Under the pieces are notes generated by a model. That model was not told the DNA's origin. It was given only the letters and a program-made list of their open reading frames with translations, and did no database searches. Positions 1 through 64,000 of a DNA stretch of 64,000 nucleotides are shown here, piece by piece. The position numbers and the translations under genes are program-made. Numbering within the stretch: position 1 is the stretch's first letter; each line of letters opens with the position of its first letter. The DNA comes from Celeribacter indicus (GTDB lineage: Bacteria > Pseudomonadota > Alphaproteobacteria > Rhodobacterales > Rhodobacteraceae), in NCBI RefSeq assembly GCF_000819565.1, contig NZ_CP004393.1, positions 4,030,001 to 4,094,000 on the forward strand, in the 5' to 3' direction.

Positions 1-226
1 TGTCGATCGCGGTGCTCGAGCTGGTGGCCGTGAACGCTCCGAGGGTGGTCTGGTCGCTTTCCACCTGCTCCAGGCCGGTCGGTGCGACGGAAACGCTGCT
101 CAGGGCATCGGTCGCAATCGTGGTCTGGACGTCGGCGTCCCAGTTCCAGGTGATGGTATCGAAGGCCACGGCCGGCACGGCAGCCATGATCGCGATTGCG
201 GAAGCGGCGAGATGATGCAGTTTCAT
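1..226 (-). CDS. Secreted protein of unknown function, 3' end outside window
   Basis: The first 75 residues are visible. They begin MKLHHLAASAIAIMAAV, a classical signal peptide likely cut after AVA, followed by a Thr/Ser/Ala-rich mature part starting FDTITWNWDADVQTT. The start ATG follows an AGGAGGACT ribosome site. It lies 18 bases behind the stop of the HfaB gene on the same strand, so the two are probably co-transcribed. In Caulobacter the gene after hfaB is hfaD, an outer-membrane holdfast anchor, but I do not recognise HfaD in this short piece. A secreted partner or cargo of the HfaB/CsgG channel is the reasonable inference. The rest of the gene is cut off by the window edge. Confidence 0.7.
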   Translation of the reverse strand, partial: MKLHHLAASAIAIMAAVPAVAFDTITWNWDADVQTTIATDALSSVSVAPTGLEQVESDQTTLGAFTATSSSTAID

Positions 227-244
227 GGGATAGTCCTCCTCAGG

Positions 245-1096
245 TCAGGTTTGCGTTTCGTCTGGTTGTCGGGGATACTCCCCGCCCGGCGTGCAGCCTT
301 CGGTCCGTTGTGCTGGCAGGCCGAGCCCTTCGGTGAGGATCTGGTAGACGGCCAGTTCCACCACCGATCGCACTCCGAGTTGCAACGGCTCGTTGCGGAT
401 GTTCCCGGAGTCGAATTCCACGAAGCGGTCGTCGAAGAAGCGGAAGATACCCGCCTCGTGTTCGATGCCCACGATCTGCTTTTGCAGGCTCGTGACATAG
501 ACGGTCCCGAAGCTCTGCATGTCGACGAGTCTCAGATCGAGCCCGACATTGATCACCGCCGCCCGACGTCCGCCGCCGATACCGGCGATATGAAGACGCT
601 CGCCGCCGGAGTGGATGTTGTAGTTGAGCTCGGTCAGCGCACCGAGCACCACGAAATGCGCGGGTGCAACGTTCACGACACCAGCCGGCCGCTTGATCAG
701 ATTCTGCGCGACAAGCTGCTGTTCGGCCAGCGCCACCCTCGGATCGAGCCGCTCGGCAAGGTTCACCTGCCGCGTCTTGAACAGCGCGCTGATGACCATC
801 TCGGACACGCCCTGCGTCAGTTCGGTGCTGTCGTTCAGGCTGTCGTAGGCCCTTTTGCCGGTCTTGTCGGAGACCTGACCGACGGCAAAGGTCGGCCTGT
901 TCTGGCTCGGGCTGGCCGCAAGGGCGAACAGGCAGGCCGTATAGGGTGTCGCATTGTCAGTGACCGGCGGGCCCAGCAACGGGACGATCCTGTCGGTGGT
1001 GTCGATCGCCGGTGAGCATGCGCTCAGTCCCATCCCCCCCGCCAGCACGGCCGCCAGCAGAGCCCGGCTCCGCGGTGTCTTCTGAAGCTGTTTCAT
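245..1096 (-). CDS. hfaB: HfaB/CsgG-family outer-membrane secretion lipoprotein
   Basis: This 283-residue protein belongs to the HfaB/CsgG family, lipoproteins that form outer-membrane channels for curli or anchor the holdfast adhesin. A lipoprotein signal is visible, with hydrophobic residues 11-25 and lipobox LSAC (Cys27). The body carries the CsgG-like stretch around 'FAVGQVSDKTGKR' and 'QGVSEMVISAL', a beta/alpha secretion domain. I chose the ATG at 1096 because GGGAGG lies just upstream and because the longer reading would put extra residues ahead of the signal peptide. The downstream secreted protein is probably a partner. Family assignment is firm; whether it serves holdfast or a curli-like fibre is open. 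Confidence 0.85.
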   Translation of the reverse strand: MKQLQKTPRSRALLAAVLAGGMGLSACSPAIDTTDRIVPLLGPPVTDNATPYTACLFALAASPSQNRPTFAVGQVSDKTGKRAYDSLNDSTELTQGVSEMVISALFKTRQVNLAERLDPRVALAEQQLVAQNLIKRPAGVVNVAPAHFVVLGALTELNYNIHSGGERLHIAGIGGGRRAAVINVGLDLRLVDMQSFGTVYVTSLQKQIVGIEHEAGIFRFFDDRFVEFDSGNIRNEPLQLGVRSVVELAVYQILTEGLGLPAQRTEGCTPGGEYPRQPDETQT

Positions 1097-1485
1097 CGTT
1101 GCCTCCCTTGTCTTCCCACGAGAGACAGCATCCGACATGCAGCGCCGGCAGGATATCATGCAGCGGAGTAGCAGAGAGGGCGAAAAGGGTAGGATGGCTC
1201 CTCCTGCGAGCGCTTTCCCTATGCGGAAGGATAGCCGGAGATCGGCGCCTCATCCCGGACGACTGCTCCCCGAGCGTGCCTTCGGCGTTCATTTCAGGTA
1301 CGCCGAAGGCAGTGCGGTCCGCTCGGCAGAGCTGGCATGTTTCTCAGGCTCGATAATATGGGGTGTACGTCCATACGGGCCGTTATCGAGCCCCAGCAGA
1401 GCGAGCCAGAATCTCCAAGTCCGCGCCAGTTGAACGGTCGCGCAGACAACGGCAGTCGCAGGTGCAACTTCGGCTCAAACGGAAA
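1097..1485. other. Gene-free stretch with a perfect 12-bp hairpin
   Basis: No convincing gene lies here. It holds the upstream region of hfaB and the sequence downstream of the LysR gene. TGCCTTCGGCGT (1277-1288) and ACGCCGAAGGCA (1300-1311) form a perfect 12-bp inverted repeat with an 11-base loop. No T-run follows on either side, so it is either a factor-dependent terminator of the LysR transcript or a protein-binding site. Confidence 0.6.
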
Positions 1486-2394
1486 TCACACCGGCGCAAA
1501 GAGCTTCCCCGCCTCCGCCAGAAATGCGTCGAGCATGGGGGTGCGTGCGCCGCGATGAGGCAGTACGAGACCGATCCCGTGTTCAGCCCCCGTCACCTCC
1601 ATCGGCACCGTGACCACTCCCTCCCCGCCGGCAAGGAAGCGCGTGATCGTGCCCGGCAGGACCGTCACGCAGCCACCGGATGCGACGCTCGCCACGAGGG
1701 CGATGATCGAATTCGTTTCGATCGTCGTGGCCGGGGTCACCCCGTGGTCCGCAAAGATCTGGTTGAGGATACGCCGGTTCTGCATGTCGGGCGTCAGGAG
1801 CGCCAGCGGGCGGCCGGCCAGTTCGCCCCACCCGACACATGCGCGCCGTGCCAGATCGCTCGTGTCCGCACAGACCAGCACGTAGCGCTCCTCTCCCAAC
1901 CGCAGTGTGTCGACCCGCCCCAGAGGCTCGTTATCGAGATAGGTGATCCCCGCATCCGCGTCGAAACTTTCGAGCTGGTGCAGGATCTCCCGCGAACTGC
2001 GCGACAGGATGGTGAAATGCACCTTCGGATGCAGAGCGCTGAACGAGGTGGCGAGCTCCGCCGCCCAGGTCAGGGCGGTCGGGATCACGGCCAGGCGCAT
2101 TTCCCCTGCCAGACCGTGCCGCCCGGAGCGCATCTCCTCGCGAAGCTGCCGGGTGTTGCCGACGATCCGCTGCGCCCAGACCAGGGCTGTCTGTCCCTCC
2201 GGCGTCAGCCCGCCAAAGCGCGAGCCGCGATAGACGAGCTGCACGCCCAGCTGTTCCTCGAGCTGCTTGATCCCCGCGGAAAGCGTCGGCTGGGAGATGT
2301 TGAGCCGTTCGGCTGCGCGCCCGAAATGCGCCTCGCGCGACAGGGCGATGAACATGTCCAGTTTGTCGATCATGATCGGAAACGAGACAGGCAT
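1486..2394 (-). CDS. LysR-family transcriptional regulator
   Basis: This is a typical 302-residue LysR regulator. The N-terminal winged helix-turn-helix is clear (AHFGRAAERLNISQPTLSAG, about residues 23-42) and is followed by the linker helix and two-lobed effector domain. It lies 35 bases behind the MFS transporter gene on the same strand, so it may be co-transcribed with and control that gene. The ATG at 2394 has no good ribosome site and sits against a hairpin; the ATG seven codons in (2373, MIDKLDMF) fits the usual LysR start better. The effector is unknown; an organic acid matching the transporter is likely. Confidence 0.88.
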   Translation of the reverse strand: MPVSFPIMIDKLDMFIALSREAHFGRAAERLNISQPTLSAGIKQLEEQLGVQLVYRGSRFGGLTPEGQTALVWAQRIVGNTRQLREEMRSGRHGLAGEMRLAVIPTALTWAAELATSFSALHPKVHFTILSRSSREILHQLESFDADAGITYLDNEPLGRVDTLRLGEERYVLVCADTSDLARRACVGWGELAGRPLALLTPDMQNRRILNQIFADHGVTPATTIETNSIIALVASVASGGCVTVLPGTITRFLAGGEGVVTVPMEVTGAEHGIGLVLPHRGARTPMLDAFLAEAGKLFAPV

Positions 2395-2395
2395 C

Positions 2396-2419
2396 CGGGG
2401 CGTCCCGAGGAACGCCCCG
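2396..2419. repeat. 8-bp hairpin between MFS stop and LysR start
   Basis: CGGGGCGT (2396-2403) pairs with ACGCCCCG (2412-2419) over an 8-base loop. It fills the space between the MFS stop and the first LysR ATG. There is no U-tract. It could lower regulator expression relative to the transporter. Confidence 0.5.
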
Positions 2420-2429
2420 AGGCACTGGC

Positions 2430-4151
2430 TTACTCCACCGGCACGGCCTGAAGATCAGGCTCGTCGTGATGGTGATGCTCTTTCACCGGACGCATGAAGA
2501 GGTTGGCGAAGAACGCCACCACCAGCAGCGCCGCCATGCAATACATCGTGGTATTGTAGAGGCTGGGCGTCGGGTCGACCGTCCCGGCCGGCGCGATCTC
2601 CATCAGCTTGGCGATGGTCACCGTGTTGGCCGCGACGAGCTGGTCGAGCTGCGTCAGCGGCGCACCGAATGTCGCCGCGAAGGTGTCCGGATCGACCCTG
2701 CTTGCCAGATCGCTGATCGCGCTCGTCACCGACATCTGCCGCAGCGAGGTGATCGCCAGAGGCCCGAGCACGCCGGCCGTGGACCATGCGGTCAGCAGCC
2801 GTCCGTGGATGCCGCCGACATGCATGGTGCCGAACATGTCGGCCAGATAGGCCGGAATGGTCGCGAACCCGCCGCCATACATCGAGAAGATGATCATCGT
2901 CGCGGCATAGAAGCCGATCAGGTAGATCATCGCCGGGTTGGTGGCCACGGCCGTGGCAAAATAGGGGATCGACAGATAAAGCGCCGTCCCCAGGACGAAG
3001 AAGATCATGTAGGTCGCCTTGCGCCCGATATAGTCGGAGGTCGAGGCCCAGAAGAACCTCCCCACCATGTTGAAGACGGAGATCATCAGCACATAGGTCG
3101 AGGCGAAGCCGGCGGTGACGACCAGCGGCATCACCGTGCCGAAGATCTCGCTCATCATCGTCTTGGCCACGCCGATCACGCCGATCCCGGCGGTCACGTT
3201 GAAACAGAGCATGATCCAGAGCTGCCAGAATTGCGGCGTCTTCAGCGCCTGGTCGATATGCACGTTGTTGCGGGAGACCATGCCCGAAGCGACGGGTTTC
3301 GGTTCCCAGCCCTCGGGTTTCCAGCCTTCGGCCGGGACGCGGTACTGGAACGACGCGATGAGCATCACCACGAAATAGACGATGCCGAGCGTCAGGAAGG
3401 TCTGTGCCGCGCCGGTATTGCCGGAGCCGACGACATAGACACCGGCCTCTCCGCCGAAACTCGCGGCCTGTGCCGCGGTCGCGACGACGACCTCGATCTG
3501 TCCCTGTGCGGTCTGGGCAAAGACCCGGCCGTTCTCGACGATGGTCTCCACCGTGCCCTGTGCCCCGAGATACTCCGGCGCCCTCTGGAACATCTCGAGC
3601 AGCCAGCCCTTGACCGGGGCTGCGATCATCGCGCCGCCCCCGAAGCCCATGATCGCCATGCCCGTGGCCATGCCGCGCCGGTCCGGGAACCACCGGATCA
3701 GGGTCGACACGGGCGAAACATAGCCGAGGCCGAGACCGCAGCCCCCCAGCACGCCATAGCCCAGATAGATCAGCCAGAGCTGATGGCTGGTGATGCCGAA
3801 AGAGCCGATGATGAACCCGCCGCCCCAGCAGAAGGCGGCGACGACACCGACCATGCGGGGTCCGACCTCTTCGAGCCACTTGCCGGCGAAGGCGGCGGAC
3901 AGGCCGAGAAAGACGATGGCCACCGAAAAGATCCAGACGACGGAGCTGAGGCTCCAGTCCTCGGCGCTCGAGGCCACGACGCCGAGTTCGCGGGTCAGCG
4001 CCGGGTTGAAGACCGACCAGGCATAGACTGAACCGATACAGAGGTGGATGGCGATGGATGCCGGCGGAACGCGCCAGCGGTTGTAACCGGGTTCGGCGAC
4101 GATGTGGCTCTTGTGCAGAAACCCCAGCGCACCTCCAGATGCGTTGCTCAT
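2430..4151 (-). CDS. OFA-type major facilitator transporter, long form
   Basis: This 573-residue membrane protein is an MFS transporter of the oxalate/formate antiporter (OFA) group. The N-terminal half shows 'CIGSVYAWSVFNPAL' and the loop 'RWFPDRRGMATGMAI', both typical of OFA proteins, and about twelve membrane segments can be traced. It is much longer than the usual 400-450 residues because a hydrophilic insert of about 60 residues (190-249) interrupts the chain in the middle of the protein. The C-terminus has a histidine run (EHHHHDEP). GGGAGG precedes the ATG. The neighbouring kinase/regulator pair and LysR suggest control by an organic acid. The substrate cannot be told from sequence. 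Confidence 0.85.
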   Translation of the reverse strand: MSNASGGALGFLHKSHIVAEPGYNRWRVPPASIAIHLCIGSVYAWSVFNPALTRELGVVASSAEDWSLSSVVWIFSVAIVFLGLSAAFAGKWLEEVGPRMVGVVAAFCWGGGFIIGSFGITSHQLWLIYLGYGVLGGCGLGLGYVSPVSTLIRWFPDRRGMATGMAIMGFGGGAMIAAPVKGWLLEMFQRAPEYLGAQGTVETIVENGRVFAQTAQGQIEVVVATAAQAASFGGEAGVYVVGSGNTGAAQTFLTLGIVYFVVMLIASFQYRVPAEGWKPEGWEPKPVASGMVSRNNVHIDQALKTPQFWQLWIMLCFNVTAGIGVIGVAKTMMSEIFGTVMPLVVTAGFASTYVLMISVFNMVGRFFWASTSDYIGRKATYMIFFVLGTALYLSIPYFATAVATNPAMIYLIGFYAATMIIFSMYGGGFATIPAYLADMFGTMHVGGIHGRLLTAWSTAGVLGPLAITSLRQMSVTSAISDLASRVDPDTFAATFGAPLTQLDQLVAANTVTIAKLMEIAPAGTVDPTPSLYNTTMYCMAALLVVAFFANLFMRPVKEHHHHDEPDLQAVPVE

Positions 4152-4398
4152 GAGTTATCCTCCCTTGTCTGCTGGGGCGCCGCGACCTCCTCTCGCGACG
4201 CGACCGAGCGGCATGCGAGCGCATGCACAGATCAGAGGGGACCGGGGGAGGCTTGATAAGTCAAGATTTATATTTATATAAAACAAATAGTTAAGATGAA
4301 ATCCTGTCCCCCGGATCTCCCCGCCACGCAGGCGAATTGAGACATTCTGTCATCCTCCGGGCGGAATGGCCGGCGCATTCTGTCCCATTCTGTCCGGA
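4152..4398 (-). promoter_or_regulatory. MFS promoter region with three phased ATTCTGTC repeats
   Basis: Between the kinase stop and the MFS start, ATTCTGTC occurs three times in the same orientation at 4344-4351, 4377-4384 and 4387-4394. The offsets are 33 and 10 bases, near whole helical turns, so a bound regulator would sit on one face of the DNA. An AT-rich segment (4261-4300) reads TTGTTT...TATAAAT toward the MFS gene and could be a -35/-10 pair. GCATGC occurs at 4211 and 4221. I found no convincing sigma54 -24/-12 element. Confidence 0.5.
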
Positions 4399-6366
4399 TC
4401 AATGCGGTGCAGCAACGGGAAGAAAAATGTCGAACCGGCTCCCCTCTCCGGGCCGGGACTGCACCGTGATCCGGCCTCCGGCCCGACTCACGAGTTGTTG
4501 ACTGATGGACAGGCCGAGCCCGGTGCCCTGCGCCTGCTTCGTGGTGAAGAACGGATCGAAGATGCGCGGCAGAACATCGGTGGCAATTCCCGTTCCCGTG
4601 TCGGAAATGGTGATCCTGACACCGTCGGCGGCATCTTTCGTCGCGACGCTCAGGACCCCGCCCTGCGGCATGGCGTGAACCGCGTTGAGGATCAAGTTGA
4701 CCACAACCTGCTGAAGTTCGGTGCGCGACATCAGGACCCGTGCCAGCCCCGCCAGCCGCTCCTGCGTCACGAGACCCGCGCTGTCGATCTGGTGCCGGGT
4801 GAGAACGAGGCAATCGGCAACGACCTCGGCGGGCAGGATCTGGTTGGCGGTGCCGGAATACTCCTCCGGCCGGGCGAATTGCAGCAGTTTGGAGACGATC
4901 ACGCCGATGCGGTAGACCTGATCGTCGATCAGGCGGAACTCCTCGGACACCTTGTCGCCCTCTGCCCCCAGCCGATGACGCGCAAGCTCCAGATTGCCCT
5001 GGATCACCGCAACGGGATTGTTGATCTCATGGGCAACCGAGGCCGTGATCTCGCCCACGGCAGCGAGCTTTTCCGACATGATCAGGCGCTCGGTGGTGCG
5101 CTCGAGCTGGCGGTTGGCGGCGCGCAGATCGGCGGTGCGCTCCTCGACCTTGGCCTCGAGGCTTTCCGCCCAGTCCCGCAATTCCCGGTCCCGCGCCTGA
5201 AGCCTGTCGAGCAGGTCGTCGAGATGGGCGGCCACCTGCGCGATCTCCCCCTGACCGCGTCCTGCCGCGTTGCGCGCGGTCAGATCCCCGGCCTCGACCT
5301 GGGCGATCGTGCGGGTCATCGCCTCGAGCGGGCGAAAGACGTGGCGCGCCCAGCGCAGGAACACCGGTACGGACAGAAGGGTGATGAGCAGGAATGCCGC
5401 CGACAGCATCAGCACGGAGGTGATTTTGGCCTGTCGGAACGGCGCCTCGAGAAACCCGACGTAGAGCATCCCCACCCGGTCGCCCCGGCTGTCGAGGATC
5501 GGCTCATAGGCGGAGATATACCAGTCGTTGACCACGAAGGCGCGGTCGAGCCAGATCCGGCCTTCATCGAGCACCTGTGCCCGCACCTCCGCCGATACCC
5601 GCGTGCCCAGTGCCCGCACATTTTCGAAAAGCCGCACGTTGGTCGAGATCCGGACGTCGTCAAGAAACAGCGTGGCGGTGCCCTGGCTGCCCGCCGGGAG
5701 GCTCTGTTCGCGATAGACCAGCGCGTTGATCGTGTCGATGAACTCGAGGTTGCGATTGAGGAGCAAGCCGCCGACAAGAGCGCCCCGCGTTCCGCCGGGT
5801 AGCGTGACCGGCGCGGCGGAATGGATGACCATGCCCCGGCTTTCGGCATTCCGGTCGGTCGGCACGGCGGCGCGCGTCGGCACCAGCGGAATCTCGGCCT
5901 GCGCGGTCAGTCCGGGCGCCAGCGCCTCGAGCTCCGCGTGATCGAAGATATCCACCGCACTGTGCCATCGCCCCGCCATCGCGGCGCCGATCACCGGCCA
6001 GTCGTCTGCACCGAAACCCGCCTGTGTTCCGCCTTCGGGCAACAGGTAGAGGAAATCCAGCCCCAGCCGGGCCTGCGTTGCCGCAAGGAACGCACCGGCC
6101 TCTCCCCGGTCGAGCGCGTCGCGGAACGGCACGGAGCCCGCCACCGCGTCGAGCCGCTCACCGGACATTTCCACGAGCCGCCCGAGATACTGGTCCGCGA
6201 TGGTCAGATCACCGGTCACCTTGTTGACCAGGAGATCGTCGAGTTTGCCCGACCAGCGCCACATGGTCCCGCCCAGCATCAGCGGCAGCAGGACCAGCAT
6301 CGGCAACAGCGCGATCACCAGCAATCGCACCCGGACGGACGACATGATCCGCGAGAGGCGCGACAC
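4399..6366 (-). CDS. Membrane sensor histidine kinase (DctB-like layout)
   Basis: This 655-residue protein has a transmembrane helix at 13-36, a periplasmic sensor region to about 315, a second helix at 316-338, a HAMP-like segment, a coiled linker (390-425), a dimerisation domain with H-box SVAHEINNPVAVIQGN (phospho-His446) and a C-terminal ATPase domain with DTGTGIA, FDPFFTTK and GTGLGLSIS. The His-Glu-Ile-Asn-Asn box is that of NtrB/DctB-type kinases. A GTG start at 6366 lies 3 bases after the regulator stop, with an ATG seven codons later as alternative. Together with the response regulator it forms a two-component system whose likely target is the MFS gene next to it. Confidence 0.9.
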   Translation of the reverse strand: MSRLSRIMSSVRVRLLVIALLPMLVLLPLMLGGTMWRWSGKLDDLLVNKVTGDLTIADQYLGRLVEMSGERLDAVAGSVPFRDALDRGEAGAFLAATQARLGLDFLYLLPEGGTQAGFGADDWPVIGAAMAGRWHSAVDIFDHAELEALAPGLTAQAEIPLVPTRAAVPTDRNAESRGMVIHSAAPVTLPGGTRGALVGGLLLNRNLEFIDTINALVYREQSLPAGSQGTATLFLDDVRISTNVRLFENVRALGTRVSAEVRAQVLDEGRIWLDRAFVVNDWYISAYEPILDSRGDRVGMLYVGFLEAPFRQAKITSVLMLSAAFLLITLLSVPVFLRWARHVFRPLEAMTRTIAQVEAGDLTARNAAGRGQGEIAQVAAHLDDLLDRLQARDRELRDWAESLEAKVEERTADLRAANRQLERTTERLIMSEKLAAVGEITASVAHEINNPVAVIQGNLELARHRLGAEGDKVSEEFRLIDDQVYRIGVIVSKLLQFARPEEYSGTANQILPAEVVADCLVLTRHQIDSAGLVTQERLAGLARVLMSRTELQQVVVNLILNAVHAMPQGGVLSVATKDAADGVRITISDTGTGIATDVLPRIFDPFFTTKQAQGTGLGLSISQQLVSRAGGRITVQSRPGEGSRFDIFLPVAAPH

Positions 6367-6369
6367 CGC

Positions 6370-7728
<1,359 letters not shown>

Positions 7729-8106
7729 CCGCTCCTCCCAGGCCAAATGTCCCAATTGCAGGTCGCATCAAACTGCAAGATGCACCGCGAGGCAATGATA
7801 TCGGCCGGATCGGGCCATATCGTCGTCCTCGCCGACCCCGGTGTCCCCGGCGACCGACACCCCGCCTGCATTTCCCGGAAGCCACAGCGGGATTCCCTCT
7901 CTTGTGGTGTCCCGTCCGGAGAACGTCCTTTCCGGACTGTGATATCCAAGCGATCGTCCGAGAGATCTCAAAACGCTCATGCAGATATCAAAAACCCATT
8001 GCGACAACTCGGAAAGCATGGTCATCTCATTTTTGATACAACCTGTAGGCCATCCTCGCGGACAGACCGCGCGAGCAAACCGGCGGAATTTCAGACGAGG
8101 CGCACT
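7729..8106. promoter_or_regulatory. Divergent intergenic region with TATCAAAAA/TTTTTGATA inverted repeat
   Basis: This 378-base region separates the two-component operon (leftward) from the XRE regulator (rightward). TATCAAAAA at 7986-7994 and TTTTTGATA at 8030-8038 form a perfect 9-bp inverted repeat 35 bases apart, upstream of the XRE gene. This could be an autoregulatory operator. No gene is seen here. Confidence 0.45.
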
Positions 8107-8988
8107 GTGGAAGAGACGGAACTCAATTTCAGGGAGATCGGGGCGCGCCTCAAGGCGCATCGTCTCGGACGCAGCCTGTCCCCCGAAGAGCTTGCCTCCA
8201 GGCTGAATATATCCCGTGCCGCACTGTATCGCGCGGAAAAGGGTGAAATCACCAAGATCGACATGCTCTCGGCGATCTCCAACGAGCTTCAGGTGTCCCT
8301 TCCGAGCCTGCTCGGAGTCGGCATCGAATATGTGGACAATGCCCTGAGCTTCTTCGAACGCATGCGCCAGATCGAGGAAGACTGCGATCAGATTATCGGC
8401 CTGTTCAGCCCGATCTCCTATCTGGTGACAACCGACCAATACGACGTTGTCCTCAAGGACGTGCTGAGCGAGTCCAGTGCGGCTGACGAACGTCAGGATA
8501 TCGACAAAATACTGGAAATACTCAGAGAAAGGAAACGGCGCTTCGCCCGGCGGCGCCCCCTTCTCGCGTCGATCATTTCCGATGCGGACATCAGGAAATT
8601 CCTCCGCGAAGGGCTCGAAGGCAATACGCAGCTTGCGCCGGGCCTCCGCGAGGAGCGCCGCAAGATGGCCTGTCACGAAGTGCAGCATATCGTCGACATG
8701 CTGCGCTCTCCTGACATCGGAGTGCAGATCGGCGTTGCACGGGAACCGATCCCGTCGACGTCGTTTCAGATCATGCGACAGGCCGGACGCTCGACCCTGA
8801 CGATCAGCCCGTTTCGCCTTGGACATAACCCGAATACTCGTGTAGGTGTCGGCCTCATCACATCCGCCCCCGAAGCCCTCGATCTGCACGAAAGCATCGC
8901 CGAACGCCTCTGGAAGACTGCACTCAAGGGGCGCGAAGCTGCGGAACATGTGGAAGGGCTCATGGCCTCTGAGGGCGTCAAAGACTGA
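8107..8988 (+). CDS. XRE-family regulator next to a TRAP operon
   Basis: This 293-residue protein begins with a Cro/C1-type helix-turn-helix (residues about 9-65, with LSPEELASRLNISRAALYRA), followed by a roughly 220-residue C-terminal domain that I do not recognise by name. A GTG start at 8107 is chosen because the HTH begins shortly after it and the reading frame upstream runs antisense to the regulator/kinase genes. It is transcribed toward the dctPQM and pyrimidine genes and lies 140 bases upstream of dctP, so it is the natural candidate for controlling them. The C-terminal part would be the ligand sensor. Confidence 0.8.
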   Translation: MEETELNFREIGARLKAHRLGRSLSPEELASRLNISRAALYRAEKGEITKIDMLSAISNELQVSLPSLLGVGIEYVDNALSFFERMRQIEEDCDQIIGLFSPISYLVTTDQYDVVLKDVLSESSAADERQDIDKILEILRERKRRFARRRPLLASIISDADIRKFLREGLEGNTQLAPGLREERRKMACHEVQHIVDMLRSPDIGVQIGVAREPIPSTSFQIMRQAGRSTLTISPFRLGHNPNTRVGVGLITSAPEALDLHESIAERLWKTALKGREAAEHVEGLMASEGVKD

Positions 8989-9031
8989 TATTTTCGCCTA
9001 AAATTTCATCATTAAATTATATCCTCTGGTC

Positions 9032-9043
9032 AAAATCGATTTT
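9032..9043. promoter_or_regulatory. AAAATCGATTTT palindrome upstream of dctP
   Basis: A perfect 12-bp palindrome lies in the AT-rich 140-base gap between the XRE gene and dctP. Outside it, CTAAAATTT (8999-9007) and ATTTTTTAG (9050-9058) are roughly inverted. The position fits an operator for the XRE protein or an A/T-rich promoter element. Confidence 0.4.
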
Positions 9044-9128
9044 CGTCTCATTTTTTAGACTTTCCTGTTGATCTCCCCTCCGCTTTTTGGAGTCTATGGC
9101 CTCATAACCTGACAACCGGGAGCGTTTC

Positions 9129-10136
9129 ATGTCTCAACCCAAATCCCTTTTCCCAGCCGTCCTGCTCGCAGGACTGGCACTCGCCAGCCCCGCGCTTGCG
9201 CAGGACTATGTGGCCCGCATCGGCCATCTCGAAAGCACACAGCAAAGTCGCCACGTCCTTCTTGAAAAAGTGGCCCAGCTTGTCTCCGAGCGCACGGATG
9301 GCGATGTGGAGTTCCAGATCTTCCCCCAGGGCCAACTCGGCAACCAGCGCCAGATGAATGAGGGTGTGCAGCTTGGGACGCTGGAGGCCACCGTCGCGCC
9401 GGCGGCGTTTCTCGGCGGGTTCAATCCGCTCGTGTCGATCCTCGACATCCCTTACCTGATCCCCGAAGACGCTGCGGCCGCCGCAGAATTGCGCGACGGA
9501 CCCTTCGGACAGGCGCTGCTCGACAGTTTCTCCGACAAGGGCATGGTCGCAATCGATCTGTGGCCCAACGGCAAGAAACAGTTCACCTCGAATGAACCGC
9601 TCGACACGCTCGAGGATTTCGCGGGCCAGAAATTCCGCGTCATGGACAGCGCGATCCTGATCGAACAGTTCAACGCCCTTGGGGCCTCCGCCATTGCCCT
9701 GCCCTTCGGCGAGCTTTACACCTCGCTTCAGACCGGCGTCGTGGATGGCGAGGAAAACCCGCTCGACACGATCACGGCGATGAAATTCTACGAGGTCCAA
9801 AAGAACCTCGTCGTCTCCGATCATGGCGCGATGGAAGATGTGGTCCTCTTCAACCCGATGTTCTGGGAGAGCCTGCCGGAGAATTATCAGACCGTCATCA
9901 GGGACGCCTTTGCCGAAGTCATCCCGGAGCTGACCGAACACAAGGCCGCCGCCGTCGAAGCCGCGCTTGCGACCGTCAAGGAGGCGGGCACCAATGTCCG
10001 TGTCGCCGACGAAGACGAACGCGCCAGACTGCGCGACGTCACGTTCGGCCCGGCGTCCGATGCCTATGTCAAGAAAACCGGCGAGGCCGGTCAGCGCCTG
10101 CTCGACATCTACACCGAAGCCTATAACGCGCTTTGA
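9129..10136 (+). CDS. dctP: TRAP transporter solute-binding protein, DctP family
   Basis: This 335-residue periplasmic protein has a clear signal peptide (hydrophobic 8-23, cleavage after ALA at 24). DctP motifs are visible: QGQLGNQRQM, KFRVMDS with the conserved carboxylate-binding Arg170, and LQTGVVDGEENPLDTI. The conserved arginine means the ligand probably carries a carboxylate. It is the first gene of a set with dctQ, dctM, PyrK-, PyrD-, amidohydrolase- and PyrE-like genes, which points to orotate, dihydroorotate or a ureido acid as substrate. That substrate is inferred from context only. Confidence 0.93.
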   Translation: MSQPKSLFPAVLLAGLALASPALAQDYVARIGHLESTQQSRHVLLEKVAQLVSERTDGDVEFQIFPQGQLGNQRQMNEGVQLGTLEATVAPAAFLGGFNPLVSILDIPYLIPEDAAAAAELRDGPFGQALLDSFSDKGMVAIDLWPNGKKQFTSNEPLDTLEDFAGQKFRVMDSAILIEQFNALGASAIALPFGELYTSLQTGVVDGEENPLDTITAMKFYEVQKNLVVSDHGAMEDVVLFNPMFWESLPENYQTVIRDAFAEVIPELTEHKAAAVEAALATVKEAGTNVRVADEDERARLRDVTFGPASDAYVKKTGEAGQRLLDIYTEAYNAL

Positions 10137-10146
10137 GACACTCGAC

Positions 10147-10187
10147 GCCGAACCTGACTCCCTGTTCAGGTTCGGCATTCTTTTTTT
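10147..10187 (+). terminator. Intra-operon terminator/attenuator after dctP
   Basis: GCCGAACCTGA (10147-10157) pairs perfectly with TCAGGTTCGGC (10166-10176) over an 8-base loop and is followed by ATTC and seven Ts (10181-10187). This is a textbook Rho-independent terminator between dctP and dctQ. It would let the binding protein be made in excess over the membrane subunits and downstream enzymes. Confidence 0.9.
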
Positions 10188-10258
10188 CCGGCGTGCCTGC
10201 CGAAACATCTCCCGGCCAGCGAAATCTCCTGTAACGGCGATCCCAGAAAGCCCCTCTC

Positions 10259-10750
10259 ATGCGTCTTCTCAATGCACTCCGAACTGTGGAACGCACCGTC
10301 CTGATCGGTCTCTTCCTGCTCATGGTGTTTCTCTATACCAGCTCCGTCGTCACCCGCGAAATCGGCGGCAGTTTTGCCAGTCGTTTTGCCTGGATCGAGG
10401 AAGCCGTGCGGATGATGAACCTGTTTCTGGTGTTTCTCGCCCTCGGGCTCGCCCTGGAGCGCGGCAAACATGTGGGGATCACCAGCATGCGCGATCGACT
10501 GCCCGCTCCCATGCTCGCCCTGCTGCTGAAAGTCATCGACCTCGTGGGGCTTTGCATGAGCCTCTATGTGGCGTGGCTGGCGCTCGATCTGGTGCAGTTC
10601 GTCCTCAGGTCAGGCCAGAGGTCTCCCACCCTCGGCGTTCCGATGGGCTATATCTATCTCGCCCCGGTGCTGGGCTTCCTGCTTTTGGCGTTGCGCTACG
10701 GGCTAAGCCTCCTGGGCCTCATTGACCGGTATCAGGAGGCCTCGGCATGA
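10259..10750 (+). CDS. dctQ: TRAP transporter small membrane subunit, DctQ family
   Basis: This 163-residue protein has four predicted membrane helices (about 15-35, 50-70, 88-110, 128-150) and the DctQ signature region 'FAWIEEAVRMMNLFLVF'. It works with DctM as the sodium-driven membrane part of the TRAP transporter. Its stop overlaps the dctM start (ATGA), so the two are translationally coupled. Confidence 0.9.
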   Translation: MRLLNALRTVERTVLIGLFLLMVFLYTSSVVTREIGGSFASRFAWIEEAVRMMNLFLVFLALGLALERGKHVGITSMRDRLPAPMLALLLKVIDLVGLCMSLYVAWLALDLVQFVLRSGQRSPTLGVPMGYIYLAPVLGFLLLALRYGLSLLGLIDRYQEASA

Positions 10751-12030
10751 TCCTCGCTCTCATCCTCCTTCTCGCCATCGTGCTCCTGGTCGCGGGCTTC
10801 GAAATGCTGCTCGTTCTCGGCGTTCCGGCCCTCGTCTACAAGGAAGCCTTTTATGCCCGCCTGCCGGACGCCGCCGTGGTGCAGAAGATCGTGGGCGGCA
10901 TTGACCACTCGACGCTCCTGGCCATCCCGTTCTTCATCTTTGCGGCAAATCTCATGGGCTCGGGACAGATCGCACGCCAGCTGATCGGTGTCGTCAAGGC
11001 GCTTGTCGGCCACACGAGGGGCGGCATGGGCCATGTGGTCGTCGGCGGCAGCATGGCCTTCGGCGCCGTCTCCGGTTCGGCCCCCGCGACCGTGGCCGCA
11101 ATGGGCCGCATGGTCTATCCGGAACTGCGCAAGGCGGGATACTCCGACCGTTTCAGCCTCGGGCTCCTGGTTTCCTCTGCGGAAACCGCGTTGCTGATCC
11201 CGCCCTCGATCACGCTGATCGTCTATGGCTGGATCACCGGCACTTCGATCTCGAGGCTTTTCGCCGGCGGCCTGGCCGTCGGTCTCGTGCTCGGCCTCGC
11301 CTTTGCCGTCTATGTCCGCATTCAGGCGGCCCGCGACGGCGTCACCCACGATCCGCGCGCCCCGTGGGCCGATCGCCTGCGCGCGATCTGGCATGCCAAA
11401 TGGGCCCTCGGCATGCCCGTGATCATTCTGGGCGGCATCTATTCCGGCATCATCACCCCGACCGAAGCCGCCGCCGTCAGTGTGGTCTATGCCATCCTCG
11501 TCGAAATGTTCGTCTTTCGCGCGCTGGATCTGAAAGGCCTTGCGAAGATCACCGAAGACAGTGCCGTGAACACCTCGATCATTTTCGTTCTGCTGGCCAT
11601 GGGCGGGCTGATCTCCTTCTTCGTCACGCTGGCGCAGGTGCCCAACGAGATCATCGCCTTTCTGGAGGCCACCGGCGCGGGCAAGATCACGTTCCTGATC
11701 GCGGTGAATCTCCTGTTCTTCGTGGCAGGCATGTTCATCGATCCGAACTCGACGCTTCTGGTGCTGGTCCCGCCGCTCTATCCGGTCGCACTGAGCTTCG
11801 GCATCGACCCGGTCCATTTCGGGATGCTGGTGACGCTCAACGTCAGCCTTGGCATGATCACGCCGCCCTTTGGCCTCGACATCTTTGTCGCCTCCTCGAC
11901 CCTGAACAAACCGGTTGCGGATATCATCCGGGGTGTCTGGCCCTTCGTGCTCGTGAACCTCATCGTGCTCCTGCTCATCACCTACATCCCGCAAATCTCC
12001 CTCTTCATTCCGAAGCTGATCTACGGCTGA
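10747..12030 (+). CDS. dctM: TRAP transporter large membrane subunit, DctM family
   Basis: This 427-residue protein is very hydrophobic along its whole length, with the DctM patterns 'VGGSMAFGAVSGSAPATVAA', 'IPPSITLIVYG' and 'ITPPFGLDIFVA'. It forms the substrate channel with DctQ. It is of normal family length. The PyrK-like gene starts 14 bases after its stop, so transporter and enzymes are one transcription unit. Confidence 0.93.
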   Translation: MILALILLLAIVLLVAGFEMLLVLGVPALVYKEAFYARLPDAAVVQKIVGGIDHSTLLAIPFFIFAANLMGSGQIARQLIGVVKALVGHTRGGMGHVVVGGSMAFGAVSGSAPATVAAMGRMVYPELRKAGYSDRFSLGLLVSSAETALLIPPSITLIVYGWITGTSISRLFAGGLAVGLVLGLAFAVYVRIQAARDGVTHDPRAPWADRLRAIWHAKWALGMPVIILGGIYSGIITPTEAAAVSVVYAILVEMFVFRALDLKGLAKITEDSAVNTSIIFVLLAMGGLISFFVTLAQVPNEIIAFLEATGAGKITFLIAVNLLFFVAGMFIDPNSTLLVLVPPLYPVALSFGIDPVHFGMLVTLNVSLGMITPPFGLDIFVASSTLNKPVADIIRGVWPFVLVNLIVLLLITYIPQISLFIPKLIYG

Positions 12031-12044
12031 TCGAAGGCAGATCC

Positions 12045-12887
12045 ATGACTCATCATCCGACCATCATCCCCGTCCCTGTGCCGCAGGGGCTTTCCCCCCG
12101 GTGTTCCGAAGCCACCTGTGCCGTGGTCTCGAACACCCCCGTGAACGGCGAATATCGCCTACTCGTCCTCGACGCGCCGGAGACCGTTCTCGACTGCCAT
12201 CCGGGCCAGTTCTTTCAGCTTCTCTGTCCCGCTCCCAAGGGAGAGCACCCTTTCCTGCGCCGTCCCATGAGCATCTATGGCTATGACAAACGGGCGGGGC
12301 GTCTGGAGTTCCTCTACAAGGTCGCCGGCGCCGGTACACGCGGGCTTGCCACGCTCGCGCCCGGCGATCCCCTCAACGTGCTCGGCCCTCTGGGGCAGGG
12401 CTTCTCCATGCCGGACGACTGGCAGCATATCATGCTGGTCGCCCGTGGCGTGGGCCTTGCCACGTTGGCCCCGCTGGCCCGCATGGCATACGAAAGGGGC
12501 CGCAAGCTGACGGCGATCTGCTCCGCCCGCCGCGCCGAACTCGCCATGTCCGTCGACCTGTTCGAGAGCTACGGCGCGGAGGTGATCGTCGTCCATGACG
12601 AAGACGGCAGCTCCACCCCCGAAGCCCTGCGCCCGCTGATCGAGGACCGCATTGCGAAACGCCGGGTCGATGCCTTCTATACCTGCGGCTCCTCACGCCT
12701 GCTGCGCCTGCTGCAAGAGCTCGGTGCGGCCCACGGCATCCCCGGCGAGATCGCCATGGAACAGCAAATGGCCTGCGGCCTCGGCATGTGTCAGGCCTGC
12801 GTGCGCAGCTTCCGTGTCGGAGAGCGGATCATCCAGCGCCGCGTTTGCCGCGAGGGGCCGGTTTTCCCCATTTCGGAGGCGATCTGA
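12045..12887 (+). CDS. pyrK: PyrK-like electron-transfer subunit of dihydroorotate dehydrogenase
   Basis: This 280-residue flavo-iron-sulfur protein has an FAD-binding segment (RRPMSIYGYD, 72-81), an NAD-binding middle domain, and a C-terminal [2Fe-2S] motif with Cys244, Cys249, Cys252 and Cys268. This is the PyrK layout: it passes electrons between NAD(H) and the flavin of a class 1B dihydroorotate dehydrogenase. Class 1B enzymes are typical of Firmicutes; most Proteobacteria use the membrane class 2 enzyme for biosynthesis. A dedicated NAD-linked pair beside an uptake system therefore suggests use of an external substrate. The stop overlaps the next start (TGATG). Confidence 0.85.
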   Translation: MTHHPTIIPVPVPQGLSPRCSEATCAVVSNTPVNGEYRLLVLDAPETVLDCHPGQFFQLLCPAPKGEHPFLRRPMSIYGYDKRAGRLEFLYKVAGAGTRGLATLAPGDPLNVLGPLGQGFSMPDDWQHIMLVARGVGLATLAPLARMAYERGRKLTAICSARRAELAMSVDLFESYGAEVIVVHDEDGSSTPEALRPLIEDRIAKRRVDAFYTCGSSRLLRLLQELGAAHGIPGEIAMEQQMACGLGMCQACVRSFRVGERIIQRRVCREGPVFPISEAI

Positions 12888-13825
12888 TGAAAGACCTGCA
12901 TCCTGTCGACCTGAGCGTCCGCCTTGGCGCGCTCACGCTGCAAAACCCGATCATGCCCGCCTCCGGCACGTTTTCCGAAGATCTCGCCGATGTCTTCGAT
13001 CTCGATGTCCTGGGCGCGCATGTGCTCAAGACCATCATGCACGGCACCCGCGCCGGCAATCCCACGCCGCGTGTCTGTGACATGCAATCGGGGATGATCA
13101 ACGCCATTGGTATTCCCTCGAAGGGCATCACCTATTTTCGCGAGGAAATGCTGCCCTATTGGTCCGCCTATCGCGCGCCGCTCGTGGTGTCGATTTCCGC
13201 GCATTCGTTCGACGAGTTCGCCCGGCTTTGCGGCGAGGTCAGCCTGCCGGGCGTCGCAGCGATCGAGGCCAATATCTCCTGTCCGAATATCGAGGCGGAC
13301 GGAAACGCCTTTGCCATGCGCCCCGACACGACACATGAGGTCGTCACCCGCCTGCGCGCGGAAACCGATCTGCCCCTTTGGGCCAAGCTCACGCCCAACA
13401 CGGGCGAACCGATCGGGGTCGCCCTCGCAGCCGAAGCCGCCGGAGCGGACGCGCTTGTGGTCGCCAACACCATGCTCGGCATGTCCATCGACATCGGGAC
13501 ACGCCGTCCGCGCCTCGGCAATGTCATGGGGGGCATGTCGGGTCCGGCAATCAAACCCATCGCGCTGCGCATGACCTATCAATGCGCCAGGGCCACCGGC
13601 ATTCCCGTCATCGGCTGCGGCGGCATCTCGACACTGGAGGACGTGCTCGAATTCCTGATCGCGGGCGCGCGGGCGGTTCAGATCGGCACCGCCACCTTCC
13701 AGTCCCCCACCGTCATGGCCCGGCTGATCGGCGACCTTCGCGACTGGATGACGGCGCAGGGCATCACCTCCCTCGACGAGGTCATCGGTTCCATCGAGGC
13801 ACCCGAGGCAGGGGCATTCGAATGA
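12887..13825 (+). CDS. pyrD: Class 1B-like dihydroorotate dehydrogenase catalytic subunit
   Basis: This 312-residue TIM-barrel flavoprotein has the family motifs PIMPASGTFSED (21-32), ANISCPN with the putative catalytic Cys132, AKLTPN, GGMSGPAIKP and VIGCGGISTLEDV. Cysteine at the active-site position is the class 1 type. With the PyrK-like subunit it would interconvert dihydroorotate and orotate using NAD. A dihydropyrimidine dehydrogenase (PreA) is the main alternative, but PreA is longer and carries extra ferredoxin motifs absent here. The start at 12887 overlaps the previous stop and the next gene starts at an ATGA overlap. Confidence 0.85.
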   Translation: MKDLHPVDLSVRLGALTLQNPIMPASGTFSEDLADVFDLDVLGAHVLKTIMHGTRAGNPTPRVCDMQSGMINAIGIPSKGITYFREEMLPYWSAYRAPLVVSISAHSFDEFARLCGEVSLPGVAAIEANISCPNIEADGNAFAMRPDTTHEVVTRLRAETDLPLWAKLTPNTGEPIGVALAAEAAGADALVVANTMLGMSIDIGTRRPRLGNVMGGMSGPAIKPIALRMTYQCARATGIPVIGCGGISTLEDVLEFLIAGARAVQIGTATFQSPTVMARLIGDLRDWMTAQGITSLDEVIGSIEAPEAGAFE

Positions 13826-15087
13826 AACACCACCGCACAGATGGCGTGGCGGATCTGGCCGCCAAGATGTTCGACGACATTCGCCTCTTGTCCAGCGACA
13901 AGGCGGGCGTCAGCCGTCCCGCATTCTCGGACAAGGAAAGCGAGACGCTGGATTATCTCGCCACCCGCGCCCGCGCCGAAGGGCTTCACGTCTACGAGGA
14001 TGCAGGGAAAAACCTCTGGTTTTCCCTGCCTGAACATATCGACGCCGAAAAATTCACCGTGATCGGCAGCCATGTGGACAGCGTGCCCATGGGCGGAAAC
14101 TATGACGGGCTTGCGGGCGTCATCGCCGGGCTGATGGTCCTCATCGAGGCACGCCAGGGCCGGCGGAGGCCAGGAAGGGCGGTCAAGGTGCTGGCGATGC
14201 GCGGCGAGGAAAGCGCGTGGTTCGGGGCCTGCTATATCGGCTCCAAGATGCTCACCGGCAGCTTGCCCGAAGGCGAGTTCGGCGCCGCGCACAAAGGCGA
14301 CGGGCGGCCCCTGAGTGCGCATCTGGAGGCGCTCGGCGTCGACACCGCCCCGGTCCGGGCCCGGCAGCCGATCTGCGACCTGAGCCGGATCGACGCCTAT
14401 CTCGAGCTGCATATCGAACAGGGTCCGCTCCTGGTCGAGCGTGACATTCCCGCCGCCGTGGTGACGGGCATTCGCGGCAATTTCCGCTATCGCGACATCC
14501 ATTGCATCGGACAGGCAGGTCATTCCGGCGCCGTGCCCCGCGCCTATCGGCATGACCCGGTTCTGGCCTTTGCCGAACTGATGCACAGGCTGGACGACAC
14601 ATGGCAGCATCTTCTGAACACCGGGGAAGACCTCGTCCTGACCTCCGGTGTCGTGGGGACCGATCCGAGCCGTCATGCGATTGCACGTATCCCCGACGAG
14701 ATCGCCTTTTCGCTCGACATCCGCTCGCAGGATGCCGAAACGCTCGACCAGATGCGCGCCTATCTCAAGACTGAAATGGCCGACATCGCCCGCACCCGTG
14801 GCGTGGAATTCGAACGCGGCTCCGAGGTGGCGGTCGCCCCCGCGCTGATGGATCCGGATCTGGTCGAGGGGCTGAAGAAAGCCATGGAGCGTGTCACGGG
14901 CACGGTCTTTGCGATGGCCTCGGGGGGCGGCCATGATGCAGCGGTCTTTGCACAGGCAGGGGTGCCCGCCGGCATGGTCTTCGTGCGCAACCGCAACGGC
15001 TCGCACAACCCGGACGAGGCCATGGAAATCGCCGATTTCATGGTGGGCGTGGACATCCTTTCCACCTATATGGAGGCCGCATCATGA
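13822..15087 (+). CDS. M20-type N-carbamoyl-amino acid amidohydrolase
   Basis: This 421-residue enzyme belongs to the metal-dependent M20 group of allantoate, beta-ureidopropionate and N-carbamoyl-L-amino acid hydrolases. The metal ligands are visible: His84 in GSHVDSVP, Asp95 in GGNYDG, Glu129/130 in RGEES, the His in ELHIEQG and the late GGGHDAA. It would release ammonia and CO2 from a ureido acid. Next to a dihydroorotate dehydrogenase the obvious substrate is N-carbamoyl-aspartate (ureidosuccinase activity), the classical last step of orotate breakdown; this is inference. No dihydroorotase is encoded nearby. Overlaps both neighbours by four bases. Confidence 0.85.
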   Translation: MKHHRTDGVADLAAKMFDDIRLLSSDKAGVSRPAFSDKESETLDYLATRARAEGLHVYEDAGKNLWFSLPEHIDAEKFTVIGSHVDSVPMGGNYDGLAGVIAGLMVLIEARQGRRRPGRAVKVLAMRGEESAWFGACYIGSKMLTGSLPEGEFGAAHKGDGRPLSAHLEALGVDTAPVRARQPICDLSRIDAYLELHIEQGPLLVERDIPAAVVTGIRGNFRYRDIHCIGQAGHSGAVPRAYRHDPVLAFAELMHRLDDTWQHLLNTGEDLVLTSGVVGTDPSRHAIARIPDEIAFSLDIRSQDAETLDQMRAYLKTEMADIARTRGVEFERGSEVAVAPALMDPDLVEGLKKAMERVTGTVFAMASGGGHDAAVFAQAGVPAGMVFVRNRNGSHNPDEAMEIADFMVGVDILSTYMEAAS

Positions 15088-15794
15088 AGGAGCCTCACAC
15101 CATGCCATTGAGCGCCGACACCCGCGCCGATTTCGCGCACCGCACAGCGCTTGCGCTGCTCGATATTCACGCGGTGGAGGTGGCCGGGGCACGCCCTTTC
15201 ATTCTCTCCTCCGGTGTGGCGAGCCCGGTCTATATCAATGTGCGCAAGGTGATTTCCTTTCCTGCCCTGCGCGAGAAACTCACGGGGTTCGCCACGGAGG
15301 TGATCGACGCCGAAATCGGCCGCGACCGGATCGACGCCATCGCCGGGGCGGAAACCGCGGGCATTCCCTTCGCCGCATGGATCGCCGCCGAGACCGGCCT
15401 GCCGATGCAATATGTGCGCAAACGTGCGCAGGGTTTCGGCCCCGAGGCCCATATCGAAGGCGTCTGGCAACCCGGACAGCGCGTTCTTCTGGTCGAGGAC
15501 CTGACGACCGACGGCGCCTCGAAACTGCGGTTCTGCGAAGCCCTGCGCGCCGCGGGGCTCGTGGTCAGCGATGTCTTCATGGTGTTCCAGTATGACATCT
15601 TCCCCGAGACCAGCGCCGCCATGGAGCGTTCCGATATACGCCTGCATGCGCTGGCCACATGGAAGGACATCCTCCACGTCGCGCAGGTCCACGATCGCTT
15701 CACACCCGAGGAGCGCGCCACCATTGCCGCGTTTCTCAGGGATCCTCTGGCCTGGTCGGCCGCCCATGGCGGCGCGAGGGGCCTCGACTTCTAA
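15084..15794 (+). CDS. pyrE: Orotate phosphoribosyltransferase-like protein
   Basis: This 236-residue protein has the OPRT patterns SSGVASPVYINVRKVISFP (42-60) and the PRPP-binding motif VLLVEDLTTDGAS (134-146), and is slightly longer than the usual 210-220 residues. It would join orotate to PRPP to give OMP. Its presence, translationally coupled to the carbamoyl amidohydrolase, means imported orotate could enter UMP synthesis directly. It may be a second copy in addition to a housekeeping pyrE elsewhere. A relaxed-specificity phosphoribosyltransferase cannot be excluded. Confidence 0.87.
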   Translation: MKEPHTMPLSADTRADFAHRTALALLDIHAVEVAGARPFILSSGVASPVYINVRKVISFPALREKLTGFATEVIDAEIGRDRIDAIAGAETAGIPFAAWIAAETGLPMQYVRKRAQGFGPEAHIEGVWQPGQRVLLVEDLTTDGASKLRFCEALRAAGLVVSDVFMVFQYDIFPETSAAMERSDIRLHALATWKDILHVAQVHDRFTPEERATIAAFLRDPLAWSAAHGGARGLDF

Positions 15795-15812
15795 CTCCAA
15801 GGAGACAGTTTC

Positions 15813-16130
15813 ATGTTCACCTTCCTTCTCGATCTGGCCACCGAAAAAGGCCGCAGCATCCATGCCTATGCCGCGGCTGCCAAAGCCGCATATGCGCAGG
15901 CGCTCAAAGAGCCCGACCACGCCGCGGCCTTCTATTACCTCGCGACGAGCGCGGAGAATTTCGTCGACCGGCATGAACGCCAACCGCTGTCGAGCGAGGA
16001 GTTCGAACAGACGTTCATGGCCTTTCAAGCAGACATTCACGCCCTGGAAAAAACGGCCGAAGCCCCGGAAGGGACGCGCCTGTCCGTGCTCAACGAAATC
16101 GTGGCGTCCCGGATCGAGCGCACGGGCTGA
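15813..16130 (+). CDS. Small helical protein of unknown function
   Basis: I do not recognise this 105-residue protein. It has an AAGGAGACAG ribosome site and follows the PyrE-like gene by 18 bases, so it is very likely the last gene of the operon. It looks entirely alpha-helical, Ala/Glu-rich, with no cysteine, no signal peptide and no membrane segment. It could be a small accessory or regulatory subunit of the pathway. Confidence 0.65.
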   Translation: MFTFLLDLATEKGRSIHAYAAAAKAAYAQALKEPDHAAAFYYLATSAENFVDRHERQPLSSEEFEQTFMAFQADIHALEKTAEAPEGTRLSVLNEIVASRIERTG

Positions 16131-16280
16131 TACCTTTCGCCCCTCTTGCAAGTCCACATCGGTCCGGCCAGCCCCGGTTCCGTCCCGACACTTGAAAGCG
16201 CCGTTCGTCCCGTCATAAGAAGATGGCGGTGCAAAAAGCGGTATATCATACGGTGGGCAGGAAGGGTAAGGTGACTCCGC

Positions 16281-17183
16281 ATGGAACCGACCGATCCACC
16301 TTTCCGACCACCGGACGATGCGCGCTCGCTCGAAGCGCGGATCCACGATGCCTACCCGGACCTGTCAACGGCAGAGCGGCGGATGGCCGACATCCTGCTG
16401 TTGCACCAAATGGACCTGCCGCTCTATACCGCAGCCGAACTCGCGCGGGAGGCCGGTGTCTCCACGGCAACGGCAGCCCGGTTGTTCCGGGAACTCGGCT
16501 ATGAGTCCTATCCCGAAGCCAAGCGGCGGATCCGGGAGGAAAACCACTGGGGATCGCCACAGGCGGGGCTGGTGGATTCGCGTCAGTCGATCAGCGGTTC
16601 CGGAACACCTGCGGTGGCCCCTCTGCTACAGGCCACACTCAACAATATCCGTAGCACGATGGAGAGCCTGCCAACGGATGAGCTCGACCGCTGGCGCGAC
16701 ACGATCTGCGAGGCACGGACGCTCTGGATCATCGGGCTGCGCAACGGCTACGGCATCGCGCATGTTGCAGGGCATTATTTCAGCCTGGTCAAAAGCGGCG
16801 TGCGGGTGCTGCCCGGCACGGGGACTTCGCTCGCCGCCGACCTCTCCTCGGTCGGAGCAGGAGACGCGGTCCTGGTGGTGGCGTTCCGCCGCCGGCCGCG
16901 GATGCTGGCGGGGATGCTGCGGGAGTTGGAAAGGGCCGGTGCCTCCACGATGCTTCTGACGGATGTCAGCGCCCTGGAAAGTGCGCGGGCCGCGCAAAGG
17001 GTGATCCGCTGCCGCTGCCGCGTGCCCTCCCCGTTCAATTCCTTCGCAGCCGCGCTTCCGATTATCGACTATCTCGCCTGGGCGGTCGCATATCAGCTCG
17101 GTGAGGACAGCGCAGAGAGATTCCGCCGGATTGACCGGATGGTGACACTGTTCGACGATGTCTCAACCCCGGTGCGTAGCTAG
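16281..17183 (+). CDS. RpiR/MurR-family regulator with SIS domain
   Basis: This 300-residue regulator has an N-terminal RpiR helix-turn-helix (LSTAERRMADILLLHQ; AAELAREAGVSTATAARLFR, about 28-85) and a C-terminal SIS sugar-phosphate-type domain (about 125-265, with LWIIGLRNGYGIAHVAGHY). It ends facing the seven-gene ABC/racemase operon, overlapping its last gene by four bases. Two palindromes of RpiR-operator type lie at the head of that operon. It therefore probably controls the opposing operon in response to an intermediate. A start ATG at 16281 has AAGGTGA upstream. Confidence 0.88.
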   Translation: MEPTDPPFRPPDDARSLEARIHDAYPDLSTAERRMADILLLHQMDLPLYTAAELAREAGVSTATAARLFRELGYESYPEAKRRIREENHWGSPQAGLVDSRQSISGSGTPAVAPLLQATLNNIRSTMESLPTDELDRWRDTICEARTLWIIGLRNGYGIAHVAGHYFSLVKSGVRVLPGTGTSLAADLSSVGAGDAVLVVAFRRRPRMLAGMLRELERAGASTMLLTDVSALESARAAQRVIRCRCRVPSPFNSFAAALPIIDYLAWAVAYQLGEDSAERFRRIDRMVTLFDDVSTPVRS

Positions 17184-17893
17184 AACGCGTCGAGCAGCGC
17201 GACGCGGGCGGGACGTGCCCATCCGCCGATCTTCGAGGGTCTGTGCCCTGCGCCCACCAGTGTCTCCGCGAGGCGCACGGCGGCATCCACCCCGTCGATC
17301 ACCGGCAGGCCGAGATCTTCCGTCAGGCTGGCGGCGAAGTCGGCCATGCCGGCACAGCCGAGAACCGCCGCCTCGGCGCCCCGGTCACGCGCGGCAAGGA
17401 TCATCGCGGCCAGCTTTTCGCGCGCGCCGCTTTCCGGGCGGTGCAACTCCAGCACGGGAATATCGCTCGCGAGGATCTGCGGACAACGGTCGGCGAAACC
17501 ATATCGGCGAACATTCTGGCGCAGCGTCGGCACCGAGCGTGACAGGGTCGTGACGATGCAGAACTGCTGCGAGACGAGGCTCGCAAGATGCATCGCCGCC
17601 TCCCCCACGCCAAGAACCGGCCGCTCCGACAGCGCACGGGCGGCATCGAGGCCGGTATCGTCGAAACAGGCAATGACATGGGCGTCCGCGCCCTCGGCCT
17701 CGGCCCCCCTGATCGCCTGGAGCAGGCCCGGCAGGCAGAGCGCCCCGTCGAACGGTCCCTCGATCGCCTCGGGACCGCGCGTGGCCTGGCGTGCGAGGAT
17801 CGTCGTGCCTGGCGCGGCGGCGCGCGCCGCTGCCACGCCGATGGCCTCGGTCATGGCCTCGGTGGTGTTGGGGTTGATGACGGCGATCCGCAT
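17180..17893 (-). CDS. Hydantoin racemase-like Asp/Glu racemase-family protein
   Basis: This 237-residue protein has the two active-site cysteines of the cofactor-free Asp/Glu/hydantoin racemase family: Cys76 in VIACFDDTGLD and Cys180 in AVLGCAGMADF. The opening MRIAVINPNTTEAMTEAI is typical of hydantoin racemases, which invert 5-substituted hydantoins. It is the last gene of the minus-strand operon with the ABC transporter and the creatinase-like protein. Allantoin racemase is the closest alternative. Confidence 0.83.
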   Translation of the reverse strand: MRIAVINPNTTEAMTEAIGVAAARAAAPGTTILARQATRGPEAIEGPFDGALCLPGLLQAIRGAEAEGADAHVIACFDDTGLDAARALSERPVLGVGEAAMHLASLVSQQFCIVTTLSRSVPTLRQNVRRYGFADRCPQILASDIPVLELHRPESGAREKLAAMILAARDRGAEAAVLGCAGMADFAASLTEDLGLPVIDGVDAAVRLAETLVGAGHRPSKIGGWARPARVALLDAF

Positions 17894-17896
17894 GGC

Positions 17897-18796
17897 TCAG
17901 GCCCATGCCGCGGTGGGAACCGGGTCGATAAGCGTGTCATAGGGCAAGGGCTCTGCAACGAGATGGCCGGCCGCGATGCCGCCCTGCCAGCGCGCATATC
18001 CCAAAGGTTCGATCCGCGGCGTCGTCCACATTTCCTGCGCGACATATGTGCGCACCGCACCGACGAGGAGATCCGCGGGAAATGCGGGAAAGGTCGTGTC
18101 GAGGAAATCAACGTAATCCTCGGGATCCGTCTCGCAGATCCACCCCATCGCCCGACCGAGCGCGCGGCAGAAGCGGGTCTGCTGTGCCTGTCGTTCCGGC
18201 GTGCTTTCGCCGCGGGCGTAATACACGCTCCACGGGATCGGCCCCCCGCTGATCGGAAACGGTTGCACGATATGGCAGCCGCCCTGTCGCTCAAGGCGAA
18301 GCGCCGTGGGGTAGTCAACCATCAGGTAGTCTCCCATGCCGCCGAGGAACAGCTCGGACAGCATCACGCCGTCGAGATCCTGAATGAAGCCGACGCCGGC
18401 CGGGTCGATGCCGTTCTCACGCAGCACCAGCTTGAAATACAGCCCGACGCTTGCGCCGTTGGAGCCCTTCATCGCGACCACCTTGCCGGGCATCGCGGCC
18501 CAGTCGAAGGCCTCGGCCGCCTCCCGGCCGACGAGCGCCAGCGGCGCGCGGGCGGAGACCTGCGCGAAGGGCGTGAACCGGTCGGCACGACCGAGATACA
18601 TCGAAGGCACCCAGATGCCGCCGAGCGCGGCCTCGGCGCGGCCGTCGCGCAGGTCGTCGAGCACGAGATCCCAGGGCCTCGGCACGGTCGCGCTGACGGC
18701 GAGGTTCTCCTCCTCGAAATATCCGAGATGATTGGCCACATATTCGGGCAGGTAGTTCAGGCTGTGGCCAGTGGCGGTGACGTGAAATCTTTCCAT
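17897..18796 (-). CDS. NMT1/THI5-like substrate-binding protein without signal peptide
   Basis: This 299-residue protein resembles the periplasmic binding proteins of the SsuA/NMT1/THI5 group: 'NYLPEYVANHLGYFEEENLAV' at the N-terminus and the 'KGSNGASVGLYFKLVLRENGI' region near 114-134. It has no signal peptide or lipobox and should be cytoplasmic. An ordinary CUT1-type binding protein already exists in the operon, so this one may be an enzyme, like THI5, or a ligand sensor. Function is not known. It lies 8 bases after the ATPase gene and 3 before the racemase gene. Confidence 0.7.
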   Translation of the reverse strand: MERFHVTATGHSLNYLPEYVANHLGYFEEENLAVSATVPRPWDLVLDDLRDGRAEAALGGIWVPSMYLGRADRFTPFAQVSARAPLALVGREAAEAFDWAAMPGKVVAMKGSNGASVGLYFKLVLRENGIDPAGVGFIQDLDGVMLSELFLGGMGDYLMVDYPTALRLERQGGCHIVQPFPISGGPIPWSVYYARGESTPERQAQQTRFCRALGRAMGWICETDPEDYVDFLDTTFPAFPADLLVGAVRTYVAQEMWTTPRIEPLGYARWQGGIAAGHLVAEPLPYDTLIDPVPTAAWA

Positions 18797-18804
18797 GGGT
18801 CTTC

Positions 18805-19953
18805 TCAGTTGGGGGCGATCGCGTCGCCAGTGTCGGGATCGAACCAGCGGGCCCGGTCGGGGGCATAGGCGAGGGCGAGGGTATCGCCTCGGGCGATGCC
18901 GGGGTTGCCCTGCACCCGCACGAAGAACAGGTCGCCCTCGCCCAGCGATTGAACATCGTCCGGACCGAGGCGGCAGCCGATGACGGTCTCGGGGCCCAGC
19001 TTTTCCACAAGAACGACCTCGCCATGCAAACGTGCCGCGGGATCGGTCGCCTCGACCGGACGCAGGTCCTCCGGGCGCATACCCAGAATGACCCGCCCCT
19101 GTGGCGCCGCACCGTCATGGTTCCAGCTCTGGCCTCCTGGCAAGGAGAGCCGCGCACCCTCCGCCGCAACCGGCAGCAGGTTCATCGGCGGCGCGCCGAC
19201 GAAGCGGGCGACAAAGGTGTTGGCGGGGCGCTCGTAGATGTCGTCGGGGGTGCCGATCTGCTGGATCCTGCCCTTGTCCATGACGATGATCTTGGTCGCC
19301 ATCGTCATGGCCTCGATCTGGTCGTGGGTGACATAGATGAAGGTCTTGCCGACGCGCTGGTGCAGGGCGGAAATTTCCGAGCGCATCTGCGCCCGCAGCT
19401 TCGCATCGAGATTCGAGAGTGGCTCGTCGAGCAGATAGAGCTGCGGGTCGCGCACCAGTGCGCGGGCGAGCGCGACGCGCTGGCGCTGGCCGCCCGAAAG
19501 ATTGGCCGGGCGACGGTCCAGATAGGCGGTCAACTCGAGTTGCCGGGCCATGCGCTCGGTCTTCTCGGCAATGTCCGGGCGGCGCATCAGGTGCCGGCGC
19601 ATCATGCCGTTGACGAGCGGCAGATGGTGCCACCCGCGGAAATTGTCCATCACCAGCGGGAAGGCGATATTGGCGCGCACCGACATATGCGGATAGAGCG
19701 CGTAGGACTGGAACACGAAGGCGATGCCGCGCTCGCCCGGCGTCCAGTCGTTGACGGGCGTGCCGTCGAAGGCGACGGTTCCCCGGCTGACCTCGCTCAG
19801 CCCGGCGATCATCCGAAGCAGCGTGGACTTGCCGCAGCCCGAGGGACCGAGCAGGACGAGGAATTCCCCGTCCTCGACCGTGGCGTTGAAATCGGTGATC
19901 ACCTGGGTCGTGCCGTAGTGCTTGGCGATGTTTGAGAGAGTGATTTTCGGCAT
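18805..19953 (-). CDS. ABC transporter ATPase, MalK/UgpC type
   Basis: This 382-residue ATPase has Walker A GPSGCGKST, Q-loop FVFQSYALYPHM, signature LSGGQRQR, Walker B LYLLDEP, H-loop YVTHD, and a C-terminal TOBE/regulatory domain of the MalK/UgpC kind. A short insert near the helical domain (FRGWHHLPLVNGMMRRHLMRR, about 103-122) is unusual. It powers the importer made by the two permease genes upstream. Confidence 0.93.
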   Translation of the reverse strand: MPKITLSNIAKHYGTTQVITDFNATVEDGEFLVLLGPSGCGKSTLLRMIAGLSEVSRGTVAFDGTPVNDWTPGERGIAFVFQSYALYPHMSVRANIAFPLVMDNFRGWHHLPLVNGMMRRHLMRRPDIAEKTERMARQLELTAYLDRRPANLSGGQRQRVALARALVRDPQLYLLDEPLSNLDAKLRAQMRSEISALHQRVGKTFIYVTHDQIEAMTMATKIIVMDKGRIQQIGTPDDIYERPANTFVARFVGAPPMNLLPVAAEGARLSLPGGQSWNHDGAAPQGRVILGMRPEDLRPVEATDPAARLHGEVVLVEKLGPETVIGCRLGPDDVQSLGEGDLFFVRVQGNPGIARGDTLALAYAPDRARWFDPDTGDAIAPN

Positions 19954-19957
19954 GACT

Positions 19958-20788
19958 TTAGCCCTTGACTGCGCCCGAGGAGATCCCGGCGACGATCTTG
20001 CGCTGGATCAGGAGGAAGAAGATGATGGCCGGCACGCTGAACAACAGCGCCGTGCCCATGACGGCGGTCATGGGGGTTTCGTACTGGCCGATGAAGGAAG
20101 CAAGACCGACGCTTGCGGGCCAGAGCTCCTTGTCCATCAGGAAGGTGGCCGCGAAAAGATATTCGTTCCAGCCGGAAAAGAACGACATCACCGCCGCAGC
20201 CGCGAGGGACGGCGCGATGATCGGCAACAGGATCATCGTCAGCACGCTCATCCGCGGGCAGTTGTCGACGGCGGCCGCCTCCTCGATCTCGTAGGGGATG
20301 ACGTCGATCGCCCCCTTGACGATGAAGGTTGCGACGGGAAGCGAGAAGGCGGCATTGGCGAGCACAAGCCCCCACAGGCTGTTCAGCAGGCCAAGCGTGA
20401 TAAAGATCGCGTAGAGCGGCACCACGATCAGCGCCTCGGGGACCACCTGTGTCATGAACAGCAAGAAACCGATGAGCCCCTTGCCATGGAAGCGGAAGCG
20501 GCTGAGCGCATAGCCTGCCAGCGCCCCGAGGAGCAGGCTGAGCACAGTGGTGCCGACGGCGACGACGAGGGTGTTGGCCATCCAGCTCAGAACCGGCACA
20601 TCCGCCATGTCGCGCAGGAGCTGCGGCAGATTGCCGGGCTGGGGCCAGGGCACCTGCCCCGTGCTGTAAAGCTCGGAATTGGCGGAGAGCGCGGTCGAGG
20701 CCATCCAGTAGATCGGAAAACCGCCGAACACGAGCAGCACCACGACGAGCGCGATCCATCCGGCGCGGGAGAAAATGCGGGAGATCAT
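19958..20788 (-). CDS. ABC permease, MalG/UgpE type
   Basis: This 276-residue inner-membrane protein has six hydrophobic segments and the EAA loop 'EIEEAAAVDNCPRMSVLTMI' that docks on the ATPase. It is the second permease of a carbohydrate-type (CUT1) importer. It overlaps the preceding permease by four bases and the ATPase gene follows after four bases. Confidence 0.92.
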   Translation of the reverse strand: MISRIFSRAGWIALVVVLLVFGGFPIYWMASTALSANSELYSTGQVPWPQPGNLPQLLRDMADVPVLSWMANTLVVAVGTTVLSLLLGALAGYALSRFRFHGKGLIGFLLFMTQVVPEALIVVPLYAIFITLGLLNSLWGLVLANAAFSLPVATFIVKGAIDVIPYEIEEAAAVDNCPRMSVLTMILLPIIAPSLAAAAVMSFFSGWNEYLFAATFLMDKELWPASVGLASFIGQYETPMTAVMGTALLFSVPAIIFFLLIQRKIVAGISSGAVKG

Positions 20789-21699
20789 TGGGCGGCTCCT
20801 TTCGCTCGGCGGCGCGAAAACGTGGCATGGACCGCTGCCACCGCCAGCGCGAGGATCAGCCCGATCACGCCATAGGCGCTTGCGAGGCCGAGGTCGTAAT
20901 TCTCGAAGGCGATCTGGCGCAGCCGCACGATCAGGGTACTTGTGCTGCCCACGGGGCCGCCGCCGGTCATCAGGTAAATGATGTCGAAGCGCCGGATCGA
21001 CCAGACAGTGACAAGCAGGGAGACGAGCTGGAGCATCGGCATGACATGCGGCAGCGTGACATGGCGAAACACGTTGAGCCGGTCCGCGCCATCCACGCGG
21101 GCCGCCTCCTGCACCTCTTCGGGCACGGATTGCAGCGCCGCCAGCATCACCAGCATGACGAAGGGAGCGACCTGCCAGATCGTCACCACAAGCACCGAAG
21201 GCAAGGCGAGATCCGTCGAGGTCAACCAGGACATCCGGTCGAGGCCAAGGCCGGTCACGATCCGGTTGAGGACGCCCGACCGCTCGTTGAAGATCCAGAG
21301 CCAGATCAGCGCGGAGGCGACATTGGGCACCGCCCAGCCGAACAGCAGGACGGCGCGGACAACGGAGCGTCCCGGAAAGGGCCGATTCAGCGCGAGCGCC
21401 GATATCATTCCGAGCGCGACCCCCACGATCACCACGACACCCGAGTAGATGACGGTAATCCCGAGCGAGGAATAGAAATCGCCGCTGGCGAACAATCGCT
21501 CGTAGTTGTCCATACCGACAAAGGTGCTGTTGTTCGGATTGGTCAGCCGGGTGCGCGTCAGACTGAGCCAGATCTGTCGGCCAAGAGGCCAGAACATGAA
21601 GATTCCGAGATAGACCACCGGCAGGGCCATGAAGGCATAGGGAAGGAAGCCACGGCCGAGGCGGCGGAAGGCCAGATGATCTCGAGGGTGGCGGGTCAT
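20785..21699 (-). CDS. ABC permease, MalF/UgpA type
   Basis: This 304-residue permease has six membrane segments and an EAA loop (VPEEVQEAARVDGADRLNVF). I chose the ATG at 21699 because AGGAG lies eight bases upstream; a longer reading has no such site and would overlap the binding-protein gene. CUT1 importers usually carry sugars or glycerol-3-phosphate, but the neighbouring creatinase-like and hydantoin racemase-like proteins suggest a nitrogenous ring compound here. Confidence 0.92.
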   Translation of the reverse strand: MTRHPRDHLAFRRLGRGFLPYAFMALPVVYLGIFMFWPLGRQIWLSLTRTRLTNPNNSTFVGMDNYERLFASGDFYSSLGITVIYSGVVVIVGVALGMISALALNRPFPGRSVVRAVLLFGWAVPNVASALIWLWIFNERSGVLNRIVTGLGLDRMSWLTSTDLALPSVLVVTIWQVAPFVMLVMLAALQSVPEEVQEAARVDGADRLNVFRHVTLPHVMPMLQLVSLLVTVWSIRRFDIIYLMTGGGPVGSTSTLIVRLRQIAFENYDLGLASAYGVIGLILALAVAAVHATFSRRRAKGAAQ

Positions 21700-21739
21700 G
21701 CCATTCTCCTGCCGGTGGTTGAGAGCGTTGACGCTGGGC

Positions 21740-22978
21740 TCAGAACAGGCCATCGACCTGCTGTTGCGCCTCGGCCAACGCGTCGGAGGGGCTGACGCCG
21801 GCGAGGATCACCTTCTCCAGCGCTTCCATGACGGGGCGCATGATCTGCGGCGTCTCGACCTCGTAACCGGGGATCAGGGTGGAACGCGAGGTCTTCGCAA
21901 GTTCGTCGAACGTCGGCGCCCAAGGGTTGGCTGCGACAAAATCGGGATCGACAGGGACGTCGGTCGCCAGCGCATCCGGGCCCGAAGCCGCGCGCAGGCT
22001 GTCCTGGCCTTCGGGTGACATCAGCCAGGACAGAAAGGCGATCGCCTCATCCTTGTGTTCGGAATGGTCGCTCACGCTGACGAAGAGCTGCTGGTGTGCG
22101 CCGGGCTGCGGGAATGGCAGCCGCGCGGCCATCAGGTCGGCCGACGGCAGCGGGCCGCCCGAGCCGATGTTGAGCGTGCCGCCCGAATTGTCGAGGCTGA
22201 AACCGACCTGCTCCTGCTTGAAGCGGTTCCTCTGGGTTGGCATGTCGTCGCCGACCGGGATCACGTCGGCGTCATAAAGCTTCTTGAATGCCGCCATCGC
22301 GTCCTGCGCCTCAGGCGTGTCGATGGTCAGATTGCCCTCGTCATCCACCCAGTTCACGCCATAGCCATACGCCCAGTTCTGGAAGTCCATGAACCAGCCG
22401 GAAAAGTCGCTGATCTGGTGGCGGGCGGTGAAACCGATCGCTCCGGGTTTGGTCTGGACCTGCTGTGCCGAGGCGATCAGCCCATCGAGGTCGGTCGGCA
22501 CTTCGGCACCGACCTCCTCGAGAAGTGCCTTGTTGTAGATCAGCGCATAGACCGCGCGCTGCCACGGCACACCCAGCGTCACGCCGTCGATCACCCCGTT
22601 CTCGGCCGTGCCGTTGAGGTCGACGCCCTCCGTCGCGGCACCGATGTCGACGAGGAAACCGGCGTCGGCCAGCGAATAGAACACCCCCTCCTGCGCGATG
22701 ACGATGTCGGGGCCCTGGCGCGCCCCCATCTCGGTGATGATCCGGTCGGCGAACTGGGCCGAGGGGATCGCTTCCTGTTCGAGCACGACGTCGGGCTGCG
22801 TTGCCTCATAGGCCTTGACCGCGGCCCAGAGGTTCTCGCCCCGCAGCGCGTCGAGCCACTGGGAATTGGCGATCACCAGCGTAACCGGCTCCTGCGCGGA
22901 GAGCGACATCGGCGTGACGGCCGCGGAGAGAAGAAACGCCGCCGCGAAAAGTCGTCTGCGACTGATTTTGTTGTCCAT
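21740..22978 (-). CDS. ABC solute-binding protein, family 1 (CUT1)
   Basis: This 412-residue periplasmic protein starts MDNKISRRRLFAAAF, a possible twin-arginine signal, with cleavage likely after SLSA at about residue 28. It shows the family-1 binding-protein layout: PDIVIAQEG, GVPWQRAVYALIYNKALLEE, and 'DEAIAFLSWLMSPEGQ' near the C-terminus. The ATG at 22978 is preferred over a longer upstream frame that lacks a signal. The ligand is unknown. Confidence 0.92.
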   Translation of the reverse strand: MDNKISRRRLFAAAFLLSAAVTPMSLSAQEPVTLVIANSQWLDALRGENLWAAVKAYEATQPDVVLEQEAIPSAQFADRIITEMGARQGPDIVIAQEGVFYSLADAGFLVDIGAATEGVDLNGTAENGVIDGVTLGVPWQRAVYALIYNKALLEEVGAEVPTDLDGLIASAQQVQTKPGAIGFTARHQISDFSGWFMDFQNWAYGYGVNWVDDEGNLTIDTPEAQDAMAAFKKLYDADVIPVGDDMPTQRNRFKQEQVGFSLDNSGGTLNIGSGGPLPSADLMAARLPFPQPGAHQQLFVSVSDHSEHKDEAIAFLSWLMSPEGQDSLRAASGPDALATDVPVDPDFVAANPWAPTFDELAKTSRSTLIPGYEVETPQIMRPVMEALEKVILAGVSPSDALAEAQQQVDGLF

Positions 22979-23013
22979 GATGGGCTCCTGTTGGATTTCG
23001 TTGGCAGTTCGGA

Positions 23014-24429
23014 TCAGACCGCGACGCGATACGGCGCCAGCGGCGTGTGATGGCTGAGGTTCTCTGCCCCGGTTTCCGTCACGAGATAGCAATCGCCGAC
23101 ATTGCAGCCGGCAACCTCGGGTTCCAGCCATTGGGCATGGAGCACGAAGGTCATGCCTTCTTCCAGCCTGTCGTGGTTGTTCGACTGGATGTTGTAGGGG
23201 ATGAATTTCTGGATGCCGACGGAATGGCCCACATTGGGATTGTGCGGGCCTTTCGTGGCGGGCCAGACATGCATCATCTTGCGGCCCTGCCGCTCCCAGT
23301 CCTCGTCATGAACATGGCGCCGTGGCACAAGGCGGGGGCTGCCGTCCTCGTTGGCGCTCCAGTTGTAGGGCATGGTGCGACTGTCGGCGGAGGCGAGGTA
23401 GCCGCGCCGGATATAGGGTTCGAACGAGGCATCGGCGAGTTCCGAGACCAGCGCACCGGGGCGGATCCGCGCGGCGGCGGCCTCGACGCCCTCGACGCAC
23501 ATCGCAAGCACCTCCTCCTGCGTGTCGGTGATCTCGCCGACCGCGATCATCCGGGTGATCTGCGAGGAATAGCCCCGGCAGGAAACGCCGGAAATATAGA
23601 GGTTGATGATGTCGCCGCGACGCACGACATGGCCGTAAGGCTTGCCGCAGGCGGTGCCAAAGCGGTTGATGCCGATCTGGTAGCCGTCCCCCCATTCGCC
23701 GCCGCGCGCCATCTGGGCGAAGGTGAAGGCGGCGTAGATCTCGTGATCGGTCACTCCTGGCCGGGTGACGTGATAGGCGGCCTGCATGCCGATGCTGGCG
23801 AGTTGGGTCGCGGCACGGATCAGGCCCTGCTCGGCCTTGCTGCGGCGGCGCTGCATCCGCTCGATGATGCCGCTGTCCTCGACGAAGCGACTGCGTGGCA
23901 GGAGCGCCTTCAGTCCCGCCCAGTACGGGGCCGAGGTGCCGTCCCCGAAAAGGCCGACCTGCGAGGCGGCAAAGCCTTCGCGCTCGAGGAACCCGGCGAC
24001 CGCCTCGGCAACCCGGTCGGCGGTGCGGCCGGGCCGATTGTATGTCTCGCGCCCCCAAGTCCCGACCTGCCAGATATCCTCGACGAGCACCGGCTCGCCC
24101 TCCGGCGGCAGCAGCACCGAACTCGAGAAGATCGAGAACATCGTCAGCGGCTTGTCGTCGTCTGTCGGGATCACCAGCACGCCCTCGCGCGTCCAGTCGC
24201 AGATGTAACGCAGGTACATGTTCGAGGTGCGATAGGAACCGATGCTGTCGGCATGGACGAGGGTGACGTCATGGCCTGCGACAGTGGCCGCACGGCGAAT
24301 GCGGCGCAGGCGGTCGGCAAATTCGGATTCTGGCAACGGGTCGGGCAGCGTGAAGTCGAAGTCGGGCCGGAAGCCATCGAGCAGCTTCTCCAGGCGGGTA
24401 TTCTCGGGGATCTTGCGGGACGCGGTCAT
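23014..24429 (-). CDS. Creatinase-like M24 protein lacking the metal ligands
   Basis: This 471-residue protein has the two-domain layout of creatinase/aminopeptidase P (M24, pita-bread fold): an N-terminal alpha/beta domain to about 190 and a C-terminal fold starting near SKAEQGLIRAA. The M24 metal ligands are largely absent: the two Asp positions are Ile279 and Gln290 (INLYISGVSCRGYSSQITR), the Glu of the EPG motif is replaced at LHAQW and the last Glu by Gly445; His402 remains. Creatinase itself works without metal, so a creatinase-type amidinohydrolase or related C-N hydrolase is likely. First gene of the seven-gene operon. Start at 24429 gives the expected N-terminus. Confidence 0.8.
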   Translation of the reverse strand: MTASRKIPENTRLEKLLDGFRPDFDFTLPDPLPESEFADRLRRIRRAATVAGHDVTLVHADSIGSYRTSNMYLRYICDWTREGVLVIPTDDDKPLTMFSIFSSSVLLPPEGEPVLVEDIWQVGTWGRETYNRPGRTADRVAEAVAGFLEREGFAASQVGLFGDGTSAPYWAGLKALLPRSRFVEDSGIIERMQRRRSKAEQGLIRAATQLASIGMQAAYHVTRPGVTDHEIYAAFTFAQMARGGEWGDGYQIGINRFGTACGKPYGHVVRRGDIINLYISGVSCRGYSSQITRMIAVGEITDTQEEVLAMCVEGVEAAAARIRPGALVSELADASFEPYIRRGYLASADSRTMPYNWSANEDGSPRLVPRRHVHDEDWERQGRKMMHVWPATKGPHNPNVGHSVGIQKFIPYNIQSNNHDRLEEGMTFVLHAQWLEPEVAGCNVGDCYLVTETGAENLSHHTPLAPYRVAV

Positions 24430-24470
24430 GGTATCGGCCTTAATTTCTGATGGGCCAAAGGAGCGTTCCG

Positions 24471-24484
24471 GAAATAAAAATTTC
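24471..24484. promoter_or_regulatory. Operator-like palindrome GAAAT-N4-ATTTC, copy 1
   Basis: GAAATAAAAATTTC followed by AACA. The arms GAAAT/ATTTC are a perfect inverted repeat. It sits 42 bases upstream of the M24 start. RpiR-family regulators bind short A/T-centred inverted repeats, and an RpiR gene lies at the other end of the operon. Confidence 0.55.
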
Positions 24485-24667
24485 AACAAGAAGCAGGGGA
24501 CAGGCACCGGGAGCAGGGGCATGCCGAACAAAATTTGTGCAGTATTTTCGGGCACGCGTTTGAAACACTTCGCGGGGTATGGCGGATTTTTTTAGTCATG
24601 GCCGGAACGGAGCACGCGACGGACGGCGGCATTTTCCGAGTTCGGCTGTCGATGCGACGCGGCTTCT

Positions 24668-24681
24668 GAAATTTTTATTTC
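24668..24681. promoter_or_regulatory. Operator-like palindrome GAAAT-N4-ATTTC, copy 2
   Basis: GAAATTTTTATTTC followed by AACA. It is the exact reverse complement of copy 1, 197 bases away, and keeps the same AACA tail. Two such copies suggest co-operative or looping repression of the divergent promoters. Confidence 0.55.
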
Positions 24682-25000
24682 AACAGGCCGCTCTTTCATC
24701 AGCCTGTTTTATTGGCGATCGGAGAATGAACGTTCGGTTCGACTTCGAATCGATGGGGGGCGCGTTCAGAAGGCTGTCTCAGGACAGCTAGATCACATTG
24801 AGTTCAGTTCCGGGTCTGAGCCGGAGCACAGATTATCGAAGCCACCCCGAGGGCCCCGTGTCCTGCACAACGCTGCATCATCCGCCGACGCCGTGCCCGA
24901 GCACGCAGGTTGGAAGCAGCGATCACGTTCTCGAACCGAGCCGCAACTGCGCCTTGTCCGAACGGGTAAGCGGAATCTCCCCGTTCGGCGGCGAGATTTT

Positions 25001-27769
25001 ATGCGAACGGATTTGGTCAGCCGGCGTGAAATTCGCTGTGATGGCACCATGACCCGCTCGCTTGAAAACCTCAGGCCCCCTGGCCCGCTGCTGTCGGAGT
25101 TCGAAGCCGGCACCCCTCCCGCGACCGGAGCCGAAGCCGTTCTGCGCGCGTGTTTCCTCGATGTTGCCGGCCGACAAGTCGCCGGGCTTGCCGCGCTGAT
25201 CTCCGGCGAGACGCCCGTCGCCGCCGTACCGCGCCACACGCGGTTCGCCGCCCTTCAGGCGGTGGGTGCCTGGCATCAGCTTAGGGCCATCGCCCAGGAA
25301 TTCGAGGCGATGCGCCATCGCCGCGAGGTCGAGCGTCTTTCCGGCGCGGCAGCCATTCCGGGCAGCTTTGCGCAGGTTCTGACCGAGGCCTCGCGCGGCG
25401 GATACAGCCCGGCAAAGATCGGGAAAGCCGTCGGGAGCCTGAGGATCGCACCGACCATGACGGCACATCCGACCGAGACCAAGCGCGTGACCGTTCTGGA
25501 AATTCACCGCCGGATCTACCGCCGCCTGACCGATCTGCTGACACGTCACTGGGCGTCCTCGGAGGAAGCCGGCTACCGGGACGCGCTCGCCGCCGAGGTG
25601 GAACTGCTCTGGCTGACCGGAGAGCTACGGCTGGAAAAACCCTCCGTCGCACAGGAGGTCGCGTGGGGGCTGCATTTCTTCGATCAGGTGCTCTTCGCCG
25701 CCCTGCCAACGCTGCACGACACGTTGCAGGCTGCCCTGCCGGAGGGTACAGGGGATGCCCTGCCCGATCGCTTCCTGCGCTTCGCCTCGTGGATCGGCGG
25801 TGACCGGGACGGCAACCACCATGTGACGGCGGAGGTGACACGGCAGGCGCTGGAAAGCTGCCGGCGGGCGGCGCTCGCCTCCTATCGTCCGCTCCTGGCC
25901 GAACTCGGGCGCGACCTGTCGGTCGGTGAAAGCGTCGCTGCGCTGCCCGACTGGTTCGGCCCGCGGCTGGCTGCACAGATCGAAGCCTGCGGCGCCGATG
26001 CCGACAGGCTCCGCGACCGCAATCCCGGCGAACCCTTCCGCCAATATGCCAACGCGCTGCTGTACCGGCTCGAAGCCACGATGGGCCAAAACGGCGCCGT
26101 GCCCTTCTCGGATCCCCGGCATCTGGCCGAGTTGCTGGGCGAGCTTTGCGCGGCGCTGGAGGCAGCGGGCGGCGCGCGCATCGCCCGCCGCAAGGTCGTG
26201 CCGCTGCTGCGCCGCGTGCGGGCCTTCGGGTTCCACGCCGTCGCGCTTGACATCCGCCAGAACGTCACGGTCATCAACCGCGCGGTGGCCGAACTGCTCG
26301 GCACCACGCCGAAGGATCCTCGCTGGAGCGAACGCCTCGGGTGCGCGTTCCGGGAGGCGGTTCCCGACCTCTCCGTCCGGGACGGGCTGTCGGAAGAAAC
26401 GCGCGAGACGATCACACTCTTCCGGCTGATCGCCGAGGTACGGCAGCGCGACCGCGAGGCGCTGTCGACCTTCGTGCTGTCGATGACCACCTCCGCCGAG
26501 GACATCCTTGCCGCCTATCTCATGGCGCATTGGTGCAGCGCAGCACCGGGCGCGGCAACCGATGCCGTGCCGCCGATCCAGATCGTGCCGCTGTTCGAGA
26601 CCATCGACGACCTGCGCGCCGCACCGGGCATTCTTGAAAAACTGCTGTCGCAGCGCCTCGTCCTGCGCGCCGTGCGTGACAACGGCGGCTGCCAGGAGAT
26701 CATGCTCGGCTATTCCGACAGCAACAAGGACGGCGGGTTTCTCACCTCCAACTGGGAATTGTCGCGGGCCCAGACGGCGCTGCACAGGGTGGCGGCACGG
26801 CATCGCGTGCGGCTGCGCTTCTTCCACGGTCGCGGCGGTTCGGTCAGCCGGGGCGGCGCACCGGCGAGTCGGGCCATCGCCGCGCAGCCGGCCGGGACGG
26901 TCGACGGCCAGTTGCGGGTGACCGAACAGGGCGAGATCGTGTCGGCAAAGTTCGCCAACCGGGGCACCGCGCTCGGCAATCTGGAATATCTGGCTGCGGC
27001 GGTCCTGTCGCACACGCTCGGCCTGCCGGCCCGGACACGGGACGCCGCGCCGCCGGTCGAGCAGGACGAGGCCTTTGAAGCCCTGTCGGGGGTGAGTCAC
27101 GTGGCCTATCTCAACCTCGTCCGGATGCCGGGGTTCGCCGATTATTTCCACGAGGCGAGCCCGGTGGACGAACTGGGCCTGCTCAAGATCGGTTCGCGAC
27201 CGGCGCGGCGTTTTGCCGGGGGCAAACGCGACCTCGACGCACTGAGGGCGATCCCGTGGGTCTTCGCCTGGAGCCAGAACCGCCACATGCTGACCGGCTG
27301 GTACGGCATCGGCTCGGCCATGCGGGCCTTCACCGACGTGCGCGGCGCCGAGGGCTGGTCCGTCCTGCACATGATGTTCGAACGCTCGCCGCTGTTCCGG
27401 CTTGTCGTGGACGAGGCGGAAAAGCTGCTGTTGCAGTCCGACATGGTGATCGCGGGGGAGTACGCCGGGCTGGTGCCCGACGCGGCGCTGCGCAACGCCG
27501 TACTGGGCAAGGTCCAGGCCGAACATGACCTGGCCTGCCACATGATCCTGAAGCTGACGGGCGAGGCCGCGCCCTGCTGCCGCTTTCCGCTCTTCCGGGA
27601 CCGCATCGAGGGATCGCGCGCACAGATGGCGGGGCTGCACCGCATGCAGGTTGAACTGCTGCGCGACGTGCGCGCCGCCGGCGGGCACGAGGCCGCGCCG
27701 AAACAGGATGTCGACGCGCTGCTGATGACCATACACGTCATATCCACCGGTCTGGGTTGGACCGGCTGA
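25001..27769 (+). CDS. ppc: Phosphoenolpyruvate carboxylase
   Basis: This roughly 922-residue enzyme carboxylates phosphoenolpyruvate to oxaloacetate, the CO2-fixing step of the serine cycle. Signature regions are present: [39 protein letters not shown] and [16 protein letters not shown]. The ATG at 25001 follows GGCGGCGAG; an ATG at 25049 gives a 906-residue protein and is an alternative. glyA starts 13 bases after the stop, so the two form an operon feeding C1 units into C4 acids. Confidence 0.93.
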
Positions 27770-27782
27770 AAGGGAGGACCAG

Positions 27783-29081
27783 ATGCATATCTCCAATACA
27801 GGACAAACGCCGCAGCGCGCCTTCTTTTCCGAAAGCCTCGCGACGCGCGACCCCGAGCTTTTTGCCATCACCGGGCGCGAACTCGGACGCCAGCGCGACG
27901 AGGTCGAGCTGATCGCCTCGGAAAACATCGTCAGCCGGGCGGTGATGGAGGCGCAGGGCACCGTGCTGACCAACAAATATGCCGAGGGCTATCCCGGCCG
28001 GCGCTACTATGGCGGCTGTCAGGTGGTTGACGAGGCGGAGACGCTGGCGCTGGAGCGGGCGAAGGCGCTGTTCGGTTGCGCCTGGGCCAATGTGCAGCCC
28101 AATTCCGGCAGCCAGGCGAACCAGGCCGCGTTCATGGCGCTGATGAAACCGGGCGACACCTTTCTGGGGCTGAACCTCGCCGCGGGCGGCCATCTGACGC
28201 ATGGCGCGCGGGTCAACCAGTCGGGAAGGTGGTTCAACGCCGTCGCCTACGACGTGCGGCAGGACGATCACCGCATCGACATGGAGGCGCTCGCGAAGCT
28301 GGCCCGCGACCACCGTCCGGCGCTGATCGTCGCGGGAGGATCGGCCTATGCCCGCCACATCGATTTCGCCGCGTTCCGCGAGATCGCGGACTCGGTGGGC
28401 GCGAAGCTCATGGTCGACATGGCGCATTTCGCCGGCCTCGTGGCGGGCGGCGTGCATCCGAGCCCCCTGTCCCACGCCCATGTGGTCACCTCGACCACCC
28501 ACAAGACGCTGCGCGGCCCGCGCGGCGGGCTGATCCTCTGCAACGACCCGGATCTGGGCAGGAAGCTCGATGCGGCCGTCTTTCCGGGGCTCCAGGGCGG
28601 GCCGCTCATGCATGTGATCGCCGCTAAGGCGGTGGCTTTCGGGGAGGCGCTGACGCCAGAGTTCCGCGACTATGCCGCGCAGGTCGTGGCCAATGCTGCG
28701 ATCCTGTCGCAGGTGCTGGCCAGCGGCGGGATCGACATCGTCTCCGGCGGGACCGACACGCATCTGATGCTGACCGACTTACGCGGCAAGGGACTGACCG
28801 GCAAGGCCGTCGAACAATCGCTCGGCCGCGCGCATATCACCTGCAACAAGAACGGCATTCCCTTCGACCCGCAGCCGCCCGCGGTCACCTCCGGCGTGCG
28901 CCTCGGAACCCCGGCCGTGACCACGCGCGGCTTTGCGGAGACGGAAATCCGCGAGATTGGCGCGCTGATCCTCGACGTCGTCGACGGGCTCGCCGCCTTG
29001 GGCGAGGAAGGCAACGGCGCCGTGGAGGCGCGGGTGCGCAGGACGGTACTCGACCTGCTCGCGGCATTCCCGATCTACTGA
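27783..29081 (+). CDS. glyA: Serine hydroxymethyltransferase
   Basis: This 432-residue PLP enzyme joins methylene-H4F and glycine to give serine, the entry point of the serine cycle. Motifs include [35 protein letters not shown] and the PLP lysine Lys241 in [25 protein letters not shown] precedes the ATG. Its place behind ppc and beside folD suggests a dedicated C1-assimilation copy; most genomes also carry a housekeeping glyA. Confidence 0.96.
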
Positions 29082-29113
29082 GGGCGCCGGCGCGTATTTC
29101 CCCGGCCGCCGTT

Positions 29114-30004
29114 TCAGGCGTTCCCCAGATCCGGAGCCGGAAGGCCGTGAATGCGGCAACAGGCCGTCAGCGTGTTGGACAGCAGGCAGGCAATGGTCAT
29201 GGGACCGACCCCGCCCGGCACAGGAGTGATCGCACCCGCCACGTCCGCCGCGCCGTCGTAGTCGACATCCCCCACCAGCCGGGTCTTGCCGCCTGCCGCG
29301 ATGCGGTTGATGCCCACGTCGATCACGGTGGCACCCGGCCTGATCCAGTCGCCGGGGATCATCCGCGGACGCCCGACGGCAGCCACGACGATATCGGCGC
29401 TACGGACCACCGCCCGCAGATCCCGCGTCCGACTGTGGGCGATGGTCACCGTGCAGTCGTCGGCCAGCAGCAGTTGCGCCATTGGCTTGCCGACGATGTT
29501 GGAGCGGCCCACGACCACCGCGCGCTTGCCCGCCAGCACGCCAAGCTCGGCCCGCAGCATCATGAGGCAGCCGAGCGGCGTACAGGGCACCATCGCCTCC
29601 TGGCCTGTCGACAGCCGTCCCGCGTTCACCACATGGAACCCGTCCACGTCCTTTTCGGGGGAAATGGCGTCGAGCACGTGCGCCGGGTCGATCTGTGGCG
29701 GCAGGGGCAATTGTACGAGAATGCCGTGAACGCGGACATCGGCGTTGAGCCGTCCAATCAGCGCCAGCAGGTCCGCCTCCGACGTGGTATCGGGGAGCCG
29801 GTGCTCGAAGCTCTCCATCCCCACCTCGACGGTCTGGCGACCCTTGGCGCGCACATAGACCTGGCTGGCGGGATCATCGCCCACCAGCACCACGGCGAGA
29901 CCTGGGGTCACACCGGCCCCGGACCTGATCCGATCCACCTCCGCGGCGACCCGCCGGCGAAGTTGCGCGGCAAAGGCCTTGCCGTCGATGATCCTCGCAC
30001 TCAT
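29114..30004 (-). CDS. folD: Methylene-H4F dehydrogenase / methenyl-H4F cyclohydrolase
   Basis: This 296-residue bifunctional enzyme oxidises methylene-H4F to methenyl-H4F and hydrolyses it to formyl-H4F. Visible motifs are the catalytic YVRAK, the QLPLP loop, EKDVDGFH, the NAD(P)-binding [12 protein letters not shown] and the C-terminal [11 protein letters not shown]. The ATG at 30004 gives the standard N-terminus [12 protein letters not shown]. folD and purU flank cmu genes in chloromethane degraders as well. It ends 32 bases from the end of glyA (convergent) and follows purU on the same strand. Confidence 0.96.
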
Positions 30005-30036
30005 GGCCTCTCTTCCCTCACTGGTCCCGCAGCGCA

Positions 30037-30885
30037 TCATTTGGCGAAGACCACGGTCTTGCTGCCGTTCATCAACACGCGGCGCTGGACATGCAGGTCC
30101 ACCGCCCGCGCCAGCACCCGGCGCTCGATGTCCCGACCCTTGCGGACGAGGTCGTCGGGCGTATCGGCATGGGTGACGTGTTCCACGTCCTGCGCGATGA
30201 TCGGCCCTTCGTCGAGATCCTCGGTCACGTAATGCGCTGTCGCGCCGATCATCTTCACGCCACGCACGTGCGCCTGATGGTAGGGCTTGGCTCCCTTGAA
30301 GCCGGGCAGGAAGGAATGGTGGATGTTGATGCAGCGCCCCGAGAGCCATGCCGAGAGATCATCCGACAGGATCTGCATGTAGCGCGCGAGCACAATGAGC
30401 TCTGCGCCCGTCTCCTCCACCAGCGCCTTGATCCGCGCCTCCTGCTGCGGCTTGGTCCCCGCCGTGACCGGCAGGTGGTGATAGGGGATGTCGTCGTTCA
30501 TCGGCAGGCCCAGCGCCTCACGGGGATGGTTGGAGCCGATGGCGACGATCTCGGCAGGCAATTCGCCAATGCGTTGCCGATAGAGAAGATCGGCGAGGCA
30601 GTGGTCGAATTTTGAAACCAGGATGAGCACCCTCGGCCGGTGGGCCGCATCTGTCACGCTCCAGTCGAGGCCGAGTCGGTCGCCGAGCTCCGCCATGCCC
30701 TCGCGCACGGGACCGCCGTCGCCGGGCACGCGGTAGGAGATGCGCGCGAAGAAATTGCCGGTCAGCGGATCGTCGAACTGCCGCGCCTCGGTGATATCGC
30801 CGCCGGCCTCGGCCAGCACGCCCGAGACGGCATGGACGATTCCGGGGCGATTGACGCATTTGAGCGTGAGAATCTGGTCGGTCAT
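30037..30885 (-). CDS. purU: Formyltetrahydrofolate deformylase
   Basis: This 282-residue enzyme releases formate from formyl-H4F. An N-terminal ACT domain (about 5-80) is followed by the formyltransferase-type catalytic domain with [19 protein letters not shown], the catalytic Asp region [15 protein letters not shown] and the [14 protein letters not shown] tail. In methylotrophs using the folate route it produces formate for energy. The start at 30885 gives the normal N-terminus [10 protein letters not shown]. First gene of the leftward purU-folD operon, under a promoter region with a TetR-type palindrome. Confidence 0.95.
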
Positions 30886-31032
30886 CTGATACTTGTGCCC
30901 TTTTCCTTCCGGCTCCCACCACCGGCGGGCCCGGACAGGCCCGCCGCCGCTTTCGGCCCGGTGCGCGCGCCGGATCGCCGGGTCACGCGCAGTCTCCTCC
31001 TGAACGCCGGTATCCCAGCGCGCCATCAGAAT

Positions 31033-31046
31033 AGACAGCTCTGTCT
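31033..31046. promoter_or_regulatory. TetR-type operator, purU side
   Basis: AGACAGCTCTGTCT: AGACAG and CTGTCT arms around a 2-base centre, within AATAGACAG...CTGTCTTTA. It shares the AATAGACAG arm with the palindromes at 31186 and 38166, but its spacing is four bases shorter. It lies 148 bases upstream of the purU start. Confidence 0.6.
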
Positions 31047-31185
31047 TTATTGTTGGAGAAACAGGGAAAGTATAGCCACCCAAACGGGTAGTTCTTCATT
31101 ACCAATTCCACGATTAAGGCCATTGTTCCGGTTGAAACGCGGTATTCCAGCCGTCTGCGCCCATCAGACCAGAAGAGTTATGAAT

Positions 31186-31201
31186 AGACAGATTGGTCTG
31201 T
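31186..31201. promoter_or_regulatory. TetR-type operator, serine-cycle side
   Basis: AGACAGATTGGTCTGT: ACAGA and TCTGT arms around TTGG, preceded by AAT. It has the same spacing as the cmuB operator and lies 52 bases upstream of the response-regulator gene. Confidence 0.65.
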
Positions 31202-31252
31202 TTTAGTCATGCTTGCAGCGGACCGGCCGGACGCGCCGGAGGGAGGATATGA

Positions 31253-31885
31253 ATGGACGAGGCGATCAGGGGCGAAACTGCCCCTTACAAGGTGTTTCTG
31301 GTCGAACCTAACCCGCTGGTCGTATCTGCGTTGGAGGTGCTCTTCGCCAGGGATCCGAGGTTCAGTTTGGCGGGAACGACGGAGAACGGTCGCGCCTTCC
31401 TCGACGGAGAGGGCATCGCGGGCGATCTGACGGTGCTGGCCTGGCAACTGGCGGACATGAGCGCGACCGAAGTGCTGAAAGAAATTCGCCGCCGTGAACA
31501 GGACACGAGAGTGGTGATCTTCTCCAACAAACGCGATCTCGGAACGATCCGTCAAGCGGTGCGGCTCGGCGCCTATGGCTATTGCTATCAGTTCGACGAT
31601 CCGTCGGTGCTGTTCGATACGCTGCACGCGGTGGCCAACGGGCGGATCTGCGTGCCCTTCATCGATGTCTCGACGATCAACGACAATCCTCTGTCCCAGC
31701 TAACGGTGCGGGAACGGGAGTTGCTGTCGGTGCTGGCGCGCGGCTGGACCAATCAGCAGATCGCCAATCGCACGGGCATCTCCGAGAACACGGTGAAATA
31801 CCACCTCAAGAACCTCTACGAAAAGCTCGGGGTCAGGAACCGCGCGATGGCGGTGGCGATCTATTCCCGCGAATCCGAGGCATAG
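31253..31885 (+). CDS. LuxR/NarL-type regulator with degenerate receiver domain
   Basis: This 210-residue protein has a receiver-like N-terminal half and a clear C-terminal LuxR-type helix-turn-helix (LTVRERELLSVLARGWTNQQI; NTVKYHLKNLYEKLGV). The residues needed for phosphorylation are missing: the acidic pair is Glu18-Pro19, the phospho-acceptor segment reads VLAWQL (61-66) without Asp, and the conserved Lys is Gln113. It probably senses a metabolite or partner rather than a kinase. It heads the sga-mcl-mtkAB-hpr operon and is its likely local regulator. Confidence 0.88.
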   Translation: MDEAIRGETAPYKVFLVEPNPLVVSALEVLFARDPRFSLAGTTENGRAFLDGEGIAGDLTVLAWQLADMSATEVLKEIRRREQDTRVVIFSNKRDLGTIRQAVRLGAYGYCYQFDDPSVLFDTLHAVANGRICVPFIDVSTINDNPLSQLTVRERELLSVLARGWTNQQIANRTGISENTVKYHLKNLYEKLGVRNRAMAVAIYSRESEA

Positions 31886-32018
31886 GCAGCGCCCGAACGG
31901 GTAGTGCGTCTTCGCCCCACGGGGCCGCAGATCCTGTCCGGGCGAGTGTTTGCCGGGCGGGGCGGGAACGCCATGCTGGTACAAGCGGAAATCGCATCAG
32001 TCCGAGGGAGGACCAGCC

Positions 32019-33209
32019 ATGGCAGGCTACAATCACCTTTTCATTCCGGGACCGACCAATGTGCCCGAACGCGTGCGGATGGCCATGAACGTGCCGATGC
32101 AGGACATGCGCGCACCCGATTTCGGAGATTTGACGATCCCGCTCTTCGAGAAGGTCAAGCAGGTCTTCCGCAACGAGACCGGCCGGGTCTTTCTCTATCC
32201 GTCCTCAGGCACCGGGGCATGGGAGGCGGCCATCCAGAACACGCTCAGCCCCGGCGACAAGGTATTGATGAGCCGCTTTGGACAGTTCTCGCATCTCTGG
32301 GTCGACATGGCGCGGCGGCTCGGCCTCGACGTCGACGTGATCGACCGCCCCTGGGGCGAAGGCGTGCCGGTAGAAGCCTACGCCGAGCGGCTGCGTGCCG
32401 ACAGGGCACGGGAATATGCCGCTGTCTTCGTCACCCACAACGAGACGGCAACCGGCGTCACCTCGGACGTGGGCGCAGTGCGCAAGGCGTTGGACGAGAC
32501 CGACCACCCCGCGCTGCTGATGGTCGACGGCGTCTCCTCGGTGGGTTCGATCCCCTTCGATCAGGAAGGGTGGCGCGTGGATTGCTGCGTTTCGGGATCG
32601 CAAAAGGGCTTCATGCTGCCTGCGGGGCTCGGGATCCTGTCAATCTCGAAATGGGCGCTCGATGCGCACAAGCGGGCCGGCTTTCCGCGGACCTTCTTTT
32701 CCTTCGAGGACATGATGGCCCATAACGATAACGGCTATTTCCCCTATACCCCGGCCACCCAGCTCCTGCGCGGGCTCGACGTATCCTGCGACATACTGCT
32801 GGAGGAAGGGCTCGAAACGGTCTGGGCCCGGCATCACCGGCTCGCCTCGGGCGTGCGCGCCGCGATCGACGCCTGGGGCCTGAAGCTCTGCGCGGCAGAG
32901 GAGAAATGGCAGTCCGACACGGTGAGCGCCGTCGTGGTGCCGGAGGAGGTGGACGCGCGCGACGTGATCGCGCGGGCCTATACCGCCTACGACACCTCGC
33001 TCGGCACGGGGCTGTCCAAAGTGATGGGCAAGGTCTTCCGCATCGGCCATCTGGGCTGGCTTAACGAAGGCATGGTGAACACCGCGCTGGCGGTCGCCGA
33101 AATGGCGATGATCGACAGCGGCATCGCCATCGAGCCGGGCTCGGGCGTCGGGGCCGCGATTGACCATTTCACCAGGACGCCAGCCGGCAAGATCGCCGAG
33201 GCGGCCTGA
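32019..33209 (+). CDS. sga: Serine-glyoxylate aminotransferase
   Basis: This 396-residue class-V aminotransferase converts serine and glyoxylate to hydroxypyruvate and glycine in the serine cycle. The PLP lysine is Lys196 in VSGSQKGFMLP; other signatures are IPGPTNVPERVR, YPSSGTGAWEA and MVDGVSSVGS. GGGAGGACCAGCC precedes the ATG at 32019. It is followed within 21 bases by the malyl-CoA lyase gene. Confidence 0.95.
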   Translation: MAGYNHLFIPGPTNVPERVRMAMNVPMQDMRAPDFGDLTIPLFEKVKQVFRNETGRVFLYPSSGTGAWEAAIQNTLSPGDKVLMSRFGQFSHLWVDMARRLGLDVDVIDRPWGEGVPVEAYAERLRADRAREYAAVFVTHNETATGVTSDVGAVRKALDETDHPALLMVDGVSSVGSIPFDQEGWRVDCCVSGSQKGFMLPAGLGILSISKWALDAHKRAGFPRTFFSFEDMMAHNDNGYFPYTPATQLLRGLDVSCDILLEEGLETVWARHHRLASGVRAAIDAWGLKLCAAEEKWQSDTVSAVVVPEEVDARDVIARAYTAYDTSLGTGLSKVMGKVFRIGHLGWLNEGMVNTALAVAEMAMIDSGIAIEPGSGVGAAIDHFTRTPAGKIAEAA

Positions 33210-33230
33210 CCGAGGAGCGGGAGCAGAGAC

Positions 33231-34181
33231 ATGAGCCATACCATCCACACCTTGCGCAGGCTACGCGTCCAGCGCAGCACGCTTGCAGTGCCGGGGTCCA
33301 ATCCCGGCATGATCGAAAAGGCCGCCCAAAGTGCCGCGGACGTGATCTTTCTCGACCTCGAGGACGCGGTGGCCCCGCCAGACAAGGAGCAGGCCCGCCG
33401 CAATGTCATCGGGGCGCTGAACGATATTGACTGGAAGGCCAAGGGTAAGACCATTTCAGTGCGCATCAATGGTCTGGACACCCATTACATGTATCGCGAC
33501 GTGGTGGACGTGATGGAACAGGCGGGTGACAGGCTCGACATGTTTCTGATCCCCAAGGTCGGCGTGCCTGCGGATGTCTATATGGTCGAGGCCCTGTGCA
33601 ACCAGATCGAGATGGCCAGGGGCTATTCCCACCAGGTCGGACTCGAGGCGCTGATCGAGACGCCGCTCGGCATGGGGAATGTCGAAGCCATCGCCGCCGC
33701 CCCCTCGCGGCTGGAGGCGCTGCATTTCGGCGTTGCCGACTATGCCGCCTTCACCAAGGCGCGCACCGTCAACATCGGCGGGCTGAACGAAAACTATCCC
33801 GGCGACCAGTGGCACGCCGCCCTGTCGCGCATGACGGTCGCCTGCCGCGCCTACGGGCTGCGGCCCATCGACGGGCCCTTCGGGGACTTCTCGGATCCCG
33901 GAGGTTTCCGCGCCGCCTGCAAACGCGGCGCGGCACTGGGGATCGAAGGCAAATGGGCCATCCATCCCGACCAGATCGCGCTGGCGAACGAGGAATTCTC
34001 TGCGCCCGCCTCAGAGGTCGAGCGCGCGCGGCGCATCATCGTGGCGCTGAAGGAGGCCGAAGCGCAGGGGCGCGGCGCAGCCTCGCTCGACGGCAAGATG
34101 ATCGACGCCGCCTCCGAACGGATGGCGCGCAACGTCCTCGCCGTGGACGCGGCCATCAAGGGCACTATGGAGGAGGCATAA
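33231..34181 (+). CDS. mcl: Malyl-CoA lyase
   Basis: This 316-residue CitE-like enzyme cleaves malyl-CoA to glyoxylate and acetyl-CoA. Motifs include STLAVPGSNPGMIEKAA, VIFLDLEDAVAP with the Asp/Glu metal region, ALIETPLGMGNVEAI and GKWAIHPDQIALAN near the C-terminus. The arrangement next to mtkA/mtkB is that of serine-cycle methylotrophs. mtkA begins 3 bases after its stop, with its ribosome site inside mcl. Confidence 0.94.
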   Translation: MSHTIHTLRRLRVQRSTLAVPGSNPGMIEKAAQSAADVIFLDLEDAVAPPDKEQARRNVIGALNDIDWKAKGKTISVRINGLDTHYMYRDVVDVMEQAGDRLDMFLIPKVGVPADVYMVEALCNQIEMARGYSHQVGLEALIETPLGMGNVEAIAAAPSRLEALHFGVADYAAFTKARTVNIGGLNENYPGDQWHAALSRMTVACRAYGLRPIDGPFGDFSDPGGFRAACKRGAALGIEGKWAIHPDQIALANEEFSAPASEVERARRIIVALKEAEAQGRGAASLDGKMIDAASERMARNVLAVDAAIKGTMEEA

Positions 34182-34184
34182 GCC

Positions 34185-35363
34185 ATGGACATCCACGAAT
34201 ACCAGGCCAAGGAACTGCTGGCGTCGCACGGCATCAGACTGCCCCGCGGCGGGCTCGCCTACAGCCCCGAACAGGCAGCCTACCGCGCCTCCGAGATTGG
34301 TGGCAACGGGTGGGTGGTCAAGGCGCAGATCCATTCCGGCGCACGCGGCAAGGCGGGCGGGGTCATCCTTTGCAATGACGAGAAGGATGTGGAGGCCGCC
34401 GCCGACAAGCTGCTCGGCCGCCGCCTCGCGACGCAGCAGACCGACCCTGCCGGAAAGCTCATCAGCCGGATCTATATCGAGGAGACAGTGCCGATCGGCC
34501 GCGAGCTGTATCTCGGCTTCGTGCTCGATCGCTCGGCCGAACGGATCATGATCGTCGCCTCCTCCTCCGGCGGGATGGAGATCGAGGAGATCGCGGAACG
34601 CGTGCCCGACAGCATCGTGCGCGCCATCGTCGACCCCGGCCTCGGGATGCAGGACTTCCAGGCGCGTGAAATCGCCTTCGGCCTCGGACTCGATGGCGCG
34701 CTGATCGGCAAGGCCGTCGAGACCCTGATCGGCTGCTACCGGGTGTTCCGCGACTTCGATGCGTCGATGCTGGAGATTAACCCGCTGGTCGTCTCCCATG
34801 ACGAGTTGATCGCGCTCGACTGCAAGATGAGCTTCGACGAAAACGCCCTGTTCCGCCGGGCCGAGATCAGCGAATTGCGCGACAAAAGCCAGGAGGATCC
34901 GCGCGAGACCTTCGCCTCCGACCGGGGACTGAGCTATGTCGGGCTCGACGGAAACATCGGCTGCATCATCAACGGCGCCGGCCTCGCCATGGCGACGCTC
35001 GACATGATCAAGATCGCCGGCGGCGAGCCCGCAAATTTCCTCGACATCGGCGGCGGGGCCAGCCCCGAGCGTGTGGCAAAGAGCTTTCGCGCGGTACTGG
35101 CCGACGAGAAGGTGCAGGTGATCCTCGTGAATATCTTCGCCGGCATCAACCGCTGCGACTGGGTGGCCGAGGGCGTGGTGAAGGCACTCGAGGAGGTGGG
35201 CGTCGAGATCCCGCTGATCGTGCGTCTCTCGGGCACGAAGGTCGAGGAAGGCAAGGCGATCCTTCGGGAAAAGGCGCCTCGGGTGGTGGTGGCCGACACG
35301 CTGGCGGAAGCTGCGGAGGCGGCCGTCAGAGCGTGGAAGACCACCGCCGCGAACGCGGCATGA
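34185..35363 (+). CDS. mtkA: Malate-CoA ligase (malate thiokinase) beta subunit
   Basis: This 392-residue protein is the ATP-grasp subunit of malate thiokinase, closely related to succinyl-CoA synthetase beta. [40 protein letters not shown] and [18 protein letters not shown] are visible. The pair makes malyl-CoA from malate, CoA and ATP. Distinction from sucC is by context, between mcl and hpr. Confidence 0.94.
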
Positions 35364-35376
35364 AAGGAGAACGGAC

Positions 35377-36276
35377 ATGGCCATTCTGATTGACGGCAAG
35401 ACCCCGGTGATCATCCAGGGATTCACCGGACGCATCGGATCGTTTCACGCCGCCGAGATGGTGGATTACGGCACCAATGTCGTGGGCGGGGTCACGCCGG
35501 GAAAGGGCGGCGGCACCCATCTGGACCTGCCGGTCTTCAACACGGTGAAGGGCGCGATCGAGGAAACCGGCGCCGAGGCGTCGCTGGTCTTCGTGCCGCC
35601 GCCTTTCGCCGCGGATTCCATCATGGAGGCGGCGGATGCGGGCATCAGGCTCTGCGTCTGCATCACCGACGGCATCCCCGCGCAGGACATGATGCGCGTC
35701 AAACGCTACATGCGTCGCTACCGGTTCGAGAACCGGATGCGGCTGGTGGGACCGAACTGTGCCGGAGTGATCTCTCCCGGACAGGCGATGATGGGCATCA
35801 TGCCCGGTCACATCTACACGCCGGGACGGGTCGGCATCGTCGGGCGCTCGGGCACGTTAGGCTACGAGGCCGCGTCGCAGATGCAGGCGCGGGGCATCGG
35901 CGTGTCGACCTCGGTCGGCATCGGCGGCGATCCGATCAACGGCTCATCCTTCCGCGATATCCTCGAACTGTTCGAGCAGGATCCGGGCACCGACGCCGTG
36001 GTCATGATCGGCGAGATCGGCGGCCCGCAGGAAGCCGAGGCCGCGCAATGGGCGCGTGAGCACATGAAAAAGCCGCTCATGGCCTATGTGGCCGGGCTCT
36101 CCGCACCCAAGGGCAAGCGCATGGGCCACGCCGGCGCCATCGTCTCGGCCTTTGGCGAGTCCGCACAGGAGAAGGTGGAGATCATCCGCGAGGCGGGTCA
36201 TACGATCGTCCCTCATCCGGCGGCGTTCGGCGAGACGGTCGAGGCCGTGTTGTCCGGACAGATGACCGCGGCGTGA
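35377..36276 (+). CDS. mtkB: Malate-CoA ligase (malate thiokinase) alpha subunit
   Basis: This 299-residue subunit has the CoA-binding Rossmann start (VIIQGFTGRIGSFHAAEM), PNCAGVISP, and the phospho-histidine His251 in KGKRMGHAGAIVSAFG. It is of normal succinyl-CoA synthetase alpha length. It works with MtkA in the serine cycle. A strong AAAGGAGAA site precedes the ATG. Confidence 0.94.
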   Translation: MAILIDGKTPVIIQGFTGRIGSFHAAEMVDYGTNVVGGVTPGKGGGTHLDLPVFNTVKGAIEETGAEASLVFVPPPFAADSIMEAADAGIRLCVCITDGIPAQDMMRVKRYMRRYRFENRMRLVGPNCAGVISPGQAMMGIMPGHIYTPGRVGIVGRSGTLGYEAASQMQARGIGVSTSVGIGGDPINGSSFRDILELFEQDPGTDAVVMIGEIGGPQEAEAAQWAREHMKKPLMAYVAGLSAPKGKRMGHAGAIVSAFGESAQEKVEIIREAGHTIVPHPAAFGETVEAVLSGQMTAA

Positions 36277-36283
36277 TCCGGCG

Positions 36284-37252
36284 ATGGCACGGCCTCAGAT
36301 CCTCCTGACCCGGAGATGGCCGGCCGCCGTGGAGCGGCGGCTGGCGGAAAGCTACGACGCCACCCTTAACGCGGAGGATCGTCCGATGAGCCCCACCGAG
36401 ATCGGTGCGGCGCTGCGGACCTTTGACGCCGTCTGCCCTACGGTCAGCGACGCGCTGCCGGCGGAGGTCTTCGCCGGCGTGCCCAGAGGTCGGATGCTTG
36501 GCAACTACGGGGTCGGCGTGAACCATATCGATCTCGACGCCGCGCGCGCCGCCGAAGTGGTGGTCAGCAACACGCCTGGTTGCCTGACCGATTGCACCGC
36601 CGATCTGGCGCTGACGCTCATGCTGATGCTCGCGCGGCGCGCGGGCGAGGGCGAACGCGAACTGCGGGCCGGACGCTGGACCGGCTGGCGGCCGACGCAT
36701 CTGATCGGCACACGGATCGGCGGCAGGGTGCTGGGTATCGTCGGCATGGGGCGCATCGGCCGCGCGACCGCCCGCCGGGCTGAGGCGGGGTTCGGCATGA
36801 AGATCGTCTATTACAACCGCAGCCTTCCGCCCGCCGAGGAGATGGCCGGGCTCGACGCCACGCGGCTCGACTGCATCGACGCAGTGCTGGAGGCGGCCGA
36901 CATCGTCTCCCTGCACATCCCCGGCGGTGGGTCGAACCGCCATGTGATCGACGCCCGCCGCCTGTCGCTGATCGGGCCCGCGGGGATGCTGATCAACACC
37001 GCTAGAGGAGATGTGGTCGACCAGGCAGCGCTGATCGCGGCGCTGGCCGAGGGGCGGCTCGGCGGCGCGGGCCTCGATGTCTACGACGGAGAGCCCTCGG
37101 TGCCCGCCGCTCTGACGCTGATGGAAAACGCCGTGCTGCTGCCCCACCTCGGCAGCGCTACGGACCGGACACGGGAGGCGATGGGGATGATGGTCGTCGA
37201 CAACCTCGACGCGTTCTTTTCCGGCCGCGACCTGCCCAACCGTGTCGCATAA
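36284..37252 (+). CDS. hprA: Hydroxypyruvate/glyoxylate reductase (D-2-hydroxyacid dehydrogenase)
   Basis: This 322-residue NAD(P)H enzyme reduces hydroxypyruvate to D-glycerate. Visible are the NAD-binding GIVGMGRIGRATARR, the catalytic Arg in INTARGDVVD, Glu in GLDVYDGEP and His in LLPHLGSAT. It completes the local serine-cycle operon; glycerate kinase and enolase are not in the window. The start lies 7 bases after mtkB with a weak ribosome site, suggesting coupling. Confidence 0.92.
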   Translation: MARPQILLTRRWPAAVERRLAESYDATLNAEDRPMSPTEIGAALRTFDAVCPTVSDALPAEVFAGVPRGRMLGNYGVGVNHIDLDAARAAEVVVSNTPGCLTDCTADLALTLMLMLARRAGEGERELRAGRWTGWRPTHLIGTRIGGRVLGIVGMGRIGRATARRAEAGFGMKIVYYNRSLPPAEEMAGLDATRLDCIDAVLEAADIVSLHIPGGGSNRHVIDARRLSLIGPAGMLINTARGDVVDQAALIAALAEGRLGGAGLDVYDGEPSVPAALTLMENAVLLPHLGSATDRTREAMGMMVVDNLDAFFSGRDLPNRVA

Positions 37253-37355
37253 GATCGCCACGCGACGCATGCCGTCGGAGGCGGCGGTCTCCCGCGCCGC
37301 GGGCGAACTGCTGTCCACAGGCGTGGTGCGCACCATCCGGATCGGAAACTGTCTG

Positions 37356-37949
37356 TCAAGCGACGGCGGATTGCGTCTTGCGCGGCCAGGCGAGGATCGC
37401 GGCCTCCGCGGCAATACGGGCGCTGCGCGCCGCCTCCCGATTGCCCTCATAAGCCGAAATGATCGCGCCTTTCATCAAGATGTGCCACATCTCGGAAAAC
37501 TGCTGAGGCCGTTCCAGCCCCGCATCCTGCGCGAAACCCGAAATGATCGACCGGATATTGCCGAGATGCCGCGCCGCCGCCCGGTGGATCGGCGAGTTCA
37601 TCTCGCATTCCAGCAACACATTGATGAAGGCACAGCCCTCGTAATCGCGCTTGTGGAACCATTCGTCGAACAGATCGAACACCGCGAGCAACCGCTCGAC
37701 CGGATCAGCCGAGCGCTTGCGTACCTCGGCTTCGAGCCAGTCGCGGGTCCAGATGTCCTCGCGCATTTCGAGAAAGGCGAGCACCAGCTCGTCCTTCGAT
37801 CCGAAATGCTTGTAGAGGCTCGCCTTGGCACAACCGGAATCGGCAAGGATCGTATCGATGCCGACCTGGTTCGTTCCCCGGCTGCTGAACAGCCTGTAGG
37901 CGGACCGGAGGATCCGGTCCCGCGCGCCTCTGGATCGGCCTTCGCTCAT
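37356..37949 (-). CDS. TetR-family repressor, candidate regulator of the C1 island
   Basis: This 197-residue protein has an N-terminal TetR helix-turn-helix (DRILRSAYRLFSSRGTNQVGI; CAKASLYKHFGSKDELV) and a ligand domain with YEGCAFINVLLE typical of the AcuR/NemR-like subgroup. I chose the ATG at 37949, with GAGG upstream, over an upstream GTG. It is transcribed away from cmuB; the 282-base gap between them holds a perfect 18-bp palindrome. The same arms recur upstream of purU and the serine-cycle operon, so this repressor probably couples them. The inducer is unknown. Confidence 0.88.
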   Translation of the reverse strand: MSEGRSRGARDRILRSAYRLFSSRGTNQVGIDTILADSGCAKASLYKHFGSKDELVLAFLEMREDIWTRDWLEAEVRKRSADPVERLLAVFDLFDEWFHKRDYEGCAFINVLLECEMNSPIHRAAARHLGNIRSIISGFAQDAGLERPQQFSEMWHILMKGAIISAYEGNREAARSARIAAEAAILAWPRKTQSAVA

Positions 37950-38165
37950 GTCGGTTTCGCCTCTGCAATACGGTTCGGTCACGAACCCGCCTGTCGCACG
38001 GGTCCGTCTGACTCAGAGGAATAGGGGGGATGAGACGGAAATACAAGTCTGTGCGCCGGATTTCGAAAGAAATCGGCATAGATCGCCCTCCGAATGACCA
38101 ACGATCAAGCGCAGGAAATAACGAATAACTTCCACGCTCAGGAATGATGTATTGCATTTGTAAAT

Positions 38166-38183
38166 AGACAGACTAGTCTGTCT
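38166..38183. promoter_or_regulatory. Perfect 18-bp TetR operator upstream of cmuB
   Basis: AGACAGACTAGTCTGTCT is a perfect palindrome, preceded by AAT like the two related sites near 31.0-31.2 kb. It lies 48 bases upstream of the cmuB start and overlaps the expected promoter (TTGCAT at 38152 could be its -35). TetR repressors of the NemR/AcuR kind bind AGAC...GTCT palindromes. Confidence 0.75.
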
Positions 38184-38231
38184 TTAAGAATCGGGCTGGA
38201 GGAGCCCGGAAAATATCAGGGAGGAAAGCAC

Positions 38232-39146
38232 ATGGCCGAGCCAAAGCCGGTCCGTATCGGAAATTGTGTCGTGGGCGGACCGCTCGGGTCGCATACCGGG
38301 CTCGCGGTGGGAAGCATCTTCTACGACAATCATTCCATCGTCGAAGATGCGTTCAAGGGAAGCTTCAACGCCGAAAAGGCCGCCGGTTTGATCGACCGGG
38401 TCAACGGACTCGCCCGGCGCCACGGCATCCAAATGGCCTTTGACGTGATCGGCTCGGATCCCGATGCCTTCTGCAAATTCATCGACTTCACCGCTGATCG
38501 GACCGATCTGCCGCTGCTGCTCAATGCGACCGAAGCCGAGGTGCGCATCGCGGGGCTCGAGTTCGCGGCAAAAAAGGGCATCCTCAACCGCGCGATCTTT
38601 GCCTCGCTCAACGAGGATACCGAGGACGAGGAGATCGAGGCGCTCGGGCGCCACAAGCCCGCCGCCGTGATGATCCTCGCCAATGACGTTGGCGATCCGA
38701 CGCCCGAAGGATCGATCGAGATGATCCGCTCCCATTTCCGGCCCATGCTCGACGAAATCGGCTGCGACTCCCCGATCGTGGACCTGGGGGTGATGGACGC
38801 GCCCTCGGTCGGGATCGCGATGCGCGGCATCCAAGCGGTGCGTGAGGAATTCGGCTATCCCGCGGGCTGCGCCTTTTCCAACTGCTTCCCGCAGTGGACC
38901 GGGCTCAACTCGCTCGGCAAGGATTACGTCAACCTCTCGCTCGCCACGGCGATGGTCTGCTGCCGCATGGCGGGGGGCGATTTCCTGCATTACGGCATCA
39001 TCGAGAAATCCCGCGCGATGGCCCATGCGCTCGGTTCGGCCGAGGTGTTCCTCGGCTTCGCGGCGATGGAACTGGACGGCCAGCAGCTTCCCGAGGGTCA
39101 CGCGCTGCTGAAGATGTTCAAGCTGGCCGAGGCCAAGGCCGCATGA
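38232..39146 (+). CDS. cmuB: Methylcorrinoid:tetrahydrofolate methyltransferase CmuB
   Basis: This 304-residue protein is of the MtrH family. The diagnostic opening VRIGNCVVGGPLGSHTG and VGSIFYDNHSIVEDAFKG are present. In chloromethane degraders CmuB moves the methyl group from the corrinoid of CmuA to tetrahydrofolate. A GGGAGGAAA ribosome site precedes the ATG. It heads the order cmuB-cmuC-cmuA-fmdB-paaE-hutI-metF, as in Hyphomicrobium/Methylobacterium. Glycine-betaine-type MtgA proteins are related, but the downstream CmuA settles the call. Confidence 0.92.
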   Translation: MAEPKPVRIGNCVVGGPLGSHTGLAVGSIFYDNHSIVEDAFKGSFNAEKAAGLIDRVNGLARRHGIQMAFDVIGSDPDAFCKFIDFTADRTDLPLLLNATEAEVRIAGLEFAAKKGILNRAIFASLNEDTEDEEIEALGRHKPAAVMILANDVGDPTPEGSIEMIRSHFRPMLDEIGCDSPIVDLGVMDAPSVGIAMRGIQAVREEFGYPAGCAFSNCFPQWTGLNSLGKDYVNLSLATAMVCCRMAGGDFLHYGIIEKSRAMAHALGSAEVFLGFAAMELDGQQLPEGHALLKMFKLAEAKAA

Positions 39147-40369
39147 GCGCCGGACCGCATATGCTGGCGCAGACACTGCGCGAGAGGGTGCCGGTCGATA
39201 TCGGCACCAGCTCGCTCACCGCGGTGCGCGCCACCGCCATCCCTGGCCGCCACGTGCCCAACGTCGCGCATCCGGTGTACGAGACGCTGCCGCTCGCCGC
39301 CGGTGAATGTGCCGCGCTTGGCTCGGACTTCCAGCGCGTCGGACCGCTTTGGCCGCGGCCCGGCCGGCAGGAGGAGGAGCTGACCGATGCCTATGGCGTC
39401 GCCTGGCTCGAACACGAGGGCAACAGAGCGCCCTTTCGGCATCCTCTGGAGCAGGCCGAATGGGGTCATCTGGCCCGCCATCCCCGCCCCGCGCTGCCCG
39501 AGCACGTACAGCTTGCCCAGGACACGCCTGCGCTGATGACGGTACTCGATGCGCCCTGCCCCGGCCTGCTCGACACCTGTTTCCTGCTGCGCAACGGCTG
39601 GCAGTTCATGACGGATCTGACCGAGGATTTCCGCGTCGCGAGCGCGCTGCTCGACTGGGCGCTGGACACGATCGAGGCCTCCTATGACGCGGTGCTGGCA
39701 GCGCTGCCGGAAGATCCGGACGTGATCATCTATGGCGACGATCTCGGCTTCGAATCCGGCATGTACCTGTCCGACCTGGATTTCCGCAACTTCATCTTTC
39801 CACGTCTCCAGACCTTGCTGACCCGGCTGCGCCGCAAGTCCGGCGCCTTGCTCTGCTTTCATTCCTGCGGCGCGATCCGGTCGATCTGCGGCGATCTGGC
39901 GGAGCTGGGCGTGGACATGATGAACCTCGATTTCTACGCCAAGAACATGATCTTGGCCGATGTCCGCAAGGCACTGCCCAAAGACATGATCCTTCACGGG
40001 CCGGTCAACCTCGCCGCCATCGGTCGCGCGGTGGAGAACGCCGACGGTGCCGCGCTGGCGATCCTCTCCGAGGAAGTCGCCAATGCCGCGCCCTGCATCG
40101 TAGCGCCCATCGACAGCATCGGCAGCTACGAGGACGCCCGGCACAACTTTCGCGGCGCAGCCTTTGTCCGGGCGCTTTCGACCGAAGATCTCAGGGCTCT
40201 GCGCAGATACGGGCCGATCAAGCATGTGATCGACAGGGCGGCGGCCGAGGCGTCGGGCTGTCAGATGCCCGAACTGGGACTCCAAGAAATCCGGATCGGG
40301 ACGATGCCGCGGCACGCCGCCGCTCCCGATATGCGGGGCCGGTCCGGCGACCGCCCGCGCATTGTCTGA
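39143..40369 (+). CDS. cmuC: CmuC, UroD-family putative methyltransferase
   Basis: This 408-residue protein belongs to the uroporphyrinogen decarboxylase/MtaA methyltransferase family. It is recognised by its place between cmuB and cmuA and by LCFHSCGAIRSICGDLAELG, with the His-x-Cys of the family zinc site. CmuC is required for growth on chloromethane in Methylobacterium, but its exact step is unclear. The start overlaps the cmuB stop by four bases (ATGA), which supports it against longer in-frame readings. Confidence 0.9.
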   Translation: MSAGPHMLAQTLRERVPVDIGTSSLTAVRATAIPGRHVPNVAHPVYETLPLAAGECAALGSDFQRVGPLWPRPGRQEEELTDAYGVAWLEHEGNRAPFRHPLEQAEWGHLARHPRPALPEHVQLAQDTPALMTVLDAPCPGLLDTCFLLRNGWQFMTDLTEDFRVASALLDWALDTIEASYDAVLAALPEDPDVIIYGDDLGFESGMYLSDLDFRNFIFPRLQTLLTRLRRKSGALLCFHSCGAIRSICGDLAELGVDMMNLDFYAKNMILADVRKALPKDMILHGPVNLAAIGRAVENADGAALAILSEEVANAAPCIVAPIDSIGSYEDARHNFRGAAFVRALSTEDLRALRRYGPIKHVIDRAAAEASGCQMPELGLQEIRIGTMPRHAAAPDMRGRSGDRPRIV

Positions 40370-40393
40370 AGCCTGAACCAGGGAGGAAATGGA

Positions 40394-42244
40394 ATGGCAC
40401 AGCAAATGACCAGCCGCGAAAGGGTTTTCGCGGCCGTCACGATGACCGAATTGCCCGACCAGGTGCCCGTCGTGCCGCTGCTCATGACCCGCGGCATCCG
40501 CGAGGGCGGCGTGCGCGTGGACGAGGTTCTGCTCGACGGCGAGGCACAGGCCCATGCCAAGAAGAAGTCGCTCGACAAGTTCGGCGGCGATGTGATCATC
40601 GCGGGCACCGATCTGTTCACCCCGGTCGAATGCGTTCCGGGCTGCGAACTGGACTATCTGCCCTATGCCCAGCCCTCGCTGGTCACCCATCCGACGCCGA
40701 CGAAGGAGGCATTCTACCGCTTCAAGGAGAAATACGAGAAGGAGGGCTTCCAGCCGTCGAAGCGCGTTCGCGCCATCCAGGACGAGATCCGCACCTATGT
40801 GAAAATGGGGCTGAAGGATACCCATGCTATCCCCACGCCGGTCGGCGGCCCGATCACCACGGCGCAGCTCATGACCGGGTCATCGGAATTCCTGCAATTG
40901 CTCTCGGACGATCCGGACTATGCGCATGAGGTGACCAAACTGGCGCTCGATATCGTCAAGAACGTCTGCCGCATGATGTTCGAGGCGGGGGCGGACGTGT
41001 GCAACATCCTCGATCCGTTCAACTCGTCCGACATCCTGCCGCCGGAGGTCTATCGCGAGCACGGGCTTCCCTATCAGAAGGAACTGTTCCGCTACATCAA
41101 CGAGGATCTGAAGGGCATCGGCTTTACCCACACCTGCACCTTCACCCAGCCAATCTGGCGCGACATCGCCGGCAACGGGTGCCTCAACTTCAACGGCGAC
41201 ATGTATCCCGGCATGGACAAGTGCAAGCAGGCCATCGGGGGGCAGATTTCGCTGATGGGCACGCTCTCCCCCTATTCCACGCTGATGCACGGCTCCACCG
41301 ACGCCGTGCGCAACGAGGTCAAGAAGCTGGCAGCCGAAGTCGGCTACAACGGTGGCTTCATCTGCATGCCGGGCTGTGACATCGACTGGAACATTCCCGA
41401 AGAGAACATGCACGCGATGATCCAGCAATGCGCCGAGATCAAGTATCCGATGGATGTCGCCGCGCTCGGAGATCTCTCGGAAGTCTATCTTCCCGGCCAT
41501 CCCAAACATCCGGGCAAGCGGTCCTCCTCGGCCGAGGAAGACCAGAGCGTCACCAAGTTGAAGTCCCGCAGCGAAGATCTCTCACCCGTCGAGGAGGTCA
41601 ATCAGAAGCTGGTCGAGGCGATCATGGAATACGACGGCGAAAAGGCCATCGAATGGACGAAGAAGGGGCTCGAGCGGGGCATGACCGCACAGGACATCGT
41701 CTTTGACGGCCTGTCGCTCGGTATGAAGATCGTCGGCGACATGTACGAGCGCAACGAGCGCTTCGTGACGGACATGCTCAAGGCCGCCAAGACGATGGAC
41801 AAGGCGATGCCGGTGCTGACCCCGCTGCTCGAAGCCGCCGGCGACGGCGACGGCCCGACCGGAACCGTGGTGGTCGGCCTGGTGCGCGGCAATACCCAGG
41901 ACATCGGCAAGAATCTGGTGTGCCTGATGCTCAAGGCGAACGGCTTCAACGTCATCGACCTTGGCAAGAACGTGAAACCCGAGCAGTTCGTCGAGACCGC
42001 CGAGAAGGAGAATGCCATCGCCATCGGCATGTCGGTGATGACCAACTCCTCGTCTGTCTACGTCGAGAAGACTAAGCAGCTTCTCGAAGAGCAGGGCAAG
42101 GGCGACAAGTACCTGCTGATGTTCGGCGGTGCTGCCGCGAATGTCGGCCTGGGACGTCAGATCGGCGTCGAGTATGGCATCGACGCCAATGCCGCGGTGA
42201 GCCTTGTGAAGGACCATGTCGCGAAGCGGGCGACGGCCGCCTGA
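40394..42244 (+). CDS. cmuA: Chloromethane:corrinoid methyltransferase CmuA
   Basis: This 616-residue fusion is the key enzyme of chloromethane use. Residues 1 to about 380 form a UroD/MtaA-type methyltransferase with a probable zinc site (His246 and Cys248 in THTCTF, Cys at 324/328). Residues about 395-616 are a methionine-synthase-like helical cap plus B12-binding domain. The expected cobalt-ligand motif DxHxxG reads NTQDIG (500-505), so the His is Gln502. SVMTNSS and FGGAAANVG match the later corrinoid motifs. This two-domain fusion is diagnostic of CmuA. GGGAGGAAA lies upstream. Confidence 0.95.
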   Translation: MAQQMTSRERVFAAVTMTELPDQVPVVPLLMTRGIREGGVRVDEVLLDGEAQAHAKKKSLDKFGGDVIIAGTDLFTPVECVPGCELDYLPYAQPSLVTHPTPTKEAFYRFKEKYEKEGFQPSKRVRAIQDEIRTYVKMGLKDTHAIPTPVGGPITTAQLMTGSSEFLQLLSDDPDYAHEVTKLALDIVKNVCRMMFEAGADVCNILDPFNSSDILPPEVYREHGLPYQKELFRYINEDLKGIGFTHTCTFTQPIWRDIAGNGCLNFNGDMYPGMDKCKQAIGGQISLMGTLSPYSTLMHGSTDAVRNEVKKLAAEVGYNGGFICMPGCDIDWNIPEENMHAMIQQCAEIKYPMDVAALGDLSEVYLPGHPKHPGKRSSSAEEDQSVTKLKSRSEDLSPVEEVNQKLVEAIMEYDGEKAIEWTKKGLERGMTAQDIVFDGLSLGMKIVGDMYERNERFVTDMLKAAKTMDKAMPVLTPLLEAAGDGDGPTGTVVVGLVRGNTQDIGKNLVCLMLKANGFNVIDLGKNVKPEQFVETAEKENAIAIGMSVMTNSSSVYVEKTKQLLEEQGKGDKYLLMFGGAAANVGLGRQIGVEYGIDANAAVSLVKDHVAKRATAA

Positions 42245-42309
42245 GCCTCGAGCAAGGGGGCTCCCGCATCCGGGGCAGGAGAGGGAACCTCATCCCGAAA
42301 GGAGAAGCG

Positions 42310-42624
42310 ATGCCGATCTACACCTTCCGATGCGAGGATTGCGACGCGGAGCGCGAGGTCATGGCGGAGTTCGCCGAGGCCGAGGCGCTGGAGCTTCTGT
42401 GCTTCGCCTGCGGTGGCACGATGCGGCGGGCGCCGGTGATGACGCTCAATGTCATCGGCCCCGCGATCCGCGCGAAGAATGCCGAAAGGGCCTCCGAAGA
42501 GAGGGCTTACTTCGCCAAGGCCTGCGGCCACACCCATGCCTGCCGCTGCGGGGTGAAACTGACCCGGCAGAACCCGTTCAGGCAGGAAATCCGCGCCGCG
42601 CACGGGTTTACCGACGAGAACTGA
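42310..42624 (+). CDS. fmdB: FmdB-type zinc-ribbon protein
   Basis: This 104-residue protein has an N-terminal CxxC...CxxC zinc ribbon (CEDC at 8-11, CFAC at 31-34) with the FmdB opening MPIYTFRCEDC, and a C-terminal Cys/His cluster CGHTHACRCG. FmdB proteins are regulatory or accessory; the role in chloromethane use is not known. It occupies the fmdB position of the canonical cmu cluster, with AAAGGAGAAG upstream. Confidence 0.9.
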   Translation: MPIYTFRCEDCDAEREVMAEFAEAEALELLCFACGGTMRRAPVMTLNVIGPAIRAKNAERASEERAYFAKACGHTHACRCGVKLTRQNPFRQEIRAAHGFTDEN

Positions 42625-42705
42625 CCGGCACCGCGCAAGACACGACCGACTGCAAGATGATCTGGGAACACCGCCTGTACGCGCGTTTCCCGGCAAGGAG
42701 GATTT

Positions 42706-43797
42706 ATGGCCACCTATCCGCTCAAGGTTTGCGAAAAACGCATGGAGTGCAACGACACGGCAAGCCTGTGGCTGGATGTGCCACAGGATCTGGCCGGCGC
42801 CTTTACCTACCGGCCGGGGCAATTCCTGACCGTGGAAAACGACGACGGCGGCGATCTGATCTCGCGGCAATATTCGTTGTCGTCCTCGCCCGGCGCCCAT
42901 CCCAGACTGCGTATCACCGTAAAAAAGATCGAGGGCGGGCGTATGTCCACCTGGCTCGTGGATCAGGCCGGAGAGGGCGACTATCTCGAGGTCCAGACCC
43001 CGCGCGGCCGCTTCTTCAAGGATCTGGACGCGCCGCATCACGTCCTGATGCTCGCCGCCGGGTCGGGCATCGCGCCAATCCTGTCGATCGGTCGCTGGCT
43101 GCTGGAATCAAACCAGGGCCACACCGTCACCTTCGTTTACGGCAACCGGACCCCCGACACGGTGATCCTGGCCGACGAGATGGCCGAGATCGCCGAACGC
43201 CATGCCGGAATCTGCCGGATCGAACACGTGATGAGCCGCGCGGGAGAGGACTGGACCGGCGCCCATGGTCGCATCGACCGCGCCTATATCGAGGCGCATT
43301 TTGCCAGCTGGCAGGCCGCATCCGAGCTGCCGATGGTGGCCTATATGTGCGGCCCCGAAGGCTTCATGGATTCCGCCGAGGGCGCGCTGATGAGCGCCGG
43401 GCTCTCCGCCTCCGCAATCCACCGCGAAAGCTTCGACATGGTGCTGGAGGACGATGAAACCGAACCGGGCCTCGAAGTGGTCGCCGAAGACGATCCCGGC
43501 GAAGATGGTCCGCCCGCCACGATCGTCGCCGTCGTCGGAGGCGAGGAATACGAAGCCGACTGGCAGGAGGGCGAGAACATCCTCGCCGCCCTGCTGCGCA
43601 TGGATGCGGACGTCCCCTTCTCCTGCCAGGAAGGCACCTGTTCCTCCTGCATCTCCAAGCTGACCGCCGGGCGGATCGAAGTGCGTCCCGGTGTGCTGCA
43701 AACGCTGCGAGAGGACGACCTTGCCGAAGGGCTGACCCTCGCCTGCCTGTCGCGCCCACTCACCCGCACCATCCGCATTGATTTCGACGAGATCTGA
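42706..43797 (+). CDS. paaE: PaaE-like ferredoxin-NAD(P)H reductase fused to 2Fe-2S ferredoxin
   Basis: This 363-residue protein has an N-terminal FAD/NAD reductase (FAD motif RQYSLSSSPG, NAD region AAGSGIAPILSIGRW) and a C-terminal plant-type ferredoxin with CQEGTCSSC and a distant fourth Cys. It can pass electrons from NAD(P)H to a partner; in the cmu cluster a role in reducing the cobalt of CmuA to Co(I) is an attractive inference. AAGGAGG precedes the ATG and hutI starts 3 bases after its stop. Confidence 0.9.
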   Translation: MATYPLKVCEKRMECNDTASLWLDVPQDLAGAFTYRPGQFLTVENDDGGDLISRQYSLSSSPGAHPRLRITVKKIEGGRMSTWLVDQAGEGDYLEVQTPRGRFFKDLDAPHHVLMLAAGSGIAPILSIGRWLLESNQGHTVTFVYGNRTPDTVILADEMAEIAERHAGICRIEHVMSRAGEDWTGAHGRIDRAYIEAHFASWQAASELPMVAYMCGPEGFMDSAEGALMSAGLSASAIHRESFDMVLEDDETEPGLEVVAEDDPGEDGPPATIVAVVGGEEYEADWQEGENILAALLRMDADVPFSCQEGTCSSCISKLTAGRIEVRPGVLQTLREDDLAEGLTLACLSRPLTRTIRIDFDEI

Positions 43798-43800
43798 GCC

Positions 43801-45015
43801 ATGCACAATTCCCTTCTGCTGACCAACCTGCACTTGCTCACGCTCGAGGGCGAAACGCCCGCGACAGACCCGCTTCCCGATGCGGTGGTCGCCATCGAGG
43901 ACGGGCAGTTCACCTATGCCGGTCCGAAGGCCGGGTTTCGGGGCGACCTGTCGGCGGCGCGCGACATGGGCGGTGCGCTGGCCCTACCGGGGCTGGTGGC
44001 CTGCCACGCGCCGCTGCTCTGGCTTGGCGAGGCCGCGCCCCCTGCCTCGCTCGACGCCACGGAATACCGTGCGCTCGCCCGTCGGGTGGCCGAAGCGACC
44101 ACCCGTGCCGATGAGAACGCGCTGCTCTCGGCGCTCGACGAACGGATCGCCCGGCTGCGTCGCTCCGGCGTAACGGCCTGCGAACTGAAATGCGGCTTTG
44201 GCGCGACCGCAACGGACGAACTTCGGCTGACCGCGCTCCTGCGCCGGGCCGCAGGAGATCTGCCCGTGCAAAGCCGCATCACGCTTTTCATCGGACACCA
44301 GTTTCCCGAGGACAGCGATCCGGATGAAGTCCTTGCCGGGATCGAAACCACAATCGTGCCGGAAACCTACGCCCTCGGCTGTGCCGACGCCGTGGAGGTG
44401 TTCTGCGACGAGGACGCGGCGCTCGATCTCGACCAATGCTCGACCATCCTCGAACTCTACTACAAAAAGAAGACGCCAAGCCGGGTCTCCTGCGACCGGT
44501 TCGAGGATGCCGCGGGCGCGACGCTGCCCGCCTCCTTCTATTCCCGTGCCGCCACCTTCCTGAACCACACCGACGAGACGGGGCTCGACGGCCTCGCACG
44601 CGTCGGAACGGTGGCTGTTCTGATCCCCGAAGCAATGGAGCGCGATACCGGAGCGCCGGCACCGCGGCTGGACGTGCTACGCGCCTCCGGCGCACGCATC
44701 GCGTTGTCGGTCCACGCCGGCCCGGACGGCGGCGACTTCGACATACTGGCAGCGATGCGCGCCGGGTACCGGCGGCTCGGCCTCACGCCCGCGGAATGCC
44801 TTCTCGGTGTGACGCGGCACGCGGCCAGGGCGCTGGGGCTCGACGACAGTGCTGGTGTGATCGCGCCAGGCCGCCCAGCCGATCTCGCCCTCTTCGGAGC
44901 ACAGACTCCTTCCGACCTCGTTACCGGCGACGCCGACTGTCTCGCGGTCATCCGCAATGGTGCGCTGGAGGTCTTCGACCAAACCCTTAGCCAAGGATTG
45001 ACCGCCAATGCCTGA
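43801..45015 (+). CDS. hutI: HutI-like amidohydrolase homologue with lost metal ligands
   Basis: This 404-residue protein resembles imidazolonepropionase and sits at the hutI place of the cmu cluster. The zinc-binding HxH that normally follows the first strand reads PGLVACHAPLL, so the second His is Pro, and the later His and Asp regions (VSCDRFEDA, ALSVHAGPDG) do not keep the usual ligands. It is therefore unlikely to act as an imidazolonepropionase. Its function in chloromethane metabolism is unknown. It overlaps metF by eight bases. Confidence 0.85.
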   Translation: MHNSLLLTNLHLLTLEGETPATDPLPDAVVAIEDGQFTYAGPKAGFRGDLSAARDMGGALALPGLVACHAPLLWLGEAAPPASLDATEYRALARRVAEATTRADENALLSALDERIARLRRSGVTACELKCGFGATATDELRLTALLRRAAGDLPVQSRITLFIGHQFPEDSDPDEVLAGIETTIVPETYALGCADAVEVFCDEDAALDLDQCSTILELYYKKKTPSRVSCDRFEDAAGATLPASFYSRAATFLNHTDETGLDGLARVGTVAVLIPEAMERDTGAPAPRLDVLRASGARIALSVHAGPDGGDFDILAAMRAGYRRLGLTPAECLLGVTRHAARALGLDDSAGVIAPGRPADLALFGAQTPSDLVTGDADCLAVIRNGALEVFDQTLSQGLTANA

Positions 45016-45865
45016 AGCAAGCCTGTCCGTGCTCCCCGCCCGCCTGATCGACGGCGACATCTCCCTCGAACTGCCGCCGGACGCAGTCGACAAGTTCAGG
45101 CCGGACGCGAAGGTGCTGTCGCCGGGAGCCAAGGTCTTTCTGCCGCATCTGGAAGGCAAACCCCCGGAGCAGCAGGTCGCGGCGGCGAAGGCGTTGATCG
45201 ATATGGGCTACACACCCGTCGTGCATCTGGGCGCGCGCCATTTCGCCACCGAGGCCGATTTCGTTCGGCATCTGGAGGCGCACAGCGCCAACGGCGTGAC
45301 CCATGCACTGTTTCTCGGCGGCAATCCCGCGCGGTATTCCGGCCCCTTCGGGCAGGCGCTCGACCTGCTGCACCATCCGTCTCTGCACGACAGCGGCATA
45401 CGCAGGGCCTTCCTCGGCGGCTATCCCGAGGGACATCCCGACATTTCCGAAGACAGGCTCGACGCGGCGCTCTCAGCGAAGATCGACCGTTGTCACGACA
45501 TCGGGCTTGCCCCTGAGGTCGTCACGCAATTCGCCTTTGACGGCGAGGTTCTGGCAGGTTTCGCATGGAGGATGCAGGCGCGGCATCCCGATGTGCCCGT
45601 CCGTCTCGGCCTCGCCGGCGTGACCTCGCTTCCCAAGCTGATCCGCTACGCGATCATGTGCGGCGTCGGACCGTCGCTTTCGGTGCTGAAGAAATCGTCC
45701 GGCAAACTCCTCGGCGTGCTCGCCGACAAGGACCCGTCGGATGTGGCCAACGTCATCGAGCAGCGGATCACGGATCACGACGGGCGCGTCGAGTTGCATT
45801 TCTTTCCCTTTGGGGGATGGCAGAAGACGCTCGACTGGCTTCAGCGCTATCGGGAGACGCCATGA
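45008..45865 (+). CDS. metF: Methylenetetrahydrofolate reductase-like MetF of the cmu cluster
   Basis: This 285-residue protein is a MetF-type TIM barrel; in chloromethane degraders it works in the oxidative direction, turning methyl-H4F from CmuB into methylene-H4F. Family features include PVVHLGARH, THALFLGGNPARYSG and the LGVLADKDPSD region. It is divergent from housekeeping MetF, as in other cmu clusters. Its product feeds GlyA and FolD encoded 15-18 kb upstream. The start lies inside hutI; the stop overlaps the next ORF. Confidence 0.9.
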   Translation: MPEASLSVLPARLIDGDISLELPPDAVDKFRPDAKVLSPGAKVFLPHLEGKPPEQQVAAAKALIDMGYTPVVHLGARHFATEADFVRHLEAHSANGVTHALFLGGNPARYSGPFGQALDLLHHPSLHDSGIRRAFLGGYPEGHPDISEDRLDAALSAKIDRCHDIGLAPEVVTQFAFDGEVLAGFAWRMQARHPDVPVRLGLAGVTSLPKLIRYAIMCGVGPSLSVLKKSSGKLLGVLADKDPSDVANVIEQRITDHDGRVELHFFPFGGWQKTLDWLQRYRETP

Positions 45866-46191
45866 CCTGCGCGCATGGAGGACCTGCGGCACCGGCGATG
45901 CCCGTGGGCCGCTTCCTGAAGCGGGACGAAATTCGGCAGCTCAAGCGCAAGTGCCGGGAGCGGAATGCCGATGCGGCACTCGTACTGCTTGAACACAGCA
46001 TTCGGTGCGGTCACCGACGCCTGGCCCTGCGGCGCCTTTTCGTCGCGCTGGAGCTTGGTGCGATCTGCACGTCGAGGCATATGCGATATTGCCACTTCGT
46101 TGCCAGAGCCTACAGCCCGGTGGAACTAGATGAAATCCGCCGGGGCGCGCTGAGCGACACCGCCGACAGGAGCCAAACCCGGCCCCCGTAA
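45862..46191 (+). CDS. Small basic protein translationally coupled to metF
   Basis: I do not recognise this 109-residue protein. Its ATG overlaps the metF stop (ATGA), so it belongs to the cmu operon. It is rich in Arg and has several Cys/His (MTCAHGG, SIRCGH, GAICTSRH, MRYCHF). The canonical cmu clusters known to me end at metF, so it may be a local addition. A nucleic-acid- or metal-binding accessory role would fit its composition, but this is a guess. Confidence 0.6.
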   Translation: MTCAHGGPAAPAMPVGRFLKRDEIRQLKRKCRERNADAALVLLEHSIRCGHRRLALRRLFVALELGAICTSRHMRYCHFVARAYSPVELDEIRRGALSDTADRSQTRPP

Positions 46192-46545
46192 ATTCCGCCC
46201 GCCGGACTTGAGATGCTCAAAACCAAAACTCTCCCTTGCACTCCGGACCGCCCCTTACAAGGTCTCGCATCGGCCAAGGCTGTTCCGGGTACGCGCGTTT
46301 TACCTGCCCTCGTGCAAGACCGCCAATAACGTCTTGTGCAGAAGGAGTCGGCAACCCGAGATAATCTAGGATCCTGCATAGCCCCGTTGCCGCCCATAAT
46401 AACGAGCCTTCTCGCTATCCCTGCAGCCTAGTACCGGAATATCTGATATTCCCACTGGGACAAGTGTTAAGAGGCACTTCAAGTCGGGCGGATAACAAAA
46501 CGGCCGGGATGCAGCGGCCATTGCGGTGTCGACCAGGTAATGCGC
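46192..46545. other. Gene-free stretch downstream of the cmu operon with a 17-base palindrome
   Basis: No gene is supported. GGAATAT-CTG-ATATTCC (46436-46452) is a perfect inverted repeat with a 3-base centre, but has no T-run. The region separates the rightward cmu operon from the leftward MFS gene. Confidence 0.5.
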
Positions 46546-47730
46546 TCAACTGCGGGCCCAACCCGTTTTGCGCTCGCGGAAGATCGAGATCGCCACCACC
46601 GCGCCCGTGGCCGCGGCTGCCGTGAAGACCAGAAAGGCCAAGTGGAATCCCCCTGCCGTGATCAAAGGCTGCGTCAAGATGGGGGAGATGAACTGACCGA
46701 TGAATAGGCTGAAGGTCAGCGCACCCGAGGCTATGCCGTGATGGCGCATCGGCACCGCATCCAAGGTCGAGTTCAGGAGCGTCGGCACGATCAGCCCCGG
46801 CCCCATGCCCACAAGCAAGGAGGCCACGGCAATCATCGGCACCAGTTGCACGTAACTCATCAGCAGGAAGCCCGCAGCCAGCATCAGGAAGCCCGCGCTC
46901 AGCACACCACCACGCCCCAAAGTCCGCCGTAGAGTCGGATAGACTATGGCGATGGTGCCCGCAGCCAAGGTCACGCAGACCATCATCAGAGCTGCCGTAC
47001 TCGCATCGGTATGGCCGAGTTCCCCCAAATAGAAGGCGATCTGCGTCGGCAGAATGTAGAAAATGGAGAAGGTCAGCGCCATAAGCAGCAACCCTGTGCC
47101 TAATACCCGCGGCCAGCCTTCCTGCCCCTGCGCGGGCGGGCGACTGCCATCCTTGTGGGAATGGCTCTTCGGCTCCTCCAAGCAAACATAGAGGATCGGC
47201 AGATAGATCAGGCCGACCAGGTAGAGCGCGAACGGATAGAAGGCGGAATGGTTGGCCAGCTGTCCCGCCACGGCGATGAATATCAACCCACCGAAGTTGA
47301 TGAAGGTCATTTGCAGGCCCATGAACCTGCCGCGTTCGGGACCGTGAAAATACTGCGCCACCAGTGCGGTCATCGCGGTCATCAGCAGCGCGACGCCCAT
47401 ACCCAGGATCAGGCGGGTCGCCAGCAGGGCACGCAACGTCGGCGCCCAGAGACCTGCACTGCCGGCCAAGCCGAAAAGCGCGGCACCGATAATCAGCATG
47501 ACCTTGCGGCCGACGCGATCAATCAGCAGCCCAGCAAAGGGCGCGATCACTGCGACCGTCAGCGAGGGCGCCGTGATCAGAAGCCGGGTCAACATATCGG
47601 CATTGGGGGTCGCGGCGAAATAAGCCTCGATCCCCGGCAGTCCGGGACTGATGATGGCATTGGACATGACCGTCAGCGTGGCGGCAAGAAGCAACGCGAC
47701 AGCGCGACGGTCCTTCAGAAGAGAACCCAC
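46546..47730 (-). CDS. MFS efflux-type transporter
   Basis: This 394-residue protein has twelve membrane segments and the MFS loop-2 motif GLLIDRVGRKVML (residues about 67-79). Its opening NAIISPGLPGIEAYF is typical of drug/multidrug or arabinose-efflux MFS members. A cytoplasmic loop contains EPKSHSHKDG. It is transcribed away from the aldehyde dehydrogenase remnant. The substrate is unknown and no link to the cmu operon is shown. Confidence 0.85.
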   Translation of the reverse strand: MGSLLKDRRAVALLLAATLTVMSNAIISPGLPGIEAYFAATPNADMLTRLLITAPSLTVAVIAPFAGLLIDRVGRKVMLIIGAALFGLAGSAGLWAPTLRALLATRLILGMGVALLMTAMTALVAQYFHGPERGRFMGLQMTFINFGGLIFIAVAGQLANHSAFYPFALYLVGLIYLPILYVCLEEPKSHSHKDGSRPPAQGQEGWPRVLGTGLLLMALTFSIFYILPTQIAFYLGELGHTDASTAALMMVCVTLAAGTIAIVYPTLRRTLGRGGVLSAGFLMLAAGFLLMSYVQLVPMIAVASLLVGMGPGLIVPTLLNSTLDAVPMRHHGIASGALTFSLFIGQFISPILTQPLITAGGFHLAFLVFTAAAATGAVVAISIFRERKTGWARS

Positions 47731-47811
47731 GGCAGGTACCTGTGTATATGGGGATTATAATTTACCAAACCTGTAACTTGTTAGAAGAAAACATTCAAGC
47801 TTGCGGCGATA

Positions 47812-47940
47812 CCGCGTGGTGCTGTCGTGGGAAGATTGTGTCCACTTGCCGTTGATGAACAGCCGTGGCGGACGCGTCAGGAAGCGCGCGGCCTCGTCGG
47901 AATAAGGAAGCTGCGACAGGGGCTTGCTGTGAGATGACAT
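47812..47940 (-). pseudogene. Remnant of an aldehyde dehydrogenase N-terminus
   Basis: About 43 codons read like the start of an aldehyde dehydrogenase, including LFINGKWTQSS, the usual 'lfInGkW' opening near residue 30 of that family. Homology stops after STTRY and the frame runs into unrelated sequence; the remaining 450 residues are absent. The break lies close to the MFS gene, and an IS element sits on the other side. Confidence 0.6.
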
Positions 47941-48170
47941 GATGCGGTTCTTCATGGTCAACGCCGGTCGAAGCGATCGGATCGCTGTTTGCAAGCAATA
48001 CGACTCCATCGGGCGACCCGAGTGGCCGTCCGGCAGGAAGTGCAATGAAGGAAGGGTGAGTGAGAGGTAGCCGTCAAACAGAGCAGCTAAAGCGTTTCGG
48101 CTTGAACTTGAATCGGCGGGGGTTTCCTTGAGGTGGCTGATGTGATTCATCCTGTTTGGGAGGATGGATC

Positions 48171-48557
48171 ATGTCAGCACCTTTGCCGAATGCGCTTCGG
48201 GCGCGGTTTCAGGAGTATATTGAGGAAGGGTTAAGCGGGCGGGCGGCGGCGTTGCGCCTGAAAGTGTCTGCGGCGACAGGCGCGCGGTGGGCGCGTCAGG
48301 TTCGGACCAAGGGCCATGCGGAGCCCGCACCGCAAGGCCCGCCACGTGGTCGGGGAAAGCTGGCAGCGCATCAGGCTTTCCTGAAGGAACTGGTCGCGCA
48401 AGACCCCGACATCACGCTCTTTGAGTTGCGCGACGCGCTGGCGGCCGCGGCAGGCGTGCGGGTGCATCATTCTTCCATCGCCAACCTGCTGTCCCGGCTC
48501 GGTTTCACATACAAAAAAAGTCGCTGGTCGCCACCGAGCGCGGTCGCGCCAAGGTAA
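48171..48557 (+). CDS. IS630 transposase, first reading frame
   Basis: This 128-codon frame encodes the N-terminal DNA-binding part of an IS630 transposase (helix-turn-helix region GLSGRAAALRLKVSAATGARW; HHSSIANLLSRLGFTYKK). The catalytic part continues in the -1 frame after a run of seven As at 48513-48519, so the full protein is probably made by frameshifting, as in several IS630 elements. The ATG at 48171 is used because it begins MSAPLPNALR. Confidence 0.82.
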   Translation: MSAPLPNALRARFQEYIEEGLSGRAAALRLKVSAATGARWARQVRTKGHAEPAPQGPPRGRGKLAAHQAFLKELVAQDPDITLFELRDALAAAAGVRVHHSSIANLLSRLGFTYKKSRWSPPSAVAPR

Positions 48558-49129
48558 GACAGCAGCGGACTGAGTGGTTCAAGCATCGGCTGCCTGCCAT
48601 TGCGGCCTTTCCCGAACGCGTTGTCTTTATTGATGAAACGGCAGTGAAGACCAACCTGACCCGTCTGCGTGGCCGGGCCAAGCGGGGTCATCGCCTGACC
48701 ATGGATGCACCGTTTGGCAGTTGGGGAACCCAAACGCTGATCGCCGGGCTGGCCTCGGATGCTTTGATCGCACCATGGGTCATCAAGGGTGCCATGGATG
48801 GCCCCGCCTTTGCCGTCTACATCCGAGAAGTGCTTGTCCCGGAGATCGCCCCCGGCACCGTTGTCATCCTGGACAATCTGGCGACCCATCGGAACAAGGA
48901 GGCGGCTCAGGCCTTGCACGACCACGGCTGCTGGTTTCTGTACCTCCCGCCTTACTCGCCGGATCTCAATCCCATCGAGCAAGCATTCTCCAAACTGAAA
49001 GCTCACCTTCGAAAGATCGGCGCCAGAACCTTCACCGAAGTCTTCGACGCCATCGGCGCAATCTGCGAGCTCTACGACCCAACAGAGTGCTGGAACTACT
49101 TCAAGGCTGCTGGATATGTCTCAGGTTAA
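48521..49129 (+). CDS. IS630 transposase, DDE catalytic frame
   Basis: This frame carries the DDE domain: VVFIDETAVKTN (first Asp), TVVILDNLATHRN (second Asp) and PYSPDLNPIEQAFSKLK (Glu). It has no good start of its own near the shift; an ATG at 48644 lies after the first catalytic Asp, so a fusion by -1 frameshift at the A7 run is needed for an active enzyme. Nothing else appears broken. Confidence 0.82.
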   Translation, partial: SLVATERGRAKVRQQRTEWFKHRLPAIAAFPERVVFIDETAVKTNLTRLRGRAKRGHRLTMDAPFGSWGTQTLIAGLASDALIAPWVIKGAMDGPAFAVYIREVLVPEIAPGTVVILDNLATHRNKEAAQALHDHGCWFLYLPPYSPDLNPIEQAFSKLKAHLRKIGARTFTEVFDAIGAICELYDPTECWNYFKAAGYVSG

Positions 49130-49163
49130 AGCCGAAATGCTCTAACCCCGCTTTGCTGACGGT

Positions 49164-50048
49164 CTAGCCGGCGGAGACGGTCCGGCCTGCCGCGTCGAGT
49201 TCCGCGAAATCCTCATCAGACAGCGTGATGGATGCAGCCTGAACATTCTGTTCCAGATGGCGCACCTTCGATGTGCCGGGGATCGGCAGGATGACCGGGC
49301 TGCGTTTGAGCAGCCATGCAATCGCGATCTGGCTCGGTGACGCCTCATGCTTCCCGGCAATTACCCCGAGGATCGAACCGGGCTGCGCCAGGGCGCCCGC
49401 CGCAAGCGGGAACCACGGAATGAAACCGATGCCGTGATCGGTGCAGTAGTCAACGACGGCGTCGTGTACCCGCGTCGTGAGATTGTACATGTTCTGCACT
49501 GTGGCGACGGGGAAAAACTTCGATGCCGCCTCGATCTCCGCGATGCCGACTTCGCTGAGACCAGCGTGACGGATCGTGCCTTCATCGATCAACTGTCTGA
49601 CGGCATCATACTGTTCATCGGCGGGAACCTGCGGATCGACCCGGTGGAGTTGCCAGAGGTCGATCTGGTCGAGGCCGAGATTGCGAAGGCTCTTGTGCGC
49701 CTGCTGGATGAGATATTCCGGCCGTCCGACCGGCACCCAGACTTCGGCGGAGGGGCGCACCACGCCCCCCTTGGTCGCGACCACGAGGCCATCGCGATAA
49801 GGATGCAGCGCTTCCCGGATCAGTTCCTCGGAAACATCCGGGCCATAGCTGTCGGCCGTATCGACAAAGTTGATGCCCAGGTCGAGCAGCCGGCGAAGCG
49901 TTTTGAGCACTTCCTCCCTGTCTTCGGGTGGGCCGTAGCTGCCCCCTCCTTGACCTGCGAGACGGAGACCGCCGAAACCGAGACGGGCGATTTCGATCTC
50001 TCCGCCGATTTTGAATGTGCCGGCGGACTTGGCGTTGGTGTTTGTCAT
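49164..50048 (-). CDS. Aldo/keto reductase
   Basis: This 294-residue protein has the aldo/keto reductase tetrad: Asp and Tyr in [11 protein letters not shown], Lys in LVVATKGG and His in WQLHRVD. The C-terminal NADPH-binding region reads [16 protein letters not shown]. It is divergent from a TetR regulator 137 bases away, a common arrangement for reductases induced by reactive carbonyls. Substrate unknown. Confidence 0.9.
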
Positions 50049-50134
50049 TGTCTGCTCCTGAGCATGATGCCGCCAATGTGGCGGGGTTGCGAGCGGTCGG
50101 CGAGGTTTGCCGGGGTTGATCGTCTAACTATTTA

Positions 50135-50148
50135 ATAATGTCCGTTAT
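50135..50148. promoter_or_regulatory. Possible TetR operator between reductase and regulator
   Basis: ATAATGTCCGTTAT has ATAA/TTAT arms and lies in the divergent region 37 bases upstream of the regulator start. It is a weak palindrome, assigned mostly from its position. Confidence 0.3.
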
Positions 50149-50185
50149 AAAACAGCGCTTGCATTTTCCGTCAAGGAGTTTTTTA

Positions 50186-50821
50186 ATGACCTTTATGAAA
50201 AAGAAGGAAAGACGCCCGCCGGGCAGGCCGCGCAGTTTTGACCGAGAAGCCGCGCTTGAGAGCGCCATGCGGCTGTTCTGGCGGCATGGTTATGACGGCG
50301 TGTCATATCAGCAACTGATGGAAGCGATGCAGGTGACCCCGCCGACCGTCTATGCGGCGTTCGGCAACAAGGCCTCTCTGTATAAACATACCTTGGATCA
50401 CTACTATTGCACCCGGGTTGGCAGCATGTCCTATCTGGACGCCGCCGGCTCCCTTGCTGAGGCAGCGGACCTGTTCCTGCATTCGACCGCTAAAGCGCTT
50501 GTCGATCCGGAGGGGGAACGCGGATGCATGATCAATGTCGGCATGCTTGCGTCTCATCCTGACAACGCGGCGCTCACGCAGGACCTGGTGGAGCGCCGCG
50601 CCCGGTTTCAGGCAAACATCGCCCAAGCATTTCGGAGATGGGTGCCGACGGATGAAGACGCCGCGAAACTGGCTCGCTTTCTCAATACTATGCTGCAGGG
50701 GATGAGCGTTCAGGCGCGAAACGGGGCGACGCTGGAAGAGCTGAATGAAACCATCCAATATGCCCTCCATGGCCTTGGGCCTCTCGATGCCGCCCATTCA
50801 AACGACCAGCTTGCCGATTGA
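50186..50821 (+). CDS. TetR-family regulator
   Basis: This 211-residue regulator has a TetR helix-turn-helix (AMRLFWRHGYDGVSYQQLMEA; TPPTVYAAFGNKASLYKHTL) and a C-terminal ligand domain with GERGCMINVGML. The ATG at 50186 follows AAGGAG; an ATG 16 codons upstream lacks a site. It probably represses the divergent aldo/keto reductase gene. Confidence 0.88.
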   Translation: MTFMKKKERRPPGRPRSFDREAALESAMRLFWRHGYDGVSYQQLMEAMQVTPPTVYAAFGNKASLYKHTLDHYYCTRVGSMSYLDAAGSLAEAADLFLHSTAKALVDPEGERGCMINVGMLASHPDNAALTQDLVERRARFQANIAQAFRRWVPTDEDAAKLARFLNTMLQGMSVQARNGATLEELNETIQYALHGLGPLDAAHSNDQLAD

Positions 50822-50864
50822 TTGCTATGACATCGGTATAGGCGGTGCTACCGGCATGTCCCTT

Positions 50865-51083
50865 TCAGGACCTGATAGAAGCATCATCCTGATGATCGGC
50901 CGCTCGAGCTGTCGCGAAATTGTGGATGTCCTCCAGGGCGTGAAGCAGCCGACGCCCCGGATCGGTCAGCCGGTATTCGACCCTCGGCGGCTACTCTGCG
51001 TAATCCATCCGTTTCACCAGTCCGTCCTTGACGAGATCCCGAAGATGCTGGGCGAGCATCTTTTGCGAGACGCCAGGCGTGCT
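50865..51083 (-). pseudogene. HxlR-family regulator remnant with in-frame stop
   Basis: Read on the minus strand, the sequence gives PGVSQKMLAQHLRDLVKDGLV, the winged-helix core of HxlR regulators, then KRMDYAE, a TAG stop (50991-50993), and in the same frame PPRVEYRLTDPGRRLL, the conserved wing. The N-terminal part is missing or frame-broken. So this is a decayed HxlR gene next to the IS region. Confidence 0.7.
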
Positions 51084-51451
51084 GCTTCATCCATTGCCCG
51101 TCGTAAGATAGCGATAAACCCCAGCATGAATGGCTATCCCCTTCGATGCCCGGCTTTCCCCAGAGCCCCGAGCATCGTTCCCAGCCGCCGATTCAACCGA
51201 ACATCGCTCAGATCACAGCCAAGGAGTTTCCGTTTTCACACAACTCCGTACATTCCCGCACCTAATACCCTGAGGGTGTCAGACAACGAATTTCCGCCTA
51301 TTCTCCATGATCAGGTGGCTTTTACAACGCCATACGCTCTGAGAGTAACTGCAAGCACAGCCAAAGACGCACGCGCAAAATCCAGATTTCGCGCAAGCGG
51401 TATTCTCTGAATTGCGACGGACAGTGCGATGCACCTAGAGAATGCAGTCCA
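51084..51451. other. Gene-free decayed stretch
   Basis: I see no supported gene. The stretch has short frames on both strands without recognisable motifs and lies between two gene remnants, which suggests degraded sequence. Confidence 0.5.
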
Positions 51452-51565
51452 TCAGCGCTTGCGTCGTCGCGTCGAGTTGCCCGTGGCAAAGGTCGCCCGG
51501 CACGCCTTGCACTGAAACCTCGGATCACCGCCTGCGGTCGTCCCAAAGGTGCGGTATCGGGCAGG
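51452..51565 (-). pseudogene. Zinc-ribbon transposase-like remnant
   Basis: The minus strand reads YRTFGTTAGGDPRFQCKACRATFA, resembling the N-terminal zinc ribbon of IS1/IS1595-type transposases (CxxC followed by TF). The frame ends soon after, with no catalytic domain. Assignment is tentative. Confidence 0.35.
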
Positions 51566-51822
51566 TGCGAGATCGAGAGGGGCACAAAAGCTGGCGCAGG
51601 TCGGGAATCGCGCCGCGGTCTTCGCCCCGGAAGTCGACAGCGAGGTGCGGGAGAGACGCGTGCCCTCCGTCCTCCCCTGCCTCGGGCAGCCTGCCGGAGA
51701 CGACGGCGGTGATCTCAGGCGGTCTCGACGGGCACTGCCGCGGGCGTTACCCTGCCGCGCGCGCCGGCGTTCTTCCGCGTTCGGCGGCCTCTGCGCCCCG
51801 GTCCGACTGAAAGGCCCGCTCG

Positions 51823-52491
51823 ATGATCCAGCCGATGACACCTTCCCTCCCCGAGACGCTCAGACTGACTTGGTGCGGCAGACAGATGGTGATCCTGAGC
51901 ATGGCCTCCGGCGCGGACCGCGCGCCCGGACCGGACCGCCCCCAGCTGCGGCGCCGGGCGGGAGGGCGGCTGCTGACGGCGGCCCAGCGGGAGCTGGGCC
52001 TTCCGGTCCTGCCGGTGGAGCGGGACCGGTTCGGCGGTCCCCTCTGGCCCCGCGGTCAGAGGGGAAGTTTCAGCCACTGGAACGGCACGAGCCTCTGTCT
52101 CCTTTCTCCGGACGACGATTTCGACTGGGGCGTCGATCTGGAGGGCCATGCCGGAGCCGACGCGCTTGCCGCGATCTGCGGCGAGGCGGTGTCTTCCGCG
52201 GAACGCGCGCTTCTGCGCGGCGATCTCCCGCGCCAGGCGGCGCTCGTCTTTTCGGCAAAGGAGAGTGTCTACAAGGCGGCCCGTCCCCAGGTCGGGCACC
52301 TGTTCGGCTTCGACGCGCTGCGCCTGCTCGCCGAACCCGGCACCGGCACCCTTCGGTTCGAACTGACGCGGGATCTTTCACCCGGCCTCGCCGCCGGACG
52401 CGCCGTCGCCGTGGGATACCGGCACTTCGCCGGCAGCGTGCTCACCTGGACCGCGCTTCATTCCCCGGCGGCCATCTCCGCCGAAAGCTGA
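51823..52491 (+). CDS. EntD-type 4'-phosphopantetheinyl transferase
   Basis: This 222-residue enzyme would attach phosphopantetheine to Ser971 of the NRPS encoded 8 kb away. The family motifs are GSFSHWNG (about 85-92), DWGVDLEGH (about 101-110, magnesium ligands) and FSAKESVYKA (about 145-154). The start may be at 51823 or the ATG at 51835; neither has a strong ribosome site. Its last 34 bases overlap the end of the convergent sigma-factor gene. Confidence 0.88.
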   Translation: MIQPMTPSLPETLRLTWCGRQMVILSMASGADRAPGPDRPQLRRRAGGRLLTAAQRELGLPVLPVERDRFGGPLWPRGQRGSFSHWNGTSLCLLSPDDDFDWGVDLEGHAGADALAAICGEAVSSAERALLRGDLPRQAALVFSAKESVYKAARPQVGHLFGFDALRLLAEPGTGTLRFELTRDLSPGLAAGRAVAVGYRHFAGSVLTWTALHSPAAISAES

Positions 52492-53021
52492 TCATGGGCG
52501 CTGCGGATGAGCGCATGGACGCGCGATGCCGACAGGTTCATCTCCGCCGCGATGTCCGTCTGGGGACGCGCGCCCAGCCGTGCCTCGACGAAGGCGCGCC
52601 GCGTCTTCGGCGGAAGGCGCCCGATGGAACGGGCCATGCGCGCCGCCTGTTCGCGCGCGGCGAGCCTCTGCTCGACGGACGCGGAGGGACAGACGAGCGT
52701 CTCGACGACCCCCTCGCAGGGCGTTTCGCGGCTGTGCTTGCGGTAATGGTCGAGGGCGAGGTTGCGCACCATCCGCCGCAAAAGGCCCAGCGGGTTCTCC
52801 GGCGCCTCTCTCAGCGCCGCGCTCGACAGACACCGCACTGCCGCGTCCTGCACCACGTCCTCCGCCCTGTCCGGCGATCCCAGGATGCGGATGGCGTCGC
52901 ACAGCAGCATGTCGCGCTCCTCGACGAGATGGGCCAGCAGGAGCCGTCGCACCCGCGCCCGTTCGGCAGACAGATGAGGGGCGGCATTCGAAAATTCGGC
53001 GGAGTGTTTTATCTCAGACAT
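52458..53021 (-). CDS. ECF sigma factor, FecI-like
   Basis: This 187-residue protein has sigma70 region 2 (DMLLCDAIRILGSPDRAEDVVQDA) and region 4 (RLPPKTRRAFVEARL; ARPQTDIAAEMNLSASRVHALI). Such ECF factors of the iron-starvation group switch on siderophore genes. No FecR anti-sigma or TonB receptor gene is present next to it. The ATG at 53021 gives the usual length. It lies between siderophore genes and probably controls them. Confidence 0.88.
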   Translation of the reverse strand: MSEIKHSAEFSNAAPHLSAERARVRRLLLAHLVEERDMLLCDAIRILGSPDRAEDVVQDAAVRCLSSAALREAPENPLGLLRRMVRNLALDHYRKHSRETPCEGVVETLVCPSASVEQRLAAREQAARMARSIGRLPPKTRRAFVEARLGARPQTDIAAEMNLSASRVHALIRSAHDQLSAEMAAGE

Positions 53022-53136
53022 GGCAATCCCGGTGTGGTGGATCAAAAGACCTACCGGGCACAGCGCTGAGTGGATGGGCAACAGATACACCAGGGAGCGA
53101 CACACTCCAAGCGAGAGTTTTTCAATACGCGAACAT

Positions 53137-53162
53137 CCCCCGCGTGCATTCGCCCGCGGGGG
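53137..53162 (-). terminator. Hairpin downstream of the N-monooxygenase gene
   Basis: CCCCCGCG (53137-53144) pairs with CGCGGGGG (53155-53162) over ten bases, seven bases past the monooxygenase stop. It is GC-rich, but no U-tract follows in the leftward direction, so it may end or attenuate transcription between the siderophore operon and the sigma gene. Confidence 0.5.
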
Positions 53163-53168
53163 AAAACG

Positions 53169-54449
53169 TCACTCCGCCGCGACCGCCTGCCTGTCGTCGA
53201 ACAGGTCGCTGAGCGTCTCGACGATCTCCGCCGATCGCTGCGCGAGAACGGACAGAAGCGTGTCGCTCAGCCCGTGGCTCACCTCGCTGTAGCCCTGCAC
53301 GAAGACGGCAGGTGAGAATCCATCCTTCATCGACAGGCGGTAATCCCTCCCGGTGCGGAAGTCTTCGCAGAAACCGGCGATCCCGTGCAGCACGGTCTCG
53401 TCGAGCTGCCGGAGATAGCCGGTGGCGAAGATCACCCTGTCATACTCCGCTTCCGACATACCGTGCCGGTGCTCGAAGTGCAGGCGCAGGCGGGCGCCCG
53501 AGTCGGACAGCCCCGCGATCCGCGTCTGGCTGCGCAGCGCAAGGCGCCCCTCGCCGAGCACGGATTGCTCGTAGAGCTTGGTATAGATGTCGAGGATCAG
53601 ATCCTCGTCGACCACCGCGTAATTCGTGGCCGACAATTCGGCGCGCAGGGCGGCACGGGCGCCTTCCGGCATGGCGTGGAAGGCATCGGTCTGTTCCGGC
53701 GCGAAGATCTCGTTCACGAAGGGCGAATCGTCGGAGGGCTTCATCGCGTGCCCGCGCAGGATGAGATCGACGTGCGGGGCCTCCGGGCGCTCCGCGAGAT
53801 CGTTGAAGATCTCCGCCGCGCTCTGGCCCGCGCCGACCACCGCGATCCGCTCACCGGGGCGCAGGTGCGGGACGACCTTGCGCATGTAGTCGTTTGAATG
53901 AAGCACGCGCGGATCGGCCTTCAGGCTGTCGCAGACCGGCGGCAGCCGGGCCGTGCCGCCGGGCGCGATCACGAGGTTGCGGGCGCGATAGCTGTGCGTC
54001 CCGCCCGCCGCGTCCTGCGTGAGCACGTCGACGGCCCCGACCGTGTTGCCCTGCCCCACCGGCTCGATCCCCACGACCCGCCGGTCATAGTCGCAATGGC
54101 CAAGCTGCTCCGCCACCCAGCCGAGGTAGTCGTTGAATTCCACCCGGCTCGGAAAGAACGTCTTGCGGTTGATGAACGCATTCATCCGGCCCTTTTCGTG
54201 CAGGTAGTTGACGAATGTATAGCGGCTTTGCGGATTGCGCTGCGACACAAGATCCTTGAGAAAGGAAATCTGCATGTCCGCACCGGGGATCATCATGCCG
54301 GGATGCCAGGCGAAGCCCGGCCGTGCCTCGAGGAACTTCACCCGGATCGGCAGCTCGGTTTCCTCGATCGCGATGGTCAGCGCGAGGTTCGAGGGTCCGA
54401 AGCCCACCCCGATAAGGTCGTATGTCTTCTCCTGGTCGGTCGCTGTCAT
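53169..54449 (-). CDS. L-ornithine/L-lysine N-monooxygenase (siderophore hydroxamate)
   Basis: This 426-residue flavoprotein hydroxylates the side-chain amine of ornithine or lysine, the first step of hydroxamate siderophores. FAD binding is seen in LIGVGFGPSNLALTIA, NADPH binding in IAVVGAGQSAAEIF, and the PvdA/IucD pattern in MQISFLKDLVSQRNPQSRY. PvdA-like features (NRKTFFPSRVEFNDYL) lean toward ornithine. It overlaps the acyltransferase gene by four bases. Confidence 0.93.
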   Translation of the reverse strand: MTATDQEKTYDLIGVGFGPSNLALTIAIEETELPIRVKFLEARPGFAWHPGMMIPGADMQISFLKDLVSQRNPQSRYTFVNYLHEKGRMNAFINRKTFFPSRVEFNDYLGWVAEQLGHCDYDRRVVGIEPVGQGNTVGAVDVLTQDAAGGTHSYRARNLVIAPGGTARLPPVCDSLKADPRVLHSNDYMRKVVPHLRPGERIAVVGAGQSAAEIFNDLAERPEAPHVDLILRGHAMKPSDDSPFVNEIFAPEQTDAFHAMPEGARAALRAELSATNYAVVDEDLILDIYTKLYEQSVLGEGRLALRSQTRIAGLSDSGARLRLHFEHRHGMSEAEYDRVIFATGYLRQLDETVLHGIAGFCEDFRTGRDYRLSMKDGFSPAVFVQGYSEVSHGLSDTLLSVLAQRSAEIVETLSDLFDDRQAVAAE

Positions 54450-55501
54450 GTCCAGTCTCCTGTTTTGGGAAGGCGGGCGGGCGAAAAGGCCAAGGGCTCA
54501 CCCCGTCCGCTGTCAGGCCGCGCCCAGAGGCGGGCTTCGAAGAAATGCTGGCGCTCGAGGCGCACGAGGCTGGCACGTTTGTGGGGAAAATCGAATTCGC
54601 GCAGATGGGCGAAGCCGCCACGCGAGAGGTTGTGCAATTGGCGCGTGTGGCTGGCCTTCGGCTCGCCCATGACGTTCCGGGTGCGCGGCTCGGACAGGAA
54701 CATGTAGTGCATGAGCGAGGGCATCCATGCCGTGACGTACTCCGCGCCGCGAATGTCCTCCTCGCCCACGAGCACATGCCAGCCGCGGTCCCAGGGCGCG
54801 GCATCATATTGCGCGCCGAGACGGTTCTCGCGGCACCAGTAGAGCTCGAAATAGGCAAAGTCGCGCCCATCCAGAGAGCCGATCACCGGCAGGACATGCG
54901 GATCGGCCAGAAGCTTCGCGAGATGGGCACGGTGCTCCTCGCGCGTGCCCCGCTCCTCGAAGAACTCCGCCACGCGCGGATCGTTCTGCCAGCGGTGGAA
55001 CGTGTCGAGATCGGAGAGGTCGAGCGCCCGAAGCACCAGCCATTGATCCAGCCAGGGGATATGGCGCCGATAGAGCGGTCCCGCGGGTTTCGGGGGGCGG
55101 ATCGGGTGGCGACCGTGCGGGCCCTGCGTCCAGAGCGTCGGATAGGCCGGGGCCTCCTGCATCAGCCAGCGATCCGACACCTGCCAGAAGGCTGCGGGCA
55201 GAACCACCGCTCCGGCCTCCGTCGGCAGGGCGATACCCTTGCTCAAGAGCTCGGGCAGAAGCGGCGCCCATGCGGCATGGGACAGGCGGATCGCGACCTC
55301 CGGCCCCGCGGCGCTCAGCGCCTCGAAGGCGGCGAGAGCGATCTCGAAGGCCGTCTCCTCCGCCATCCCGTCCGCCGGCGCGCCAAGCTCCAGCCGCCCC
55401 TCCCCGAGATCGGCGAGCGGCAGGGGCGGATGCGCGCCGACCTCGACGCAATCTCCGGTACGCCGGGCCAGAACCGGCTGTCGGGTCAGGTCACGGGGCA
55501 T
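54446..55501 (-). CDS. IucB-type N-hydroxy amine acyltransferase
   Basis: This 351-residue protein has a C-terminal GNAT domain (about 165-345) of the IucB/AlcB/RhbD type, with FHRWQNDPRVAEFFEERGT, FAYFELYWCRENRLG and the GGFAHLREFDFPHKRASLV end. It would acylate the N-hydroxylated amine made by the monooxygenase. Start at 55501 with GGGAGG upstream. Coupled to both neighbouring genes. Confidence 0.9.
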   Translation of the reverse strand: MPRDLTRQPVLARRTGDCVEVGAHPPLPLADLGEGRLELGAPADGMAEETAFEIALAAFEALSAAGPEVAIRLSHAAWAPLLPELLSKGIALPTEAGAVVLPAAFWQVSDRWLMQEAPAYPTLWTQGPHGRHPIRPPKPAGPLYRRHIPWLDQWLVLRALDLSDLDTFHRWQNDPRVAEFFEERGTREEHRAHLAKLLADPHVLPVIGSLDGRDFAYFELYWCRENRLGAQYDAAPWDRGWHVLVGEEDIRGAEYVTAWMPSLMHYMFLSEPRTRNVMGEPKASHTRQLHNLSRGGFAHLREFDFPHKRASLVRLERQHFFEARLWARPDSGRGEPLAFSPARLPKTGDWT

Positions 55502-56444
55502 GGCTTGCCTCCCTTTTCTGCTGCATTGCAAGGCTGTCCGCACCGTCCTCCGCCGAAGCGGGCCAAAGCGGTAACGCCGCGCGATCGAGGGCAAAGGCCC
55601 AGTGCAGCGCCCGGTTCACGGCCACGGGCAGGACGGACATGTGGGTTTCCTGCGCATAGGTTTCATATCCGACCTCGAGCCCGCGCCGCGCCAGCACCCC
55701 GGCCATCTCGCGCGCCGCGGCAATGGTGCGCGTGCGGACCTTTTCGGCGAGGCGGCTGTCCCGCTCGACTCCGTGTTCCTGGAACGGCGCGAGCCGGTCG
55801 CCCTCCCATTCCCCCGCGGACAGATGCACGCGCGGCGCCGGGCTCGGCGGCCGGAACGCCTCGAGATGCGCCAGCAGGAAACTGTCCTCCCAGGTGATCG
55901 CGGGGCTGGCGGCGATCACATTGCGGAAGGCCGCGGGCTTCGTGAACATCAGCCAGAGCGCGAAGAGCCCGCCGAAGGAATGGCCGAAGAGCGACTGCCG
56001 GGCCGGGTCGAGCCGGACATGCGCGCCGAGGAAGCTCCGCGCATCCTCGATCAGGAACCGCGCCATGTCCGCGCCTCCGCCGGTGCGCACCTCCGGCCCG
56101 CCCTCGCGAAAGGGCGGATAGCTTCGTCCCGGCGGCGGGCCGAGATCCCGGCTGCGCCGGAAGCTGTCATAGGCGTCCTCCGTGGGATAGCCCACCGCGA
56201 CCAGCGCGCCCCAGCCGAGGTTCGTGCCCGTCGGCCAGAAGGCCTGCGCGCGCATCGCATCGACCGCCGTGCCGATCACCGCATTGCCGTCCAGCAGCCA
56301 GAGCGCCGGCCAGCCCGACTCCGGCTCCGGCCCCGGCGGCAGCCAGAGAAAGACCCGCCGAACGTCGCCGGTCACGCTGTCCGCAAGATCGAAATAGCGG
56401 ATGCCGCCGACCGACCAGATCCCCTGATCCGCGAGCCCGCTCAT
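55491..56444 (-). CDS. IroE/Fes-like siderophore esterase
   Basis: This 317-residue alpha/beta hydrolase has the nucleophile elbow LFGHSFGGLFALW and a late His in AQETHMSVLP, as in the IroE/Fes and BesA esterases that open cyclic or ester-linked siderophores. Its presence suggests the product contains ester bonds, as in vicibactin- or enterobactin-type rings. No signal peptide is visible, so it should act in the cytoplasm. Overlaps its neighbours. Confidence 0.85.
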   Translation of the reverse strand: MSGLADQGIWSVGGIRYFDLADSVTGDVRRVFLWLPPGPEPESGWPALWLLDGNAVIGTAVDAMRAQAFWPTGTNLGWGALVAVGYPTEDAYDSFRRSRDLGPPPGRSYPPFREGGPEVRTGGGADMARFLIEDARSFLGAHVRLDPARQSLFGHSFGGLFALWLMFTKPAAFRNVIAASPAITWEDSFLLAHLEAFRPPSPAPRVHLSAGEWEGDRLAPFQEHGVERDSRLAEKVRTRTIAAAREMAGVLARRGLEVGYETYAQETHMSVLPVAVNRALHWAFALDRAALPLWPASAEDGADSLAMQQKREASHAP

Positions 56445-57595
56445 GCCGCCACCGCCTCTGCCCGCTCGAGCGCATGGGCAAGATCGCCGAGCAGCGCCTC
56501 GACGGGTTCGAGGCCCACGGCAAGGCGGACGGTGCGCGGGCTGACGCCGAACCGACGGAAGGAATTCGCAGCGCCCGCGAGGCCGCAGGCCGCCTGTCCC
56601 GGCACGACGAGGCTTTCCGGTCCGCCCCAGCTCACGCCCAGGCGGACCACCCGCAGCGCGTCGCAGAAGCGCTCGGCGTCGACACTCTCCGCAAGGTCGA
56701 AGGCAAAGAGACCGCCGAAGCCCGACAGCTCCTTCGGCGCGGGATGCGAAAGGCCGGGGTGATGCACGGCGGTGACGCGCGGATCGACAGCCAGAGCGCG
56801 GGCGACGGCGAGGCCGCTCTGCATATGCGCCCGCATCCTAAGCTCGAGTGTCCGCATCCCGCGCAGCACGAGGAAGGCGTCCATCGGCGACATCCGCCCG
56901 CCGTAAAGATGCGTCGCTTCTCCGTCGATCCGCGCGATCAGCTCCTTCGGGCCGGCCACCAGCCCCGCGAGCGTATCGCTGTGGCCGGAGAGGTATTTCG
57001 AGGCCGCATGAACCACGAGGTCGATCCCCAGCTCGGCCGGGCGCTGAAAGACCGGCGTCGCCCAGGAATTGTCGATCACCGACAGGACCCCGTGGCGCCG
57101 CGCCTGTGCCGCGATCGGCTGGAGGTTCTGGAGGCGGAAGGTCCAGCTCGTCGGGCTCTCGAGATAGAGGAGCTTCGCGCCCGGCAGCGCGTCGATCACC
57201 GCCTGCGTGTCGGTCCCGTCGACATAGACGGTCTCGACACCGAAGCGGCGCAGCACCGTCTCGAACAGGCGATAGGCGTCGGAATAGAGGTGTTCGACCG
57301 CCACGATCCGGTCCCCGGCCTCCACGAAGGGCAGCACCGCCCCACAGATCGCCGCCATGCCGGAGGAAAATCCCCGCGCGGCTTCGGTGCCCTCGAGCCG
57401 GGCGATCAGCCCCTCGAGCTCGCTCACCGTCGGATTGTCGCCGCGCGAATAGACCAGCCGGTCGGAGCGGCCCGCGAACACGTCCGCGATCTGGGCGTAG
57501 CTGTCGAACAGGAAGGACGCGGTTTGAAAGATCGGCGGCGCGCTGGCCGCGTGGGGGGCCTCGTGGACCGGGCTGATCAGGTCGGGTGATGTCAT
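56441..57595 (-). CDS. Cystathionine synthase/lyase-family PLP enzyme
   Basis: This 384-residue protein is of the Cys/Met metabolism PLP family: YSRGDNPTVSELE, GFSSGMAAI, VIDNSWATPVFQ, PLP lysine in HAASKYLSGHSD and GMRTLELRM. It could be a cystathionine beta-lyase (MetC) or gamma-synthase. Why it lies inside a siderophore operon, coupled by four bases to the MATE and esterase genes, is not clear; beta/gamma-replacement to make a precursor is possible. The ATG at 57595 overlaps the MATE stop; longer upstream readings run antisense/out of frame through MATE. Confidence 0.88.
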   Translation of the reverse strand: MTSPDLISPVHEAPHAASAPPIFQTASFLFDSYAQIADVFAGRSDRLVYSRGDNPTVSELEGLIARLEGTEAARGFSSGMAAICGAVLPFVEAGDRIVAVEHLYSDAYRLFETVLRRFGVETVYVDGTDTQAVIDALPGAKLLYLESPTSWTFRLQNLQPIAAQARRHGVLSVIDNSWATPVFQRPAELGIDLVVHAASKYLSGHSDTLAGLVAGPKELIARIDGEATHLYGGRMSPMDAFLVLRGMRTLELRMRAHMQSGLAVARALAVDPRVTAVHHPGLSHPAPKELSGFGGLFAFDLAESVDAERFCDALRVVRLGVSWGGPESLVVPGQAACGLAGAANSFRRFGVSPRTVRLAVGLEPVEALLGDLAHALERAEAVAA

Positions 57596-58917
57596 GCGGA
57601 AACTCCCATTGCATCGGGTGAAAGACGGCCGTGGCGCAACAGCGCGAGGGCCAAGACTGCGGAGAGACAGGCAGCCAGGGTGATCGCCATCGGCAGGGCG
57701 TTGAGGCCGCGGCGCGGCACGAGCAGGGCCAGCGCAGGCCACAACAGCCAGCCCATCGGCGCGAGCCCGAGCACGAGGGCAAGACGCGGGCGGATCGCGG
57801 CCTGCAGGCCGATCTGCACCACGAGGCGCAGCGCCACCGCGGGAACGGCGAGCGCCAGCCAGTGCAGCGCGGCGACGGCTTCGGCGCGCACGCGGATGTC
57901 CTCGCTCAAAAGCCCGCAGACCGGGGCGGCGCCGAGCCACAGCAGCGCCGCGGCCAGCCCGCCGACACAGAGCGCGCCGAGGATCAGGAGCCCCTGCACC
58001 CGCGCCACGCGTGGCGCATCGCCGGCCCCGTGGGCATGGGCGAGAACTGGCTGCACTCCGATCGCGAATCCCTCGAGCGGCAGGATCATCAGGAACAGCA
58101 GACGCAGCGCAAGGCCAAGTCCCGCGACCGCCTCGACCCCGTCCAGCCCGGCGGAGAGGCGCAGCACGGCGATGAAGCCGCAGGTGGTGACCGCCAGCGC
58201 CGCCGCCTCCGGCAGGCCGACACGCAGGATGGGTCCCAACAGGGCGAGGCGCCCGATCTCGGGGCGGCGATCCGGTGCAAGGAACCACAGCGCCCAGATG
58301 CCGAGCGTGACGATCTGCGCGGTGAGCGTCGCCCAGGCGGCACCCTCGAGCCCGAGGCCGAAAGTGAAGATGAACAGCGGATCGAGCGCCATGTTGAGCC
58401 CGAAACAGAGCGCGAGCGTCCTGAGGCTGACCCGTGCCTCCCCCCGCCCGATCGCCAGGAAATCGCAGAGGATCTGCAACAGGCCGAAGGAGAGGGTGAG
58501 GGTCAGGACCGGAAAATAGCCGCGCGCGAGCGACAGGCTCTCCTCGGGCGTGCCCAGAAGGTGCAGAACAGGGAGGCACAGCGCCTGAAGCACGACCCAC
58601 AGCCCGATGGCGAGCAGGCCCGCCACGCAAAACCCGAGCCCGGCGATCTGGCGCGCCCGCTCCGGTCGCTCCGCCCCGAGGGCACGGGCCACCGTGCTCG
58701 CCGCGCCGATGCCGAGCCCCACGCCGAGCGAGGCGACCAGCCCGGCGAACGGCGCCAGCAGGGCGAGCACCGCGAGCGGCGCCGCGCCGAGCTGCCCGAC
58801 GAAGCCCGCATCCACCACCTGATGCGCGGCGTTCAGCGACAGCCCCGCCATCGCGGGAAGGCCGAGGCGCAGCATCAGGTTCGGCAGGTTCGGATCGGAG
58901 AGGTCGGGCGCGGTCAT
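57592..58917 (-). CDS. MATE-family exporter, probable siderophore efflux
   Basis: This 441-residue membrane protein has twelve hydrophobic segments and the MATE pattern GLPAMAGLSLNAAHQVVDAGFVG at the N-terminus with FLMILPLEGFAIGVQPVLAH in the second half. As the first gene of the leftward operon it is the likely exporter of the finished siderophore. Drug export is the general alternative. Confidence 0.88.
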   Translation of the reverse strand: MTAPDLSDPNLPNLMLRLGLPAMAGLSLNAAHQVVDAGFVGQLGAAPLAVLALLAPFAGLVASLGVGLGIGAASTVARALGAERPERARQIAGLGFCVAGLLAIGLWVVLQALCLPVLHLLGTPEESLSLARGYFPVLTLTLSFGLLQILCDFLAIGRGEARVSLRTLALCFGLNMALDPLFIFTFGLGLEGAAWATLTAQIVTLGIWALWFLAPDRRPEIGRLALLGPILRVGLPEAAALAVTTCGFIAVLRLSAGLDGVEAVAGLGLALRLLFLMILPLEGFAIGVQPVLAHAHGAGDAPRVARVQGLLILGALCVGGLAAALLWLGAAPVCGLLSEDIRVRAEAVAALHWLALAVPAVALRLVVQIGLQAAIRPRLALVLGLAPMGWLLWPALALLVPRRGLNALPMAITLAACLSAVLALALLRHGRLSPDAMGVSA

Positions 58918-59110
58918 CGCGGGATCCTTTGCAGGGGCTTTCGTGACACGACGCGCGGGCCTCGCGAAAATTCACTCCGAATCCGAAAAAAGAATCCGAA
59001 AAAATGGCTCTCACCCTCTCCCGCGCCGAAAATTCCGCGCCGGGGGTGAATTTTCCGCCCGCCCGAACGTCGGAGGGAAAGTGCATCGTCTTTCTGCCGG
59101 AGGTTCATCC
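58918..59110. promoter_or_regulatory. Divergent siderophore promoter region with mirrored GAAAATTCAC boxes
   Basis: GAAAATTCAC on the + strand (58966-58975) and its exact inverted copy GTGAATTTTC (59046-59055) point outwards, each about 140 bases from the gene it faces. A third GAAAATTC is at 59028-59035. Between them AATCCGAAAAAA is repeated twice in tandem (58980-58991, 58993-59004). The mirrored boxes could be -35 elements of the ECF sigma factor or binding sites for an iron regulator. Confidence 0.5.
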
Positions 59111-59374
59111 ATGTCCCCTTCCCCCATCTCCCCTTCCCCCTTGGCCCGTGCGCCCTGGCGCATCTTGCGCAGCGGCGATGGCCGGTATTCCGTCCATCCC
59201 GCGGCTCATGACATCCCGGCAGGCTGGGAGGCGGTCGGAGAGCCGGCTCCGCGCGAGGCGTGCCTGACACGGATCGCCGCGCTCTGGACCGACATGCGCC
59301 CCGCGGCGCTGCGCGACGCGATGAACGAACCCGCGGCGCCTTGCGACGCAATGGACGAGGAGACGACGGCATGA
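59111..59374 (+). CDS. MbtH-like protein
   Basis: This 87-residue protein has the MbtH pattern: GRYSVHPAAHDIPAGWEAVG and CLTRIAALWTDMRPAAL. MbtH proteins bind and activate NRPS adenylation domains. GGAGG precedes the ATG at 59111 and its stop overlaps the NRPS start (ATGA), so both are made together. Confidence 0.92.
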   Translation: MSPSPISPSPLARAPWRILRSGDGRYSVHPAAHDIPAGWEAVGEPAPREACLTRIAALWTDMRPAALRDAMNEPAAPCDAMDEETTA

Positions 59375-62300
59375 GCAAGGATCTGGTCTTCTCCGCACCG
59401 CCGCGCCGGCTCGTTCACCTGGAAAAACGCATCTTCGCCCATGAGCAGGTGGGCGAGCTCGCGCCTTTCGCGACGGAGCGCCTGGTCCTCGGTTTCGACG
59501 CCCGCTGGTCGTCCGGAGCGCTCCACGATGCGCTCGGGGAGCTGCTCGACACCCATCCCGCCTTCACCGCGCGGTTCGAGATCCGTCCGGGCGGCGAGGT
59601 CCTGCGCCACGGCGACGGGCGCACGGAACTGACCCTGCGCGGCGCAGGGACGGTCGCCGATGCCGAGGCCACCACCATGGCGCACCGCCCGAACCTGACC
59701 AATCAGCCTGCCTTTGCCGATCTCTGGTCGACGCCCGAGGGCGGGCATATCCTCGCGCTGACGCTCCATCCCCTGCTGGCCGATGACGGGGTCTGCGCCT
59801 CGATCGAGCGGCGCCTCTGGGCGGCTCTCGGGACGGAAGGGATCGCCGCGGATGCCGGGGAGGATACGGGCGCGCCCGATCCCGCCACCGAACGCGACAC
59901 CCGCGCCCGCTATCTGAGCTCCTGGCAGGGGCTTCTCGACAGTTACGCCATCGCCCGCCTGCCCCATCGCCCCGATCCGCAGGACGACGGCGGGCGCATC
60001 CGGCGGAGCCGCCGCCTCGCGCCCGACCTCTCCGCCCGGATCGCGGAGCGCGACACCGAGGCGGTGCTGGCCACCGCCACCGCACTCCTGCTGCACCGCT
60101 ACAGCGGCCTCGACGCGCTGCGCTTCGCCCTCGGGCAGCACGCCGGGGACGCATATCGCCACGCCGGCGTCATGCCGCTTTGCGTCGCGCCCGATCCGGC
60201 ACGGGGCTTTGCAGAAACCGAGGCCCGCGTGGCACGAATCATCGCGGAGGGGCGCGCCCATCTCCTGCCCGCGGAGGTGCTGGTGCAGGACCGGCTGAGC
60301 CGCGCCGATGCCGACCGTCACCCGCTGGGCGCGCTGTCCCTGCACGTCCTGCCCGCCCGCGATCTGCCGGAGGGCGTCATCCGCCATATCCGCCCGGTGC
60401 CACCCTCCGCCGAAGAGGTGGTGCTCATCGCCGAAGACACGCCCGAGGGGCTGTACCTCGCGGCGGATGCCGATGCCGGGCTGTTCACGGAGCCGCAGAT
60501 CGTCCGGCTGCTCACCCATCTCGAACGGATCGTCGCGGCGGGGCTTGCCCAGCCGGACCGTCCCACCGGGCGCATCGACCTCCTTTCCCGCGAGGAGCTG
60601 GACACGTTGTCCGCTCCCTACCCCGACGACACACCCATCGACCCGCGCGCGACCCACGAGATCATCGCGGCGCATGCCCGGACCACCCCCGACAAGCTGG
60701 CGGTCATCTGCGGGCCGGACCGGCTCACCCACGGCGCCCTCGACGCTCGGGCCAACGCGCTTGCACATCGTCTGGTCGCGCTCGGCGTCGGGGCGGAGAT
60801 TCCGGTGGCGATCCTGATCGAACGCGGTGCGGAAGCGGTGGTCGCGATCCTTGCCGCGATGAAGGCCGGCGGGGCCTATATTCCGGTCGAACCGGATCAC
60901 CCGCAAAGCCGCAACCACCATATCCTGACGGATGCGGGGGTGCGGGTCGTGTTCACGCGCCGGCGCTACCTCGGGCGCCTGCCGGAAGGGCTCTCCGCCG
61001 AGGTGCTCTGCCTCGAGAATTTCACCGATCCGCCCCGCGCCGACGCGCCCGATGTCACGATCCATCCCGACCAGCTCGCCTATATCATGTATACCTCCGG
61101 CTCGACCGGGAAACCCAAGGGCGTTGCGGTTGAACACGGGCCCCTGTCGGCCCACAACCAGACCACGGCGCGCGTCTACGAGATGAGCGCGGAAAGCCGG
61201 GAGCTTCCCTTCCTGCCGTTTTCCTCGGACGGCGGGCACGAACGCTGGATGGTGCCGCTGATGATGGGCGGGTCCGTGGTGATCCCGGACGGGCCGCTCT
61301 GGACACCCGAACAGACGCTGACGGCGATGCGCGAACACGGCTGCAACAACGCGTCCATCCCTACGACCTATCTGCAACAGCTCGCCGAATGGGCCGAGGA
61401 GACCGACAGCGCACCGCCCATGCGGCTCTATAGCTTCGGCGGCGAGGGGCTGGCGCAATCGACCTTCGATCTCCTGTCCCGCGCGCTCAGGGCGAAGACC
61501 CTGATCAACGGCTACGGCCCGACGGAGACGATCATGACGCCGATGGTCTGGAAGGTCGCGTCCGGCACCCGGTTCGAAGGAGTCTATGCCCCGCTCGGGC
61601 GGGCCGTGGGCGACCGGCGGGCCTATGTTCTCGACGCCGCGATGATGCCCTGCCCGCAGGGCTTGGTGGGGGAGATCCATCTCGGCGGCACGGGGATGGC
61701 GCGCGGCTATGTCGGCAAGCCCGATGTCACGGCGGACCGCTTCATCCCCGATCCGTTCGGCCCGGTGCTAGACGGCACCTCCGGCGCATGTCTCTACCGC
61801 ACCGGCGATCTCGGCCGGTGGCGCGAGGACGGCACTATCGACTTTGTCGGCCGCGTCGATCTCCAGGTCAAGATCAACGGCTATCGTATCGAGCCCGGCG
61901 AGATCGAGGCGGCGCTCCTGACCGGGCCGGATGTGAGCGAGGCGCTGGTGCTCCTGCGCGAGGACGGGGGTGGAAAGCGGCTCATGGCCTATGTGGTCGG
62001 GCCGGAACCGTCGGCGGGCGACGCGCTTCTGTCCGGGCTGGAGACGAAACTGCCGCGGCACATGCTGCCGGAGGCGGTGATCGTGCTCGACAGGATGCCG
62101 ACCAATCCCAACGCGAAGCTCGACCGCGCCGCCCTGCCCATGGCCGCACCGAAGGCGCGCAAGGGCGCCGGCGTCCCGCCCGAGGGCGCGACGGAGGAGA
62201 CGATCCTCGCCATCTGGCGCGAGACCGTCGGCACCCCGGACATGGGCGTGACCGACGATTTCTTTGCCATGGGGGGCAAGTCGCTGCTCGCGCTCAAGGC

Positions 62301-63240
62301 GCTCGCGGCGATGCGCAGGCACTGGCCCGCAACCGCGCTCACCATCGCCGATCTCTTCGATGCGCCCACGGTGCGCGCGATCGCCGCGCGGATCGAGGCG
62401 GGCGGCGGGCAGACCGGGCGCACCGCCATCGCCCTCCGCGCCACGGGGACGAAACCGCGGCTCTACTGTTTCCCCGGCCTTCTGGTCTCCACCCGCGAAT
62501 ACCTGCGCCTGACGGATTACCTCGGCCCGGACCAGCCGGTGACGGGCTTCCTGTGTCATTCGCTCAACGAGGAGAAGCGGCTCAATGTCTCGGTCGAGGA
62601 GGTGGTGGCGGAGTATGTCGCCCATATCCGCGCGGAAAGCGCCGGCCGGCCGGTCGCCTTTCTCGGCTGGTCCTGGGGCGGCCTGCTCGCCTGGGAGGCG
62701 GCGCGGCAATTGCAGGGTGAGGTCGACTTGCGCCTTCTGGGCATGGTCGATGTCTGCGATCTCGGCACGGATTTCATGCCGGGGGTCGCGCCGCAATTCG
62801 CGGCCGGGGAGCGGGAGCGGCTCGAGGAGGAGCTGCGGGAATGGCTCGGCAAGACGAGGATGCGCGCGCAATGGGACCGGCTGATCGGCGCAATGGATGC
62901 GGAATGCCATGCGCAATTCCTCCGCTTCATCGCAAACGAGAGGGATCCTCTGCCCTTCGACGGGCCGGAGATCTCGAGCCGCGAACATACGTTCTGGGTG
63001 CTCATCGACAACGCGCTTGTGTTCCGCCGCCACCGCCCCGGCCCGCTCGAGGTCCCCGTGGCCTCGTTCAGCGCGGGCGACAGCCTGAGCCGGGGGCTGA
63101 ACCTGGTGGACTGGCGCAGGCTCTCGCCGCAGGCCACCCCCGCCGAGGTTGTCGCGGGGACGAACCATCTCCACATCATTGGCGAAAGCCGGTTCCATGC
63201 CCGGTTCCGGGCCCGGCTGGAGGCGGCCTTCGGCGACTGA
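59371..63240 (+). CDS. One-module NRPS: degenerate C, A, T and thioesterase
   Basis: This 1289-residue synthetase has a condensation-like domain (about 15-400) whose HHxxxDG motif is degraded to HPLLADDG (133-140), an adenylation domain (about 430-925; YTSGSTGKPKG, NGYGPTET, YRTGDLGR, NGYRIEPGEIE), a carrier domain with Ser971 in FFAMGGKSLLALK, and a thioesterase (about 1030-1289) with Ser1101 in GWSWGG. The Asp620-Gly621-Glu624 positions that start the specificity code suggest a basic amino acid such as N-hydroxyornithine. A single module with thioesterase suggests iterative use, as in vicibactin-type pathways. Confidence 0.9.
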   Translation: MSKDLVFSAPPRRLVHLEKRIFAHEQVGELAPFATERLVLGFDARWSSGALHDALGELLDTHPAFTARFEIRPGGEVLRHGDGRTELTLRGAGTVADAEATTMAHRPNLTNQPAFADLWSTPEGGHILALTLHPLLADDGVCASIERRLWAALGTEGIAADAGEDTGAPDPATERDTRARYLSSWQGLLDSYAIARLPHRPDPQDDGGRIRRSRRLAPDLSARIAERDTEAVLATATALLLHRYSGLDALRFALGQHAGDAYRHAGVMPLCVAPDPARGFAETEARVARIIAEGRAHLLPAEVLVQDRLSRADADRHPLGALSLHVLPARDLPEGVIRHIRPVPPSAEEVVLIAEDTPEGLYLAADADAGLFTEPQIVRLLTHLERIVAAGLAQPDRPTGRIDLLSREELDTLSAPYPDDTPIDPRATHEIIAAHARTTPDKLAVICGPDRLTHGALDARANALAHRLVALGVGAEIPVAILIERGAEAVVAILAAMKAGGAYIPVEPDHPQSRNHHILTDAGVRVVFTRRRYLGRLPEGLSAEVLCLENFTDPPRADAPDVTIHPDQLAYIMYTSGSTGKPKGVAVEHGPLSAHNQTTARVYEMSAESRELPFLPFSSDGGHERWMVPLMMGGSVVIPDGPLWTPEQTLTAMREHGCNNASIPTTYLQQLAEWAEETDSAPPMRLYSFGGEGLAQSTFDLLSRALRAKTLINGYGPTETIMTPMVWKVASGTRFEGVYAPLGRAVGDRRAYVLDAAMMPCPQGLVGEIHLGGTGMARGYVGKPDVTADRFIPDPFGPVLDGTSGACLYRTGDLGRWREDGTIDFVGRVDLQVKINGYRIEPGEIEAALLTGPDVSEALVLLREDGGGKRLMAYVVGPEPSAGDALLSGLETKLPRHMLPEAVIVLDRMPTNPNAKLDRAALPMAAPKARKGAGVPPEGATEETILAIWRETVGTPDMGVTDDFFAMGGKSLLALKALAAMRRHWPATALTIADLFDAPTVRAIAARIEAGGGQTGRTAIALRATGTKPRLYCFPGLLVSTREYLRLTDYLGPDQPVTGFLCHSLNEEKRLNVSVEEVVAEYVAHIRAESAGRPVAFLGWSWGGLLAWEAARQLQGEVDLRLLGMVDVCDLGTDFMPGVAPQFAAGERERLEEELREWLGKTRMRAQWDRLIGAMDAECHAQFLRFIANERDPLPFDGPEISSREHTFWVLIDNALVFRRHRPGPLEVPVASFSAGDSLSRGLNLVDWRRLSPQATPAEVVAGTNHLHIIGESRFHARFRARLEAAFGD

Positions 63241-63273
63241 GGGAAAGGCGGCCGTCCTGGCAAACCTGTTTCG

Positions 63274-63298
63274 GCTGGCCGCATCGCGGCCAGCTTTT
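63274..63298 (+). terminator. Rho-independent terminator after the NRPS
   Basis: GCTGGCCGC (63274-63282) pairs perfectly with GCGGCCAGC (63286-63294) over a 3-base loop and is followed by TTTT. It lies 34 bases past the NRPS stop and ends the mbtH-NRPS transcript. Confidence 0.8.
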
Positions 63299-63517
63299 CG
63301 TCCGGACACGTGCCGGACCGCAACCGGCCATCCTGGTGTCGGTTTTGCCGTCCGACGCGCGTCCTGCCCTGAGGACGCTCGCGGCGGTCGGGCAGCGGCT
63401 GCGGCACCTGAAACCCGTCCTGCGCCTCTCCCCGGATGAAGGCCGAAGATAGTGGAGCCCGGCACGAATTTCTGCGGCGTGTGCGACAAGAGCACCGGCC
63501 GCCCTGTCCGCCCTCCG

Positions 63518-64000
63518 TCACTGGCACGGATAGACGACGGGACGGCCGAAGACCGGATCGGGATGCACCACCGCCTCGAGCCCGTAGAGACGCGCGACGG
63601 CCTCGGGTGTAATCGCCTCCGACGGCGTCCCGGACGTGACCGGCCGGCCATCGCACAGCGCCAGAAGATGATCGCAGAACCGCGCGGCGAGGGTCAGGTC
63701 GTGCAGGACCATGACGATGCGCCGGTCCTCCCGCACGGCAAGGTCACGCAACAGGTGCATGAGCCGGATCTGGTGCGGCAGGTCGAGATAGGAGGTCGGC
63801 TCGTCGAGCAGGATCACCTCCGTCTCCTGCGCGAGCGCCATGGCGATCCACGCCCTTTGACGCTGTCCGCCGGAGAGCGCGGTCAGCGGGCGGTGGCGCA
63901 AGGCGGTGAGCGCGGTGGCCTCCAACGCGCCGGAGACGGCGGCGCGGTCCGTCGCGGATGGCGGCAGGAACGGCCGGCGCCACGGTGTGCGCCCCTTGGC
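63518..64000 (-). CDS. Ferric-siderophore ABC ATPase (FepC/FecE type), 5' end outside window
   Basis: The C-terminal 160 residues of an iron-siderophore ABC ATPase are visible, with signature LSGGQRQRAWIAMALAQET, Walker B VILLDEPTSYLDL, and the H-loop VLHDLTLAARF. The frame continues open to the window edge, with the Walker A part lying beyond it. It would power re-import of the ferric siderophore made by this locus. Confidence 0.92.
   Translation of the reverse strand, partial: AKGRTPWRRPFLPPSATDRAAVSGALEATALTALRHRPLTALSGGQRQRAWIAMALAQETEVILLDEPTSYLDLPHQIRLMHLLRDLAVREDRRIVMVLHDLTLAARFCDHLLALCDGRPVTSGTPSEAITPEAVARLYGLEAVVHPDPVFGRPVVYPCQ

Follow-up and report, generated by a model that had tools for sequence, protein, structure and literature searches.

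Chloromethane plays a part in the loss of stratospheric ozone, and among the bacterial routes that degrade it the cmu pathway is described as the best characterised; degraders lacking cmu genes are reported as well (PMC9080209). The cmu cluster of Hyphomicrobium sp. MC1 (pJM105, KT950741) is arranged in the order cmuB-cmuC-cmuA-fmdB-paaE-hutI-metF and also contains purU and folD, which are located after metF. In Methylobacterium CM4, cmuA and cmuB lie approximately 33 kb apart on pCMU01. Other systems are the methylotrophy islands described in Paracoccus sp. N5 and in Roseobacter strains, which pack serine-cycle genes with C1-oxidation genes and have been proposed to be transferable (PMC4543880), and the island of P. 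aminovorans, named in PMC8235418. The entry module of all of these islands is the oxidation of methylated amines and not cmu. According to a 2017 paper, the determinants regulating cmu expression were yet to be identified (PMC5585157). A search covering mostly literature outside the subscription journals found no description of cmu and the serine cycle in one cluster, nor of a TetR regulator of cmu.

Here, a 64-kb stretch of the genome of Celeribacter indicus (the window) was analysed. It contains a 21-kb stretch that combines methyl-stripping genes with one-carbon assimilation genes and, judged from its sequence, appears to have one common genetic switch. If true, such a switch would turn the trait into a transferable unit that is nearly self-contained.

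Gene content and order of the island

The chloromethane-to-serine-cycle island extends over window positions 25049-45865, from the start of ppc to the end of metF. It consists of ppc, glyA, folD and purU (both on the minus strand inside the serine half), a luxR-type gene, sga-mcl-mtkAB-hpr, tetR, and cmuB-cmuC-cmuA-fmdB-paaE-hutI-metF. All island genes are intact ORFs, and their family matches range from 31 to 684 bits, MetF being the weakest; hence, the gene set is more than chance. Every gene named in the earlier note was recovered at the locus by family model scans. The limits it gave, 25001 and 46191, need correction, since ppc begins near 25049, metF stops at 45865, and the ORF reaching 46191 had no match in the family model scan; its gene list also overlooked a LuxR/NarL-type regulator. 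The cmu order, which it had ascribed to Hyphomicrobium and Methylobacterium alike, is that of Hyphomicrobium sp. MC1 but not that of Methylobacterium CM4. The gene order comparison did bear out that cmu and serine-cycle assimilation genes are contiguous here, unlike in CM4.

The serine half starts on the plus strand with ppc (phosphoenolpyruvate carboxylase, 25049..27769; NCBIfam PRK00009.1, 683.6 bits, under the cut-off of 815) and glyA (serine hydroxymethyltransferase, 27783..29081; NCBIfam PRK00011.1, 614.5 bits, over cut-off). These are followed on the minus strand by folD (methylene-H4F dehydrogenase/cyclohydrolase, 29114..30004; Pfam PF02882 and PF00763 over cut-off), whose product is 56% identical to FolD of CM4 and 49% to that of MC1, and by purU (formyl-H4F hydrolase, 30037..31026; Pfam PF00551 and ACT), with 58% identity to PurU of CM4 over 84% of its length. 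Herein, purU occupies the slot held in relatives by ftfL, which was confirmed by Pfam for Gemmobacter. The LuxR/NarL-type response regulator (31253..31885, plus strand; Pfam Response_reg and GerE; NarL-type) is kept ahead of sga in the Rhodobacteraceae MAG RH-23may17-568, Gemmobacter, contig 18 of Aminobacter, and two further genomes (G067 and G161).

All genes from sga to hpr are on the plus strand. With a threshold of E<=1e-40, Sga (serine-glyoxylate aminotransferase, 32019..33209) matches a single PDB entry, an enzyme of that same name (6pk1, E=3e-117). Its assignment to BhcA, and thus to the beta-hydroxyaspartate cycle, was rejected because it scores 578 bits against a BhcA cut-off of 650 and none of the scanned island genes was another bhc gene. 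It is followed by mcl (malyl-CoA lyase, 33231..34181; PDB 5ugr, malyl-CoA lyase, E=6e-115), mtkA (malate-CoA ligase beta subunit, 34185..35363; NCBIfam PRK14046.1, 678 bits, cut-off 604), the adjoining mtkB (alpha subunit, 35377..36276; succinate-CoA ligase alpha family, 431 bits), and hpr (hydroxypyruvate reductase, 36284..37252), which matches D-2-hydroxyacid dehydrogenase families below their cut-offs and the D-glycerate dehydrogenase 1gdh in the PDB (E=1e-62).

Hence, the dedicated serine-cycle set sga, hpr, mtkA, mtkB, mcl, ppc, and glyA is found all together. The glycerate kinase gene gck was not found between hpr and tetR; it follows hpr in the Rhodobacteraceae MAG, Gemmobacter, and Aminobacter contig 18 (confirmed by Pfam for Gemmobacter only). 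Two gck homologues, 51% and 43% similar to Gemmobacter gck (one with Pfam support), are located outside the island, and gck is also reported outside the cluster in P. aminophilus (PMC4543880). Outside the island there are, in addition, a formate-dehydrogenase-like gene and ethylmalonyl-CoA genes, namely ccr with a B12-dependent mutase gene beside it, and formate-H4F ligase (FTHFS) had no match in the genome. The earlier claim of the whole route within 21 kb is, therefore, nearly right, the exceptions being these functions encoded elsewhere and the absent ligase. No methylated-amine oxidation genes were seen among the window genes scanned (the island and part of the remaining window); cmu takes their place as the entry module.

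The cmu half, entirely on the plus strand, has the features of the cmu (corrinoid/H4F) pathway, with cmuB, cmuC, and a divergent metF in the cluster and purU nearby. It starts with cmuB (methylcobalamin:H4F methyltransferase, MtrH-type, 38232..39146; NCBIfam PRK00979.1-1, 371 bits; 68% to MC1 CmuB) and cmuC (URO-D-type protein of unknown function, 39161..40369; Pfam URO-D; 45% to MC1 CmuC). CmuA (chloromethane:corrinoid methyltransferase, 40394..42244; NCBIfam mtaA_cmuA, 422.8 bits) is a two-domain protein composed of a methyltransferase and a C-terminal corrinoid-binding domain, carries GNTQDIG at residue 499, and is 81% identical to its counterpart in MC1 and 78% to that in CM4. Next are fmdB (zinc-ribbon protein, 42310..42624; Pfam Zn_ribbon_8), a paaE-like ferredoxin reductase gene (42706..43797; NCBIfam PA_CoA_Oxy5, 248 bits, under cut-off; 55% to MC1 PaaE), a hutI-like amidohydrolase gene (43801..45015; NCBIfam hutI, 171 bits, under cut-off), and metF (45008..45865; NCBIfam fadh2, 31 bits, under cut-off). 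The latter encodes a divergent, cmu-type methylene-H4F reductase, 45% identical to MetF of MC1 and 30% to MetF2 of CM4; MetF is described as divergent in cmu bacteria (PMC3621897).

The TetR regulator and its candidate operators

The two halves are separated by tetR (37356..37949, minus strand; Pfam TetR_N), the proposed repressor of both, for which the name CmuR is suggested. The product shows the TetR fold and HTH; its predicted structure (mean pLDDT 87.1) has TetR-family regulators as closest folds. TetR homologues are divergent from cmuB in six other genomes, and a fragment is present at the contig end in Gemmobacter.

Three candidate operators were located in the window. AGACAGACTAGTCTGTCT (38166..38183) lies between tetR and cmuB, AGACAGATTGGTCTGTTT (31186..31203) upstream of the luxR-sga unit, and the perfect palindrome AGACAGCTCTGTCT (31033..31046) adjoins the purU start. 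The tetR-cmuB palindrome (AGACAG-N4-GTCT) is kept at the same place in eight genomes; seven of these have an exact AGAC-N6-GTCT between the two genes, and the Kiloniellales site deviates. When an 18-mer operator matrix trained on the seven other genomes was run over the window, the sites at 38166 (24.4 bits) and 31186 (19.8) were the best two matches, followed by one at 11.1; the maximum in 15 shuffles was 14.2. The site at 31033 reaches only 9-11 because it is shifted in phase. A sigma-70 promoter scan at the candidate operators found none (1.5 expected), an uninformative outcome.

What is new here is that the tetR-cmuB palindrome recurs at the divergent purU/luxR-sga promoter. AGACAG-N4-GTCT, on either strand, is present at the luxR-ftfL/purU promoter or its counterpart in all four fused alphaproteobacterial islands, in none of 14 further serine-cassette stretches from alphaproteobacteria, and at neither of the corresponding promoters of two cmu-less cassettes of the same clade; across 16 whole stretches, including these two, it was likewise not found. 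This stricter pattern was derived from the window and the spacer alignment and then counted elsewhere, and the looser AGAC-N6-GTCT was written after the sites had been seen. Since, in this count, the palindrome of tetR-cmuB is found at serine promoters of fused islands only, one TetR repressor probably controls both halves, and the shared operators could provide the basis for joint expression of sga, mcl, and cmuA.

Against a shared repressor, the Gemmobacter serine promoter carries a single site with a matrix score of only 10.0. A lone site is also found at a distance from the cassette in G161, and one occurs in Pseudonocardia; this AGAC-N6-GTCT (L110:18666), which precedes a gene between the cmuCA and cmuB-serine groups, was set aside.

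Distribution, flanks, and rival readings

The combined island is not unique, as it also occurs in the Rhodobacteraceae MAG, the Aminobacter contig, and Gemmobacter caeni, where it spans a contig break located inside tetR; two actinobacteria have a rearranged version. Within the genus, MtkA was found in 1 of 20 genomes, that of Celeribacter indicus (the other 19 include one of only 85% completeness), and none of the five listed congeners has cmuA. Hence, the case the earlier note had named against its reading, serine-cycle genes at the same locus in close relatives without cmu and not induced by methyl halides, was not encountered. In the comparison it proposed with Roseovarius and other cmuA-carrying genomes, the synteny is seen in the three combined islands, but this type of cassette was not observed in Roseovarius.

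To the right of the island lies a split transposase remnant (48156..49129, plus strand; Pfam DDE_3 for 48644-49129, HTH_32 below cut-off for 48156-48557). The window and two adjoining stretches contain no tRNA, and the repeats listed, which cover 20 of 22 direct families, are only short and imperfect. DNA matches of 76-82% to a TRAP/dihydroorotate block (window 8.1-16.1 kb) were obtained in nine congeners; in the stretches from four of these and from G540, no island genes follow the block (filter 45% identity, 50% coverage). When congeners were compared for an empty site flanked on both sides, a match was obtained for the left side alone.

We consider it likely that the locus is an acquired, two-half chloromethane methylotrophy island under one TetR repressor. 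The occurrence of MtkA in 1 of 20 genomes of the genus and the transposase remnant speak for a possible horizontal acquisition. The halves might instead be mere neighbours, the serine cassette serving other C1 substrates under the LuxR-type regulator, which would then own the operator at the serine promoter. The luxR-type gene indeed adjoins the sites there, and the same cassette exists in two other genera in other surroundings, without a cmuA match in either genome: G161 and G067, the latter with a PQQ alcohol dehydrogenase gene approximately 13 kb away from it. However, both retain the LuxR-type regulator (70-73% identity) with no exact site found at its promoter, whereas the site is present beside tetR-cmuB in Roseovarius, Ruegeria, and Notoacmeibacter, in which this cassette type was not seen. 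The site thus follows TetR and not LuxR, and independent neighbours appear unlikely.

Even less probable is a relict or weakly functional locus for scavenging or detoxification, which would pass methyl groups to H4F solely as an energy source and achieve no net assimilation. It would fit the transposase remnant, the gck missing from the island though present in relatives, and the genome without an FTHFS match. Against it stand the intact ORFs of the island and the two gck homologues, ccr, and the adjacent mutase gene of the genome. Moreover, the carbon of CH3Cl joins the pathway as methyl-H4F, which makes FtfL dispensable for its assimilation.

Proposed pathway and comparison with known systems

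Gene content, gene order, and the operator-like sites with their distribution are direct readings of the sequence, and for the favoured TetR-controlled island they suggest the following route. CmuA and CmuB would pass the methyl group from CH3Cl (or CH3Br) on to H4F, where MetF would oxidise it to methylene-H4F. Part of this would be converted to formate by FolD and PurU for energy, and GlyA would direct the remainder into the serine cycle, with Sga, Hpr, Ppc, MtkAB, and Mcl from the same island. The formate-dehydrogenase-like enzyme and a candidate glycerate kinase, as well as the ethylmalonyl-CoA genes, would come from the host, and the route may permit growth on CH3Cl. TetR, encoded between the halves, would bind AGACAG-N4-GTCT at the divergent PpurU/PluxR-sga promoters as well as at PcmuB, and both halves would be derepressed together in response to a methyl halide or one of its metabolic products.

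More tentatively, and with somewhat less than even confidence, TetR may be the methyl-halide-responsive cmu regulator whose operator, placed at serine promoters, fused dehalogenation and assimilation into one transferable regulon, with B12 genes added in some (Aminobacter, Ruegeria). A second, unrelated fusion would have arisen in Actinobacteria, with another promoter motif in common (ACGYNNACGTAAGR), MerR genes beside cmuCA, and cmuB and the serine cycle in one gene run. If there is one regulon, a single transfer could make a methyl halide methylotroph from a heterotroph with ethylmalonyl-CoA genes and formate dehydrogenase. The tetR gene and the three candidate sites make cmu regulation directly testable, at least in these alphaproteobacteria. 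In 13C-amended forest-soil microcosms, Pseudonocardiaceae are reported as labelled at low abundance (PMC6194010); for these bacteria, the clusters of the actinobacteria provide a testable genetic basis.

Compared with the described systems, proteins of the MC1 cmu cluster are 33-81% identical to those of Celeribacter indicus; the cloned MC1 segment, unlike the island, has neither serine-cycle genes nor an AGAC-N6-GTCT site, and its purU-folD follow metF instead of lying inside a serine cassette. Such an operator is also absent from the 48-kb part of pCMU01 of CM4; hence, the proposed TetR-operator regulation is not shared by every cmu bacterium. The sga gene of P. aminovorans has a response regulator gene next to it, as it does here, and MtkA is 68% identical, while AGACAG-N4-GTCT was not found in the stretch. 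Roseovarius and Ruegeria, which have close relatives of the cmu genes but not this cassette type, indicate that the halves have not always moved together. Contig 18 of Aminobacter ciceronei DSM 15910, described as a putative plasmid (PMC8235418), has the serine cassette and cmu on one contig with the same operator at both promoters; it differs in that approximately 13 kb with B12-uptake-like genes, among others, separates the halves, ftfL is retained, and gck is present. Nearly the same island is found in the Rhodobacteraceae MAG (CANJQT010000020), with ppc, glyA, folD, luxR, sga-mcl-mtkAB-hpr, tetR, cmuBCA-fmdB-paaE-hutI-metF, and the operators; herein, ftfL replaces purU, gck lies between hpr and tetR, and type IV secretion genes are located nearby.

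Gene content, metabolic route, and flanks of the island

The window (G000:C1:4030001-4094000, with G000 being the whole genome of the organism) is part of a contig of 4.53 Mb, the whole genome measuring 4.97 Mb. Independent gene calling and family searches recover all genes named by the earlier note. The left half contains, in order, ppc, glyA, folD and purU (both on the minus strand), a gene for a LuxR/NarL-type response regulator, sga, mcl, mtkA, mtkB, and hpr. Between the halves stands tetR (minus strand), and the right half consists of cmuB, cmuC, cmuA, fmdB, paaE, hutI, and metF. CmuA contains both the methyltransferase and the corrinoid domain and carries GNTQDIG where a His-type corrinoid motif is usual; Gln at this position is typical of CmuA.

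In the established pathway, CmuA and CmuB yield methyl-H4F, which MetF oxidizes to methylene-H4F; FolD and PurU lead to formate, and GlyA forms the entry into the serine cycle. The proposal that the whole route from methyl halide to assimilation is encoded here holds for GlyA, Sga, Hpr, Ppc, MtkAB, and Mcl, but not for gck, which is missing from the island. In Gemmobacter caeni and the Rhodobacteraceae MAG RH-23may17-568 (RH MAG), gck separates hpr from tetR, and in Aminobacter ciceronei it follows hpr, with Pfam confirmation for Gemmobacter only. The Gemmobacter gck has two homologues elsewhere in G000 (51% and 43%), one of which adjoins genes for a molybdopterin oxidoreductase of the formate-dehydrogenase-like type and for a zinc alcohol dehydrogenase, the latter being read as the glutathione-dependent formaldehyde dehydrogenase. 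G000 also contains ccr above cut-off with an adjoining B12-dependent mutase gene, and two further Mcl homologues (51% and 41%).

Formate-H4F ligase (PF01268) has no match in G000; of 14 control genomes, four give a match, three of them above cut-off. Herein, purU (window 30037-31026) occupies the position of ftfL in Gemmobacter (Pfam-confirmed), RH MAG, A. ciceronei contig 18, and G067 and G161—genomes of two other genera with the same serine cassette. As the encoded PurU shares 58% identity with PurU of Methylobacterium CM4 across 84% of its length, it looks like a cmu-type protein. Such a swap of purU for ftfL would commit surplus C1 to formate.

On its left, the island is bordered by genes for an M24 peptidase and for an ABC transporter; on its right lie an MFS transporter gene and the split remnant of a transposase (DDE_3, window 48156-49129, 2.3 kb right of metF). 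The left flank is native in part only. A block encoding a TRAP transporter, a dihydroorotate-dehydrogenase-like protein, and an M20 peptidase (window 8107-16130) resembles a native locus for the catabolism of pyrimidine or hydantoin; it has DNA matches of 76–82% in nine congeners, and no island genes follow it in the stretches from four of these nine. The genes at 16.4–24.4 kb are present in the compared genome G540 (46–74%), with no island genes in the 24 kb beyond this counterpart. A siderophore-like cluster with an NRPS-type protein, an ornithine/lysine monooxygenase, a phosphopantetheinyl transferase, and a sigma factor spans window 51823-63240 and the adjoining stretch L149, where ABC- and receptor-like genes are recognized by eye.

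Occurrence, linkage, and history of the two halves

At E ≤ 1e-100, cmuA is found in 2 of 394 genomes of the family, 1 of 390 of the order, and 2 of 385 of the class—each count including G000 itself—and in none of five listed congeners. Within the genus, G000 is the only one of 20 genomes with MtkA; 18 others give merely a SucC-like match (49–51%), and one, 85% complete, gives none at E ≤ 1e-60. In the family, MtkA (E ≤ 1e-140) occurs in 93 of 384 genomes including G000, mostly with 62–69% identity, and G067 and G161 carry the 83–84% type. In G067, a gene for a PQQ-dependent, methanol dehydrogenase-like alcohol dehydrogenase (L155:6690-8441) lies about 10–13 kb from the cassette; given this gene and the lack of a cmuA match, the cassette may serve methanol there.

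The earlier note called for a synteny comparison with Roseovarius and other cmuA-carrying genomes, and in this comparison the linkage recurs. A CmuA scan of the species-genome collection with two peptide patterns gives at least 18 loci, seven in Desulfo-, Thermo-, and Firmicutes-type bacteria and 11 in others; among the latter, five show cmu–serine linkage, and it is likely in one more (Gemmobacter caeni). A single contig holds cmu and mtkA in RH MAG, A. ciceronei (13 kb from hpr to cmuB), Pseudonocardia endophytica, and Roseovarius pacificus (24 kb from mtkA to cmuB, with a cassette of different type and the contigs equated because their lengths are equal). In Actinomycetospora, cmuB–paaE stands beside serine genes and cmuA on a separate contig. 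For Gemmobacter, we infer adjacency of the halves because the serine contig begins within tetR and the cmu contig just before cmuB. No linkage is seen in the other five: a Kiloniellales MAG and Ruegeria carry cmu and serine genes on separate contigs, and, as for MtkA, the OFTM225 MAG gives only a 54% match on a different contig, Notoacmeibacter one of only 47%, and the Rhizobiales MAG none.

VirB/Trb-type (type IV) secretion genes near the metF side (L103, L007, L108) suggest that the islands of RH MAG, Gemmobacter, and A. ciceronei, respectively, are located on conjugative carriers. Contig 18 of A. ciceronei is reported to be a putative plasmid that has genes for replication and transfer, and passages of the same source make no mention of serine genes on it (PMC8235418).

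Concatenated trees of Sga–Mcl–MtkA–MtkB and CmuB–CmuC–CmuA–PaaE agree on the single split possible with four fused islands, placing RH MAG and Gemmobacter opposite the window and Aminobacter. The cmu genes of the window are nearest to those of R. pacificus (support 100; 76–95% identity), in whose examined stretches the cassette type of the window is not seen, and G067 and G161, both without cmuA, nest inside the cassette clade, their exact placement having a support of 58. Hence, these trees would fit either an old fused island that lost one half at times or modules that joined more than once.

A putative operator shared by both halves

The tetR–cmuB spacers of eight genomes align around one conserved palindrome. 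In the window, the strict pattern AGACAGNNNNGTCT is matched five times over both strands at three places (expected 0.01), and the looser AGACNNNNNNGTCT, written after AGACAGNNNNGTCT, four times (expected 0.45). All matches fall into two intergenic regions, tetR–cmuB (38166/38170) and purU–luxR (31033, 31186). A matrix trained on the seven genomes of this alignment other than G000 and run over the 64 kb ranks 38166 first (24.4) and 31186 second (19.8), followed by 11.1; the maximum of 15 Markov shuffles is 14.2, and neither leading score is attained in a 6-Mb Markov background. Site 31033 matches the pattern exactly and is phase-shifted, with a matrix score of just 9–11. At the same divergent promoter, AGACAG-N4-GTCT occurs on either strand at two places in Aminobacter and at one each in RH MAG and Gemmobacter, and the looser pattern counts two in RH MAG; per region, one or more looser matches would arise by chance with a probability of 0.002–0.006. 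Across the stretches of the four islands, 10 of 75 intergenic regions longer than 60 bp contain a looser site, eight of which are the two promoters.

Neither pattern is matched in 16 control stretches. Fourteen are alphaproteobacterial serine-cassette stretches other than the four fused islands: six plasmids (Aminobacter, Sinorhizobium, Phyllobacterium, Paracoccus, Pararhizobium, and Ruegeria), G067 and G161, second cassettes of Aminobacter, Gemmobacter, and RH MAG, and cassettes of Roseovarius, Ruegeria, and Kiloniellales. The other two are actinobacterial, with a tetR just 46% similar. The predicted site tracks tetR rather than the LuxR-type regulator, which is retained in G067 and G161. In Kiloniellales, the TetR recognition region reads SKQSLYNHY versus AKASLYKHF, and the site is likewise deviant. 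A structural model of TetR (seven sequences; pLDDT 87.1) resembles TetR-family structures, the closest being SCO4454 of Streptomyces (TM 0.82), a fold likeness that says nothing on the inducer.

Further exact sites are found in RH MAG (L104:6288 and L105:3942), at L106:6246 and L009:17384 inside genes, in G161 far from its cassette (L154:241), and in Pseudonocardia (L110:18666). In Aminobacter, another site (L107:10938) is located upstream of the gene for a TonB receptor, with B12-uptake-like genes and a second copy of tetR next to it (L107:8684-11497, contig 18). In Ruegeria, two (L005, G228 contig 60, positions 64 and 214) lie on the upstream side of a cobU/cobT-like unit, beside a transposase-like ORF. 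Because of these last two locations, the regulon may include cofactor supply. The operator common to both halves suggests, at the level of sequence, that they form one regulon.

Actinobacterial arrangement and comparison with known systems

Pseudonocardia endophytica (L110-L112) and Actinomycetospora (L113, L013) exhibit a same-direction run of metF-like, cmuB, paaE, ftfL, glyA, ppc, sga, mcl, mtkA, mtkB, hpr, gck-like, and hutI-like genes. The metF-like genes reach 32–34%, the Pseudonocardia copy being without a Pfam match, and a DHPS-like gene between ftfL and glyA is recognized by eye in Pseudonocardia only. MerR genes adjoin cmuCA. Among 163 partly overlapping loci, the motif ACGYNNACGTAAGR occurs in these two genomes only, before cmuC, before the metF–cmuB run, and before hutI. 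As it was spotted by eye and counted afterwards, it carries less weight than the alphaproteobacterial operator; the cluster is possibly a second regulatory fusion.

The enzymes and the cmu cluster as such are already known (further background in PMC3621897, PMC5934484, PMC9080209, PMC4197683, PMC13222342, PMC6194010, and PMC5585157). The operator pattern is absent from the cmu cluster of Hyphomicrobium sp. MC1 and from a 48-kb part of the CM4 plasmid pCMU01. Transfer of the MC1 cluster enables Methylobacterium strains to grow on chloromethane (PMC4949252), and methylotrophy islands with amine genes have been described, the transfer of which was proposed to convert non-methylotrophs (PMC4543880). 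Compared with these systems, the fusion of cmu with a dedicated serine cassette, the recurrence of this fusion, and the putative shared operator are new.
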